Of a stretch of DNA of 64,000 nucleotides, positions 1 through 64,000 are shown one piece after another. Position 1 is the first letter of the stretch, and every line of letters starts with the position of its first letter. Below the pieces are notes generated by a model. The model was given only the letters and a program-made list of their open reading frames with translations, did not search any database and was not told the origin of the DNA. The translations under genes and the position numbers were made by a program. Where the stretch lies: contig CM067315.1 of assembly GCA_034231615.1 (NCBI GenBank), positions 28,257,623 through 28,321,622 of the forward strand, given 5' to 3'. The stretch is from Meghimatium bilineatum (lineage: Eukaryota; Mollusca; Gastropoda; Stylommatophora; Philomycidae).

Positions 1-40
1 TCAAGTGATGTAGTACGTTATTTAATTTGTTTTTGTTTTT

Positions 41-141
41 TTTTGTAAATCCGGCTCCGGCTCCGGCCGGATTTCACTTCATAAATCCGGCCAAATCCGG
101 ATCCGGCCGGATCTCAAAATTGTGAATCCGGTACAGCCCTA
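41..141. repeat. CCGGAT-rich element end, possibly hAT-like
   Basis: Dense CCGGAT/CCGGCT words end in a segment whose complement reads CTAGGGCTGTACCGG. Clustered CCGGAT motifs beside a CAGGGCT-like end recall hAT transposon termini. No partner end or transposase is visible, so the call is tentative. Confidence 0.3.
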
Positions 142-1021
142 GTTCAAACACACAACTGCCAATGACAACTAAATTTTTAGTGAACTGTGATTCTCATCAT
201 CGAGTGACGTTTGTTCATGAAAAGTTGCCTGCAAAAGACCTCTAACATACCATGTCTCTTGTCTTGGTGGTACACTCTGCTAGACTAAAACCTATTCATA
301 TCGTAATGTTTCCCTCTCACGTGTATTTTTGCATAATTCTTGCTCGCCTCCCCACAGTTCTACCATCAAGTAAGGTCTTCAATAAGATATCAATCTTACT
401 ACATTGATTGGAACTCGTCAGAACCTTTGCAACCAGATATGTTCTTAAATTAACGGACGTTGTGTAGAGAGAGAGAGAGAGAGAGAGAGATACTGCACTT
501 TTATAATATATCATGTCTTGTAATAAGTTCAAAATATTTTATTTATTTGATTTTCTTTTCCTTTAATATTTTTTTTTTGTATGCAGTATTGTCAGAAAAT
601 CCTTGTTTTTTTTATCATTCCTTGAGGTTCTATTTATTCACATCTGAAATGTATGAATTCTGTCTTATCGATATTTGTTTATGCTTCATATTTCTGAGTA
701 TACATTGAATTCTCATTTTTTTAGCGTGTTTATTGTGACAAAAACAATAAAAATCGAAAGAAGCATCGTCGCTCATCCGGGACAATCCTGGCAAAACTGT
801 GGCGTACGGTAACTATATAACTGAATCCATGAAGGCTTACATGTAAAATACTTCTATTAAGCTAATTATATCTTGGTGTATGTTTGATTAAAATCCTTCA
901 ACGTCCGTATCATATAAAATATAAATCGTCGGTCTATAGTAACATTTACCAATAGTTAGTTTTTTTTAAATAACAATTCAATATCACGTTATAACAGTTA
1001 GATTGTTAAATAGTTAAATAC
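142..1021. other. Gap without recognised gene; (GA)n at 466-490
   Basis: AT-rich sequence with a short GA microsatellite at 466-490. It lies downstream of the minus-strand first exon at 1022-1152, so it should be intron of that gene. I searched it for the family's second exon (a Cys-Gly-Cys core) and did not find one. Confidence 0.5.
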
Positions 1022-1152
1022 TTTGTAATAGTGGCACAACATTCTCCAGCGCTGCAGTCTGTGTATTGGTCATTGCAGGGTGTGTTCAGTACTCCAAGAG
1101 TTAAGCTGACAACACAGACGAAAATAAAACAACTCTGAAGGAAACTCGCCAT
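1022..1152 (-). CDS. Gene G, exon 1 only: secreted ten-Cys peptide family
   Basis: Not annotated as an ORF because it is short and spliced. On the minus strand an ATG at 1152 opens a signal peptide beginning MASFLQSC, with a hydrophobic core. It is followed by C-x6-C-x4-CC ending in SAGECCATIT. The exon is 131 nt, exactly the length of exon 1 in genes C, D and F, and ends in phase 2 at a GT donor (GTATTT). The expected second exon, carrying cysteines 5-10, would lie at lower coordinates and is not seen before position 1. The gene is therefore cut by the window edge or is an orphan exon. A TATA-like ATAAAAG lies about 75 bp upstream. The family is probably AVIT/prokineticin-like; the specific function is unknown. 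Confidence 0.65.
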
Positions 1153-1225
1153 TTTTCTTCTGAACTGTAGTCTTTTCTGAAGAACTATTCAATATTCAAT
1201 CTATCAGTCTAGGTATAGTCTCTGT

Positions 1226-1232
1226 CTTTTAT
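1226..1232 (-). promoter_or_regulatory. TATA-like box of gene G
   Basis: ATAAAAG on the minus strand, about 75 bp before the gene G ATG. The spacing matches the TATA elements of its paralogues. The element is weaker than the TATAAATA of genes B, C and D. Confidence 0.4.
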
Positions 1233-1850
1233 CTTGTGTTCGTGACACGCACAACGTCATTAGCATAATCTGATGTCACGTGTGGACTATCAGATAAACG
1301 AAGCTATAGCTTCAAAAAAAAATCGAAATTTGAAATATATCTATAATTTATTGTCTTAATACTGTCGTATTGTATTAATAAAGAGCGAACGTTTTAAAAT
1401 CACTTAATTTATAATGTTTCTTAAAGATAAATTATATGTCTGTATGCGCGAAATTTTTAATATTGTAGGTTGGTGGGAGCTGCTTTTAGTATTATTTCTT
1501 CTTCTGCGTTCAGCATCTGTGGTCAAGTTATATTGTCAGGCCTGTCGTCAGGACGAAGTCCACTATCTTCTCCAGGTCAGAGCGGCTAGCGCATAGCTTT
1601 TGCCTCAAGTCTGTATCTTCTGGCCAGGTCTGCTGTCTCTGATCTGTGTATGTTGAGCACTCCTGAAGTATGTGTTCCGGATTAGTTTTATTTGAGGTAA
1701 TTTAGTTTTATGTTTTATGTGCAGTAATTTAGTGCTTTTTAAAGTACGCATTGTTTTATTTGAGGTATGTTAGCACTGTTTCATGTACGTAATCAGTAAA
1801 AGTTATAGAATGTGCCAAGTTTAACCCAGATAACGGGAATTCTTACTTAA
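1233..1850. other. Gap: no gene seen; CTTCTTCTGCGTTC repeat start near 1498
   Basis: AT-rich sequence. A CTTCTTCTGCGTTC block near 1498 starts a repeat that shares its terminal motif with the SINE-like families elsewhere in the window. The short open frame at 1414-1596 has no recognisable domain. Confidence 0.4.
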
Positions 1851-2036
1851 ACAGATAACACAAAGCATTAACACGAGAACAGATGACACGAAGAGAACAG
1901 ATGACACGAAAGGCACAGATAACACAAAGGGAACAGATAACACACATATAACAGATAACACGAAGAGAACAAATAACACGAAGGGAACATATAACACAAA
2001 GGGAACAGATATCACGAAGGGAACATATAACACCAA
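1851..2036. repeat. 18-bp minisatellite
   Basis: About ten imperfect copies of an 18-bp unit resembling GGAACAGATAACACGAAG. Because 18 is a multiple of three, hydrophobic open frames appear on the minus strand; these are repeat artefacts. Confidence 0.9.
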
Positions 2037-2039
2037 AAA

Positions 2040-2300
2040 GGTAAAGGTAGGTCCCATGGAATCTGCCGTCGGGATGAAGATAACTCTTCATGTACTAAGC
2101 CGCAGCAACTATTAGGTGGGGTGGCCAGTTCCCTTCCTTGCTGTATTTACCTCCCATAACTCATGTGTCAGATACTCATTTACAGCTGAGTCGACTGGAA
2201 GAGTGGTCGTGTCATGCGAGAAATCACAACCCGGATTTTTTGTCTAGGCGTAGTTTCGAACCTGGCACGCTGTAACCCGATGATCCCTATTTATGGAAAA
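2040..2300 (-). mobile_element. tRNA-derived SINE (copy 1)
   Basis: Reverse complement of the element at 62085-62385. The shared blocks include CGACTCAGCTGTAA and ACATGAGTTA, and the end is CCTACCTTTACC. The tRNA-like head contains a B-box-like GGTTCGAAAC, slightly mutated here. Two diverged copies in opposite orientations 60 kb apart support a retroposon. Confidence 0.75.
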
Positions 2301-2304
2301 ACAA

Positions 2305-2764
2305 CAAAATTGAAACGAAAGTGCTAATGTTACAAACTTTTATTTTTCCGGTTGGAACATACGGCTGTGAAACATGGACCCTAAGTAAAACAGCGACAAT
2401 GAAGATCAACGCCTTCGAGCTGAAATGCTACAGAAAGACACTTAGAATATCATGTAAGGATAAAATCAGAAACTCAGATATTATAAAAACATTGAAGATT
2501 CCAGATTGTTGGTTACTAAACACAATAACAAAAAGAAAACTACGCCTATTTGGTCATATAAAGAGACATAACTGTTTAGAAAGATAATAGAGGGAAGAGT
2601 ACATGGGGAGAGAGGAGAAGGGGCAGACCAAGAAGACGATGGACTGACGACATTAAAGATAACATGAATACATCGCTAGAAAATGCAAGCCACATCGCCC
2701 AAGACAGAGAGATGTTCAGAGAGTTCATTGGGATGACAACGTTCTGGAAGAAATACGTCACATG

Positions 2765-2766
<2 letters not shown>
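2305..2766 (+). mobile_element. LINE reverse transcriptase C-terminal relic
   Basis: The frame encodes the region just after a LINE reverse transcriptase, with the typical YGCETWTLSK motif, a CYRKTLRIS block and LFGHIKR. A frameshift near 2590 moves the reading frame, after which a basic GRPRRRWTDDIK tail motif follows. The copy is 5'-truncated and ends in a CA/TA microsatellite, as LINE 3' tails often do. It is not a host gene. Another copy of the family lies at 19655-20110. Confidence 0.8.

Positions 2767-2829
<63 letters not shown>
2767..2829. repeat. (CA)n/(TA)n microsatellite at LINE 3' end
   Basis: ACACACAC passes into a long TA run directly after the LINE tail codons. Confidence 0.95.
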
Positions 2830-2830
<1 letters not shown>

Positions 2831-3129
2831 TCCCGCTCCTCCATCTAATACTGCTTCTTTCGCTTATCAATCTGTATATACATGTGTCCATATGTCGTTT
2901 GCGCATCTTTTCTGTATGTGGTTCTTAGTTGTCCCTTTTAGTATTATAGTACGTGTATAGTAGTTTCTGTTTTCTAAATAATGCTTGGTATATTGTCAAT
3001 AGTTATTGCGAAATTGTTTCCCATGTTGGATGTGCGTTAAAGGTGTTTAGTGGTTTTAGGTTGTGTAGATCTATAGTGATTTCTGAAGCTGTTTAGCGGA
3101 GAGTAAACTGCTATCTCTTTTGCTTATCT

Positions 3130-3225
3130 AATTAACAATAGACTGGCAAAAGCTAGTGCTGTATTTGGCAGATTATGCAACAATGTATGGGACAGAAGAG
3201 GTATAAGAAAAACCACCTTGATGGT
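3130..3225 (+). mobile_element. LINE RT fragment
   Basis: Translates as a block with AKASAVFGRL and VWDRRGI, the conserved segment before the YGCETWT motif in many LINE C-termini. Only about 30 codons remain. They abut a GTCGATCACGACGGACGAAC segment related to that at 63725. Confidence 0.6.
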
Positions 3226-3315
3226 TGAGTTTTTGGTCATCGTCGATCACGACGGACGAACATCATCATCTCTTTTGAGTCGCTCTTTTGTAGTTTTGAT
3301 TAGTCTTTGGTTCAT

Positions 3316-3458
3316 TTGATGACTCTCCAATCATTTGATGACTCTCCAATCATTTGATGACTCCAATCATTTGATGACTTCAATCATTTGATGATTCCAA
3401 TCATTTGATGACTCCAATAATTTGATGACTCCAAACATTTGATGACTCCAAACATTTT
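3316..3458. repeat. 17-19-bp minisatellite
   Basis: About eight tandem copies of AATCATTTGATGACTCC with small length variation. Confidence 0.9.
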
Positions 3459-3714
3459 AACTTTGCATACTGTGTGAGGATTTTATTTTTCATTTCTTCT
3501 TTCTTCCACTAATGGAAATCATGTGTATGTTTCCATTTCTGTGATTGGGGTAGTATTCATATTTCCTTTTATAATTCTTAGATTACGGGCATAACTCGTA
3601 TATAACACTTTTATTCCAAGACATATATCTGTTTCTGAATGTCAGCATTGAGTACCCAAATCTCACAACCATACAATATAGAAGGAAAAGCTAGTGAATA
3701 TTTTTACATTTGAA

Positions 3715-3990
3715 ACGTCCATGTCCGAATTCGTCCGAAATGGGAGCAAGGAATAGCAGCGCAGCTTACCTTCCATGCGTATCGTAAGAGGCCACTCATG
3801 AGGGTTTTGTGTGAAGTTGGCTGACCCATTCCATATAGAAATAATGTGAATAGGAAGAAGCCATGCTGAAGTTGGATGTGTCAAGCGGAAAAGCACACAT
3901 ATCTCGGCTACGCTGTAAATCTTTCACACAACTCTTTCCGTTCTCTGTACATCCTTCTAATCTGCAGGAGTGCAAGACCGAAGGCAGAAG
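3715..3990 (+). mobile_element. SINE-like retroposon R, diverged copy
   Basis: Same order of blocks as the copy at 24845-25123: an AAAGGGGAGCAAAGAATAGC-like head, a CCATGCTGAAGTTGGATGTG centre and an end near GCAGGAG...GCAGAAG. The orientation is defined by the AAG-rich tail. Confidence 0.65.
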
Positions 3991-4099
3991 ACATTTGAAA
4001 AGAAACTACATATACTTTCTCGGTATAACTTCTATAACTGAAGTATATAACATATCTTATATAACTTATATATAACTATATGTATATAACTTATAAGTA

Positions 4100-4340
4100 T
4101 ATCTTTTTTTTGGCCACTTCATGAGACAGGCAGGTTCAGAGAACATAGTCACAACAGGCAAAATTTAAGGCAACAGAGACAGAGGGCGACAACGTAGGAA
4201 AATATTAGATAGTTTGACAACCTGGCACGGCAAGGAAATAACAACGACTTTGATACATAATACTGTGGACAGAGAGCTGTGGAGAGCCATGACCGCCTAC
4301 GCCAGACGGCATGGCACCTGATGATGATGATGATGAACTG
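4100..4340 (+). mobile_element. LINE family Y 3' end
   Basis: Diverged copy of the C-terminal LINE block at 30070-30357: FGH(F)MRQ, VTTGKI, RDRGRQRRK, RELWRAM and a final RRHGT stop. It has one in-frame stop and ends in a GATGAT repeat that forms the 3' tail. Confidence 0.7.
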
Positions 4341-4799
4341 AAGTATATGACAGCGCATGCGCTGGGAGAAATATGATCATTAGCCATTTAATATGTACCC
4401 CCTTTGGTGAGGTGCGCTTCTTTCAACCGCGGATGTGAGTTCAATTTAGTTATATCATAGATTTTAACCTTTCACAATAATGGATACACATTTCATAAAT
4501 ATGACTTTCATATAACATATCCTTATCTATCCAACTGCAAAGTATATCTTATCTAGTCACAGCTTACGTTACGTCGTATCCTGTCGACGTGTATTAAACA
4601 CACAGCAACTGCCGACTGATTGAAACCAAATCATGAGAACTTGGAAACATGTTTGAAAAATAAAATAATAAAATAATCCAAAGCTATACACTGTTCACTT
4701 TAAAAATTAAGTGGGCTAAAACACACCCCCACATTATTCCGTGACAACAGGTGATTTTTAAACAGCTGTTGACATGTAAAAACAATATTATTTAAAACA

Positions 4800-5325
4800 T
4801 TTCGATCGATCGATAAACCCGTAACTCTTCAGGGTCATATGGGTACCACAATGGATGCCTCAGCACACAGAGTCCTCCAGAGAATTCTATCCTCAGCGAT
4901 GCGGATGAGTGTAGAAATATCTTGCCCTGTCCTTTCCTTGATGTTGTCTGTCCATGTCTTTTTTTGCCCCCCCCCTCCCCCTCTGCTTCTTCCACCCTCG
5001 AATGTTCACTGCAGTATTGTTTTTGACAAGGAATCGTGCCTGCATACATGTCTGAACCATGCTAGATTTCGTCGTTTCACTATTGAAAGCAATGGCTCCT
5101 GAACACCTGCACACATCTCTACTTTATTTCTTACGTACACATTGGTCTTATGTTCCCTATAGGAAATTCGTAAAATTCGTCTGTAGCATTTGTACTCGAA
5201 AGCCTGTAATCTTCTCTCCATGTCCGCAGTGAGTATCCAACTCTCACAACCATACAACACAACAGAAAGCACCAACGACTTATACATTTTGATGTTCACT
5301 CCAACATTGATGTTTAACATTTAAA
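4800..5325 (-). mobile_element. LINE family C 3' end
   Basis: On the minus strand the open frame 5320-5006 carries YGCESWILT, CYRRILRIS and AWFRHVCRHD, the post-RT region of a LINE. A frameshift in a C-rich run is followed by a KTWTDNIKE block and AEDRILWRTLCAEA. The 3' end is a CGAT repeat. A copy in the opposite orientation is at 56050-56470. Confidence 0.8.
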
Positions 5326-5543
5326 AGCAATTAAAAACAATATTTAAACATTTTTTTTAAATAATGTAAAAACGAAATTAAAGAACAATATTGTTCGGCA
5401 CTTAACAATCTATTAATGCGTTCTGCTTCGAACAACAAATCAGAAGCACTGAGCCACTTCATTCTTACAGTGAACAGTTGTACTCTAACACACAATACTA
5501 AATGTAATGTTTTCAGTGCAGAGATCATTGTATCTAGGAGATC

Positions 5544-5745
5544 TTAATCGCCATTGACAATATTATCTGTAATGGAAACTTCTTCTTCTTTCGTTCACTT
5601 GAAACATGGCTATATCTGTCTATTGGATATATATAGTTAGTTAGTCGTCGGATCATCATCACTGCAAACTGGAGACGTCCATAGTTGCTCCAATCTCTCC
5701 TTGAGTGTATCCGCCATTACACTTCTGCTGACAGTACCGGTCCTA
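5544..5745. repeat. Duplicated 200-bp block (copy 1)
   Basis: Almost identical to 9087-9287, including unrelated neighbours: a TTCGTTCACTTGAAACATGG SINE-like end and the GTTAGTTAG tail of an RNase H LINE. Sharing both parts across their junction points to duplication of an already composite segment. Confidence 0.8.
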
Positions 5746-6600
5746 TGCTGGTTGACCATCATTTTCCTGCGCCCTCCAAAATGTCACTTCTAGCAACACA
5801 GCATTTCAATCCCTGATATTTAATCCTGACCATTGAAAAGGAATCATCATCCACACTAGTCTCACTCTCGCGTGCTATATGCGTCAGTCAATCAGTCAAG
5901 TGCCATGTAAATTGGCGGAGTCGATGATTGGCGGAAAGAGCAGATCAACTGTAGTCATGTTCGATTGTGGCACGGGGCGATGGCAATGGATGGTGCTGAC
6001 GTTTTGAACTCAGCGCCATCCATTGCCATCGCCCCGTGCCACAATCGCGCATGACTACAGTTGATCCGCTCTTTCATTGCCTCGAACACCCACGTGTACG
6101 GTACGAAAATAAATGTAACCACTTTCATCCTCGCTTTTCTCAAGGCCTCAATCCACTGTTTGCGAACGAGACCCACTTGTACCTTCCTAATCATACTCAT
6201 AGAATCACTCAAGATGCAGACCTGCGTTACCGTTTGTGTGCATACCCACTCAAATGACCTGGTAACCACCATAGTCTCCATAGTCATGCTACTTGTAGTG
6301 ACCACAAAGGCACCACTCTCCTCCCTGATCGTTTTACCTGCGCACTGAGCCGTGAAGGCCCAAGCACTACGAACATGTCTAATCACAGATCCATCAGTGT
6401 ATATAAACAAAATCATCTCTCTTTTATTCTCACTGACAAAGGCCTGCACTTCTTTCTCCACAGCTGTGGGACACCATTCTCTGCATTCCCTGCTAAGTGA
6501 TATTACTGCTCTCAAACAAGTTTCGAAATCTGTGGGTAGATTTATCGATTCTGCAATCTGCACACGCTTTGTATGACATCATCAGCACGTCCCATCCACT
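5635..6600 (-). mobile_element. 5'-truncated LINE with RNase H domain
   Basis: The minus-strand frame ending at 5955 contains an RNase H domain. It begins near IYTDGSVI (first catalytic Asp), has a METM helix region (second acidic residue) and CILSDSMSM (third Asp). The C-terminal part, which should contain the last Asp, is disrupted by an inverted duplication at 5934-6075. Beyond it the 3' region continues to a CTAACTAAC tail near 5635. It is closely related to 26409-27104. Dead fragment. Confidence 0.75.
5934..6075. repeat. 66-bp inverted repeat (hairpin) inside RNase H relic
   Basis: Arms 5934-5999 and 6010-6075 are near-perfect reverse complements separated by 10 bp. The related LINE at 26.7 kb has only the right-arm sequence, so the left arm is a secondary inverted duplication. 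Confidence 0.9.
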
Positions 6601-8500
6601 ACATAATTATATCGTTGCCGTATACGGTATAGTCCTTTTGTGTGATCAATTTCAATTTACGGGCACTTGGCATCTACTGAAGTAGCTCAGGTAGCTATTG
6701 TTCGTACGATCAGTGTTATGACAGATGAATGACAAGGCGATTTGCCTGTCTATTATATGAACCATCTCCTTGTAGTCCGTGACAATGGTCGACCATATAG
6801 GCGTCAATATATATCTAGTTCACCATAAAGCGAGCGCGGAGTGAGTTGATCTGTTTATTTTACCATTAACGCATACCTACTTAAGTGATCATTACATCAA
6901 AGTGTTGATCCATTGAGGTACATTAGAAGTGGCATTAATTATTATTTACTCATTTACTTTTAGTTGCTCTTATGTCGCCATCACCTACGCAAATGAACTT
7001 TTATTGAATGTTCTTTAGTTTGACGACTTCTAACTTAATATTTTATCGTGATTATTATTTAAAGTCAGAGAAAGTTGAATGTCGGACGTGTGAAAGACTG
7101 AAATGGAAAATATTGTACATTTAATTGTATAAAGCATGGGGTATGGAATGTAATGCGATCACGTGCATTATATTAGAAACATGTATAAATGGGGAACACA
7201 TTTAGATTCGAGAAGCTTAGATACTTGGGGTCTTTGTTGCCTCTATTATTTTATGGTAGTGCGTCCAGATATATTCTAAATGGACTTTGTTATCCGTTGG
7301 TTGAAAGGGACTCGCCTCTCGAAAAGAGAGAAGAACTACCTACATAACGATTCGAGGAAGTCGGCAAATAGAAGGATTGGGGATTCGGCTGGCGGCTGTG
7401 GTGGTCACCAGTCAAACAGCGTGTAGGACAGCTGCCGAATTACCAAAGTCAAATAGATAGATTTGAAGCATCGAGAAAACGTCTCGTACTCTAAATGTGA
7501 GGACTAGTTTAGAAACTTCGAAATATGTCTAAATTCTAAGTGTAAGGATTAAGTAATAGTGTTTTCAGGTAGTAAATTCAAGTGTAAGGAATACGACTAA
7601 ACTAAAGCAGGTTAACATCAAGAGAAGGAAACTCAATTTCTTCTATAAGAAAAACCTGGTGGGTTGACAGCGTGAAGTTTACCAATTTCCATCACAAACA
7701 GCAAAGATAAAGGTCAGGACGATTCTCTAAAAATACTATACGATTGACCATCAGTCCGCAGTAGCGAAACAACTAAGAATAGGTGTAAGACGGACTGCCA
7801 GAGACAGATTAGTTCGTGATTAGTTCGTGATTAGTTCGTTGAATGCAGACGTTAACTCTTAGCGTTAGATCTATTAATGCAACTATTTGATTTCTTATTG
7901 ATGTACATAACTGATGCCTTAATGGTATGAACTAGTTGTATCACAAAATAAACAGAAGTCATCAAGTAGAAGACGCTGGTTGACATTAGTCGCCTTCGTG
8001 TTCGTGATTAAACTACATCAGTTGTCAGTGATTTCCTCAGTGTCAGTAATTACAGCTATCACTCCTCGTGTTAACGGTTACCTGTCATACATAAAGTGTC
8101 CTACGTTAGACATTCATTTGTGCAGTGCAAACTACCTAGAAAGTAATTTTCATTGGTGATTTATTTATACTTTGTTATTTACACTTTCCCCGGCAAATTA
8201 AAATAACAACAATAGTCGGACTGGTATAATGTAGTGACGATGCATGCAGGCCTATCTACGGAAGGTCACGGTATATAGACGTCGTCTAACATTTTGTATT
8301 CAGACATACAGTCACGTGAAAACATGCAAACATTTAGCGTTATCACTGTTGACAACATTTGACCACAACGTCGACATAACTGCATGACTGCAATACTGAC
8401 ATCACTAAAAGACAAAGCTGATAAGAAATTGGCATTATATTTTAAAATAATCATTCTAGTGTACTTTGGTATTCCATTAAACAAATTTTGTAAAAATAAT
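6601..8500. other. Gap: no gene recognised; one dispersed repeat
   Basis: AT-rich, with no supported coding exon. At 7240-7345 lies a diverged copy of a repeat with GGACTTTGTTATCCGTTGG followed by AAAGGGACTCGCCTCTC, also found near 33885 and 55729. Nothing else was identified. Confidence 0.5.
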
Positions 8501-8526
8501 CTGTAAAAATGGTACAATGTGAAACC

Positions 8527-8534
8527 ATAAAAAG
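8527..8534 (+). promoter_or_regulatory. TATA-like box of gene A
   Basis: ATAAAAAG about 80 bp before the gene A ATG. It is followed by GATCTGGTCG, which gene B has at the same place after its own TATA box. This shared initiator-proximal block supports the promoter call. Confidence 0.6.
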
Positions 8535-8612
8535 GACACTGATCTGGTCGGAGTATTTATTTCCTAAGCAACTCTTGTAGATTGCAAGTGAAGATTTAAC
8601 AGGCACTCAATA

Positions 8613-11600
8613 ATGATTTCTCAAACCGTTGTAGTTGTGTGCATTCTTGGCTTAGCTCTAGCAGTTGTGGATGATTTTTGTAATGGAAATGCTGATTGCA
8701 GTGCTGGAGAATGTTGTGCCTCAGCTCCTGGGTTTGTATTACTGTGTGCTAGTGATCTGGAAGGATTTGCTCGTTATTTGTATCTAAAACTGTGTTACTT
8801 CAGCATCATATAATGGATCATAATCAGGTTCTGTGCCCACTGGCGTAGGCGAGCATTGATATCCATAACTCTATTTCTAGCATTAGGAACGATGTTCGTT
8901 CTTTTCAGTGCTTCTGCTTTTATTTTATGCAACCATGTTAAAAATGAATGTTGGAATACCCCCTTACGATGTAACAACAACTCGGAAATTTTTTCGCTCT
9001 AGTTATTTTCTGGGTTATATTTATCTATAGTTTGTCATTACTTTCTGAACAGTCCGAATGCACAACTGCCTGTGACAGGGTCTTAATCGACATTGACAAT
9101 ATTATCTGTAATGGAAACTTCTTCTTCTTTCGTTCACTTGAAACATGGCTATATCTGTCTATTGGATATATATAGTTAGTTAGTTGTCGGATCATCATCA
9201 CTGCAAACTGGAGACGTCCATAGTTGCTCCAATCTCTCCTTGAGTGTATCCGCCATTACACTTCTGCTGACAGTACCGGTCCTACACAGGGTGTTAACAG
9301 GGTCAGTTTGTCCAGCACAAACTCACCCTCGACCTCTAATATATATTTTATAATATCTAATATCTTATAGCATACCAATAATAATGGGAGAGACATTTAT
9401 AAATATATGACCAGCCCAAATCCTAAAGATAACATTAACCTCATGGGAAGAAAAGACCAGAGTATCATCTTCTGACTGCGCACACATGTACAGCTTAACA
9501 ATCACCTGAACAGAATACAGCCACAACACACTCCAGGATGCCGGCTGTGCAGTCATCCCTATGAAACTGATAATCACCACCTTTTTGAATGCCCAGCGTT
9601 GGATGACATCAGGAAAATACTTCTCCCTCTAGGGCCAGATAAATGGGGGAAAAATATATGGAACAAAACAACAGCTCACAAACAAATGCACATATTGTAC
9701 AATGGTATTGGGTCAAAGGGCATGAGCCCATGGATTGCTAGATCAGCAACCAACCAACCAACCACAATACTATCGTCTCGAAAGACGGAAATTTGCTTAC
9801 TACGTAAGATGTGTGTTGTACGTCATCATGACCATAGTTGGTAGATTATATTTCTTATAACCCAAAAAAAATACTGCAGTCTGGAATGGTGCCTACAATT
9901 AAATATAAATAAATAAAAACAAATGAAACGTATCCCATCAATAAAGTCTTATGCAGGATTTTATTATTTCAACTATTTTTAAATTTTGAGGCGCGACTAA
10001 CACGTGCAATCGAAAGGAAGTAGCGAAAATAGGTAAATAGTGTTGCAAATAATTAGGTACTCAACATACCAGCGATAAAACCACAAAAACAGACGACCTT
10101 TCGACTAAAAAGTCTTCATAAGAACAAAAAGAGCACACAGCAAAACTAGAATAATACACAGAGACACATTGTATAATAGGAAGAAATAAGAGGATCAGAA
10201 TTAAATTTTTAAAATGAGAAAGAGAAAAAGGCAAAAGAAAAGCGAGTATACGAGTATATAAATAATAAAATAATAATAATAAATTATTAATAATAATAAA
10301 TCTATAATAAATTATTATTAAAGATTTAAAAATTATTTATAATAATAAATCTATAATAAATTATTATTAATAAAATAATAATAATTCTCGTAATAATAAA
10401 AATAAGAAATAAATAAGAAAATTACCTTATCGTACTTATTTTCTCTTATCTTTCTTATACTTTCCTTTTCTTTCGTCAGTCTGGAACATGATATTTCTAA
10501 GGTTGTTTTTGTCTTCTATACACTTGACTGTGTTTTGTAACTCGTACGAAGGCTCGTAGAGTACTCGTTGTACATATTTTCCTTCGTCTTTCTCTTTTTA
10601 TTCTTTCCTTTATTATCTATTTCTGCTCCTCTTATCTCTTTCTGTTATATTATGTATCTCGTTGTGTAGTAGTTTTATTTTGTTATTTATTTATTGTCTT
10701 GATAAATACTTTTTAGTCGAAACGTCTGTGTTTGTGGTTGATAGTGTGCCGTGTACTTAAATATTGGCAGCACTCTTTATCTAGTTACGTTTTCCTTTAT
10801 ATTGTCCCTATGTTGTCCAATCCTTCACACTTCCAGAACGTTGTGTTATTACACGACACTGGAGTTTTATCTCTTCATTTTACACCCAATCGTATTGCCA
10901 GTATAATGTGAATTTTCGGCATTGGGACCATTATAACATATTCACAATGTGCCTCTACCGGTTTTTCTGTTGTCATTGTAAAACATACTGTCGTTTTCTG
11001 TCATATAATTTCTTTATTTGTACTGAATTTCATAAAGTCAAAAGAACGTTATAAGCCATTTATTTTCGTATGTTTTTTTTAAATTCCAGGCAGGTAGCAA
11101 ACTGTTCTGTTGGTAGAGAAATAATACAATTAAAGTCAATGTAACAAATCCTCTGACAACAAAATGACATTTAGCTAAATATTCAGTGCTTTTGTCATTT
11201 TTCAACTTTCACAAATCTTTCATTTTTTTATTTTTTTTTGCCCACGTTCTCAAAATTCCAGTGGACTTCTCTGAGGATCCCACTAGATTTCCAGTGGACG
11301 TCTCTAATGGATCCCACTAGATTTCCAGTGGACGTGTAGTCAGTCTAGATAACCTACATACACTGTGTCTCCGTTGTATTTTCTCTAATGGATCGGCATT
11401 TCCTTTATCTTTGTCTCTTTCGTCTCCTCCTATGACTTGCATGGCAAGTAACAGTGTAGGTATTTTACCTCAATTTCGAGTTCCGACAAAACATGGGCGT
11501 GATATTACATTTTTAACGCATTAACTTCGTCAAATCGAGCCATCCATTAGTGTGTTTAATTTGCTTTGTTCCTGATAAATTTGGTCTAAACCCCTCTTTA

Positions 11601-12202
11601 TCTCCCCCCTTCCCACACACACACACACACACACACAAATAGAAAATCAGAGCATGAGAACATGATATTCTGTAGTAGAAAGCAATACAAAAAAGGTCTA
11701 GTGAACCCGCACATCAATAGCTAGTTTCCCGACGAGCAAGTAATTAGAAACCCCATAAAAACGGGGAAATTAGTTCAGTTCTTTTATGAGGTAAATTTAC
11801 CAGATTCGTATCTCAGAACCTACATATTTTTATTATTTCTTCTTCTTCTTTCGTTCACTTGAAACATGTCTATATCTGTAATTCTATCTCCTTAATAAAA
11901 CTCACTGTCTTTTGTAGTTCATACAGTGTCCCATAGAGCTTTGATTCCAGTGTTGTTTCCTCTAGCCAATATGTATGCCTCAGCGTTTCATGCTCATAAT
12001 ACTCTTGAAGTAATTTTTATTATAATTTATTTTATGTTTCAGTTTCCACGAAGGAACTAAAGGTGTCTGTAAACCATACTTGAGAGTCAATCAGCCTTGC
12101 ACACCCGGGACTGCTCCAGAGGGGACCTGTGGTTGCGGCCACGCATTTCTGTGCTATGGTAGGTCTGGAGACTCTCCAAGATGTCACATCATACTCCCGT
12201 GA
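8613..12202 (+). CDS. Gene A: secreted ten-cysteine AVIT/prokineticin-like peptide
   Basis: Two exons, 8613-8731 and 12043-12202, joined in phase 2 (GG|T = Gly), encode 92 residues ending in TGA. Residues 1 to about 19 are a signal peptide (MISQTVVVVCILGLALAVV). The mature chain has ten cysteines spaced C-x5-C-x4-CC-x13-C-x9-C-x9-C-x-C-x5-C-x9-C, the order and near-exact spacing of the AVIT/prokineticin fold. The usual AVIT N-terminus is absent (DDFC here). Borders are GG|gtttgt and tttcag|T. AATAAA lies 68 bp after the stop. The 3.3-kb intron holds SINE and LINE debris. The protein is predicted to be an extracellular, disulfide-stabilised ligand or peptide. Receptor and role are unknown, and a hormone-like, immune or secreted-effector use cannot be told apart. 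The closest relative here is gene B. Confidence 0.82.
9087..9287. repeat. Duplicated 200-bp block (copy 2)
   Basis: Second copy of 5544-5745, in the same orientation, inside the gene A intron. Confidence 0.8.
9335..9765 (+). mobile_element. RNase H LINE 3' end (family N)
   Basis: Diverged copy of the segment downstream of RNase H in the LINE at 63062-63655: MTSPNPKDNINL, QSIIF and a CxxC...H...C zinc-finger-like block. It ends with the signature GGGTCAAAGGGCATGAGCCC and an ACCAACCAACC tail. It lies in the gene A intron. Confidence 0.8.
9850..11836. other. Intronic AT-rich and simple sequence
   Basis: No exon recognised. It contains a TAATAATAAAT-rich tract at 10248-10425. Diverged TTAGTCGAAA-type PLE-end motifs lie near 10107 (minus) and 10700 (plus). 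There is a 37-bp tandem block with CCAGTGGAC near 11259-11340 and a CA microsatellite at 11614-11636. Confidence 0.6.
11837..11960 (-). mobile_element. SINE-like family S fragment
   Basis: Starts with CTTCTTCTTTCGTTCAC and ACTTGAAACATGTCTATATC, the complement of the AAG-tailed element at 30958-31022. Copies also sit at 5578 and 9118. Confidence 0.55.
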
Positions 12203-12269
12203 AGAGTTTCCAGTTATTTCAACAGACAACTTAATGAAACGTACATGAAATCAACAGTATCATGAGATA

Positions 12270-12275
12270 AATAAA
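12270..12275 (+). terminator. Polyadenylation signal of gene A
   Basis: AATAAA 68 bp after the gene A stop codon. Confidence 0.6.
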
Positions 12276-12439
12276 CACATAAGAACAGCATGTCTTGTGT
12301 GAATATTCTTTATGTATAAATATATAAAGAAACATTTGACAGTGCTCCTTTTTAATTTTGATTGTATGTGCGTGTGTTTTTTTATTAGTCTTTTATTATT
12401 GTCATGCGTATGGATTAATTCTACTGTAACATTTTTTCG

Positions 12440-13660
12440 TCTGCGTTCACTCTCTGATAGCCAAAACTAGAGTAGGTGTGATTTTGTCGGAAGCGTGAAG
12501 TTTCTTGCGCTGCGGGTTTCACATCGGAGATGCGTTATTTTGCGCCTTCCGGTGCAGCACATCCGTTTTCTGCATGTGTTTGGTTCGGGTGAGCTTCACT
12601 AGTTTGTGACATTCTTCCTATTTGTCACCAGGCGATGGATGTGTATCGACTCTGCGTTGTGATGGTGTTTGACCTATTGTGGCCCTGGACTTTACAGGTC
12701 AAAATATGTCCCTTTTAGGCAGTCTCCGAGAAAGCGGTAATCAATCGGTAGGCATAGATCAACTAAGTCGTATAATCGCATGATGTGTTCCGCTGCGAGT
12801 GAGCTTTTCTCGCGTAATTAGACGCATTTCCCCTGTGCCCATCGGATACTGAACATTTTCTTATATGTGAGCATGATTCCGGTACAGAAAACAATCAACT
12901 ATAAAATTGGGCTCCAGTTCGTTCTCCATATACGCCGATCAATCACTCACTGACATCGTGAACACTTCATCCAAGTCTGTGCCTTTACACTTATCTGGGA
13001 GCACCGAGGACCATTTGCTGCTTATTTTCTATGATATTTTCTTCTTGTAGTTAGCTAGACGCTTGTTCTCGAGCTGAGCAATGCTTTAGTTATGATTTCC
13101 ATATATCATTTTCTTGATTTTATTTGCACATAGAGGGATGTGATGCCCTCTCGTTGTACTCAATATGTTAGTCTTGCTTCTCTTGGGATTTTCTCACGAT
13201 TATCTGTGTTGGTGGCGACAGTTACCCTTATTGGACCATCGACGTAAGCCACTCCTCCAATGCATCTGAATTTTAGCTGACCGAGCCGGGGTGCCGTGAA
13301 TCAACGTGTGTCGACAGTGCCTCTGTATGTGTTAACGCAGAAGTTTCGAGGATATTCCTTGTCTTCTTTGCAGTGAATTCTCATTCCATTTGCAGCATTC
13401 ACGGACACTATCCCTAAAAGTGTTGGCCAGGAACACAACACGAGCCGTTGTATTTGTTTCCAGAGTGTACCATGAAGAGGATCTTTTAGGATATTCGTGT
13501 TTTTTTTATCTAACCCTAGAATTCACACACGAGCAATGTGAATCTCTTTGCAGTCTGAGGCTGACCTGTTTATACTCTTCATCGACACCTTTTACCCTGC
13601 CATCAAGTTCACATCCGAGACTACATCCCACGTGGAGTTTCTTGAGATATTAATTTACCA
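12440..13660. mobile_element. Dispersed repeat Q, probably PLE-associated
   Basis: Homologous, block by block, to 53298-54540 and 56640-57120: a CTGCGTTCRCTCTC head, AGCACATCCGTTTTC, GTGTGTAGTGACTC-like, and CCCATCGGATACTGAAC. Its end shows a segment with TTTCCAGWGTGYACC. A related block follows the PLE C-terminus at 15280, so Q may be a PLE terminal repeat. No ORF of its own. Confidence 0.55.
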
Positions 13661-14397
13661 TTCAATCCTCCTGTCATAGCACATTGGTATACTACAAACC
13701 GACTGATGCCCATAACTTTCTCCTCAACATCTCCTCTCATTCGTCTGTCTGTCGCGATCCCTTGTCATTCTCTAACTTCAACGCCTGTGGCGTCTGTTTT
13801 GTGATGAAGAGGACTTTCTCAAGAAAGCGCCTAAAATGATAGATATTTTGCGCTGTCGCCTATACCATTATATCTTCCTTAAGTCTACCATGATTCGAGT
13901 GTTCAGTCTCTCTCGCCAGGAAACCCTCAAGAACACTCGAAGTTCTTCCTGCATGGACAGACTCAAACTTGTTCCCATCTTCCATCCCTATAGCCGTACT
14001 GCCCATCATGTCCTATTCCGACAACTTCCTCCTCTACAGTCGGATCCAAAGACGCGTGATGTATTGTGACCACAACCCACCCACCCTTCCCACCCACAGT
14101 TGCTTACAGAAGAGGAAAGAACATTGAGTATATATTTGTTCGGAGTTATCTCAAATCTGACGGTGCTTAATCACTTTGACAAAATCAGCTACAAACATAG
14201 TAAAGGCTACACATGTACCTATTTCATCCAGATCTGGTTTATAACATTCCACAGAGGCACCTTTACTATTGAAGAGAATTTCACATGTGTGTCCCAGAAA
14301 CATTCCCATTGTTTTACAACCTTAGCACGTATGAGGTTGTGTCTATGGATTTCACCAATGACTCACTAGACAAACCCCCATGTAACACAGAATACCT

Positions 14398-14466
14398 TAG
14401 TAGATGACATGCTGTTATATTGATGTTCTCTTATGGAAGCTTTGTAGCATGTCATCTATACAATTA
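14398..14466. mobile_element. Small foldback MITE-like element, copy 1
   Basis: Ends are inverted: TAGATGACATGC at the left, GCATGTCATCTA at the right. Copies are at 32551-32622 and 35940-36003, each embedded in the same longer repeat that contains CCACTAGACAAACC. Confidence 0.6.
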
Positions 14467-14710
14467 TAGATCTCTTCTGCGTAGAAGGTTCCTTCAAACG
14501 GCATTGCACTAAGCCGAAAACTGAAGTCTCCTGGATATGAAATAAAGCTCAGAGACACCACTCAACTCCACATAGGAATTAAGAGCTAATCGCTTCAATT
14601 TCCTATGGTTCTCAATCAATCAGAACTTTAGCAGCGTCAAAATCTGCACGTGTTGCACCATGATATACATAGGTGAGACTGGAAGGAGGTTTGCAGATTG
14701 ATTCTGTGAA

Positions 14711-15100
14711 CATGCGTCAATCAATCAATCAATCAATCAAGTGCCATGGAAATTGGAGTAGGCGATGATGCTTCTCCACAACTCTCTGCCTCTTGTGTTG
14801 TTAATAAGTTCAATTGGGGACTTCTTTTTGTGCCACAGTGACAACCCATCCAGAAACTTTTTTCTTTGTCTTCCTCTGTCTCTTCTCCCCCTGATTTTTC
14901 CGGTGGTTACAAAATGTTCATGTTTTACTTTTCTCATCATATGACCTAAAAATCTTGATTGTCTGTTTCTAATTCTCGCTATAATGGAAATTTCGTCATT
15001 CTTCTTAAAAGCCACATCTCAGTTACCTCCAGCTTATCTTGTGCACTTTTGTTTACTGTTGTATGCATTGGTAGTATTCCATTGAATAGAGTAAAATACA
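14711..15100 (-). mobile_element. LINE family Y 3' end nested in PLE
   Basis: The minus-strand frame from 15015 to 14737 encodes RNRQSRFLGHM, VTTGKIRGRRDRGRQ, LSLWHKKKSP and RELWRSI and ends in HGT. A 3' tail of CAATCAATCAAT complements lies at the left boundary. It splits the PLE GIY-YIG region between EHA and the IKNQTG block. 5'-truncated. Confidence 0.8.
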
Positions 15101-15342
15101 TACATCATAGCATCAAAAATCAGACTGGTACTCCTGTAGCTGACCACTTCAATGATACAGGTTATCGGAGTGCCCACGATATTCATGTGACGGGAATTAA
15201 GTCGTGCTTCTCAAATGACCGGACCTGGCACGCGCTTGATAACCGTTTTATATATTTAAACAATTTGTTCCATGTTCACCACGAGAAGGTGTCTTTAGTA
15301 TCTTGGTTATCTGGTAACCATCAGATTGCACGAGAGATTCTT

Positions 15343-15630
15343 CTTCTTCTTCTGCGTTCGTTCTCAAACTCCTGCAGATCAGTAGGATGTAGTCCTGAGA
15401 ACGGAATGCGTTATGTCATGGTTTACAGCATTGCTGTGATATCTGCGCCTTTCGGCCTGACATATCCGACTTCAGCATGACTTTGGGTCACTGACCCTAT
15501 ATGGATGGGACAGCCAACTCCATCCCATAACCTCCTTAGTCGCCTCGTACGACATGCATGAAAGGTAAACAGTGTTACTATTCTTTGCTCCCCTTTCGCG
15601 CCTCGACAACACACGGGCGAGCACGAGAGC
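15343..15630 (-). mobile_element. SINE-like retroposon R copy
   Basis: Opens with CTTCTTCTTCTGCGTTCG, followed by CTCCTGCAGATCAGTAGGAT, CGGAATGCGTTATG, TTCGGCCTGACA and TTGCTCCCCTTTCG. Homologues lie at 3715, 24845, 38004, 58195, 61540, 62590 and 63705. Its true 3' tail (AAG repeat) is at the left, hence minus. Confidence 0.75.
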
Positions 15631-16007
15631 TATCCATATTCCTTTGAACCCCATGAATAATATCAAGCAAAATATAGCGACGATGAATCAAGCGTCCAAC
15701 GCTATTAAATTTTCTTCATGGTCAAAAGCATACAGAGAAACTGAACAGATAGACAATTGGGAACATAAGGAGAATCGATAATATATTCTCACAGCAGCCA
15801 AGCTTTAATCCAACAGGTGAGACTTGGAACATGGTAATCAAATTTTGCTGATATACTGAAACACATAACAGACACAGATCTACGTTTCGAAAACAATGTC
15901 TTTATTTAAAAGACATTCACAACAAAAAACGAGGAGTAAGAACTGCGCTATTGACGTTCATGTTCAAATGACAGAGCTAAATAAAGATATAATTCTGAAG
16001 AATAAAA
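15631..16007. other. Gap: nothing recognised
   Basis: AT-rich sequence without a supported exon or repeat match in this window. Confidence 0.4.
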
Positions 16008-16333
16008 ACTAGATGCTCACAGGTGAAAATACTAGATGGTCACAGGTGAAAATACTAGATGGTCACAGGTGAAAATACTAGATGGTCACAGGTGAAAATA
16101 CTAGATGGTCACAGGTGAAAATACTAGATGGTCACAGGTGAAAATACTAGATGGTCACAGGTGAAAATACTAGATGGTCACAGGTGAAAATACTAGATGG
16201 TCACAGGTGAAAATACTAGATGGTCACAGGTGAAAATACTAGATGGTCACAGGTGAAAATACTAGATGGTCACAGGTGAAAATACTAGATGGTCACAGGT
16301 GAAAATACTAGATGGTCACAGGTGAAAATACTC
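16008..16333. repeat. 23-bp minisatellite, 14 near-identical copies
   Basis: ACTAGATGGTCACAGGTGAA-type unit. The copies are almost all identical, which suggests recent expansion or homogenisation. Confidence 0.95.
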
Positions 16334-16609
16334 AAGAAGAACATACAGGACACACCGAAATAACGATGAAACGAATCGAAATGACGGAACAAAGAGATAT
16401 TATTTATACCACTGGCGGGCTTTGATCATAAAGGGTTCAATCGTGTAAAATCTATAACTATTGAATGGTCATGCGACCTATCGCGGTATTTCACACCATC
16501 CATCTCCATCCATCATCTGTCGGTGAAGGGTTCTCACTATCTACTTTGATGTCCCAGATTGTGAACAGCCCTCCCTTCTTGCTGAGATGTGACTACCCAA
16601 TTCTGGCAT

Positions 16610-17112
16610 ACTCTAACCGTTACTATATCTCTAGTTTGTAGTTTTTACTCTAACCGTTACTATATCTCTAGTTTGTAGTTTTTACTCTAACCGTTACTAT
16701 ATCTCTAGTTTGTAGTTTTTACTCTAACCGTTACTATATCTCTAGTTTGTAGTTTTTACTCTAACCGTTACTATATCTCTAGTTTGTAGTTTTTACTCTA
16801 ACCGTTACTATATCTCTAGTTTGTAGTTTTTACTGTAACCGTTACTATATCTCTAGTTTGTAGTTTTTACTGTAACCGTTACTATATCTCTAGTTTGTAG
16901 TTTCTACTCTAACCGTTACTATAGCTCCTAGTTTGTAGTTTCTACTCTAACCGTTACTATAGCTCTTAGTTTGTAGTTTCTACTCTAACCGTTACTATAG
17001 CTCCTAGTTTGTAGTTTCTACTCCAACTGTTACTATACCTCTAGTTTGCAGTTTCTACTCTAACCATTACTATAGCTCCTAGTTTGTAGTTTGTTCTCTA
17101 ATCGTTACTATA
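16610..17112. repeat. 36-bp minisatellite, left part
   Basis: About 14 copies built from CTCTAACCGTTACTATA and CTAGTTTGTAGTTT. Related, more degenerate copies resume at 19038-19560 after an intervening LINE. Confidence 0.95.
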
Positions 17113-19037
17113 AAGGTTCGAAACTAAAGATAACAGCCTGGTGGACAGAAGAGGTAAAGAACGCAACGAAAGATAAAAAAACAAAAATACAAGAAGTGGG
17201 CAATAAGCAAAACACATGAAGATTACTTAGCATATAAGATAGCAAAGATACGCACCAAGAAAATCATTAAAACTGCAAAAGTTATGTCATGGCAAGAATA
17301 TAGAATAATGCTCAACAAGGATAGACAAAACGCACCAAAGATGTTCTACAAGAAAGTACAAAACATGAGAAGTAAAAAAGACACGAAACAACAGAAATAA
17401 TCAATGATGAACACGGCAACGTACTAAATAGACCCCAGGAAATCATGGGAAGATGGAAAAATTACTTCAATCAACTGTTAAACTTAGAGGAATGAGAAGC
17501 GATTACAACAACAAATACAATAGAAGAAGACCTAGAACCATACATCCTGAAATCCGAAATTGAAGACGCAATTAAACATGCACCAAACAAAGCACTAGGA
17601 ATAGACTTCATACCTATAGAACTAATAAAATGCTAACAATAAAGGATATAAAGTGGCTACATAGACTGTCCAATGTGATATGGAAGACACAAATGACACC
17701 ACAGGAGTGCAGTACAGCGGTGGTTGTTCCCATCTAGAAGAAAAAATGCAGTAAGAGGGATTATACTAAGTATAGAGGCATTTCATTCTTAAGCCACATA
17801 GGAAAAATCTTTAGCAAGATACTTGAGAGAAGAAGGCGCCAAAATATAGAACCACGGCTCAACAACACACAAATGAACTTCCAGAAAAATAAAAACTGTA
17901 CAAATGCAATCTTCGCCATCAAACAACTTTCAGAAAGAGTGATAGAACATAACCAAGACTTATATTTAGCTTTCGTAGACCAAGAGAAAGCTTTCGACAG
18001 AGTGGATAGAGCACAACTATGGATAACACTACAGACATAGAGTTCCCAAACACCTGATAAGCCTATGTCAGAGCATATACGCCAACAGTCAATGCTCAGT
18101 AAGAACGAGCACAGGTACATCGTATAATTTCCAAATCCACTCTGGTGTGAGACAGGGATGTGTATTATACTCCCTATTGTTCATAACATACATAGATCAC
18201 ATCTGCAAAGTAGCAAAGACAAGGGAAGGAAACAATCTGAAGGATAACTTAAATGAGCTACTGTTTGCAGATGATCAAGCACTAGTGGCATCATCAGAAG
18301 AGGATCTGGAAAGACAAATGGACAGATTACATCGCACATACCATAACTTTAACATGAAGATAAATATAGAAAAGACCGAGGTGATGAAGATAGGAAGAAC
18401 AGAAAGAAACACCACAATATATATAATATATATATTGGAAACAACAGACTTAAACAGGTGACAGAATTCACATTCCTAGGAAGCAATATAACAACAGACT
18501 CCAAGAGCAGCAAAGAAATACATAATAGATGTAGTAAAAATGACACAAATCTTTAGAAACAAAAATGCAGATTTAAACACCAAAATAACACTATTCATAA
18601 CAATTATTATGCCAACGCTGTGCTACCAGTGCTGAACATGGAAAACGACAGCACAAGATAAACATACACTGGTGACAGCTGAAATGGTATGCTTACGCAT
18701 AATCCTAGGAATATCGCTAAGAGACAGAATGAGGAATGAGTACATTCGACAAAGAACCGGCACCACCTAAATCTTGGAATATATCACGAGACAACAGATC
18801 ACATGGTTTGCGCACATCAGCAGACTACCATAACACAGTATACCACAGCAAGCTATGCTACACAGATATAGCGAAGGCAGACCTAGAGGCCGACCGAGAA
18901 AACGATGGACCACGGAAAAGAGGCTACAAAGTCCACAATATACTCAGCACACAAGAGTTCCGTCTCCAGAAAACTCTTCTACCCCTGACACCGAAAGGCA
19001 ACAAAGGATTGATTTTAGCTAATAGATAGATAGATAA
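17113..19037 (+). mobile_element. LINE family A relic with reverse transcriptase
   Basis: Fragmented frames give the RT domain in order: a PNKALGID motif (about 17580), FVDQEKAFDRVD (17970), the SGVRQGCVL motif (18140) and the catalytic LLFADDQALVAS (18262). They continue with KINIEKTEV, a YQC.TWKTTAQDK block, an FAHISRLP block and a GRPRGRPRKRW tail. The 3' end is a TAGATAGATAGATA tail. Many stops are present. It has inserted into a minisatellite that continues on both sides. Confidence 0.85.
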
Positions 19038-19560
19038 ATTGTTACTATATTACTAGTATGTAGATTGTACTCTAACCGTTACTATAGGTCTAGTTTATAC
19101 TCCTACTATAGCTCTAATTTTTAACTTGTACTCTAACAGTTACTATATATCTAGTTTATACTCTAACAGTTATTATATATCTAGTTTGTATTATGTTATT
19201 ACAGCTCTAGTTTGTGTTCTAACCTTTACTATAGATCTAGTTTGTACTCTTACTATAGCTCTAGTTTGTACTCTAACTGTTACTATAGCTCTAGTTTGTA
19301 CTATAAACGTTACTGCAGCTCTAGTTTGTACTATAAAGGTTACTATAAATCTATCTTGTACTCTTACTATAGCTCTAGTTTGTACTCTAACTGTTAGTAT
19401 AACTCTAGTTTGTACTATAACCGTTACTGTAGCTCTAGTTTGTACTATACCGTTACTATAGCTCTAGTTTGTACTATAAACGTTACTATAGATCTAGTGT
19501 GTACTCTTACTATAACTCTAGTTTGTACTCTGTTACTACAGCTCTAGTTTTTACCTGCTG
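19038..19560. repeat. Minisatellite, right part (degenerate)
   Basis: Units of GTTACTATAGCTCTAGTTTG with variable length. Together with 16610-17112 it forms one array split by the LINE. The open frame at 19126-19461 is a repeat artefact. Confidence 0.9.
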
Positions 19561-19654
19561 ATACTTTCACATGGATTCTGAATGTGTATTTTTTCTGTGT
19601 TTCCCATCGATTATAGTCCTGTGGTCTCATTGAAATGCCAAGAAATGCATGATG

Positions 19655-20110
19655 ACTACACACGCGGAAAAAAAACTAAGTTACATCTATTAAGACGCTA
19701 TATTTTTCCATTGGCAACATATGGTTGTGAAAGTGGTCAATGACATCAGCAGTGGAAAAGAAAAAATCGGGATTTGGAATGAAATGTTATAGAAAGATCC
19801 AAAAAATATCATGGGCAGAAAGACGAACCACCGCAGACGTTCACAAAGATATGAATATAAAAGAATGCTGGCTCCTCAAAATTATCAAAAAACGCAAGCT
19901 AACATTTTTCGGACATATAAAAAGACTCAATGACTTAGAAAGACTATTTATGGAGGGGACAAGAAACAAGAGGGACCAAGACTACGATGGACACTGGTTA
20001 TCGAAGACCTAAAGCTGAACATGACGATGGAAGAAGCTGGACAGCTTGCACATAACCGAGAGGCTTACAAAGTGACAGTGAGGACAACGTTCTGTAAAGG
20101 ACACTTCACA
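19655..20110 (+). mobile_element. LINE RT C-terminal relic (same family as 2305)
   Basis: Blocks YGCES, KCYRKIQKIS, CWLLKI and LTFFGHIKRL match the element at 2305-2766. Frameshifted and truncated. Confidence 0.75.
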
Positions 20111-20453
20111 TAGAAAGAGGTGTCACATTAGAATCACAATTCAAAAGTGATGGTATTTAAAATGTTCTGTTATTGCTTTGGCTGTCAATACATTTTATAA
20201 CGCGACGTTGCCAATGAAAATCATGGAATAAAGTCAAATTCAAGTCTTCTAATTCAAATCTGTTTATCTATTCCCTACAGATTAGTTGGAACTTGTTACA
20301 TTTCGATATCCGGGCATACGTTATACTCACTAAAAGATAAAATAGATAAGCTAAGGCCGTAACATAGTAAACTAATATCATTTTTACGAATATATTTTCC
20401 AGTTTTGGACACTCTTTTAAATTTATTTGAAAATAAAAATATACAGATTGAAC
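20111..20453. other. Gap: upstream region of gene B
   Basis: AT-rich, with no exon recognised. It contains the sequence leading to the gene B promoter. Confidence 0.4.
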
Positions 20454-20461
20454 TATAAATA
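20454..20461 (+). promoter_or_regulatory. TATA box of gene B
   Basis: TATAAATA 94 bp before the ATG. GATCTGGTCG follows downstream, as in gene A. Confidence 0.65.
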
Positions 20462-20554
20462 TGAACACAGATCTGGTCGAAAGATTTACTTCAAAAGAAA
20501 CGGCTAAGAAACAGTTGTTTTAGAATTTAGACAGTGACTTGGTCAATTCAAAAA

Positions 20555-23500
20555 ATGAATATGTATTACGCAGTTTTATTTGTGTGCCTTTTTGGCTTAA
20601 CTGTGGGAGTTGTGGATGAGCCATGTAGTGTTGTATCTGACTGCGGCTCTAATGAATGTTGCGCTTCACATCCTGGGTGTGTATTACTTTGTACTGATAA
20701 TCTGTAACGATATTTTCGTGACGTGTTTTCAAAATTGTTATCATCAGTATTATTCTCATCTTGTGTAATGAAGTGCGATGTAGAAGATCATATATCTCTT
20801 CAATATTACAACCTCAGCTGTGCGTATTCTCTCCGCTGCTAAAGCTTTACTATAATTTGTTGTTAAACTGTTCATCATCTTTTCTTTTTGGTCTTTCTTT
20901 CTCCCCCTGGTCTCAATTTTCATTGCCGTTATTTTGTTTTCCAAAAATCCTCTTCTCATGGTGTAGTTAACAAATGTAGATTGCTTTTTTATGTTTGTAA
21001 ATAACTTTCATTTGGCGTCGTTCTTCTAAATATTGTTACATTTTGATTTCTTTTTTAGTTTTTATATTTGTCCTTTTCCTTCTCAATCGATTCATAAATC
21101 CATATTGAATTGTGGGCCAGTTAAAAAAAATTCAACTCCGTCGAATTAGCTATCGGATGAAAAGATTGCCTACATTGTACTGACGATACGATTTGATATA
21201 CTGGTGACGTCTACAAATTCGACATTATACATTGATTAACATGAAAGCATAACCATATAAAACGTTGAAAATTGAAAATGTGAAAGTTGGAAACTTATTG
21301 AAATATAAAGCGTACGACATTTTTTAATCAATTGTATATATTCCAATTCAGGCGACATTAAATTATTCACGAAATAAAAGTTATACAACAATTCCACATA
21401 TGACCATATCAACATATGTTTTTTTCTCGAATTGATGTGGATACATGTATTGACTAGTACATTTGAACTAGAGAGCACACAAAAAATATGCGCGTTTTAG
21501 CTGGAGTGTGATGGGTCAAAGGGCATGAGCCCATGGACCGCTGGATCAGCATCCAATCAACCAACCAGCTAGAGTGTGAAATGATACGCGCATTTAAAGG
21601 AAAACCCCATATCCACATCTTCATAGATGCACAGGTTGCTATGAGCAGAAATGCTCAAATTGATAGTTGTTCATTTCAGTTTACTGGTTAGACTAAAATA
21701 TCATCAGAATTACTACAACTGATAAAGCCTGCAGTCGCTCATTCTGGATGACATCTACAACAGTTACTACAACTGATAAAGCCTGCAGTCGCTCATTCTG
21801 GATGACATCTACAACAGTTACTACAACTGATAAATCCTGCAGTCGCTCATTCTGGATGACATCTACAACAGTTACTACAACTGATAAATCCTGCAGTCGC
21901 TCATTCTGGATGACATCTACAACAGTTACTACAACTGATAAATCCTGCAGTCCCTCATTCTGGATGACATCTACAACAGTTACTACAATTGATAAATCCT
22001 GCAGTCGCTCATTCTGGATGACATCTACAACAGTTACTACAACTGATAAATCCTGCAGTCCCTCATTCTGGATGACATCTACAACAGTTACTACAACTGA
22101 TAAAGCCTGCAGTCGCTCATTCTGGATGACATCTACAACAGTTACTACAACTGATAAAGCCTGCAGTCACTTATTCTGGATGACATCTACAACAGTTACT
22201 ACAACTGATAAAGCCTGTAGTCCCTCATTCTGGATGACATCTACAACAGTTACTACAACTGATAAAGCCTGCAGTCCCTCATTCTGGATGACATCTACAA
22301 CAGTTACTACAACTGATAAATCCTGCAGTCCCTCATTCTGGATGACATCTACAACAGTTACTACAACTGATAAAGCCTGCAGTCGCTCATTCTGGATGAC
22401 ATCTACAACAGTTACTACAACTGATAAAGCCTGCAGTCACTCATTCTGGATGACATCTACAACAGTTACTACAACTGATAAAGCCTGCAGTCACTCATTC
22501 TGGATGACATCTACAACAGTTACTACAACTGATAAAGCCTGCAGTCCCTCATTCTGGATGACATCTACAACAGTTACTACAACTGATAAATCCTGCAGTC
22601 GCTCATTCTGAATGACAACTACAACAGTTACTACAACTGATAAAGCCTGCAGTCGCTCATTCTGGATGACATCTACAACAGTTACTACAACTGATAAAGC
22701 CTGCAGTCACTCATTCTGGATGACATCAACAACAGTTACTACAACTGATAACGCCTGCAGTCACTCATTCTGGATGACATCTACAACAGTTACTACAACT
22801 GATAAAGCCTGCAGTCACTCATTCTGGATGACATCTACAACAGTTACTACAACTGATAAAGCCTGCAGTCACTCATTCTGGATGACATCTATAACAGTTA
22901 CTACAACTGATAAAGCCTGCAGTCACTCATTCTGGATGACATCTACAACAGTTACTACAACTGATAAAGCCTGCAGTCGCTCATTCTGGATGACATCTAC
23001 AACAGTTACTACAACTGATAAAGCCTGCAGTCACTCATTCTGGATGACATCTACAACAGTTACTACAACTGATAAAGCCTGCAGTCACTCATTCTGGATG
23101 ACATCTACAACAGTTACTACAACTGATAAAGCCTGCAGTCACTCATTCTGGATGACATCTACAACAGTTACTACAACTGATAAAGCCTGCAGTCACTCAT
23201 TCTGGATGACATCTACAACAGTTACTACAACTGATAAAGCCTGCAGTCACTCATTCTGGATGACATCTACAACAGTTACTACAACTGATAAAGCCTGCAG
23301 TCACTCATTCTGGATGACATCTATAACAGTTACTACAACTGATAAAGCCTGCAGTCACTCATTCTGGATGACATCTACAACAGTTACTACAACTGATAAA
23401 GCCTGCAGTCGCTCATTCTGGATGACATCTACAACAGTTACTACAACTGATAAAGCCTGCAGTCACTCATTTTGGATGACATCTACAACAGTTACTACAA

Positions 23501-24421
23501 CTGATAAAGCCTGCAGTCACTCATTCTGGATGACATCTACAACAGTTACTACAACTGATAAAGCCTGCAGTCACTCATTCTGGATGACATCTACAACAGT
23601 TACTACAACTGATAAAGCCTGCAGTCACTCATTCTGGATGACATCTACAACAGTTACTACAACTGATAAAGCCTGCAGTCACTCATTCTGGATGACATCT
23701 ACAACAGTTACTACAACTGATAAAGCCTGCAGTCACTCATTCTGGATGACATCTACAACAGTTACTACAACTGATAAAGCCTGCAGTCACTCATTCTGGA
23801 TGACATCTACAACAGTTACTACAACTGATAAAGCCTGCAGTCACTCATTCTGGATGACATCTATAACAGTTACTACAACTGATAAAGCCTGCAGTCACTC
23901 ATTCTGGATGACATCTACAACAGTTACTACAACTGATAAAGCCTGCAGTCACTCATTCTGGATGACATCTATAACAGTTACTACAACTGATAAAGCCTGC
24001 AATCACTCATTCTGGATGACATCTACAACAGTTACTACAACTGATAAAGCCTGCAGTCGCTCATTCTGGATGACATCTACAACAGTTACTACAACTGATA
24101 AAGCCTGCAATCACTCATTCTGGATGACATCTACAACAGTACTGGGCAACTAAAACTTAAAATACCGGTATTTCGAATTTCCAATTCTTTAAATTTTGTT
24201 TTCCTTCAGAGATTGTCATTATGTACATGATTGTTGATGTTAATTTAATTGTATCTTCTAGTGTCCACGGCAGTTCTAACAGTGTTTGCAATCCACATCT
24301 TGTACTAGACGACCCATGCATACATGGAACTCTTCCAGTTGGGACTTGTGGTTGCGGCCGCTTACTCATGTGTTTTGCTGCATATGGAGACTCGCCTAGA
24401 TGTCAGGACATACTACCATGA
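20555..24421 (+). CDS. Gene B: secreted ten-cysteine AVIT/prokineticin-like peptide
   Basis: Exons 20555-20676 and 24262-24421 join in phase 2 (GG|T = Gly) and encode 93 residues. A signal peptide (about residues 1-20, MNMYYAVLFVCLFGLTVG) precedes a mature chain whose ten cysteines have exactly the gene A spacing: x5, x4, CC, x13, x9, x9, x, x5, x9. Both genes share GTCGCG and GDSPRC near the C-terminus. Acceptor is ttctag|T; AATAAA is at 24526. The first methionine is used; a second Met two codons later is possible. The 3.6-kb intron contains about 2.4 kb of 54-bp tandem repeats, an unusual load for so small a gene. The product is predicted to be secreted; its target is unknown. Most similar to gene A, so the two probably arose by local duplication. 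Confidence 0.82.
21510..21566 (+). mobile_element. RNase H LINE 3'-end stub
   Basis: Only the terminal signature remains: GGGTCAAAGGGCATGAGCCC followed by a GGATCAGC and CAACCAACC tail. Confidence 0.7.
21699..24141. repeat. 54-bp intronic minisatellite, about 45 copies
   Basis: Unit contains CATCTACAACAGTTACTAC and CTGATAAAGCCTGCAGTC. Because 54 is divisible by three, the array stays open in one frame (18-residue repeat MTSTTVTTTDKACSHSFW), interrupted once by TGG to TGA at 22609. Left copies are mixed (TCC/GCC, CGC/CCC/CAC variants); right copies are homogenised. It lies wholly inside the gene B intron. Confidence 0.97.
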
Positions 24422-24525
24422 CTTGTTAAACAGTTCTATCAGTAGATTATCATCATAACATCATCACCATCACCATCACCATCATCACGAGTTATGAAGT
24501 TCACATAAGATCTGCGACATAATGA

Positions 24526-24531
24526 AATAAA
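24526..24531 (+). terminator. Polyadenylation signal of gene B
   Basis: AATAAA 104 bp after the gene B stop. Confidence 0.6.
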
Positions 24532-24844
24532 GTAGCACATAATTGCAGCGTGTCCATTTTCAATGATATTTATTTCTATGTGAAACAAAAAGAACTTTGA
24601 CATTAATTTGTTTGTTAATTGTTTTAGTTAGTTAGTTAGCTAGCTAGATAGCTCGTTAATTGGCTGGCTGGTTAGATGTTTGATGTCTTAGTTAGTTGTT
24701 AGTAAGTTACTTTTTGACAATAGTTGGCATGCATTACAGTACTAATTTCTGTCCATATTGAGCGCCTCATTGCAAGGTGCAGTTCTTGCGTTTTGCTTAT
24801 GCCAAATACTGAATTTTCTCTGTTGATTGTTCTAAATAGACGCC

Positions 24845-25123
24845 CGTGTGTTGCCGGGGCCCGAAAGGGGAGCAAAGAATAGCAACACTGTTTACTTTCC
24901 ACGCATGTCGTAAGAGGCGACTAAGGAGGTTATGGGATCGAGTTGGCTGTCCCATCCCATATAAGGTCAGTTACACAAAGCCATGCTGAAGTTGGATGTG
25001 TCAGGCCAAAAGGCGCAGATATCGCAGCAATGCTGTAAACCATGACAAAACGCATTCCGTTCTCTGGACTACATCCTGCTAATCTGCTGGAGTTTGAGAG
25101 CGAACGCAGAAGAAGAAGAAGTT
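24845..25123 (+). mobile_element. SINE-like retroposon R, best copy
   Basis: Starts at CCCGTGTGTTGCCGGGGC and runs through AAAGGGGAGCAAAGAATAGC, GAGGCGACTAAGGAGGTTAT and CATGCTGAAGTTGGATGTGT. It ends in GAACGCAGAAGAAGAAG, an AAG tail. Confidence 0.8.
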
Positions 25124-25139
25124 CTACATAGAGTTTCTG

Positions 25140-28100
25140 TAGGGTGATCTACCTTTCCTTTCCCCCTGTCTTCCACATGACGGTTTAGTCTGCCAATGTG
25201 CTGCTCTAGTTGTGCTCTCGTTTTCTGTATCTGTGGGATTCGATGCAACTAGATTGTCTTCTTCATTGCACTCTGTGTCTCCCGTCTATCTCTGATTGTG
25301 ATGTGCTACTGTTTTCTCTTGCGTTGCCAATCCTTGATCTCTTGCTTTTTGAGTACCTATGTTGCCTCTGTCTCTTTGGTCCACCATGGTGGCTGTTGAA
25401 TCTTAGATATCACCCTTTGACGTTCCTAGTCCTTTTTCCTCAAGCTGCTAAGCCCCAATTCTTCCGTGGGCCTATATCTAAAAGGATGAGGTGAATCTTT
25501 ATCAATCTGACTTGGCGCCTTTCAAGAAACTTACAGCGCAAGGAAAATAATCGCTACCATAGTATTTAAGAGCTATCCATCTCGCATCTTTCGCTCAATG
25601 ACCTGACACCAGTGCGAGGTGGTCTATTTCTACTTAGGTCGAATTTGTCCTTGTCGAATTTGTCTTTTCTTTGCTTTAGAATGATCACTATGATAACTTA
25701 TTTCCATGCAGTGGAAACCTGTCCTGTTCTCTAGCTAGTGTTTACTATCTTTAGATGCTTTCTGTTTGCTTTAGGCCCCAGATTCATAAACATCTCATTG
25801 GTAGCCCCATCTTTGCCTGGTGACTTTTTGAGGTTCTGAAATGATTCTTCTAGCTCAGTTTCTGTAAACTTTGACAACATTTGTGTTTTTTTTATCACCA
25901 TGGAGATATCCTTTAGTCCTTGGATTTTATTCTTAACTTCTTGTTTTCTTTCTTTTGGTATGTTTATTATTAGGGCTCACGGCTGCATAGTTTTTTATAA
26001 GAATGTTTGCTGCTGCTTGTCTCGTGTGCATATTTTTATCGTTTTCAAGTGTTTTTGTAGGTTGCATTGTTTTTGACTTTTTCATTGTTTTCATCACTCA
26101 ATTCCTTGGCAAGTTTCCCGAGTTTTCTTCCGTCTTTGTCCATGTTAGGGCTCTTGGTATTTTTCTTATCCAGCTCTTCCTTGTCGATGTTTTTACTTCT
26201 CTCTTGTATCTAGCAGAGGCTGCCTTGGGGGCTATATTGTTTTCTGAACTCTGCTCTGTTTCTGCTAATACTCTGATCATATTCAGGTCTTCTTCAAACT
26301 TTTGTACTTCTTTAGACCAATACAGTTTGTAGTTTTTCCTTGCTCCTCTTGGTATTGATTCTTTTGCTGCTCTAAGGATTGCTCCAGTTAGTTTTTATTT
26401 CGTGTTTAGTTAGTTAGTTAGTTAGTTAGTCGTCGGATCATCATCACTGCAAACTGGACACATCCATAGTTGCTACGATCTCTCCTTGAGTGTATCCGCC
26501 ATCACACGTCTGCTGACAGTACCGGTCCTATGCTGGTTGACCATCATTCTTCTGCGCCCTCCAAAATGTTCACCTCTAGCAACACCGCATTTCAATCCCT
26601 GATCTTTAATCCTGGCCATTGAAAAGGAATCATCATCCACATTAGTCTCACTCTCGCGTGTTATATCTCTTAAGGAGTTCAAAACGTCAGCGTGATCCAT
26701 TGCCCCATCGCCCTTTGCCACAATCGCACACGATGCCAGTTGATCCGCTCTGTCATTGCCTCGAACGCCCACATGTCCCGGCACGAAAATAAATGTAACC
26801 GCTTTCAAGCTCGCATTTCTCAAGGCCTCAATCCACTGTTCGCGAACGAGACCCACGTGTACCTTCTTAATCATACTCATAGAGTCACTCAAGATGCAGA
26901 CCTGCGTTACTTTCTGTGTGCGAAGCCACTCAAATGCCTTGGTTACTGCCATAGTCTCCATGGTCATACTACTCGTAGTGACCGCAAAGGCACCACTTTC
27001 CTCCTTGATCGTTTTACCTGCGCACTGAGCTGTAAAGGCCCAAGCACTGCGAACTTGCCTAATTACAGATCCATCAGTGTATATAATCACATCCCCCTCT
27101 TTGGTATTTCGTGTTTATTTTCTTTTGGTGGGTATTGATAATCACACTTTATGTCTCTATGAGCTTCGCACATTTTTTCCAGTCCTCTCTCTCTTACTGT
27201 TCTAACATGGAAGAGATTTCTGCCAGTGTGTAGTTGAGGTTGATAATGTTTGGTTGGTGTGTAATCTTTATCCCCTAGATGGTTCACAGCTATTATTACT
27301 ATTTTATTAGACAAATCGCCAGTGGCAAATGCTAAATCGTTGGTGACATTGATTTCCAACCGCCTTGAGTAGAAAATTTGGAGTGGGGTAAGGGTCTTCC
27401 TGTGCATTTACAAGGAATATGTTGTTATCAATTTTCCATTCTTCCATTTATACTCCTCTTCAGTTTTCTGGTAACCCTACCTCAGAGTAGCTGTTTAAGT
27501 AGCCCACTACAATGCAATGAGTGTCTGTAATATCCATCGCTTCTAATTTAAGGGCTCTTCATATTGGGTTGTATATGTTATAAATTCTGATTGGTTGGTT
27601 GCCTATGTGCACATCTGTTCCTATAATCTCTCTCATATTGCGTTTATTGCTATCTTCTTTGCTGGTATGGAGTTGCGTATCAGTGTAATTACCCCTCTCT
27701 TTTGCCCTTCTATGTCATGTCTGAATGTTTGATAGACCCTGATAGAGAAGCTGTGATGTGGGTTAAGATGGGTTTCTTATGTGCATAGCAGATCTATCTT
27801 TTTGTTGTCTAGTATAACCGTTAGTGCCTGCTTTTTGTGGTAAATGCCGTCTGCACTCCAATGCAGTATAATTAGTCTTCTTGTCTGTCGTGAGGTTTGA
27901 CCAATCCTATTTTCCCGCTGTTCCCATTTTATGGTTTTCCATAGGCATAAGGCCCCGGACTCTAACTGCCTGGTGGAAATCCTCAGAGAGCACCATATCT
28001 AAAAACCCATTGTTTCAATCTGCATGAGTATATATATATATATGCGAAACTGTTGCACTTTCTTATGCACCATATGACCAAGTGCAACCGATTTCCGCTA

Positions 28101-28590
28101 GCTATTTTTTTAAGTTCACTTTCCTTAGATGGTTTGGCCTCCCGCGCTCATGAGCACTATCTGCCCATGCTCTGTGCTTTCATTTCCTAGGTGGCATGTC
28201 TTTCTGGACTCTTGAGCGTCACCTGTCCAACGTAGTTAGAGGAGTTTTCTATATTTTTCCTGCCTTTTTTCCCCTTACAGGATGGGACTGGTTGGGACCT
28301 AAGGGCGGTTATGCTGACTTCTCCTCCCTTGTTTATTTAGAAAGTCATTTCTTATATTCCCCTATCTAAAGGCCCTCCCACACCCTGAGGACTCATCATG
28401 GTGTTGGTTTGAGCTTATATCGGTTCAAACTCGCTTGATGCTGCCCGTTACGAGATGTATGGATTATCTCAGTGAAGATATCAGTGCCAACTGATGTCCC
28501 GCCCCTCCTGGTGGGCAACATCACCAGTTTGTCCGCGACTACTTATTCGACCAAAGATCTGGCTTATAAAGCAGCCAATCATCAGATATA
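25140..28590 (-). mobile_element. APE-type LINE relic, reversed, interrupted
   Basis: Reading on the minus strand: an APE endonuclease part at about 27900-27620 (ADGIYHKKQAL, ETHLNPHHSFS, FRHDIEGQKRG), then LEINVTNDLAFATGDLSN (27350), the endonuclease-RT linker at about 26400-26090 (RKNYKLYWSKEV, ASARYKREV), and the start of the RT at about 25800 (LKKSPGKDGATNEMF). Stops and frameshifts abound. The region 27900-28590 is probably its 5' part but has no clear domain. A second LINE (26409-27104) is inserted between endonuclease and linker. Related linker sequence lies at 55376-54990. Confidence 0.75.
26409..27104 (-). mobile_element. LINE RNase H 3' end, nested, with 13-bp TSD
   Basis: The minus-strand frame 27090-26473 encodes an RNase H domain: IYTDGSVI (Asp), METM helix, CILSDSMSMI (Asp) and PGHVGVRGNDRADQLA (His and final Asp). 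It is followed by a segment ending in an ACTAACTAAC tail. The host sequence TATTTCGTGTTTA flanks it on both sides (26396-26408 and 27105-27117), a target-site duplication. 5'-truncated at the RNase H start. Confidence 0.9.
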
Positions 28591-28689
28591 GGGTAGCTAT
28601 CCTCCGTATCTAGATGCTATTCCGCTATTCTCAACCTGTCGGCGCGCCTATAGAGGATGGTCGCCCCACCACCCTCCCAGGAAGCCGCT

Positions 28690-28995
28690 GCATATAAAGA
28701 AGTAGTAAAAAAATTATAAAGAAGTATAGGTAGAAAGACATGAAGAAAGAAATAGATAAAGTGGATAAATAAATATATAAATAAGTAGAGGAAGAAATAG
28801 ATGAAGTGGAGGAATAAAGAGACATAAATAGAGGAAGAAATAGACACTGAATTAAGGGAGGAAATGTGTGAAAATGTATGGAAGAAATAGATAAGGGAGT
28901 ATGGAAAGAAATACATGAAGAAGTGGGGGAATAAATATATAAATTAGTAGAGGAAGAAATAAATGAACAAATAGAGGAAGAAATAGGTAAAGTAG
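28690..28995. repeat. Purine-rich degenerate tandem repeat
   Basis: Irregular GAAGAAATAGATAAAG-like units. They create serine/phenylalanine-rich frames on the minus strand that are not genes. Confidence 0.8.
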
Positions 28996-29264
28996 CGATA
29001 TCAATTCCATATTTAGTGAGTACTCAATCTCAGTGGTCTCTTGTACATTCATTTTACAATTTCTTGTAAAAAAAATAAGGCATCAGATGTGAATTGAACC
29101 CGGTCCTTTCAGAAGTATTCGATACAGATTGGACTAATTCGGAAAATATGTTGACTCAAATTGCAAAACGAGCATGTGTCGACTGGAGGTATCTGGTTCA
29201 AATTCTTTCTACTCCTTTCTGATTTTCTTTCTATTACACCTTGATCAATTATTCTATTATTCCA

Positions 29265-30360
29265 AAAGATAGAGATGGGCGTCAGTCAAGGATGTGTAAT
29301 ACGAGCGTATCATCATATCTTTTCTCCCTGTATACAGATGATATTATGTGAAACAGAAAACATGCCACTAATAGCAGTAGGAGGTTACAATCTGAGCAAT
29401 CTAAGACATGCATCAGTTCTTACTAGAGGAATTAAACAAGAACTTCAAGCCCTATTAGACGCAATATTACAAGAAAGTTAAAACAAAGGCCTCAATCTAA
29501 AACAGATCCATTGTGTTGTTTAAAAGAAATACACACCGCCAAAATGCAGTATTACTATCAATTGTTCAAAATTAAATCAAGCGGATAAAGTCAAGTATTT
29601 TGGCGACATTTTAACATCAGATGGAAAGTGCTCCAATGAAATCAAGAACAGGATAGCACAGGCCAAATCAACATTTCAAAAAAAAAAAGAAGAAACAATC
29701 TATGCAATAGAGTAATATCAATACATACGTGAGATCGAGTGCTGGATCTTACATTGAACCAATCCTTCTTTATGGAAGCGGAACATTGACAGTAAACAAA
29801 ATGTGCTCAAGATAAGCTGGAGGTAACTGAGATGGTGTTTCTAAGAAGAATGATGAAAATGTCATGGACAGCAAAGAAAGCAAATGTAGAAGTTATCAGA
29901 GTTGGACCGGAAAGTGTAAAGAAGTCCTTGCTCTTTTGTTTATTGCTAAAAAAAAATTTACATTGATAGTTAGGCTTTAATAGTAACCTTTGTACTTTAT
30001 GAGATTTGTACTTTATGAGATTTGTACTTTATGAGATTTGTACTTTATGAGATTTGTACTTTATGAGATTTGTACTTTATTTGTCAGAGATATGGAGTAA
30101 AACGACAAATTATAGCAAAAACTGAAAACAGACAATCAAGATTTTTAGGACATGTGAAGAAAAAAGAAAAACTTGAACATTTAGTAACCACCGGAAAGAT
30201 CAAGGGGAGAAGAGACAGAAGAAGACAAATAGAAAAATTTCCGAATGGGTTGTCACTGTGGCATGAAAAGAAGTCACCGACTGAAGTTATTAACAATACA
30301 AGAGACAGAGAGTTGTGGAGAAGCATGATCGACTACGCCACTCGGCATGGCACTTGATTA
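29265..30360 (+). mobile_element. LINE family Y relic
   Basis: Blocks in order: a VSQGCVI motif (29283), a short broken RT region, VKYFGDILTSDGKCSNEIKN (29590), a LLYGSGTLTVNK block (29770), and the C-terminal frame 30070-30357 with RQSRFLGHV, VTTGKIKGRRD and RELWRSMID ending in RHGT. A 16-bp tandem repeat (TTATGAGATTTGTACT, 29998-30075) has expanded inside it. Multiple stops. Relatives are at 4100, 14711 and 46180. Confidence 0.8.
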
Positions 30361-30403
30361 ACTGATTTGTTGACTCATGGATCCTTCTTATTTTTTGGGT
30401 TCT

Positions 30404-30545
30404 CTCTCAAACTCCCATTGGATTTTTCTTGTAGCAGAACAATAGTCCTCGTAGATTTTCAGTAAGATGTATCGAAGGTAACGAAAATTAGTTGTGCCAT
30501 CGTTTTATTTGAGCCAATGGTGGAATACATCCGACTTCGAACTGA
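30404..30545. repeat. Dispersed repeat U, copy 1
   Basis: Shares TTGCAGCAGAACAATRGTCC-like and CCGTTTTATTT-like blocks with 62880-63055. Class unknown. Confidence 0.5.
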
Positions 30546-30554
30546 CTTTACATT

Positions 30555-30682
30555 ATATAATATATTGTATATTCTTCAATAATTTCACAACGTTATAATA
30601 TATTATATTATATATTCTTCAATCATTTCACAACGTTATAATATATTATATTATATATTCTTCAATCATTTCACAACGTTAA
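30555..30682. repeat. 43-bp tandem repeat, 3 copies
   Basis: Unit with TATATTCTTCAATCATTTCA and ACAACGTTATA, just downstream of gene C. A similar TATATTCTTCA motif is repeated downstream of gene E. Confidence 0.9.
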
Positions 30683-30700
30683 AAATGTGTTTATTACTAT

Positions 30701-30706
30701 TTTATT
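30701..30706 (-). terminator. Polyadenylation signal of gene C
   Basis: AATAAA on the minus strand about 37 nt after the stop codon. A second AATAAA lies at 30690-30695. Confidence 0.6.
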
Positions 30707-30742
30707 CAAACTTATAATATTGGTTTGTTCCATCGACTAGTC

Positions 30743-31419
30743 TTATGGTATTGGGAGACATTTTCCATTCAAAGCGACCATCCCAGCGACAATGTAGGGA
30801 AAACATGTTTCAGTTGATCTACAACCACATTCACCATCTTTAACTTCATGAGTATAACAATTGGAGGTGTACTGTCTGCAAACACCTTTGAATCCTGCCT
30901 TGGCACTGAAATACAAGAAAACATCATTTGAATCTATCTATTAAGACTGTGAGTTTTATTCAGGAGACAGAATTACAGATATAGACATGTTTCAAGTGAA
31001 CAAAAGAAGAAGAAGAAGAAGAATCTATCTACGAAGAGCAGAAAATTAATTATAGAAATCTATCTATCTATTGTTTTATCTCTGCTTGTAACTATATTTT
31101 TGCCTACGACCCGTTTGATCTCTTGAAGTGCAGCATTATTGTGACGTTTCAGAACGTCGGTAACTCCTTCCATTTCTTCTTCTCCGTTCAGGATTCTTAT
31201 GGCCTTGCTAGATCTTCAGGCAATACGTCAACCCACTCGGTAATACTCACAGACTCTCAAAGCATGTAATATATCTGTCCTAATATATATTTGGAATACT
31301 TTAATATATCTTTTTTTGCTCATACTCGAATTGTACATGTGTTACTGTGGCCCTTATAATGTGTTGTCTTTGAGTTGGCTTGTTTTATCTTTGACACTCT
31401 GATGACCTATCTCTTTCTC

Positions 31420-31452
<33 letters not shown>

Positions 31453-31943
31453 TTGTTTCATAATACAAGCACACATGCAAACGTTACTGTACGAATATTC
31501 AGATGCATAAGCTGAATGTGTCGTCAGTTATACAATCCTGTTCACTCATCGAAAGTTCATCCTTCAAACGTTATTCCACTCTTTCGTCGTTTTTTCATTT
31601 AACACGTTCTATACACTTTGCGCCGAGAGTCAATGAATATCAGAAAAAAAAATCAAACGGTCACTTTAAAATGAAGTGCCCACAGAACAGCTCATAAGAC
31701 TGTATTATCGACGATGACCTCGCGAAATTGCAGGCATACTTGTATACACCCAAATTGGAACACACACTTCACCTACAGTGAAATCACTGTACATAAAACA
31801 CAAGAGACATACCTCGAAATATGAGCACAACATTCACCGCTGCCGCAGTCAACGCTTTCATTATTACATGGAGTATCCAAGACCGCCAGAGTTAAACCAG
31901 CAACGCAGACGACGACAATACAGTGAAGAAACAGACTAGCCAT
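30743..31943 (-). CDS. Gene C: secreted ten-cysteine AVIT-like peptide
   Basis: Minus-strand exons 31943-31813 and 30905-30743 join in phase 2 (AG|T = Ser) and encode 97 residues. The signal peptide starts MASLFLHCIVVVCVAG. The mature chain has C-x6-C-x4-CC-x13-C-x6-C-x9-C-x-C-x5-C-x14-C, the ten-cysteine order of genes A and B with a shorter C5-C6 and a longer C9-C10 loop. Donor is AG|gtatgt; acceptor is tttcag|T. The intron is 907 bp. TATAAATA lies 80 bp before the ATG and AATAAA just after the stop. Exon 2 is most like gene E (shared KAGxKGVCRQYTS and RSTE), whereas exon 1 is close to D and F. Exon 1 and the promoter sit between two long inverted-repeat arms. Predicted secreted; function unknown. 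Confidence 0.85.
30958..31022 (+). mobile_element. SINE-like family S end with AAG tail
   Basis: CAGATATAGACATGTTTCAA followed by GTGAAC and an AAGAAGAAG tail, complementary to the copies at 5578, 9118 and 11837. Inside the gene C intron. Confidence 0.6.
31352..31607 (+). repeat. Inverted duplication, left arm
   Basis: About 255 bp, reverse-complementary to 33006-33245. It includes a CT microsatellite (31405-31452) that matches the GA tract in the right arm. Confidence 0.9.
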
Positions 31944-32022
31944 TTTGATAATATACTTCTGAAGTACAGGGAGATAATGGAATGTTTTTGTTTGTCTTTA
32001 CATTAATGTCTGTGAGTGCTTG

Positions 32023-32030
32023 TATTTATA
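32023..32030 (-). promoter_or_regulatory. TATA box of gene C
   Basis: TATAAATA on the minus strand in the block CTACCACTATAAATACAAG, shared almost exactly with gene D and in part with E and F. It lies 80 bp before the ATG. Confidence 0.7.
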
Positions 32031-32489
32031 GTGGTAGTAAGGGAAATGATTTTAATCAGAAATCTGTTCCATCTCCCACGTCCTTCTTAGCTCAATCTGA
32101 TGTAAACTCTTATCTTTGCATAAAGTACTGTCGCAATATGTGTATGTTATATACAAAACATATTTTTAACTATCGGCAGAATGGATAAGATATTACTAAT
32201 AAAATTCGGAAGTCATAAAAAATAGAGAGCTTATTTTCGGAGGTTGTGGTGGCTGGATTACGAAAACCGGGACCTCCACAATTTTTCATGCTGTAAAGCT
32301 CTGATATAACCAAAATGGAATAACGTATATGGTTGGAAGACGCGTACCATGTCATAAGAGGTGCATTTTACTTAACCAAACAAGCTAACGGAAGTCGTTG
32401 TGGGAGAACTATCTTCACCACGAACTCGACGATTTTTCATTGTCAGATCTCCGATATAAACAAACTAAACTAACATCAACGCATGTGGT

Positions 32490-32625
32490 TGCGTCTGTGG
32501 GTCTCACCACTGGCCCACTAGACAAACCACCCATGCAACAGAAAACCTTAGTAGATGACATGCCGTTATATTGAGGTTATCTTCTTATAGAAGCTTCATG
32601 GCACGTCATCTATACAGTTATGCTC
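32490..32625. mobile_element. Foldback MITE-like element copy 2 with flanking repeat
   Basis: The inverted ends TAGATGACATGCC and GGCACGTCATCTA lie at 32551-32622. The preceding 60 bp (CCACTAGACAAACC) also match the copies at 14340 and 36005. Confidence 0.65.
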
Positions 32626-32941
32626 CTTGTGCTGTTATTTTGTTGTTGAAATGTGTTTCATGTTTACTTGAATATATGTATTCCTCCTCTCTGGTTGGAA
32701 GGGAGCCAGAGATGTAATGTGCAGCACTGGGGAGGATGAAACTGACAGCACTGTTTTTCCTATGGCTGAGACCCATCATAGAGGCACAGTGACTCAAGAC
32801 GTGACAATCCTTTTGACTTGAACATTTGGTTGCATGCCTGGAGCAATAGAGAAGTTCGGCATAACCAGTAGTCAATTGGTGGCGGGGAATAACACAATGA
32901 ACCATATCTTGACTACAGTGGCTCGGAGAAGTGCATAGGTT

Positions 32942-33006
32942 CACACCTATCACACCTATCACACCTATCACACCTATCACACCTATCACACCTATGACAC
33001 CTATCA
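32942..33006. repeat. 9-bp tandem repeat (ACACCTATC)n
   Basis: Seven copies at the edge of the right inverted arm. The Ile-Gly-Val minus-strand frame here is an artefact. Confidence 0.95.
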
Positions 33007-33245
33007 CGTGTTAAATGAAAAACGAGGAAAGAATGGAATAACGTTTGAGGGATGAACTTTCAATGAGTTAACATGATTGTATAACTGACTACACATTCAG
33101 TTTATGCATCTGAATATTCGTACAGTAACGTTTGCATGCGTGCTTGTATTATGAAACAGAGAGAGAGAGAGACAGAGAGAGAGACAGATAGTCATCACAG
33201 TGTCAAAGATAAAACAAGCCAACTCAAAGGCAACTCATTATAAGG
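33006..33245 (-). repeat. Inverted duplication, right arm
   Basis: Reverse complement of 31352-31607. The 1.4-kb spacer holds gene C exon 1 and its TATA box. Confidence 0.9.
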
Positions 33246-33359
33246 TCGTTAACTATCACACCTACCTTCCTGGAGGTGTGATAGTTGTTCTCTGGCTCTG
33301 TCCCGGGGTGGGATAAAAATCCACAGACTTCCCAGCAATATAATGCCATTTAATGGCAT

Positions 33360-33412
33360 TGTGTCAAAGGGCATGAGCCTATAGACCGCTGGATCAGCAA
33401 CCAACCAACCAA
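33360..33412 (+). mobile_element. RNase H LINE 3'-end stub
   Basis: TGTCAAAGGGCATGAGCC, CCGCTGGATCAGC and a CAACCAACC tail only. Confidence 0.65.
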
Positions 33413-33429
33413 ACTAACATCAAATCTCC

Positions 33430-33884
33430 GATATAAACAAACTAAACTAACATCAGCGGTTGAAAAGATATTACTTCACCACAGAGTTACTTTTTATTTT
33501 AAATAAAATAAAGGTACTGTCCTAGTAGAAACCAATACGTATTAAACGAAACAAAGTTTTGTGAAACGAACTTTTGCTACGTTTACCCGTAACTGGGGTA
33601 CAAAGGGACATTAGAACATGTTATACAAGGGGTAAAATCACAAATAATGTAACAATATTTATTGGGACAAGTAATCTTGCAAAAGAACGAGAGTAGCATG
33701 AGATGTAGTGTCTGTGGTTGTTGTGCTTGATGTCCACATAAATTCTGAATGATAAATTTTAAGATGCTATAGATACACGGTGTGTATTGTTTCTCCATTC
33801 CACGCTATCCTAGACTCGGGTTTTAAGTTGTCTATTGACTTTTTTTAGGGCCCTTGTGACCTCTAGTACTTTATTGTTGTTCGT
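33430..33884. other. Gap: nothing recognised
   Basis: AT-rich, without a supported exon. The 71-codon minus-strand frame at 33583-33798 has no recognisable domain. Confidence 0.4.
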
Positions 33885-34450
33885 CCTGATATAGCCTACT
33901 TGGACATGTTCCGCTGGTTGCAAGTAGCGCGCCTCTCCAGAGGAGAGGTCAACTCATCACCAACTTTGGGGTCTTTGTCTATGTGTCATGGTCATTTGTG
34001 GCATGCTATCTGTTGGTAATCTGGAAGCGTATGAAAATCACTTGATCTGTTGTCTTTTGATGTGTTCTAATACTGCTATTATTTTTGTTATCTGTCTGAT
34101 GTTATCGTTTCTAATTTATCTATTAAAGACACTCCAAATATTCTTCGTAGACATGTCATTTATGCTGTAACTATTTTTCTTTTGTCTTGTGCTGTCATTG
34201 TCCAGGTTTGGCACTGGTAGCACAGTGATAGAATAATAATAGTCTTGTATAATGTTACTTTAGTGTCTATGTTTACATTTTTGTTCTTGAAAATACGTAT
34301 CATCTGTTCTAGGATCTGGTATGTTTTGTTGCATCTATTTTGTATCTCTTTACTGGTTTTCGCTTCACTCGATATAATGCTTGCTAAGTAAATGAACTCA
34401 TTTACTTGTTTATGGTATTTATTATCGATGGAGATACTCATGAGCAATCT
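33885..34450 (-). mobile_element. LINE family A fragment, reversed, beside dispersed repeat T
   Basis: The minus-strand frame 34447-34160 gives EFIYLASIISSEAKTSKEIQ, a KVTLYKTIIILSLCY block and QTWTMTAQDKRK, then MTCLRRIFGVSL in a shifted frame. This is the post-RT region matching 17113-19037. At 33885-33945 lies repeat T (CCTGATATAGCCTA, CCGCTGGTTG), also near 7240 and 55729. Confidence 0.75.
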
Positions 34451-34765
34451 CCATTTTCTATGAGCTGTGTGTTTAGTCGCTGTCGATTTTCAGCAGTTGT
34501 ATTATTGACAAATTTTGTCTTTCGCTTGTTGATGGTCGCCTTCTTCATTATATTCTTTAATTCAAGCACAACGTCAGCGTGTCGGAACAACATGGCAACT
34601 GTTATCGAAGGTTACGACTACGGGATTCTCAGGAAAAACGAAATCACACGGGCATCAGAGTAACTGTGACCACTCATGACGCCATTTTAAACCGGAACAT
34701 CATGGTTTGTAGATGATTAAAAAGAGAATTGTAAAATATTTGAAAGATTTCTTGATTTGTTGGAG

Positions 34766-35670
34766 AAGGTTAGAAAGGAACATGGAAATAAATACTGACA
34801 GGAAACGTAACATAAATCAAATCAGATAAAAAATTTTTGTTAAAAAATGTAACTTGATTGAATTTTATTAATATATTCTAATCTTATGCATCCGGTTAGA
34901 GGTCAATATATTTATTATGGAGGTTATATTAAAGTTTGTTATGTATACTAAAGTATTATCAGTATTGATGAAGAAAAATGCGTGGGTTGTAAACATTTCT
35001 TTTAAATAAAACAATTCTGGTACTGCTACTATAAATACAAGTATTCAGCGATGTCCCGGGAAAAACAAAACACAGTTCTTATCTCCCTGTACTTCCGAAG
35101 TTTATTATCAAGATGGCTAGTCTGTTTTTTCAATGTCTTTTCATCGTCTGCGCTGCTGGTTTAACTCTGGCAATCTTGGATACTCCGTGCAATAACGAAA
35201 GCGTTGATTGTGATGCCGGAGAATGTTGTGCTACCAGTTCTATGTATGTATACTGTGTAATCTCGAATGTTTTGTTTTCTGGGAATACACTGTCTTGTAT
35301 TAAGTTCTTTGATCCACGAGGAACTAATCGTCAACTCTTGGTGACTTCAATGTCACATATGAAACTGTTTTATTCTGTTTTGTTTTTCTGCAGAAGGATA
35401 AAACATCCGTAAAATCCATATTCCCCCTATTGTTTTTCTCTGGCGTGTTTGATGTTTTATTAAGAAATTAAATATATATGATATTGTATTTTAGTAGACG
35501 TTGTATACCTATATTTGGTTTCAAAACATACATTGCTTATCTTAAGTGATTTTACTGTTTGTGTGTGTGTTTTTTAATGTTAGTATATGTGTATTTGGTT
35601 GTTCCTGAGTGTGAATATTTATTTAGTAACGTCTTAGAGTCTGCTGTACGTTCGTTGTATATCATTAAAG
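34766..35670 (+). repeat. Segmental duplication (D copy)
   Basis: Matches 52652-53297 and then 54540-54770: GACAGGAAACGTAACA, CTTATGCATCCGGTTAGAGG, the promoter, exon 1 and intron start of gene D, then GTGTTTGATGTTTTAT and AGTAACGTCTTAGA. Confidence 0.9.
35030..35037 (+). promoter_or_regulatory. TATA box of gene D
   Basis: TATAAATA within CTACTATAAATACAAGTATT, 76 bp before the ATG. Confidence 0.7.
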
Positions 35671-37727
35671 GTTAATGCCAGTTGATTCTTGATTATAAAC
35701 TGGCCGCACAGCACGTGGGGCACTCCCATAACTGCTCCGCCCTCTGTTCCAGCAACCATTCGACTCGATGGTTTTTCGAGTCTAATGCTGACGAAGCAGA
35801 TGTAGACATCAGGGCACAACTCTGACCATCTGACCCTCTGCCCACCCTCGCTGTGCCCGTAACTAGTTCAGGCACAACGTCGGCCTGTCGGAACAGCATG
35901 GTAACTGTTATCGAAGTTTACGACTACGGGAATGTATAGATAACGTGCCATGAAGCTTCTTATATGAATATAACCTCAATATAAAGGCATGTCATCTACT
36001 AAGGTTTTCTGTTGCATGTTTGGTTTATCTAATACTCCATTGGTGAGACCCACAGACGCAAATTTATAAGGCCAGCTGATTTATGAACAAGCGTTTGCTG
36101 GTTGGTTGGGATTTAGGCACGTCAGATATTTGTAGATTTCTCTCCCAATGTCTTCGTGTTTTCCAAGGCCCATCTGTTTAGAGAAATCTCTTTGTTTACT
36201 CATGTCAATATTACTTTAACTGTGAGCAAGCCACAAAGTACATGGTTTTCCCATTAGTGTTCAGAGATGTATAGTCAGTTGACCAGAAACCACCGGACAC
36301 CCTCCTCCTTCACAGGGCATGAGCGCTGGCATCATACTTCCTTGTAACTGGAAGAAACACCGAAGTAAATATTAGTTCTAAATTTGTATTTCCTTCCGCA
36401 TTTGTTTTCTAGCTCCTCCATCTTCGCAGAATGTAAACCGAAGAACAGAATTAGAGATGGTCATGATTCGAATCACCTAATTCGATGAGCTGGGTTTGCG
36501 AGACAAGCTCACTATCAACTCTGCTACCGACATATATATATATATATATTATAATAGATATAAATTATATGAACAAGAATTATTTCGACGTTGTGTTCAA
36601 ATGGTCTTTTTTCAATAAACGTCAACAAATGGGAAGTAATCGACTGTTTGTCTGATATTCTCTTGCATTTTAATTATGATATATGACATGAGGTTTAAAT
36701 TTTAGAGAACATCACACGCAACATTTCATTTGACATGAGGTGATGTCACATGAGGTTTTAATGTTGGAGAAAATCACACGCAACCTTTGATGTGACATGA
36801 GGTTTGAATTTTGGAGAAAATCACACGCAACCTTTGATGTGACATGAGATTTGAATTTTGGAGAAAATCACAAGCAACCTTTGATGTGACATGAGGTTTG
36901 AATTTTAGAGAACACCACACGAAACATTTGATGTAACATGAGGTTTGAATTTTGGAGAACATTACACGCAACCTTTGATGTGAAATGAGGTTTCTTCTTC
37001 TTCTGCGTTCATTCTCATACATCTTTTATCTATAATAGCTTCTTGCTTCTGAAATATTTTAATTCTCTTGTATGTAAAATAGTCTACGGTTTTTTTCAAG
37101 TTATTATTATTCAATATTAAGAAGATATTCCTGACATCGAATTATGCGCATTGAGCCGTCTTCTCTCTTCTATTCTTTCTGGGGTTTTTAATTTAGAGCA
37201 TGTCACTTCTTTTCGTGTGAAAGTAACCAATTTTACGCCTTGTAGCGTCATTGAGGACAGTCCACAACAGACTCAAACAACACACGTATAAACAGAATTG
37301 ATATTGATGGTACCGATATATAAGCCTGTAGACAATCTGGAGAAAACTCATAACTTATTTTACAGAAGTGCACACTGTACCACACAACAAGAGGAAAACG
37401 ATTATCAGTTCACACATCTCTGATGGACAGGCTCTACTCTATGTCAGGTACCTGGCGACCACAAGCTGTTCATTGAAGAAATTCACAAAGAACGAGAAAG
37501 AAGAAGATACACAATTCATTATCTACATTTACATAGTTATATATTTATATGATGTGTTCTTGTATTATAGTGCCAATGCTGGATACAAAGGAGTTTGTAG
37601 GCAGTATACCTTCAACTGTAACCCTGGTGGACCTAAGGATGGTGAATGTGGCTGTGGACCAGATGGGATCTGCCGAGGGTATGCTGTTCGTGACGCTCTT
37701 TACGGAATATGTATGGCAAGAACTTGA
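35113..37727 (+). CDS. Gene D: secreted ten-cysteine AVIT-like peptide
   Basis: Exons 35113-35243 and 37571-37727 join in phase 2 (AT|T = Ile) and encode 95 residues. The signal peptide MASLFFQCLFIVCAAGLTLA is followed by C-x6-C-x4-CC-x13-C-x6-C-x9-C-x-C-x5-C-x12-C. The second exon contains YKGVCRQYTF, a GECGCG core and a terminal CMART. Donor is AT|gtatgt; acceptor is tattatag|T. AATAAA is at 37819. Reading through the donor gives an open frame to 35412, but the same intron is open in the duplicate F through recent identity, so this is not evidence of coding. Exon 1 is nearly identical to F. The 2.3-kb intron contains a MITE, LINE debris and a 47-bp tandem repeat. Divergent (head-to-head) with gene C. 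Predicted secreted; receptor or target unknown. Confidence 0.85.
35940..36060. mobile_element. Foldback MITE-like element copy 3 with flanking repeat
   Basis: Inverted ends GTGCCATGAAGC and GGCATGTCATCTAC, followed by the CAGACGCAAATTTATA side. It is part of a roughly 400-bp insertion (about 35670-36068) absent from the F copy. Confidence 0.6.
36098..36250 (-). mobile_element. RNase H LINE fragment
   Basis: TGGTTGGTTGG tail followed by the complement of the NRWAMGNTGREIYKY coding block of family N. Strongly deleted. Confidence 0.55.
36680..37000. repeat. 47-bp tandem repeat, about 6 copies
   Basis: Unit GACATGAGGTTTGAATTTTG plus AGAAAATCACACGCAACC, inside the gene D intron. Confidence 0.95.
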
Positions 37728-37818
37728 CGCAACAGATGAGAAAAACGTATATTTTAATTGAGAAATAATTAAAACAGAGAAAGCAACCACATATACTGGT
37801 AAATGTTTGAAAATATGC

Positions 37819-37824
37819 AATAAA
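37819..37824 (+). terminator. Polyadenylation signal of gene D
   Basis: AATAAA 91 bp after the gene D stop. Confidence 0.6.
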
Positions 37825-38003
37825 CTCAACAAAAAATATCTGCAACAAATATTTCATTAATTTGAGTGTCTGATTACTTGGTGTTGTCTATTATTATCTA
37901 CTGTTTTAATTACTGTTTTCTTATCTATATGTCATTACTAAACCATAATTCTTTTTTATCTATGTGCCTTGAATAAATGATAGTTCTTCTGTTGTATCTA
38001 TCT

Positions 38004-38300
38004 TCTTCTTCTGCGTTTGTTCTCAAACTCCTGCAGATTAATAGAATGTAGTCCGTAGAACGGAATGCGTTGTGTCAATGTTTACAGCTTAGCTGTGATA
38101 TCTGCGACTTTCGACCTAACACATTCGACTTTCACATGGTTTTTTTGTGTGGTCACTTTGATCCTATATGGAATGGGGGCGACCAACTCAACCCCGAAAC
38201 CTCCTAAGTAGCCTCTTACAACATATATGAAAGGTATTCTTTAACGGTGTTGCTATTTTTTACTATTCTTTCAGGCTCCACAACAGACGGACGGTTTTAT
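38004..38300 (-). mobile_element. SINE-like retroposon R copy
   Basis: CTTCTTCTTCTGCGTTTG head, CTCCTGCAGATTAATAG, CGGAATGCGTTGTGTCA, then a diverged CCTCTTACAAC part. Confidence 0.75.
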
Positions 38301-38319
38301 CTAGCTAGGCATATATGCC

Positions 38320-38605
38320 ATGACTGAAATTTATTTCTTGTATTTTATCTATATGCTCTGAGAAAATAATACGTCTTTTATTTATCTATATGCCCTGACT
38401 AAATGATACTTCTATTTTATCTATATGCCCTGAGAAAATAATACTTCTTTTGTTTATCTATATGCCCTGACTAAATGATACTTCTATGTTATCTATAAGC
38501 CCTAAGCAAAATTATACTTCTTTTTTTTATCTGTATGTCCTGGCAAAATAATACTTCTTTTATTTTATCTATGTGCGCTACTAAAAAATGCTTCCTTTAT
38601 TTTAT
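38320..38605. repeat. Degenerate tandem repeat
   Basis: Repeats of ATCTATATGCCCTGAC and AAATGATACTTCT, about 30 bp per half-unit. Confidence 0.8.
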
Positions 38606-38679
38606 TTTGACCATGTGAAATCTGAGGCATGAATATCTAGTTCAGGTTATAAAGAATAAGGTCACTGCCTTAATGCGGC

Positions 38680-39245
38680 TATGTCGCCACTGTCTTATTC
38701 CTGCTATGTTGCAACTGTCTTATTCCTGCTATGTCACCACTGCCTTATTCCTGCTATGTCACCACTGCCTTATTCCTGCTATGTCACCACTGCCTTATTC
38801 CTGCTATGTCGCCACTGTCTTATTCCTGCTATGTCACCACTGCCTTATTCCTGCTATGTCACCACTGCATTATTCCTGCTATGTCACCACTGCATTATTC
38901 CTGCTATGTTGCAACTGTCTTATTCCTGCTATGTCACCACTGCATTATTCCTGCTATGTCACCACTGCATTATTCCTGCTATGTCACCACTGCATTATTC
39001 CTGCTATGTCACCACTGCATTATTCCTGCTATGTCACCACTGCATTATTCCTGCTATGTCACCACTGCATTATTCCTGCTATGTCACCACTGCATTATTC
39101 CTGCTATGTCACCACTGCATTATTCCTGCTATGTTGCAACTGTCTTATTCCTGCTATGTCACCACTGCATTATTCCTGCTATGTCACCACTGCATTATTC
39201 CTGCTATGTCACCACTGCCTTATTCCTGCTATGTCGCCACTGCGA
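38680..39245. repeat. 25-bp minisatellite, about 22 copies
   Basis: Unit TTATTCCTGCTATGTCACCA plus CTGCA. All three plus-strand frames are open because 25 is not a multiple of three and the unit lacks stops; none is a gene. Confidence 0.97.
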
Positions 39246-39599
39246 TTATTCGATTATTGAATGTTTGGAGGATACTCTGACAATATTTGGCGGTTACCTG
39301 TCCAAAAAAAAGAATTATTATTGTTAAATGTTGTCTCAATTTCTTACTTTTGTCTTTAAAGTTTTTGAACATAAGGGGATCACATAATCCCCTTAGATGA
39401 CGAAGAGGTTCAGGCCAATGAACATTGCACCTTTGTCCTTTTTTGGCAGCCTCCAAAGTGGCTGGGAATGCTAGATATTCCAATAAACCTGACAAAATAA
39501 GAATGATATAGTTGGCCCAGTAGTGTGTGATGTGTTCCAGTCAAGACCTGGTAATCATGGGATACTGACGCACTGGAATGTCTCCTTTCGGTGACTAAT

Positions 39600-40643
39600 G
39601 GTGTATCCATTAAACTTCCTTACATTGAACTTTCAGCCTTCATCTCATTCGTTTGCAACTTTCATACTTCTATTAAATTAACTTTCGTCGTCTTTACTTC
39701 CTCTGTCACTTTCATGGAAATCTCTATCTTTAATGGTCCAGCTTCACTCTCCACCTCTGCCTTTTATAAACCTACCGTCTCTCACAGCTTCCTTCTATAT
39801 TCCTCTTCTCACCCTCGTTCATACCGTGACGTCTTTCCCTACTCAACTTCTACGCCTTCATCGCCTCTGCCAGGAGGATTCTGACTTTCTTCAACATGCC
39901 CACGATATGCTTGACTTCTTCCGTTGGCGCTCATATCCTGAGGATGTCTTTCTCTTTGCCCTGAGTCGTATAATTCCTAACTCACTTGCTGATGCCTTAT
40001 CACGCACGCCGCAGCTTCCTTCCACTCGTCCTAAACTTATCCTTACTTTCCACACTCATATCATTCCCACACTCATATCATTCCAGCACTCAAGATCCTC
40101 CTCCGTGAGTTCTCTATCCTCTCATCTGACCCTCTTACCAAAGTTGCGTTTCCAGAATCACCTCTTGTGGCGTTCCGTCGAGACAGGAACCTACGGGATA
40201 CTCTGGTTCACTCTCACCTGCGGGACCTCCTACCGGCACATCCCCATGCCACCCCCGTGCCTTACATGCCTGTTTGTCTTCCGTACTTCCTCTATCCGGT
40301 TTCCTAAATCGGTATACCACATCCATCACTCTTTTTCCTGTGTCTCCCGCAACGTCATGTGTGTTATTACTTGGAAACGTTGCCATCTGATGTACATCGG
40401 CGGGACGGGCAGATTTTTGCCGCTAGATTTGCCGAACACATGCGTGACATCCGTAACCATGACTCTTCTCCTATGGCCTTTCACTTCAACAGTAACTCAA
40501 GCCAGGGTGCACATGACATTCAGGTCACTGACTTGGTCTCTTGCCATTCTAATGACCAGCAGCGTTTCTCATTAGATAATCGCCGTATTCTTAATCTCGG
40601 TACCCTTAAGCCCCATGGCATCAATGATAAGCTATACTTTTAA
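39600..40643 (+). mobile_element. Penelope-like element: RT C-terminus and GIY-YIG region
   Basis: Frames shift several times but the order is clear: an RT C-terminal region (FISFVCNFHTSIK, FYKPTVSHSFLLYSSSHPRS, LRLHRLCQEDSDF; 39640-39890), an LTFHTHIIPTL segment, a degenerate GIY-YIG block around 40375 (MYIGGTGRF, then RFAEHMRDIRNHDSSPMAFH), and a C-terminus with AHDIQVTD, LDNRRILNLGTL and PHGIND ending at 40643. Some internal frames run over 200 codons but are out of register with one another. The 3' noncoding part appears to continue to 41709 and resume at 44093-44760. Confidence 0.8.
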
Positions 40644-41709
40644 TAATCCCCTACATCCTTTTATCGACCTACTCTTCCTCCCTACTCCATTCCTTCCTAC
40701 TAACTTTCCATTAACCTTCTTTCTTATCGTCCATCTCCTATGTACCGTTGCACTCCATTGGGGTGGTTCGGCCTGGACCCCCCCCCCCACCAAGGAGCTG
40801 AAATCACGGCGATTCGCCACGTTTGGTTGGACTGCTGGTGAGTTGTTACGCCTTTGTACTGGTAGTGGCGTGGCTGCATCCGGGGTGGGCCTGTTGTGGT
40901 TTGGTGCGTCAGGTTGTTGGCTCATCTGCATTCCTCGCTGGCATACTCCTCCACTCTATTTCTGCGGGTTGTTTCAAACATGCTATATTCTCTTCTTATC
41001 CTTGAGATTCCTCGTCCTACTTTGTCCACTTTCTCCATTCTCATTACTCCGGCCTTTATTCGTTTTTTTTCCCTGTGCTAGTCACAGTGGCTCGTGGGCG
41101 TCCTATTTTGCCTACTATCTTCCCGCTTTTAGCCACTTTCTGGGGCTTTGTTGGGTCGGCTACCCTACTCGCCATTTAGCATGGTCAGACTGTTTGACGA
41201 CCACGACCCATGTTATTTTTCCATCTTTTTATTACTCTCCTTCCTTCTATTTTCCTTTGCTGTCTGCCACTATGGCCATCTGGTTTGAGTCATGTATTTC
41301 TTTTTAAATACTCCCCCTCCTCGGTTTTCGTAACTACGCCCCTGACTGGTCCACCACGCATGTGCTCATTTTCTCTTTCCCTTCCTTGTTGTTTATTTTA
41401 TTGCCTTCTGGTATTCTTCTTCCCTTCTCCTTATTTTTCATTGTGTGAAACAGCACTATGCCTGTGTTTTCTTACCTGACGAGCTGGTCACTTATCTTTG
41501 TTAGTCAACCCAAAAGACTTATCTATTCACTACTGTCTACTTCCGACTTTTAGCTCCCGGAGATGGGCTCATTCGTTCTAAGCAAAACCAGTGGAGCAAC
41601 AAGTACCTGAAGCTAAGTTACACTTATCACTAATATTTCACTATCTTTACCTTCATATACTATCACTACATTTTCTTTTCACTATTGTCTGTTCCTATTC
41701 CTATTACTA
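40644..41709 (+). mobile_element. Probable PLE 3' noncoding region
   Basis: C/T-rich sequence with an 11-bp C run near 40780. It is continuous with the sequence after the DNA transposon (44093 on), which carries the TTAGTCGAAACGTCG motif. The 230-codon frame at 40615-41307 has no recognisable domain and overlaps the PLE end out of frame. Confidence 0.5.
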
Positions 41710-42201
41710 TAGTCCGTTCAGAATCGTTTGCCGAGATGTTAAATTATTTTTATCAAAAACGTATTGTTCATTTGGATTGATCATTTGAAGTTAGGTTTAG
41801 AATAATAATGTCGCTATAGAAATATTTTTTTATCAAAGAAATGTGATCCAGTATCAAAGATACCTTATTTAACCTATATTAAAAAAAAGTTAATCTAAAT
41901 TATAAACAACCGCTGGATTATGTAGATGCTTACATCTCACAGCTGATTATTAAATATAAAGGCATGACCCTCACGGTAGAATGTGCACCGTTCTAAAAGT
42001 AGTTGTTTCCACTGTACATTTGTATAAAGCAATGTTACATATGGAAATTCCCGTTTAGCACCAAATACTATTTTTCCTGAACTTAGAATTATGTGAAATC
42101 AAAAACGGATATTGACTCGATTTCAAGTCACAAGTCAGAGGCACGTCTCAATATTTACAGAATGTAGGCGGCACTAAGCATATTACCTTCTGCAAGTCTA
42201 T

Positions 42202-43481
42202 GTGAGAATGAATCTGAAAGCGAAATATTTTACTGAGCATAACATTGCTATAAAGATTTATCAATACTTCTGCAGAGAGCGTAAAAAGGGACATCTTTAT
42301 TGTTCTTTATCAAATCCTGAGAAGAGAACAATGCATATTTTAGGTTTGTGTAAACGTTCATTTGATCGAATAGTGGAAGCAAGCGGATATTTATTGCCAA
42401 CAAATTCACGAAAGCAAGGAAGGAAAGAAAACATAGACAGTTTCGATAAGGACCTAGTAAAAAGAGAAATATGTAGAATGTTTGATAAAAACGAAGAAGT
42501 GACACTTAGAAAGTTGAAGATTTGGCTGAAAACTAATAACGACATTGAAATATCAAAAACTTTATTATGGAAAACTGTAAGAAATGCAGGCTTCACCTTT
42601 AGAAAGTATGCTGGTGGAAAAAACATTATTTGTGAAAAGCCACATCTGGTAGCTCTTAGAAGCAAGTATTTACGTGAAGGGAATGCGCGAGAATGGTTAT
42701 GATATTGTGTATTTAGATGAAACTTGGATCAACGCTCATCATACAAATGAAAAGGAATGGCAGTTAGCAGATGGAAGTATTAAAAGATCAGTACCAAGTA
42801 GTAAAGGGCAACGTTTGATAGTTGCACATGCAGGTAGCAGACATAATGGGTTGTTGCAGAATGCTCATCTAATTTTCATTTCAAAATCCATTGACAATAG
42901 AGACTACCACTCCGAAATGAATGGGCACATATTCGAAGACTGGATCGAAAAAAAGTATTCTTCCAATATTAGATAGACCTTCTTGTCTGATAATGGACAA
43001 TGCTTCATACCATAACGTAGTGAACGTAGAAGATAGAATCCCAACATCATCAAGTACAAAAGATGCAATCAAAACGTGGCTCATAAAAGAACACATACCA
43101 TTTACCGACAGGTACTTGAAACCCGAATTGCTTAACCTTGTAAAACAGACACAACGAACAAAGATATTTAAAATAGACAAGTTAATTGAAGAACATGGTC
43201 ATAGATGTTTGAGACTACCTCCATATCATGCACACTTAAATCCTATAGAGCTAATTTGGGCAAAAGTTAAAGGACACGTAGCATCTACAAATACAACTTT
43301 CAAATTATGTGATATTGAGACTCTTACAAATCAGGCTCTATCAAATATACATAAAGACTACTGGGTGAAATGTGAGGATCATGTGTTACGCCAAGAAGAG
43401 GAATATTGGAAAAAGGAAGGTTTGTTGTTTGTTCAGCCGAAAACAGTAATCGACCTATTTGACTCGTCTGATTATGAATGA
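42202..43481 (+). pseudogene. DDE transposase, two frameshifts
   Basis: Three overlapping frames form one protein of about 425 residues. Segment 1 (42202 to about 42680) has an N-terminal helix-turn-helix-like region (TLRKLKIWLKTNNDIEIS). Segment 2 (about 42680-42955) contains the first catalytic Asp in YLDETWINAHH. Segment 3 (about 42950-43481) contains the second Asp in IMDNASYHN and the catalytic Glu in HLNPIELIWAKVKG. I count 83 residues between the second Asp and the Glu, longer than classical Tc1/mariner (34) and close to the DD82E/Sailor group as I recall it. Frame breaks fall near 42680 and at an A7 run near 42950; either could be mutation or assembly error. The transposase would bind the 32-bp TIRs and cut and paste the element. 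Confidence 0.88.
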
Positions 43482-43624
43482 TCATTACTCTGATTAAGTC
43501 TGCACTAAAAAAAGTTTGATTTGCAAAATTTACAAGTTGATTTGTAAAACATTTCATTGCTCAATACCACCCAAGCAATTCAAAAAAATGTTATAAGCAA
43601 ACCATCAACCATTACTTATAAAAA

Positions 43625-43800
43625 TTAGCCCGCTTGATTCAATACAGAAGTTCAGATATCTTGGATCAACTATTACAGACAAAATTTCCTTACATGAAGA
43701 AATATATGTACTTATTTCAAAGGCAGCGACAACATTTGTGAAACTCACACCAAGAGCATGGAACAATATCAAATTGACTCTACGAACAAAAGATATATTT
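43625..43800 (+). mobile_element. LINE RT fragment nested in the DNA transposon
   Basis: Translates with FRYLGSTITDKISLHEEI and AWNNIKLTLRTK, the RT C-terminal block of a LINE. It lies between the transposase stop and the right TIR. Confidence 0.65.
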
Positions 43801-44092
43801 TAAATTTTTTTTACACCTGCCACCATGTAAAATTTTGTGGACACGCCTATGGGTCATCATTGCACTAGATTACTGTAAAATATTTTGTTTATGGTCGAAA
43901 TAATATTTACATGGGCAAACATCAAAAGAATTCGCCGCTTTCAAATAACCGTTACAGCTAGACATCAAGTAACACATATGTTTTCGCGACATGGACATTT
44001 TAACAACGTATGCCAAAATTCATGTGAAATCATCAAGAACTTTTTGAATTATAAATCATAACATCTCGGCAAACGATTCTGAACGGACTATA

Positions 44093-44760
44093 GTCTCTTT
44101 CCTCTGCTCTATATTTTCCTCACGTTGTTTGGTCATACGTGCTCTGTGGACACTCCTTCTCTCTCGTCTGTCCTTGCCGTATTGGTCTTTCTATCTTCCT
44201 CTCTCTCCCTCGCGCTCTCTCATCTGATCTTCCGTCCCATCACATTACGACTGTATATCGGTTATACTCATTGCCTGGTGCCACTTTTAAAGTAAGTATT
44301 TTAACTTAATTTAATTCAATTTATTTTTATTTAATTTATTTTTATTTTATTTGATATTTCTTCTAATCTATTTTCACTTCTTACTTTCTTCTGTACACTT
44401 TTCCCTCCAACTTACCACTATCCTCTACCTATTCCCTCTTCTTCCCTTTCATGTTGTTCCATCTTTGCTTCCTCCGCTATCTATTCACTATCTCTCCCTT
44501 TCCTTCCTCCCTATCATAACCATGTTTTGTCTCCATGTAAGATTCGTTGTACTGTAGTCTGTAGTTTGTCCAGCTGAAAACTTATTAGTCGAAACGTCGT
44601 CTCTCTCTGTATCTCGTTGTTAGGTTGTTTTATGTTCTTTTTTGGTAACACTTCTGCCTATTTTTGTTTATCTTGATATTTTCCCTGTGCTACTCCAGTC
44701 ACCTACTTCATGTTTAGGGTTGTTACTCTACACTGGAACATTTATCCCTTAACCAATCAG
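44093..44760 (+). mobile_element. PLE 3' region resumed, with GAAACGTCG motif
   Basis: C/T-rich sequence, then CAGCTGAAAACTTATTAG followed by TCGAAACGTCG (44571-44600). The CTGANRA...CGAAACGTC layout is reminiscent of the hammerhead ribozymes known from PLE terminal repeats, but degenerate. The end matches the hairpin at 46430-46555. Confidence 0.5.
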
Positions 44761-44960
44761 TTAGCCAACCAACCTGAAAACCAACCAACCAACTAGCCAA
44801 CCAACTAGCATAATAGTTAGCCAATAAATCAACCAGCCAACCAACTAGCCTAATAGTTAGCCAACCAATCACCCAACCAGCCAACCAACTAGCCTAATAG
44901 TTAGCCAACCAATCAACCAACCAACTAGTCTAATAGCCAACCAATCACCCAACTAGCCAG
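44755..44960. repeat. CCAACCAACTAGCC degenerate tandem repeat
   Basis: Irregular tetramer-based repeats of CCAACCAACTAGCCTAATAG. Confidence 0.9.
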
Positions 44961-45064
44961 CCAACCTACGAACCATTCATCTGAAGAAGGCCTAGATTAG
45001 GATACAATCAAAACAAGAGTACTGTAGATAATAAGAGCAGAAACGTAAGTAATTCTTTTTAAAT

Positions 45065-45140
45065 TTCACTTTATTGTATATTCTTCATTTCACTTTATTG
45101 TATATTCTTCATTTCACTTTATTGTATATTCTTCAAATAA
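45065..45140. repeat. 24-bp repeat x3 with polyadenylation signals of gene E
   Basis: TTTCACTTTATTGTATATTC units. On the minus strand each gives an ACAATAAAG signal, the first about 80 nt after the gene E stop. Confidence 0.7.
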
Positions 45141-45212
45141 TTCACAATAGAGTTATTGACTACCGGATGTTACTTTACTCAATTAAAATATACGTTTTTC
45201 TTATTGCCTGTT

Positions 45213-47013
45213 TTAAGCTCTTGGTAGGCAAACTCCATTCAAAATTGGCGTGCCAGCTATAATAAGAGACTGACACCGCTCTGTTGATCTACAGCCACAT
45301 TCGCCCTCTTTAACTTCATTTACGTAACAGTGTGAGGTATACTGTCTGCACACGCCTTTGTATCCTGCCTTGGCACTGAAATACAGGAGTGCATCATATA
45401 ATATAGTTATTTATAGCAGAATTGGAGTTGTTTAACATATGCAAAATTGTGTAAATAAATACAAGAACATTGAGTGATTTCGAATAATAAAAGGTTAAAT
45501 GATAAATGGCGATTGTAATAATATCAATATTTTTCTAACATTGTTCTATCAGCTATGATATTACACGTTACAACGGGTAGAAAGGCGATTCTCAGTAGAG
45601 CGGCGTGAACCACTACACAGTACAGAAAGACACTCAAAAACGTTATTGTCATTTCATATCTCCTATATTATTTCCAATAATTGGGACGTTGTCTCACTAA
45701 ATAGGCTTGGACGAGATAGTGAAGCCGACTAATAGTGCAACTTTTCCCTCACTTAAATCCACATACATTGCATTAACAACATTAAATTAATTTAGTTATG
45801 TTATCCGTTCCAGGGTATCCAGATATAAATGAAATCAAGAGTAACATTTACGCGTCATCGACTGTGATGCCATCACTTAATAATGGTCAAGGAGGCATCC
45901 GAGGTTACTACACCAGTTGGAATCCCACAAGGAAATTTATATAGCACAACAGTCGAAGTGAATTTATTTTCTTTAAAGGGGGAGTCGAAAAGAGAATGTA
46001 GAATTTCATAGGTAGATGCAAAATTTCACAAGATTAAAACCACAATGTAGAATTTCATAGGTAGATGCAACATTTCACAAGATTAAAACCACAATGTAGA
46101 ATTTCATAGGTAGATGCAACATTTCACAAGATTAAAACCATCCTATGTAATATATCTTTGTAAATTGAGGTGAGAAAGAGAGCTCTTAAAATGTATATAT
46201 AAACAAATTCTTTTGTATGAAAGTGAATATTGGACACTCAGCAAAATAGTGAAAAAATATATTAATACAGCGTAGATGTGGTTTTATAGAAGAATGTTAA
46301 GAATACAATGGGCAAATAAAAATCATAATGAAGATATCTAGAAAGAAGTTCATTAGAAAAAAAGAGGAATAAATGTTCCAGTCTTGGGTAACGACCCTAA
46401 ACAGGAAGTATGTTGCTGGAGTAACACCGGGTAAATGTCAAGATAAACAAAAATAGGTAGATGTGTTATTAAAATAAAACATAAAACAACCTAACATTAG
46501 GTTGTTTTATGTTTTATTTTGGTAACACATCTACCTATTTTTGTTTATTTTGAAACAAGAGCTGCTTCCCCGCATCAGAAAGAGATAGTCCACATTTTTT
46601 GGACACATCATGAGAAGAGAAAATATGGAATATATTGTAACAACAAGCAAGCTGAAAAGCAATGATTGATAGCACACGAAATAGAAGGCCGTGGAAGACT
46701 TGATAACCAACGCGACACGGCATGGACCATAAGAAGTAGAAAGGAAGAGTCGAAGCTGTGATTACATGAAGAGACTAACATGAAAATACAAATTTCACAT
46801 AAGTAAAATCAATTTACATAAAATACAATAGACATACCTAGAAATGGTAGCACAACATTGTCCGGCATAACAGTCGTTTTCATTGTTGCATGGGATTTCG
46901 AAGTCAAATATTATAGTTTGGTTCAGTGGGTACATTTTTTCGGTATCCAAGACACACAGTGCCAATCCTGCAACGCAGACAATGACAATACAATGAAGAA
47001 GCAGACAAGCCAT
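45213..47013 (-). CDS. Gene E: secreted ten-cysteine AVIT-like peptide with insertion
   Basis: Minus-strand exons 47013-46838 and 45375-45213 join in phase 2 (AG|T = Ser) and encode 112 residues. The signal peptide starts MACLLLHCIVIVCVAGLA. Between the signal region and Cys1 this copy has 16 extra residues (EKMYPLNQTIIFDFEI) absent from every paralogue and containing an N-Q-T sequon. Cysteine pattern: C-x5-C-x4-CC-x13-C-x6-C-x9-C-x-C-x5-C-x14-C. Donor is AG|gtatgt; acceptor is tttcag|T. A TATAAAAG box lies 82 bp before the ATG, and several AATAAA signals follow the stop. The second exon closely matches gene C. The 1.46-kb intron holds a 49-bp repeat, a LINE relic and a PLE hairpin. Predicted secreted; role unknown. 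Confidence 0.84.
45990..46142. repeat. 49-bp tandem repeat, 3 copies
   Basis: AATTTCATAGGTAGATGCAA plus CATTTCACAAGATTAAAACC units, in the gene E intron. Confidence 0.95.
46180..46740 (+). mobile_element. LINE family Y relic split by a PLE hairpin
   Basis: Left part (46180-46400) has WFYRRMLRIQWA; right part (46560-46740) has FFGHIMRRENMEYIVTTSK and ATRHG. The two are consecutive in family Y, so 46420-46557 is inserted. Confidence 0.7.
46430..46557. repeat. Head-to-head PLE end hairpin
   Basis: Arms of about 50 bp (AACAAAAATAGGTAGATGTG and its complement CACATCTACCTATTTTTGTT) meet at CAACCTAACATTAGGTTG. Each arm matches the PLE end at 44620-44670. Confidence 0.85.
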
Positions 47014-47094
47014 CTTGGTAACAACGTTCAGAAGTCAAGAGAAAAATGAACTGTGTTAGTTGTTTGTCTTTTCCTGCACATCTTTGAGCATTTG

Positions 47095-47102
47095 CTTTTA
47101 TA
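47095..47102 (-). promoter_or_regulatory. TATA box of gene E
   Basis: TATAAAAG on the minus strand, preceded by ACTACCAC as in gene C, 82 bp before the ATG. Confidence 0.65.
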
Positions 47103-47109
47103 GTGGTAG

Positions 47110-48330
47110 TACAGGAAATGAATCGATAAATTAAAAACTAAAATATGTTTCCGCCACCACATCCTTTCAAATCAGTAATAAGTATCGTTATCTATACATA
47201 AATGTGGTTGCAATGTCAATATTTACTATCACATATTATTTTACATAAATTTATTTACAGCGTGTTTTCCTGTTAAGGAGTGCATGGAGGTTTTTTTTGG
47301 CTGTGAAAGTAAAGAACGCTTTGCCATAGCTGTCGCCGCGACGTGTATAGGAAGAATTTATATCGCACCTCCAAAAGACAAAACTATCTTAGTCCCAACC
47401 GTGGATGGAACCTCGGACCACAGGGTTCTGAGACCGGTATTCTAGCTATACAGCCACCAAATTTATAAGATCAAGAATGTTATTATTTTTCTCTGTTATT
47501 GTTGTGAAGACGTGCTCTCTGGTCGTGTGTAGTGATACTGTGGTTGCTAGTCGACTTCAGCACCTGTGCTCGTTTGACTTTGCTCCTGTTCGATGTTTGG
47601 GATGGCCCAGCCAATATGTTTCCAGCCTCTTTTGGCAAATATCCACTTCAATGAGTTGGTCTCGATGGAAAGATATAAATTATAAACATTAGTTGGCTTT
47701 CGGAGGTCGTGATACCTGTATTACCACAACTGCACTTTATTTTATGACTGTAAAGCTCTGATATAGCCAAATTAAACTGAAGTATATGGTTTAAAAAAGC
47801 GTACATCACCTTGGGAGGTATAGTTTTACTTAACCAAACCAAATTATTATTCTTTTTTTAAAAAAAAACAAATATTACGTTGTACAACTGAACCTAGAAG
47901 AAAGAATAACTAATATAAAATGTATACACCATTAATAAAGAGTGAATTAATATATGGAATAATCGCGTTAAAGTTATTAACGCTCATAAGCTCTTGAAAC
48001 AATCCAAGCAGACGTAATCACATAAGTATGATATTAAAATCCTACTATTTAGAAAATATAATTTACTTAGATTTGGAATCAGATGAATCATTGTGTGTCA
48101 AGTGTAGTCAGGAAAACACCACTGAATATAGTTAAGTAAATGTCAAACAAACAATAAAGAAAGAGAGATTATAAATCACTTTAAGAACAAGACGATTCAA
48201 ATCGATTTAGTAGACATGTTAGGGTCTAACGTAGAAAATTAAACAAATAAAATAATTTGATAGTTATTTTTTTTTAAACAGTAGCTGCACAGATGCATGC
48301 AATTTTCATTCTCAGGCAGATGTTGGAGAA
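47110..48330. other. Gap: nothing recognised
   Basis: AT-rich sequence upstream of gene E. Short frames at 47477 and 47648 have no domains. A region near 47380-47450 looks tRNA-like or SINE-like but could not be classified. Confidence 0.4.
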
Positions 48331-48334
48331 AAAC

Positions 48335-49015
48335 ATAGAATAAAATAAGAACCTTTTTGTATCATTTGTAGACCAGGAGAAAGCCTTCGATAGAGTAGAT
48401 AGAAGTGTTCTATGGCACACACTAGCTAACTACGGAGTCAATAACCACTTTATTAAAGTATGTCATAACTTATTTGTGAACTGTTTGTGAGAGTGTAATT
48501 CGAACGAATAAAATAATATCAACCCCATTTAAAGTCACATCGGGAGTTGGGCAAGGATGCGTTTTATCACAACTCCTGTTCATCACATATATCGATAGCA
48601 TTACGAAAAAAAGCCAAGATGCAAAATGAAAATACCAAAGAGCTACTCTTTGCCGACGATCAGGCTATAATAGTAAATGAAGAAACTGAACTTCAACGTC
48701 ATCTAACATCCATGGACATCAAGTGCAAGAACAACAACATGAAGATAAGCATAGATAAAACAGAAAGAACGCAATAGGAAGGGATACACACAATCTAAAT
48801 ATATCAGTGGAAAACAAGTCATTAAACAAACCAACACCTTCAAATACTTAGGCGTAACATTCTCTTCAGATGGAAAGATGGACATCAAAATAGACATTCG
48901 TTGTAGCAAAGCGAATCAAATACTGGGTCAATTATCCCCTTTATTGCAACACAAAATGCTACCAATGTCAACAAAAAAACATCTTATCAAAAGTATCTTC
49001 ATTCCAACTTCATGC
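48335..49015 (+). mobile_element. LINE family A reverse transcriptase fragment
   Basis: VDQEKAFDRVDRSVLW (48365), then in shifted frames a VGQGCVLSQLLFI-type block (48545), the catalytic ELLFADDQAI (48640), MKISIDKTE, and TFKYLGVTFSSDGKMD (48840). Multiple frameshifts. Confidence 0.85.
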
Positions 49016-49095
49016 TGAGCATGATTTTGACGTAAATACTTGTCTCTTTTTCTTTACAGAAGCGTTGTGTCATTAAAAGTTAGTATTTATCGAAA

Positions 49096-49275
49096 ATGAG
49101 TTTTAAAATGCAATTCGTAACACTTCAGAATATTGCTGTTAAAATTTATAAATATTTTTGTCGAGAGTCTGAGCCAATTTATACAGCTTATTTGGGCAAA
49201 AATCTGCGGGTTTGATCGGTGATGAAAATCAAACCTTCATGTTGTGCGATGTTAAAGAACTCTTCCTTTGATTCC
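49096..49275 (+). pseudogene. Internally deleted transposase relic
   Basis: ATG at 49096 opens a frame like the N-terminus at 42202 (NIAVKIYKYFCRESE versus NIAIKIYQYFCRERK). It then jumps to the region around the catalytic Glu (TTATTTGGGCAAAA, followed in another frame by TFMLCDVKEL versus TFKLCDIETL). About 330 codons between these points are missing. Non-functional. Confidence 0.75.
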
Positions 49276-49312
49276 TACATACCGACATCATCATATATTA
49301 ACATCAGCGTTA

Positions 49313-49402
49313 TGATTATCATTATCATTACCACCACCACTACTACAACCACCACTACTACCACCACAACCACCACATGCATCATCATCATCATCATTAT
49401 CA
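49313..49402. repeat. CAT/ACC trinucleotide repeat
   Basis: ATCATTATCATT passes into ACCACCACTACTAC and back to ATCATCATC. Confidence 0.95.
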
Positions 49403-49734
49403 TGTGGAGGTAGCATATTCTGCATGTAGCGGACATCACAGCCTTTCAACACTCCTGGCGAATTTGAGCTAATCTTCTCGATTCCTTGACTGTCATGTTT
49501 AGGTGATATTGGATATCTTGCGAGAACATCACCTAAAAGTACAGTTGTTTTCAATTTTATTTTCTATTTTGCATTTTTGCTTGTGTGCCCTACTGTATTT
49601 TCTCATCACATTCCCATGGTTCTCATCTCTCTTTGTTATTTTCCAGACCTGTATACTGTATATTAAATTATTGTTTTAGTGTTTCACATAATCTTCGTTT
49701 GATTTTGTGGTTCTACTCTGTGTTTGTTCGTCCC

Positions 49735-49770
49735 TTTCTTAATAAATACTTTCGATTGAAACGTCGATCA
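49735..49770 (+). other. PLE-end motif with TTGAAACGTCG
   Basis: CTTAATAAATACTTTCGATTGAAACGTCGATC, described in parts: AATAAATACTTTCGATTG followed by AAACGTCG. It is like 10690-10720 and 44571-44600. Probable remnant of a PLE terminus. Confidence 0.4.
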
Positions 49771-49829
49771 TGTGTATTATTCAAGGTAACGTTTTCTTCT
49801 TTTCTTTTCGCTTTATTCCTGTATGCCTT

Positions 49830-50770
49830 GCAGCGATAGGGGTAGAAGAGTTTCTTGGTGAAGGTTTTTATTTGTATGTGCTTCATATGCCTGTTTTCGT
49901 TGACTTTTATTTCTGTAATCCATCGTTTGGATGATCTGCCCTTTGCTTTGTATCCATAATATCTGTATAGTAATGCCTTTTGAGAAGCACTGATTGTGGT
50001 CTGGAAGCATGTGAAAACCACTTAATCTGTAGTCTTCTTATATAATCCAGGGTTGGCATTGTGTTTGTTAGTCTTCTGATGTTTTCATTTCTGACTTTAT
50101 CTCTTATTGTTACTCCGAAAATTCTACGCAAATAAGTCATTTCTGTTGTGGTATGTTTTCTTTTGGTTTTTGTTGTTAGTGTCCACGTTTGATATTGGTA
50201 GCATAGTCGTGTTAGGATGATCGTTATATATAGTGCATTTTTGGTGCTCATGTTCACATTTGTTCTTTTTGGACATCAAAATAGCCCTAAGATCTGCCGT
50301 AAGATCTGCCCTAAGATGTGCCCTAAGATCTGCCCTAAAATCTGCCCCAAGATCTGCCCTAAGATCTGCCCTAAGTTACTCCAAGATATGCCCTAAGATA
50401 TGCCCCAAGATCTGCCTTAAGATCTGCCCTGAGATCTGCCCCAAGATATGCCCCAAGATATGCCCCAAGATCTGCCCTAAGATCTGATATGCTATGTTGC
50501 ATCTACGTTGGATTTATTTGGTGTTTTCTTCAATTTGATGACATGATGTCTCCAAGATAAGTGAATTCTTTACCTGTTTAAATTTCTAGTCATCAATGAA
50601 AATAGTGGTGTTTTTTTTCTGTTTGTGAGATTTACATTTGCCTCGTTTGTATATGTTTGTCTTCATGTTAAAGTCACTAAATGGTGTGTGCAGTCTATTA
50701 ATATGTTGTAGTAGTTGTTCTTCTGGTGTTGGTATTATTCCTTGATCGTTTGCTAAAAGAAGTTTGTTCA
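49830..50770 (-). mobile_element. LINE family A relic, reversed, with 12-bp repeat inside
   Basis: On the minus strand: an RT remnant with LLANDQGIIPTPEEQLLQHI (a decayed FADDQ site), a FTYLGDIMSS segment, then frame 50257-49907 with CYQYQTWTLTTKTKRK, MTYLRRIFGVTIRDK and IKWFSHASRP. A 12-bp repeat has expanded at 50278-50486. Confidence 0.8.
50278..50486. repeat. ATCTGCCCTAAG 12-bp tandem repeat
   Basis: About 17 copies, inserted in or expanded within the LINE relic. Confidence 0.95.
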
Positions 50771-50859
50771 GGGGGTTATTTAGATTCTAATACATATTGA
50801 CTACCTGTGTAACTACTCCTACACAAGTTGATTAGGTGTTGCGAAACACCATATATTGA

Positions 50860-52530
50860 TATCATTGTCTCTGCTTGCTCTTATCCCACTGAACGTGTAT
50901 CCGATTTCCTAAATAGTATTTTCCAACCTTTAGTGGAGCAACTGCTGTCATTCATATAAGATTCTAAGCATGTTTCAACTATATTGTCTTCTGTTCAGTT
51001 GACTTCTGGTCGCACTCATCGTCTGTTCTTACTTGAAGTTTGTTTTTTATATACTTCTATATCCCATTCTGATGGTCTTAGGGCTTTGCAGTTTTGTTCT
51101 CGGTAAGAACTCCCATCCCTTTGTAATCACTCCGACTCTTATCCGCCTTGCATAACTGATGATTAAGTTTAACTCTTGAATTCGATTGGCACTTTTTCGA
51201 TCAGATCAGTGGTGTTACTATGGGCACTAAGATGGGATATAGTTATGCGTGTATTTTCATGGGACATCTTGAACACCAGACTTATGAAGGTTCTTTTCCG
51301 TTTCTATTTCATAGATATAATGATGATGGTATATGTATTACTGACATGTCTGAGACAGAATTGTCTCGCTTCATCAACCTTATCAACAATTTTAACCCTG
51401 ATATTCAATTCACCTCTAACATCTCTACTACTTCTGTCAACTTTCTTGATATTATTGTCACTATTCATCCCCCCTTACCTCAGCACATCTGTTTACTACA
51501 AACCTACTGATGTACATGGTTTTCCGCTCTACACTTCTCATCTTCCTACTTGTCGAAATTCTCTACCATTTTCCTAGCTTCTTCGCTTTCGTCGCGTATG
51601 TAAAAATGATGCTGACTTTCTTGATAAATCCTCTGAGATGATTTCTTTAGTAGACATCCGTTACCCGACAGTGTCCTTTCATCGGCATGGCTTCGTGTCC
51701 GTAAGTTATCTCGACTTGATACCTTGACTAATAGTCATGGTACTTCATACTCCTCTGATAGAGTTATACGTATCCTCACTTTTCATCCCCATAACTCTAA
51801 TGTACGTCGAAACTTGTTCAAGCATTATTCCCTTCTCCAGTCTGATTCTGAAACTCGTGCCGCTTTCCATGACTTTCCTTTGGTTGCCTATGGGCGTGAC
51901 AAAAATCTTAATGACATCTTGGTCCAAAGTCTTGCAGCGATAGGGGGTAGAAGAGTTTCTTGGTGAAGGTTTTTATTTGTATGTGCTTCATATGTCTGTT
52001 TTCGTTGACTTTTATTTCTGCAATCCATCGTTTGGATGATCTGCCCTTTGCTTTGTATCCATAATATCTGTATAGTAATGCCTTTTGAGAAGCACTGATT
52101 GTGGTCCGAAGCACTGATTCGTTGCAAACGCTGTGGTTACTAAACATGTCCCTATGTAGTTCAGATCCGCTGTGTCTCATTTCCTAAGACCACTTTCACT
52201 ATCGATGATGCCTTTACATGTAAATCCCGTATTGTCATTTACGTTATCATATGTAAACGTTATGACAAGAATTGTATAGGTGAAACTGATTTACTATTGA
52301 GTGGCCGCTTCTGCGGGCATCTTCTTGTCATAAAACACAGAGAACCTACCCCTGTAGCCATTCATTTCAATGGTGTTAGTCATCATGGTGCCCTCGATAT
52401 CCAGGTCACTTCCCTCAGTTCCTGCACCACGTATGACAGATCTATGTACGTTCTTGAAAATCGATTTCTTTTTGAGTTTGCTACCCTAAAGCTTTTTAGA
52501 CTTAACTCCGCTCATTCATTTGTTTAAATT
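50860..52530 (+). mobile_element. Penelope-like element relic
   Basis: Blocks in PLE order: GVTMGTKMGYSYACIFMGHLEHQ (51205, described in part), a FHRYNDDGICI RT-like catalytic block with the Asp-Asp pair (51308), SVNFLDIIVTI, LTFHPHNSNVRRN (51770), and VAYGRDKNLNDILV (51880). A degenerate GIY-YIG region with ICKRYDKNCIGET (52250) and HFNGVSHHGALDIQVTSL follows, ending at 52527. A LINE A fragment (51938-52125) interrupts it. Confidence 0.8.
51938..52125 (-). mobile_element. LINE A fragment nearly identical to 49833-50010
   Basis: About 180 bp, differing from the 49.8-kb copy at only a few positions. It sits in the PLE between NDILV and the GIY-YIG part. Recent copying of an interior fragment without its own tail. 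Confidence 0.8.
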
Positions 52531-52891
52531 TGTGTTAGTGTTGTCCTTATTGTATTGCTATCCATGTTGTATTGGGTAAGAATTTGTTATATCTGTTATC
52601 ATATCCTGTCCAATTTTCAGCAAAACCCGCCACAGACGCAACCACATGCGTAAGGTTAGAAATTAACATCCAAATAAACCCAGACAGGAAACGTAACACA
52701 AATAAAGTCAAATAAATGTTATTAATTAATATATAATCTAATCTTATGCATCCGGTTAGAGGTCAATATATTTATTATAAGGATTATGTTAAAGTTTGTT
52801 ATGCATACTAAAGTATTATCAGTATTGATAAAGAAAAATGCGTGGGTTGTAAACAGATTTCTTTTAAATAAAACAATTCCCGTACTGCCAC

Positions 52892-52899
52892 TAAAAATA
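52892..52899 (+). promoter_or_regulatory. Degenerate TATA box of F
   Basis: TAAAAATA in place of TATAAATA in the block otherwise shared with gene D. It may weaken transcription. Confidence 0.5.
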
Positions 52900-52978
52900 C
52901 AAGTATTCAGAGATATTCTGGGAATAACAAACAACTAACACAGTTCATTATCTCCATTAACTTCAATTTGTCATTAAA

Positions 52979-53109
52979 ATGGCGGGTCTATTTCTTCAAT
53001 GTCTTGTCATCGTCTGCGTTGCTGGTTTAACTCTGGCAATCTTGGATACTCCGTGCAATAACGAAAGCGTTGATTGCGATGCCGGAGAATGTTGTGCTGC
53101 CAGTTCTAT
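52979..53109 (+). CDS. Gene F, exon 1 only: duplicate of gene D exon 1
   Basis: ATG at 52979 opens a signal peptide (MAGLFLQCLVIVCVAGLTLA) and C-x6-C-x4-CC ending in DAGECCAASS. The exon is 131 nt with an AT|gtatgt donor in phase 2, exactly as in gene D. The intron start, promoter and upstream 300 bp are also duplicated. No family second exon is visible between 53110 and 64000. Either the intron exceeds 10.9 kb or the copy lost exon 2 and is dead. The intron carries a 1.24-kb repeat Q insertion absent from D. Open reading past the donor runs to 53296 but ends without cysteines 5-10. Confidence 0.6.
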
Positions 53110-53297
53110 GTATGTATACTGTGTTTTCTCTAATGTTTTGTTTTCTGGGAATACACCGTCTTGTATTAATTTCTTTGATCCACGAGGAACTAAGCGTCAA
53201 CTCTTGGTGACTTCAATGTCACATTATGGAACTGTTCTGTTATTTTTGTTATTCTGTACAAGGATAAAACACATATTCCCAATTTTGTTTCTCTGAG

Positions 53298-54540
53298 GTA
53301 TTTCATCTTCTTCTGTGTTCGCTCTCATATAACCACAACGAATATATCGTGTGATTTCCACCGGAGAGCGTGAAGTACGTTGTGCTGCAAGTTCCACAAT
53401 AAAACTGTGTTATTTGTTTCTCGATCGGCCACTCTGTGGTCTGGTCGTCCGAGGTCCAGCACATCCGTTTTCGTCATGCCTTTAATTCGGATGTACTTTC
53501 CAAGTCAATGACAGCCTGTCTATCTGTCGCCGGACACGCTGGTGTGTAGTGACTCTTCGCCGAGACAATTGTCGTTCACGTCTATTTCGCACGAGGTGTT
53601 CCACCGTGTATGAACTTACCTCGTGTAATTGGACGTAATGTGCCTGTGCCCATCCGGTACTGAACCGTTACTCATCCGCGAGCCTGGTTCCGTATGAGGA
53701 AGAACTCAACAGAAGAGTTGGACTCTGGCTCTTTCGCCTTCTTAGCCGAGGTGTCGTTCACCGACATCGTGAACCCCTCGCCCAAGTTCTAGTCTCACCC
53801 CACGCGTTTGAGAGCATGGCGTTCTCGAGCTGAGCGATCTTGTACCAATAGCGCCTGAGCCCATCAGGTACTGAACCCTTTCTCTCTGAAAGTGTAATTC
53901 CGGTATAGGAAATCTTGACAGTAGAGTTGGGTCAGGACTGCCATCGTTGTCCCTTTTTTGTCTGAGCCCATCAGGTACGGAACCCTTTCTCATCGCGAGG
54001 ATGTTTCCGGTATAGGAAGGCTCGACATTAGAGTTAGGCCAGGTCTTCTTGCTTTGCCGGACGCCAATGATTGAGTCTGGGTCTCTGCCTGTAAGGAGCG
54101 CAGGTAACTAGAAGCTCGTCTCGAGCTAACAGAGCTTGTAGTTCCCCTTTCCTTGGAAATTTTTCCCTTTCTATTTGCAGTTGGCGTTGCCCTCTGGCGC
54201 TGTTATGCCCTTTCATTGTACTCATTATGAAAGCTATTCGTCTCCCGCCATGCATCTATCTTTTTTGTGCCTTTTTCATTGGCCGCCAATTGTATGTCCA
54301 CGGTGCCACTGTATGTTTTGGTGCTGTTGGTGTCGGAGATATTGTCTGTCTCTTATACTGTCAAATCTCTTTCCATCTGCTACCTCAACATTCTTCGACA
54401 CGATCCACAAATGATTTAGCAAGAATCAACACGACCCGCTGTATTTCTGTTTCCAGTGTGCACCGCGAGGAGGTACATTTGGGATCTTGGTTATCTGCTA
54501 ACCCTGTGTCCGCCGAGAGCGTTCCCTTTGCACCCCTCTT
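53298..54540. mobile_element. Repeat Q insertion in the F duplicate
   Basis: The D intron reads continuously across this point, while F has 1.24 kb of repeat Q (CTTCTTCTGTGTTCG head, AGCACATCCGTTTTC, CCCATCAGGTACTGAAC). No clear target duplication was seen. Confidence 0.8.
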
Positions 54541-54775
54541 GCGTGTTTGATGTTTTATCAAGAAATTAAATATATAGGACATTTTTAGTAGACACCGTAT
54601 ACTCATATTTTGTTTCAAAAGATACATTGCTTATCTGAAGTCATGTTACTGTTTGTGTGTGTGTTTTTTAATGTTAGTATCTGAGTGTGAATATTTATGT
54701 AGTAACGTCTTAGATTCTTCTTGTACGTTGTTTATCAGTAAAGGTTAAGGCCAGCTGAGTTAGAACAAGCGTCTG

Positions 54776-55376
54776 CTGGTTGGTTGTTGATCCAGCAGTC
54801 CATGAGCTTATGCCCGTGGACCTAATGCTATTGTGTGATATATGCATGTGTTTGTGAGCTGTTGTTCTGTTCCATATAAGGTTTCCCATATATCAGACCT
54901 CGGAGGGAAAATCCTTTTCAAGACATCATACGGCGCTGCACATACATAAAATGTGGTGGTTTGCAGTTTCGTAGGGATTAGTGCACAACCTGCACCCTAA
55001 AGTGTGTTTATGGTTGTCGCTGGGTATTGCTATCATCATTAATTTGCTTGGTTAGTTTCCACAGCTTTCTCCCTTCCTTTTCAAAATTTAATTTGTGAGT
55101 TTTTTCCCTCCAACTTCTTCTCTGTGTTTCTATCTTTTCTTTAGTGAACTTTGCTTTGGTTTTTTGTAGAGCGATGTGATTCTGTTGTGATGGTTGCTTC
55201 TCTGCCATATTACGTGCTTCAGTCAGTTCTTCCTGTAGTTTTTGAAGTGTATTGGTCCAATATGGTACATAATTCTTCCTTGCTCCTCTTGGTAGTGTCT
55301 CCTTAGCTGCCTGAAGTATTCCTTTATTAAACTCCATGATAATAGTGTTGATGTCTTTGCCTGTTAATTTTATGTC
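54776..55376 (-). mobile_element. RT-deleted LINE (linker joined to 3' end)
   Basis: Minus-strand frame ending at 55008: TLPRGARKNYVPYW, KAKFTKEKIETQRRSW and LWKLTKQINDD, the endonuclease-RT linker. It runs directly into the CRLCTNPYE-like zinc-finger and GGTCCACGGGCATAAGC tail of family N. The whole RT and RNase H are missing. Confidence 0.75.
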
Positions 55377-55542
55377 CAGTGGCGTAGCGTGGGTCAATGG
55401 CGCCCGGGGCGGAATCATAATTTTCCGCCACTGTGACATTAAAAAAAAAGGGCAGTGATTGTGAAAGCCTGGAAGAAAATACATTTTCTGCCCTCCCGAT
55501 GGTGCTGCCCGGGGCGGTCCGCCCCCTCTCGTTAAGCCACTG
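55377..55542. mobile_element. hAT-like MITE
   Basis: Ends CAGTGGCGTAGCG and, inverted, CAGTGGCTTAACG, each followed by a GGGGCGG-type GC block. CAGTGGC starts are common in hAT elements. The 8-bp flanks do not match, so it may be chimeric. Confidence 0.55.
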
Positions 55543-55728
55543 GTTGCGGGGCATCAACTTTGGCATGGCAAAGGCACCTAAATCCCATTTCAATGTTTTC
55601 ATTATTTTGAGGAGCATTTTGATGACCGGTGCGACCGCAACCCCCTCGGCACGCCCATCACTCAAGGACACGGGGAAGAATATGCTAACAAAGATGGCGG
55701 AAATCCCCCCCCCCCCGTGAATTATAGC

Positions 55729-55790
55729 TTGTGTCCTGATATAGCCTAATTGAACTTTGTCCGCTGGTTGAAAGGGCATTAACCTACCTA
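55729..55790. repeat. Dispersed repeat T copy
   Basis: CCTGATATAGCCTAATTGAA, CCGCTGGTTGAAAGGGC and a CCTACCTACC tail, as near 7240 and 33885. Confidence 0.65.
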
Positions 55791-56045
55791 CCTATGAATT
55801 ATAGCAATTTTAGCTTAAAACTGCATAATTACGTGCTATGAATGATACTCTCGGCTGGCGCGTATAGCTTTGTTGAGAATGACGGAATACATATGGGATA
55901 ATCCAACTACAATTAAATAAATCCTCTATGTCTTGTCAACACTTTCCTCTATATAACCACATCACTGTTGCCTCTAATTTTCCCACTATCCTGTTTATTT
56001 ATTGCAAAACTTAGCATAAATATTTTAGAGTCAGTGGTAGGTCCA
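55791..56045. other. Gap: nothing recognised
   Basis: AT-rich sequence between repeat T and the LINE C copy. Confidence 0.4.
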
Positions 56046-56049
56046 CTAT

Positions 56050-56470
56050 ATACTATATAGGCCTGAGAAGATTACAGTCTTTCGAGTACAAATGCTACAG
56101 ACAAATTCTACGAATTTCCTATAGGGAACATAAGACCAATGTGTACGTAAGAAATAAAGTAGAGATGTGTGCAGGAGTTCAAGAACCATTTCTTTCAATA
56201 GTGAAACGACGAAAGCTAGCATGGTTCGGACATGTATGCAGACATGATTCCTTGTCAAAAACAATACTACAGGGAACTGCGAAGGGGGGGGGGATCTGAG
56301 GAGGGAAAATAAAGACATGGACAGACAACATCAAGGAATGGACAGGACAATATATTTCCAGACTCATCCGCATCGCTGAGGATATAATTCGCTGGAGGAC
56401 TCTGTGTGCTGAAGCAACCAATATGGCACCCCTACGACCGTGAAGGGTTACGGTTTATTGATTGATTGAT
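56050..56470 (+). mobile_element. LINE family C 3' end, second copy
   Basis: FEYKCYRQILRIS, EHKTNVYVRNKVEMCAGVQE, FGHVCRHDS, then a G-run frameshift, KTWTDNIKEW, and a TTGATTGATTGAT tail. Same family as 4800-5325, in the opposite orientation. Confidence 0.85.
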
Positions 56471-56639
56471 ATAGGCCTAGCCATGAAACTCTCTTCAGCG
56501 CTTCTAATGACAGTGACATATTACATAGCATATTCTTCTCAACATCTTAACTATAAATCTGTGTACCCATACAAATAGAAAATGTATTTCTTTTTAGATT
56601 TATAGTTCTATATTGGTACATATGGTATGCATGGCCTAT

Positions 56640-57120
56640 TCTTCTTTGTCTGCGTTCATTCTCTTATAACCACAACGAATAAATCGTGAGATTTCCGCCA
56701 GCGAGAGCGAAGTACGTTGTGCCACAAGTTCCACAGTTGAACTGTGTTATTTGTACCTCGATTGGCTCACTTTGTGGTCTAGACATCCGAGGTCCAGCAC
56801 ATCCGTTTTTGTCATGCCTTTAATTCGGGTAGTAGGATTCCCTAGCCCGTGACAGCCTGCCTATCTGTCGACAGTCACATGGGTGTGTAGTGACTCTTCG
56901 CCAAGACGATTGTCGTTCACGTCTATCTCGCGCGAGGTGTTCCGCCGTCTGTGAACCTGCCTCGTGTAATTCGACGTTCTGTGCCTATGCCCATCGGATG
57001 CTGAACCTTTTCTCATCCACAAGAAGAGTTGGACCATGGCGCTTTTGTCTTCTTAGCCGAGGTGTCGTTCACCGACAGCGTGAACCTCTCGCCCAATTCC
57101 GAGTCTCACACCACGACATG
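56640..57120. mobile_element. Repeat Q, truncated copy
   Basis: CTGCGTTCATTCTC head, CACAACGAATAAATCG, GGTCCAGCACATCCG, and CCCATCGGATGCTGAAC. Strong match to 53298 on. Confidence 0.8.
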
Positions 57121-57289
57121 ACCTATAATGGTACACATGGCATACAATGGTATCTAGGCGTATCTTCACTGATGTACTTATTCTGCTCTCCCATATGGTT
57201 TTTAATCTGGGCATTGCAGTCGTGGCTATTTCAAGTCTAATTTTCAAGCGTTGACTGCAACGGATCTCCATCTTCTATCTCTTCCACGG

Positions 57290-58190
57290 GGTTTCTATAT
57301 CTTTCACAGGGTTTCTATCTCTTTCACGAGGTTGTCATCTCTTTCATAGGGTTGCCATCTCTTTCAGATTGTTGCCATCTCTTTCACGGGGTTTCTATCT
57401 GTTTATAGTTTCGATATTTCACAGGGTGTCCATCTCTTTCACGGGGTTTTTATCTCTTTCACGGGGTTGCTACCTCTTTCACATGGTTTCTCTCTTTCAC
57501 GAGGTTTATATCTCTTTCACAGGGTTACTATCTCTTTCACGAGGTTTCCATCTCTTTCAAAAGGTTTCTATCTCTTTCACAAGGTTTCTATCTCTTTCAT
57601 GAGGTTTCTATCTCATTCACGGGGTTTTCATCTCTTTCACAAGGTTTCTATCTTTTCACAGGGTTTCTATCCCTTTCACAAGGTTTCTATCTCTTTCACA
57701 GGGTTTCTATCTCTTTCACAGGGTTTCTATCTCTTTCACGAAGTTTCTATCCCTTTCACAAGGTTTCTATCTCTTTCACAGGGTTTCTATCTCTTTCACA
57801 GGGTTTCTATTTCTTTCACGAAGTTTCTATCTCTTTCATGAGGTTTCAATCTCTTTCACTGGATTTTCATCTCTTTCACAAGGTTTCTATCTCTTTCACA
57901 GGGTTTCTATCTCTTTCACAGGGTTTCTATCTCTTTCACAAGGTTTCTATCTCTTTCACTGGGTTTCTATTTCTTTCATGAAGTTTCTATCTCTTGCATA
58001 GGGTTTCTATCTCTTTCATGAGGTTTCTATCTCTTTCACGAGGTTTCTATCTCTTGCACAAGATTTCTATCTTTCTCACAGGGTTTCTATATATTTCAAA
58101 TGGTTGTCATCTCTTTCACAGGGTTGCCATCTCTTTCACAGGGTTGCCATCTCTTTCACAGGGTTTCTATCTCTTTCACAGGGTTGCCAT
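57290..58190. repeat. 19-bp minisatellite, about 47 copies
   Basis: Unit GGTTTCTATCTCTTTCACA with single-base variants. The Ser/Phe-rich frames here are artefacts. Confidence 0.97.
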
Positions 58191-58194
58191 TTTA

Positions 58195-58335
58195 AATATC
58201 TGGCTCATGCTTAAGTTGAATATGACAGGCCAAATGGTGCAGATATCTCAACAAGGCTCTAGACCATGACACATGCATTCTTTTCTCTAGACTACATTCT
58301 ACCAATCGATTTTGAGAAAGAATGCAAAAAACGAA
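58195..58335 (+). mobile_element. SINE-like retroposon R, 3' half
   Basis: CATGCTTAAGTTGAATATGA, GCAGATATCTCAAC, CCATGACACATGCATTC, then TTTTGAGAAAGAATGC. Confidence 0.65.
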
Positions 58336-58975
58336 ATATTTGGCAATTTTTTGCCTATTTTGAAAGCATATCTGCTTTCACATTTAATCTTGTTTAAATT
58401 TATCTAAAAATCTACTTACGTAAAACACATGTTTTTAGAATGGTCCACTTAGACACGACGAACTATCACTAAAACTAGAGTGTTATGATGTAAACAAGAA
58501 AACCTACAAATTACAATACACAAAACATTTTCAACATTTATATCAAAAGGCTGATCATTTTTTCTTGTTTAAACTATCATTCAAAGCCTCCAAGTAAAAA
58601 TTGATAAAGCAGCATCTTAATAAAACTGGCTTGTTTATTTGGGTGGTCTTTGTTCATTTTTTTTACTTCTTTTATAAGCCTCCATTGAAGCCACATCTCT
58701 CCACATCTCAAGGGGTTCTACATTTGTAGAAACAACTTGTAAAAAACTGGCTACCAAACCACAGAATAAAACAAAAGTCAGTCCTGAGCTATGTCGATGA
58801 AATAAAAGGCAGCTATCACCCCCCATACAAGAGACAAGAACTGCAAAGAGTAGAAAAATGTTTTATCACCACATGCAGGTTTTAAATTGCTGGAAATCAA
58901 GACACAATTAAGAAATAATGCACCGAAAAGTTCCGACCCAGTAAGTCTTATGAAAGCAACACAGAAAACAATAGA
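58336..58975. other. Gap: nothing recognised
   Basis: AT-rich. The region just before 58980 may be a decayed upstream part of the RNase H LINE (a minus-strand frame with no domain is an artefact). Confidence 0.4.
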
Positions 58976-58979
58976 CACT

Positions 58980-59882
58980 TACCCAGAACAATAGATTCAT
59001 GTCTATACTGATGGGTCTGCTTTCAAAACTACCATCAAAGCAGGTTATGGTGTCTATATAGAATATCCAGACAAAACATCTGATGAGTTGTTTGATGCCT
59101 GTGGGGAGATATGTTCTAACTATGAAGCCGAAATAACAGCACTAGAAGTTGCATTGTACCACCTGAAGACCATATTTGATGCCTTTCCATCAAAAGTTCA
59201 AAACATTGTTATTTTCACAGATTCTATGTTCACTCTTCAAGCACTAGAATGTGATGGACATTGTAAGCCTGAGCTGGTGGAAATATATCACCATGCCAAC
59301 CAGCTACTTACATTGTTATGCAGTGGATATCTGGCCACTCAAATACACCTGGCAATGACAAGGCAGACAGACTAGCAAAGATGGGAGCTCAACAAGAACA
59401 GCCATATACCGGTACATAAACAAACATGCACAAAGTTAAAATGATGCTGAAATCTGTGACTAAAGAAAATTGGGTGAACAGATGGGCTATGGGAAACACT
59501 GGGAGGGAAATCTATAAATATATGACCAGCCCAAATCCTAAAGATAACATCAACCTCCTGGGAAGAAAAGACCAGAGTATCATCTTCCGACTGCACACCA
59601 CACAACATGTACAGCTTAACAATCACCTGAACAGAATACAACCACAACAGACAATCCAGAGTGCTGACTGTGCACTCATCCCTATGAAAATGTTGACCGC
59701 AACCTTTCTAAATGCACAGCACTGGATGACATCAGGAAAATGCTTCTTCATCCAGGGCTAGATAAATGGAACACATTATTTGGAACAAAACAACAGCTCA
59801 CAAACACATGCATATATCACACAATGGCATTGGGTCAAAGGGCATGAGCCCATGGACCGCTGGATCAGCAACCAACCAACCA
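58980..59882 (+). mobile_element. LINE family N: RNase H and 3' end
   Basis: RNase H with YTDGSAF (Asp), NYEAEITALEVAL (Glu) and VIFTDSMFTL (Asp). After a frameshift near 59330, WISGHSNTPGNDKADRLAK-type residues (His and last Asp) follow, then VTKENWVNRWAMGNTGREIY. The 3' end is GGGTCAAAGGGCATGAGCCC plus CCAACCAACC. 5'-truncated. Confidence 0.85.
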
Positions 59883-60300
59883 ATAAAACTTGCCTAGGAA
59901 AGACATCGTGTGAAACATAGACACTATGCATTTTGGCAATTTAATTAATTTGAGGGTCTCCTTGTTCATATGAAATTTTGCACTGGCCAGCTTTTCGACC
60001 ATCTGTAAAGACGCAAAAAGCTGTAATTTTGTATGTTTTCTTCTAACTATATCAAGACCTTGTTTTAATGTATTCTGGTAACTTTGTTTCGTAAAATGGA
60101 GTTGCAGATCAGATTGTTTCTATAAAATGGGGTCATGACTCAAAAATATTTCAGAATCAGACCGATTGATGTAGAAGAAATCTCTTATTTCTGAGACGTG
60201 TCTCTAAATCTGGACAATCATTCTTTGATATAATTCTGTCATTCATTGTGGTTAAAAAAAATTACAAAGTACTTCATATAATCTTCAACAATTTTATTTA
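59883..60300. other. Gap: nothing recognised
   Basis: AT-rich, with no exon or repeat match found. Confidence 0.4.
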
Positions 60301-60480
60301 CATTAAATATCTATTTTATTTATAAACCTGCACCCATCAGGGTCATAAGGGTACCACATTGAAATCTTTAGCACATAGTCCCCCAAGGGGTGAAAATTCT
60401 TGAGACTAATGGGAATCGAACCAGGCCCATTGCAGTGGCACCAAATCACCTTGCAAAGTATGGTTTTAACAATACATTTG
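60301..60480 (-). mobile_element. Possible tRNA-like retroposon fragment
   Basis: The minus strand carries GGTTCGATTCCC, a B-box consensus, in CTGGTTCGATTCCCATTAGT. The TTATAAACCTGCACCCATCA side recalls the LINE C tail region. The A box is unclear. Confidence 0.35.
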
Positions 60481-60529
60481 CGAGAAATGAGATGTTTGAG
60501 AAAAGTTAAAAGTATCAAACATTAAGACC

Positions 60530-60740
60530 AACGGAGAAATGAAGATATCAGAGAAGAAATAAAAACCATCTCAAGACTACATTGAGAGACAGCAAACAAG
60601 GTGGTTTAGTCACATCATTAGAATAGAACCAAAGCAACCAGCACTTTGTGCATACAACAGCTGAAGATCGGGCTACAGGGAACAAGGAAGACCAAGAATT
60701 AGATGGATGGAGACAATCAAAGAAACTTTAAAGTGACACG
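60530..60740 (+). mobile_element. LINE post-RT fragment
   Basis: WFSHIIRIEPKQPAL followed by GRPRIRWMETIKETL, the basic tail common to LINE C-termini. One stop interrupts it. Confidence 0.6.
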
Positions 60741-61079
60741 CGCTGACAATTGCCAAAGTCTGACAACTCCAACTTCACCCACAACATTTAACAACACAAT
60801 TGGAGAACCCATGTAATAGGACAGAAAAGTACACCCCATAAGCTTCCTCTTTGGGCACCCCAATCATGAAGCCCTGATTGTTTCCATTCATGGGCAATAA
60901 GGTTAGTAAAGCATCGAGAGGTTTCAGCAGCTTTAGCTAATATTTTTCTTTTCCACTCTTCATATTCCACTACTGAAGTCATTTGTTGATGCTTATCTGC
61001 AGTCTGTTCTACTTTCTGTCTTTTTTATCTCTCATAATCTGAAAATTAGAAAAGTTAAAAAAAAGGGTTCAAAAGTTGT

Positions 61080-61312
61080 AAAGGATTGACTTCACTGTAC
61101 TCGGTTTCCCATATATACTCATCACTCTCAACAAAGTGGCATGCCGCCTGCCAAGAGTACCACTCATATCATGTAACTCCATAGCTTCAAGTGATAACCC
61201 ACAGGGATCTCTGAAAAAATCCACTTTATACACAAAATGACATGAGTCAGATTCGAACTCATGACCTCTTGAACTCAAGGTGAACAGCTTAGCCCCATTA
61301 CACAAAGGAGAT
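61080..61312 (-). mobile_element. tRNA-derived SINE, second type
   Basis: On the minus strand, TGTGTAATGGGGCTAAGC (A-box-like) is followed 30 nt later by GAGTTCGAATCTGACTC (B box), then an unrelated body. The arms do not fold into a full tRNA, so this is a SINE head and not a tRNA gene. Confidence 0.55.
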
Positions 61313-61539
61313 CAACCTAGACAATTAGAAAGTTGTGACAAATCTTCAAATTAATAATATTGACTTTAATTAATGTTTTATTTGGGTCAGTACACATCAC
61401 AGCCAGCCCCTAGTCATGGATATGAAGATTTAGTTGCCCCCAGTATGTTGACTTAAAGTGTTGCGCAGAATAGCAAAACTATGACCTGCCATGTATGTTG
61501 TTAAAGATGAATAAGGAAATTTGGGGTTGACTTGATCCA

Positions 61540-61800
61540 TCCCATAGAATACTAAAGTAACCCAGAAGTCATTCTGAAGTTGGAATGTGTCGCAGAAAGA
61601 CAAGATATCGCAGATAAGCTGTAAACCACACATAATGAACTCAGTTCTCTAGACATTCTTTGACATGGCTTTATGGTCACTTTGACCCATGTGATAGGAT
61701 AGAAAAATACACCCCTAAAGCTCCTTAGCTGTCTCTTACAACATGCATAGCAGGTCACAAGGTTGCTATACTTTGATCCCCTTTTGGGCATCAGCAGATC
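61540..61800. mobile_element. Two SINE R fragments in inverted orientation
   Basis: 61540-61655 runs in the plus orientation (GAAGTTGGAATGTGTCGCAG); 61660-61800 runs in the minus orientation (CACTTTGACCC, CTTACAACATGC, TTGATCCCCTTTTGGGC). They join near 61657. Confidence 0.65.
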
Positions 61801-62084
61801 AATAGAATAATGTCACGTCTGTCCTTGTCTGGAACACGTGCCTATGTAATAGTCTGTCTATAAGCAGAAATAGAACAAACTCATAAATTATGCACAGGTT
61901 CATTGAAAGTTTGTTATGGTGTACACAGTTTTCATGTAGTCAATAATTTTACATCACTTGCAGAGCGTGTCGCCACAAATTACAAAAATGGCTAATGTTG
62001 GTAAAATTATGCCATGTATAATGAGAAGGGATAATGCTAGAGTTTGGAGGGGAGAGGTGTTAGGTGCAGTGTTAAAACTAATTC

Positions 62085-62385
62085 TGAGGAGCACAGTAGC
62101 CTAGTTGATAGTGAGCTTGCTTGCTATCACTGAATTACAGCATACCAGGTTCGAAACCTTGTCCTGACAAACAAAAATTCCTGTTGTGATTTCTCGCTGG
62201 ACACGACCACTCCTCCTGTCGACTCAGCTGTAATAGGGTACCTGACACATGAGTTAGGGGAGGTAAAGACAGTAAGAAAGGGAACTGGCCACCCCAATTA
62301 ACAGCTGCTGTGGCTTAGTGCATGAAGTTATATTCATCCGTGACATCAGGTGGCTGCCATAGGGCCTACCTTTACTTACAACTAA
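62085..62385 (+). mobile_element. tRNA-derived SINE (copy 2)
   Basis: A-box-like GTAGCCTAGTTGATAGTGAG and B-box GGTTCGAAACC spaced as in tRNA genes. The body contains CGACTCAGCTGTAAT and the 3' end CCTACCTTTACTT. Homologous to 2300-2040. Confidence 0.8.
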
Positions 62386-62589
62386 TTCTAATTCTATCCC
62401 TACCCCCTCCTGCTGTGTTTCAAAAACTGTGTTCTTCCTATTTTCGTTAATTATTTCCCTGGCTTCAAACTACTAAACAATTGCATTCTGCAATGTCACA
62501 AACTATTTAAAAATTATGACCAGACAATTCTTTAAAATCTATGAGCGCTGTAAACATTGGTAGGCACACGTTCCAGGCATGAACCGTTA

Positions 62590-62760
62590 CTTCTTCTTCT
62601 GCATTCATTCTCAAACTCTTGTAAACTATCAGGATGTATTCTGGAGAACAGAATCTGCCAAATCAAGGTTTACAGCTGTCTGAGATATCTGCTCCTTTCA
62701 GTACAACAAACCAAATTTAGTACAGCTTTGTGGGTCACTGACGTCACATGGGTCGATTCA
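62590..62760 (-). mobile_element. SINE-like retroposon R fragment
   Basis: CTTCTTCTTCTGCATTC head, CTCTTGTAAACTATCAGGAT, then a TTTACAGCTG and ATCTGCTCCTTTC part. Confidence 0.7.
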
Positions 62761-62879
62761 TTATTCGTGGTTTAAATAAAAATTACTCCCTGGTTAAACC
62801 AGACATGAGAAAGTTGCATATCAGGGCTCAAACTCTGGGAAGGTGCCATATTAATTTAGCAAGTGTTGTCGAGGACCCT

Positions 62880-63055
62880 CTTCGGGAGGTTTCTGGTCTT
62901 TTTCTTCATTCCAAAACTTCCAATGGATATCTCTTGCAGCAGAACAATGGTCCTACTAAATTTCCAGCCGAATTTAGTCCAGAGAATGGAAATTCTCTGC
63001 GTTGAGTCGCCGTTTTATTTACACCAATAATACGACACATCCATCTTCGATGGGG
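62880..63055. repeat. Dispersed repeat U, copy 2
   Basis: Matches 30404-30545: CTTGCAGCAGAACAATGGTC and CGCCGTTTTATTT, then ACACATCCATCTTCGA. Confidence 0.5.
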
Positions 63056-63061
63056 GTTTCT

Positions 63062-63655
63062 GGTTGGTTGGTTGGTTGGTTGCTGATCCAGCGGTCCATG
63101 GGCTCATGCCCTTTGACCCAATGCCATTGTGTGATATATGCATGTGTTTGTGAGTTGTTGTTTTGTTCCATATAATGTGTTCCATTTATCTGGCCCTGGA
63201 GGGAGAAGCATTTTCCTGATGTCATCCAGCGCTGGACATTCAAAAAGGTGGTGGTCAACAGTTTCATATGGATGAGTGCACAGCCTGCACCCTGGAGTGT
63301 GTTGTGGTTGTATTCTGTTCAGGTGATTGTTAAGCTGTACATGTTGTGTGCTCAGTCGGAATATGATACTCTGGTCTTTTCTTTCCAGGAGGTTGATATT
63401 GTCTTTAGGATTTGGGCTGGTCATATATTTATAGATTTCCCTCCCAGTGTTTCCCATGGCCCATCTGTTCATCCAATTTTCTTTGTTCACAGATTTCAGA
63501 ATCATTTTAACTGTGTGCATTGCTGTTTCTGTATAAGGCTGTTCTTGTTGTGCTGCCCTCTTTGCTAGTCTGTCTGCCTTATCATTACCAGGTGTGTTTG
63601 AGTGGCCAGGAATCCACTGCATAACAATGTTGACATCATAAGATGTGAGCAGCTG
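63062..63655 (-). mobile_element. LINE family N 3' end, best copy
   Basis: The minus-strand frame 63622-63104 is open: QWIPGHSNTPGNDKADRLAK (RNase H end, His and final Asp), NKENWMNRWAMGNTGREIY, MTSPNPKDNINL, then a zinc-finger-like CRLCTHPYETVDHHLFEC. It ends 3' in GGGTCAAAGGGCATGAGCCC and CCAACCAACC. 5'-truncated within RNase H; otherwise the least damaged LINE coding block here. Confidence 0.85.
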
Positions 63656-63704
63656 GTTTGAGACACTGGTTCATAACTCATATTACCTTTACCTTTTACA
63701 GTTG

Positions 63705-63815
63705 ATCCCAAATCATCATTATCGACTATGACGGACGAACATGACAGGATGATCATGCAGTCTCCGGATTGCATCCTGCTAATATGCAGGAGTTTAAGAA
63801 CGAACACAGAAGAAG
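63705..63815 (+). mobile_element. SINE R 3' tail
   Basis: GACTATGACGGACGAACATG, then GCATCCTGCTAATATGCAGG and GAACGAACACAGAAGAAG. Confidence 0.6.
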
Positions 63816-64000
63816 AGCGCCCAAAGAGCACTAGAAAACACTTCAAGCGAATGTATTCATCAAACTCTGTGGTCTGTATCAAAAGGTGAAAAAAAAACAT
63901 CTGCCAACTGGGTCAGATGGTCTGCCAAAATTAATTAACAACTTTCTGTAGATATCCGTCTCTATAGACCAGCGTTCCTCCTTTAACTGGTTTAGTGAAA

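Follow-up and report, generated by a model that had tools for sequence, protein, structure and literature searches.

Introduction

Bv8, MIT1 and the vertebrate prokineticins are marked by an AVITG start, a tryptophan and an intron after AVITG. In the sections of the published work that deal with these features, Trp24 is given a role in prokineticins and the first intron of the vertebrate genes is placed directly after AVITG (PMC8877203); the splice insert of PK2 is placed after residue 47 (PMC2694302). Outside the vertebrates, AVITG is described as missing. An oyster study says so, in the part concerned, of oyster prokineticins 1-5 and of non-vertebrate precursors generally (PMC8398477). Comparable passages say the same of arthropod astakines, for which clade-specific signature residues (arthropod versus lophotrochozoan) are also mentioned (PMC11521371), and of MIT-like atracotoxins (PMC11896702).

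Among molluscs, oyster CgAstakine, Cragi-prokineticins 1-5, apple-snail Pc-PlP and 35 Laevipilina transcripts are described as secreted ten-cysteine proteins. According to these descriptions, four of the five oyster prokineticins have a signal peptide and none is given an AVITGA start, and oyster and Laevipilina each have several prokineticin-like copies per species (PMC8398477, PMC9178244, PMC6425005). Expanded prokineticin-like sets have in this sense already been published for molluscs (PMC6425005, PMC8398477).

Here we describe a family from the gastropod Meghimatium bilineatum which resembles these molluscan proteins in its secreted ten-cysteine products and its several copies, and which has none of the features that mark Bv8, MIT1 and the vertebrate prokineticins. 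Prokineticin-like families in molluscs are known; what is new is a divergent, clustered set. Among the matches listed in the prokineticin and astakine literature on molluscs, snails and gastropods, none describes a tandem cluster of this kind.

Results and Discussion

The window, by which we mean the whole 64,000-nt stretch of DNA analysed here, corresponds to C18:28257623-28321622 of a 1.61-Gb genome of 32 contigs. A preliminary description had proposed five two-exon genes in it (A to E). Gene A, on the plus strand, has its first exon at 8613-8731, with CATAAAAA upstream, and its second exon, including the stop, at 12043-12202, with AATAAA 68 nt past the stop. Gene B is also on the plus strand (exon 1 at 20555-20676, CTATAAATA upstream; exon 2 with the stop at 24262-24421, AATAAA 105 nt beyond). 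Gene C lies on the minus strand, with exon 1 at 31943-31813 preceded by CTATAAATAC, and exon 2 with the stop at 30905-30743 followed by AATAAA after 37 nt. Gene D returns to the plus strand, again with CTATAAATAC upstream of exon 1 (35113-35243), and ends in exon 2 at 37571-37727, 92 nt before AATAAA. Gene E, on the minus strand, carries a 16-residue insert ahead of Cys1 in exon 1 (47013-46838, CTATAAAAGC upstream), and its exon 2 with the stop (45375-45213) is followed by AATAAA after 90 nt.

Donor, acceptor, phase and frame were checked for each of these models. The frames are unbroken, all five introns are GT-AG and measure 907 to 3585 nt, and each is in phase 2 (the codon is split after its second base) and sited between Cys4 and Cys5. 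The five splice junctions originally proposed thus appear correct throughout, and the proposed cysteine spacings were reproduced as written, with ten cysteines in each mature part. A six-frame regular-expression scan of the window gave seven matches to the exon-1 pattern and five to the exon-2 pattern and none further, against mean chance expectations of 0.43 and 0.00 in 30 simulated first-order Markov windows. In the exon-profile search, the profiles necessarily match the exons they were built from; beyond these, the best frames reached E 0.25 and 0.41. Judged from their sequence, A to E look like real two-exon genes.

The flanking DNA was then examined over 100 kb on either side of the window. 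F had been taken for a lone first exon, and this was refuted. Its exon 1, running from signal peptide to Cys4 (1152-1022, minus strand), has an open frame and a GT donor in phase 2, and is completed by exon 2 on the same strand at C18:28254500-28254347 (window-relative -3122 to -3275), which has an AG acceptor and a stop and lies just outside the window, 4.1 kb off. The intron is 4143 nt long and in phase 2, and the product has 94 residues with ten mature cysteines. Two other intact genes lie further upstream: H (window-relative -21040 to -23631, minus strand), encoding 97 residues with twelve mature cysteines, and I (window-relative -12051 to -6421, plus strand), encoding 83 residues with ten cysteines. 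The second exon of I has a weak profile score (E 0.18). We nevertheless include it: a good acceptor precedes it and the phase fits, it shares the ILP tail, AATAAA lies downstream, and the second exons of I and H are 71% identical over 100 columns.

G, in contrast to F, still stands as a lone first exon (52979-53109, plus strand): its GT donor is present, and the 111 kb that follow (11 kb of window and the next 100 kb) yielded no second exon. It duplicates D: promoter and first exon of the two are 88% identical over 410 alignment columns. The partial duplication (34766-36108 and 52652-54786) takes in the promoter, the first exon and some of the intron, and the intron copy of G carries extra DNA. 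The TATA-like box reads CTATAAATAC in D and CTAAAAATAC in G, which in this respect differs from C, D and E. A decayed exon, J (window-relative -16053 to -15895), shares 71.5% identity with the exon-1 region of F; it is eroded and has no in-frame start codon. Downstream, no convincing family match was found to 100 kb past the window, also when the search was repeated with wider profiles. The initial count of at least seven genes was therefore an understatement once the flanks are included: there are eight intact genes (H, I, F, A, B, C, D, E), which span about 70 kb, in addition to G and J. Elsewhere in the genome, two weak exon-2-like pieces with internal stops (L025 at C18:8344457-8344564 and L026 at C16:17109711-17109782) are probably relics of dispersed family members.

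The eight genes encode precursors of 83-112 residues and mature peptides of about 66-92 residues, with signal peptides and cleavage sites judged by eye. Each contains exactly one domain, and the mature peptides are acidic by computed charge. All ten positions of the colipase-type cysteine order are occupied in every one of the eight genes and in a protein from Bradybaena similaris (see below), H having two extra cysteines. The prokineticin-like cysteine arrangement of the preliminary description thus holds in all eight genes (10/10 positions), and the phase-2 intron between Cys4 and Cys5 recurs in F, H and I. In an unrooted tree of nine proteins (the eight genes and the Bradybaena protein), A/B/H/I form one side (100/99); C/D/E stay together (100/98) on the other, where F and the Bradybaena protein also fall. 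At the level of sequence, the paralogy groups are A/B/H/I, C/D/E with fragment G, and F.

In all eight genes the stop is followed by AATAAA, the nearest copy lying 27 to 105 nt away. A TATA-like element occupies a shared position in B, C, D, E, H and I and is weaker in A; no clear element of this type was seen upstream of F. Pairwise comparison of C, D and E gives 62-81% identity for the aligned promoter, exon-1, exon-2 and 3' pieces. The introns of these genes gave no mutual match at E up to 1e-4, with the exception of one C-D piece of 129 nt, 90% identical, which lies upstream of C and within the intron of D. Of 28 pairs in total, 23 had a computable dS, and in all 23 dN was lower than dS. 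The clearest pairs (dN/dS) are C-E (0.19/1.01), C-D (0.27/0.77) and D-E (0.31/0.74), which places C, D and E at ratios of about 0.2-0.4. The closest pairs are under purifying rather than positive selection.

The Bradybaena protein is BsWGS_03031, a hypothetical land-snail protein of 97 residues, which matched the family profile at E 3.4e-13. Among 1324 candidates no other protein matched at E up to 10, and among 1467, with a wider alignment that includes BsWGS_03031 itself, it was again the sole match. It is colinear across the exon junction, has the same cysteine order, is about 48% identical to F, and ends in ILP as do F, A, B, H and I. This relative is an independent line of evidence for the genes being real; a transcriptome was obtained for annotation, according to the part of the B. 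similaris genome paper that describes it (PMC12042801). We consider it very likely, from the sequence features described above, that the members of the family are real genes. The preliminary description had called the cluster cryptic and the genes easily missed by ORF scans. The latter is right, given their short exons and long introns. Cryptic holds to a limited extent, since a relative is already annotated as a hypothetical protein in B. similaris.

Assignment to the AVIT/prokineticin family proper, as first suggested, is not supported. The AVITG(A) mature N-terminus was found in none of nine sequences (eight genes and the Bradybaena protein), no tryptophan (expected at position 24) occurs in any of the nine mature peptides, and the single phase-2 intron lies between Cys4 and Cys5 in 8/8 genes rather than being a first intron after AVITG. 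A Pfam hmmscan of the nine sequences gave no family above cut-off, and the Prokineticin profile PF06607 matched 0/9 at E up to 10, a count to be read with the fact that HMMER filters discard most weak matches. PF06607 also found nothing in the 1.61-Gb genome; this does not show absence, because the search sees single exons and matched 0/14 control genomes. An AV pair stands six residues before Cys1 (compare AVITGAC) in A, C and the Bradybaena protein, that is in 3/9, and position 20 of a six-row profile, the A of this pair, is aligned to residue 1 of Bv8 and MIT1. The correspondence with the AVITG start is suggestive, but the likely cleavage site, placed by eye, falls after this A, so that it would be removed. 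What the sequences do have is a secreted ten-cysteine domain without AVITG, with signal peptides judged by eye. Set beside the published descriptions, the family would fit the loose invertebrate astakine or molluscan prokineticin-like kind, and the proposal that an invertebrate carries a cluster of related genes for secreted ten-cysteine products appears right. Since the Pfam Prokineticin profile misses these proteins and their short exons are split by long introns, counts taken from genome annotations may be too low.

As to the fold, solved structures gave no significant match to the family profiles. Below significance, a nine-row profile had nine matches to E 10, eight of which were 2ndi, DKK2, U33-theraphotoxin, three DKK1, MIT1 and Bv8; the ninth was a CIR protein. 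The match to 2ndi, a short secreted salivary peptide that we take to come from a tick, was at E 0.05. All four matches of a five-row profile were DKK, eight of the nine matches of the six-row profile were of the DKK, 2ndi, theraphotoxin, MIT1 or Bv8 types, and gene A alone found DKK1 at E 0.021, three of its seven matches being of other kinds. When the non-cysteine columns were shuffled once (which moved the gaps too), two matches remained, both to phospholipase C-beta, and a single trial with reversed sequences gave one unrelated match. As the controls contained no colipase-type matches, more than cysteine content seems to be responsible. The structure prediction called for at the outset yielded a model of moderate confidence, whose nearest match is Dickkopf CRD2. 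U33-theraphotoxin-Cg1 has the CC-x13-C-x9-C spacing of A, B and F and could be aligned over nine cysteines, but sequence identity is low, at 17% in the structural alignment. Cysteine spacing, sub-significant profile matches missing from the two controls and the moderate-confidence model together support the colipase-type fold that prokineticins, Dickkopf CRD2, colipase and the MIT-like spider peptides have in common, and the family probably, in our estimate with good confidence, adopts it. The cysteines would then presumably pair as C1-C4, C2-C5, C3-C7, C6-C9 and C8-C10, the pattern described for this fold in the relevant section of PMC9918498.

What might such peptides do? By analogy, the likeliest role is an astakine-like signalling one, to which we give a probability of about one half: the peptides would leave the cell by secretion and work as diffusible extracellular signals, with blood-cell production as one possible target, a process that astakine is described to promote in crayfish, shrimp and oyster. 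A vertebrate prokineticin-receptor mode of action would not apply, since the peptides have neither the AVITG start nor the tryptophan and since protostomes are reported, in the passage concerned, to have lost prokineticin receptors (PMC8557429). The same genes and fold could instead serve exocrine products, that is defence, mucus or digestive (protease-inhibiting or antimicrobial) peptides diversified by local duplication. We regard an exocrine role as possible, and it stays a strong rival because an apple-snail review, in the part that concerns Pc-PlP, doubts a blood-cell role for it, oyster prokineticin-like transcripts are reported from the digestive gland (PMC8398477), and trypsin inhibition is reported for a spider member (PMC9918498). 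Abundant colipase-fold peptides without AVITG, described from a seafan (PMC11896702), point the same way, as do the local expansion, the divergent mature parts, the extra cysteine pair of H, the insert of E and the truncated G. However, with their acidic charge the peptides do not look like cationic antimicrobials, and the selection seen in the closest pairs is not positive.

The proximity of the model to Dickkopf CRD2 raises the question of whether the peptides are single-domain Wnt antagonists that consist of the CRD2 half and bind LRP5/6. Function does not follow from nearness of fold, though, and Dickkopf has a CRD1 and a longer Cys6-Cys7 loop, whereas none of the eight genes encodes a second domain; protostome dkk proteins are, moreover, described with both domains in the part of PMC6425005 that treats them. 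We find this improbable. Even less probable is a locus made up largely of decayed duplicates, in which few genes or none are expressed. The missing second exon and altered TATA-like box of G, the start-less J and the relic exon-2 pieces with stops elsewhere are what such a locus would contain, but eight complete genes keep frame, splice sites, ten cysteines and AATAAA, and the dN/dS ratios among C, D and E speak against it. It is tempting to speculate that the land snail keeps at least eight diverged colipase-fold ligands side by side, that they signal through a receptor not related to the prokineticin receptors of vertebrates, and that each subgroup is tuned to a different receptor or tissue. 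This is unlikely, in our view; if true, the cluster would offer a way towards the receptor for protostome prokineticin-like peptides. A natural set of variants in one genome, with distinct subgroups on a conserved scaffold, also offers material for questions of surface and receptor.

Repeats and mobile DNA are dense around the genes. The intron of gene B is mostly a 54-bp minisatellite of about 45 copies (21710-24140), which is open in frame and gives rise to two long artificial ORFs. Long minisatellite arrays with periods of 20-72 bp occur at 16004-16332, 16609-17112, 36741-36993, 38312-39251 and 57273-58185, and one array has a 23-bp period with 99% matching copies. Between D and E lies a Tc1/mariner-like transposase in two frames (42202-43478, plus strand), with DDE_3 at E 3.7e-10 and HTH_Tnp_Tc3_2 below cut-off. 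RNase H pieces on the minus strand, probably from retroelements, are found at 5955-6563, 26473-27090 and 63104-63622, the last with zf-RVT; the first two are alike by eye, the first being under the Pfam cut-off. Finally, the splice donor that closes exon 1 of gene I is followed by a tandem array with a unit of about 49 bp (window-relative -11939 to about -11711; on C18, near 28245683-28245911). Its copies repeat the exon end together with the donor, giving several near-identical donor sites in a row.
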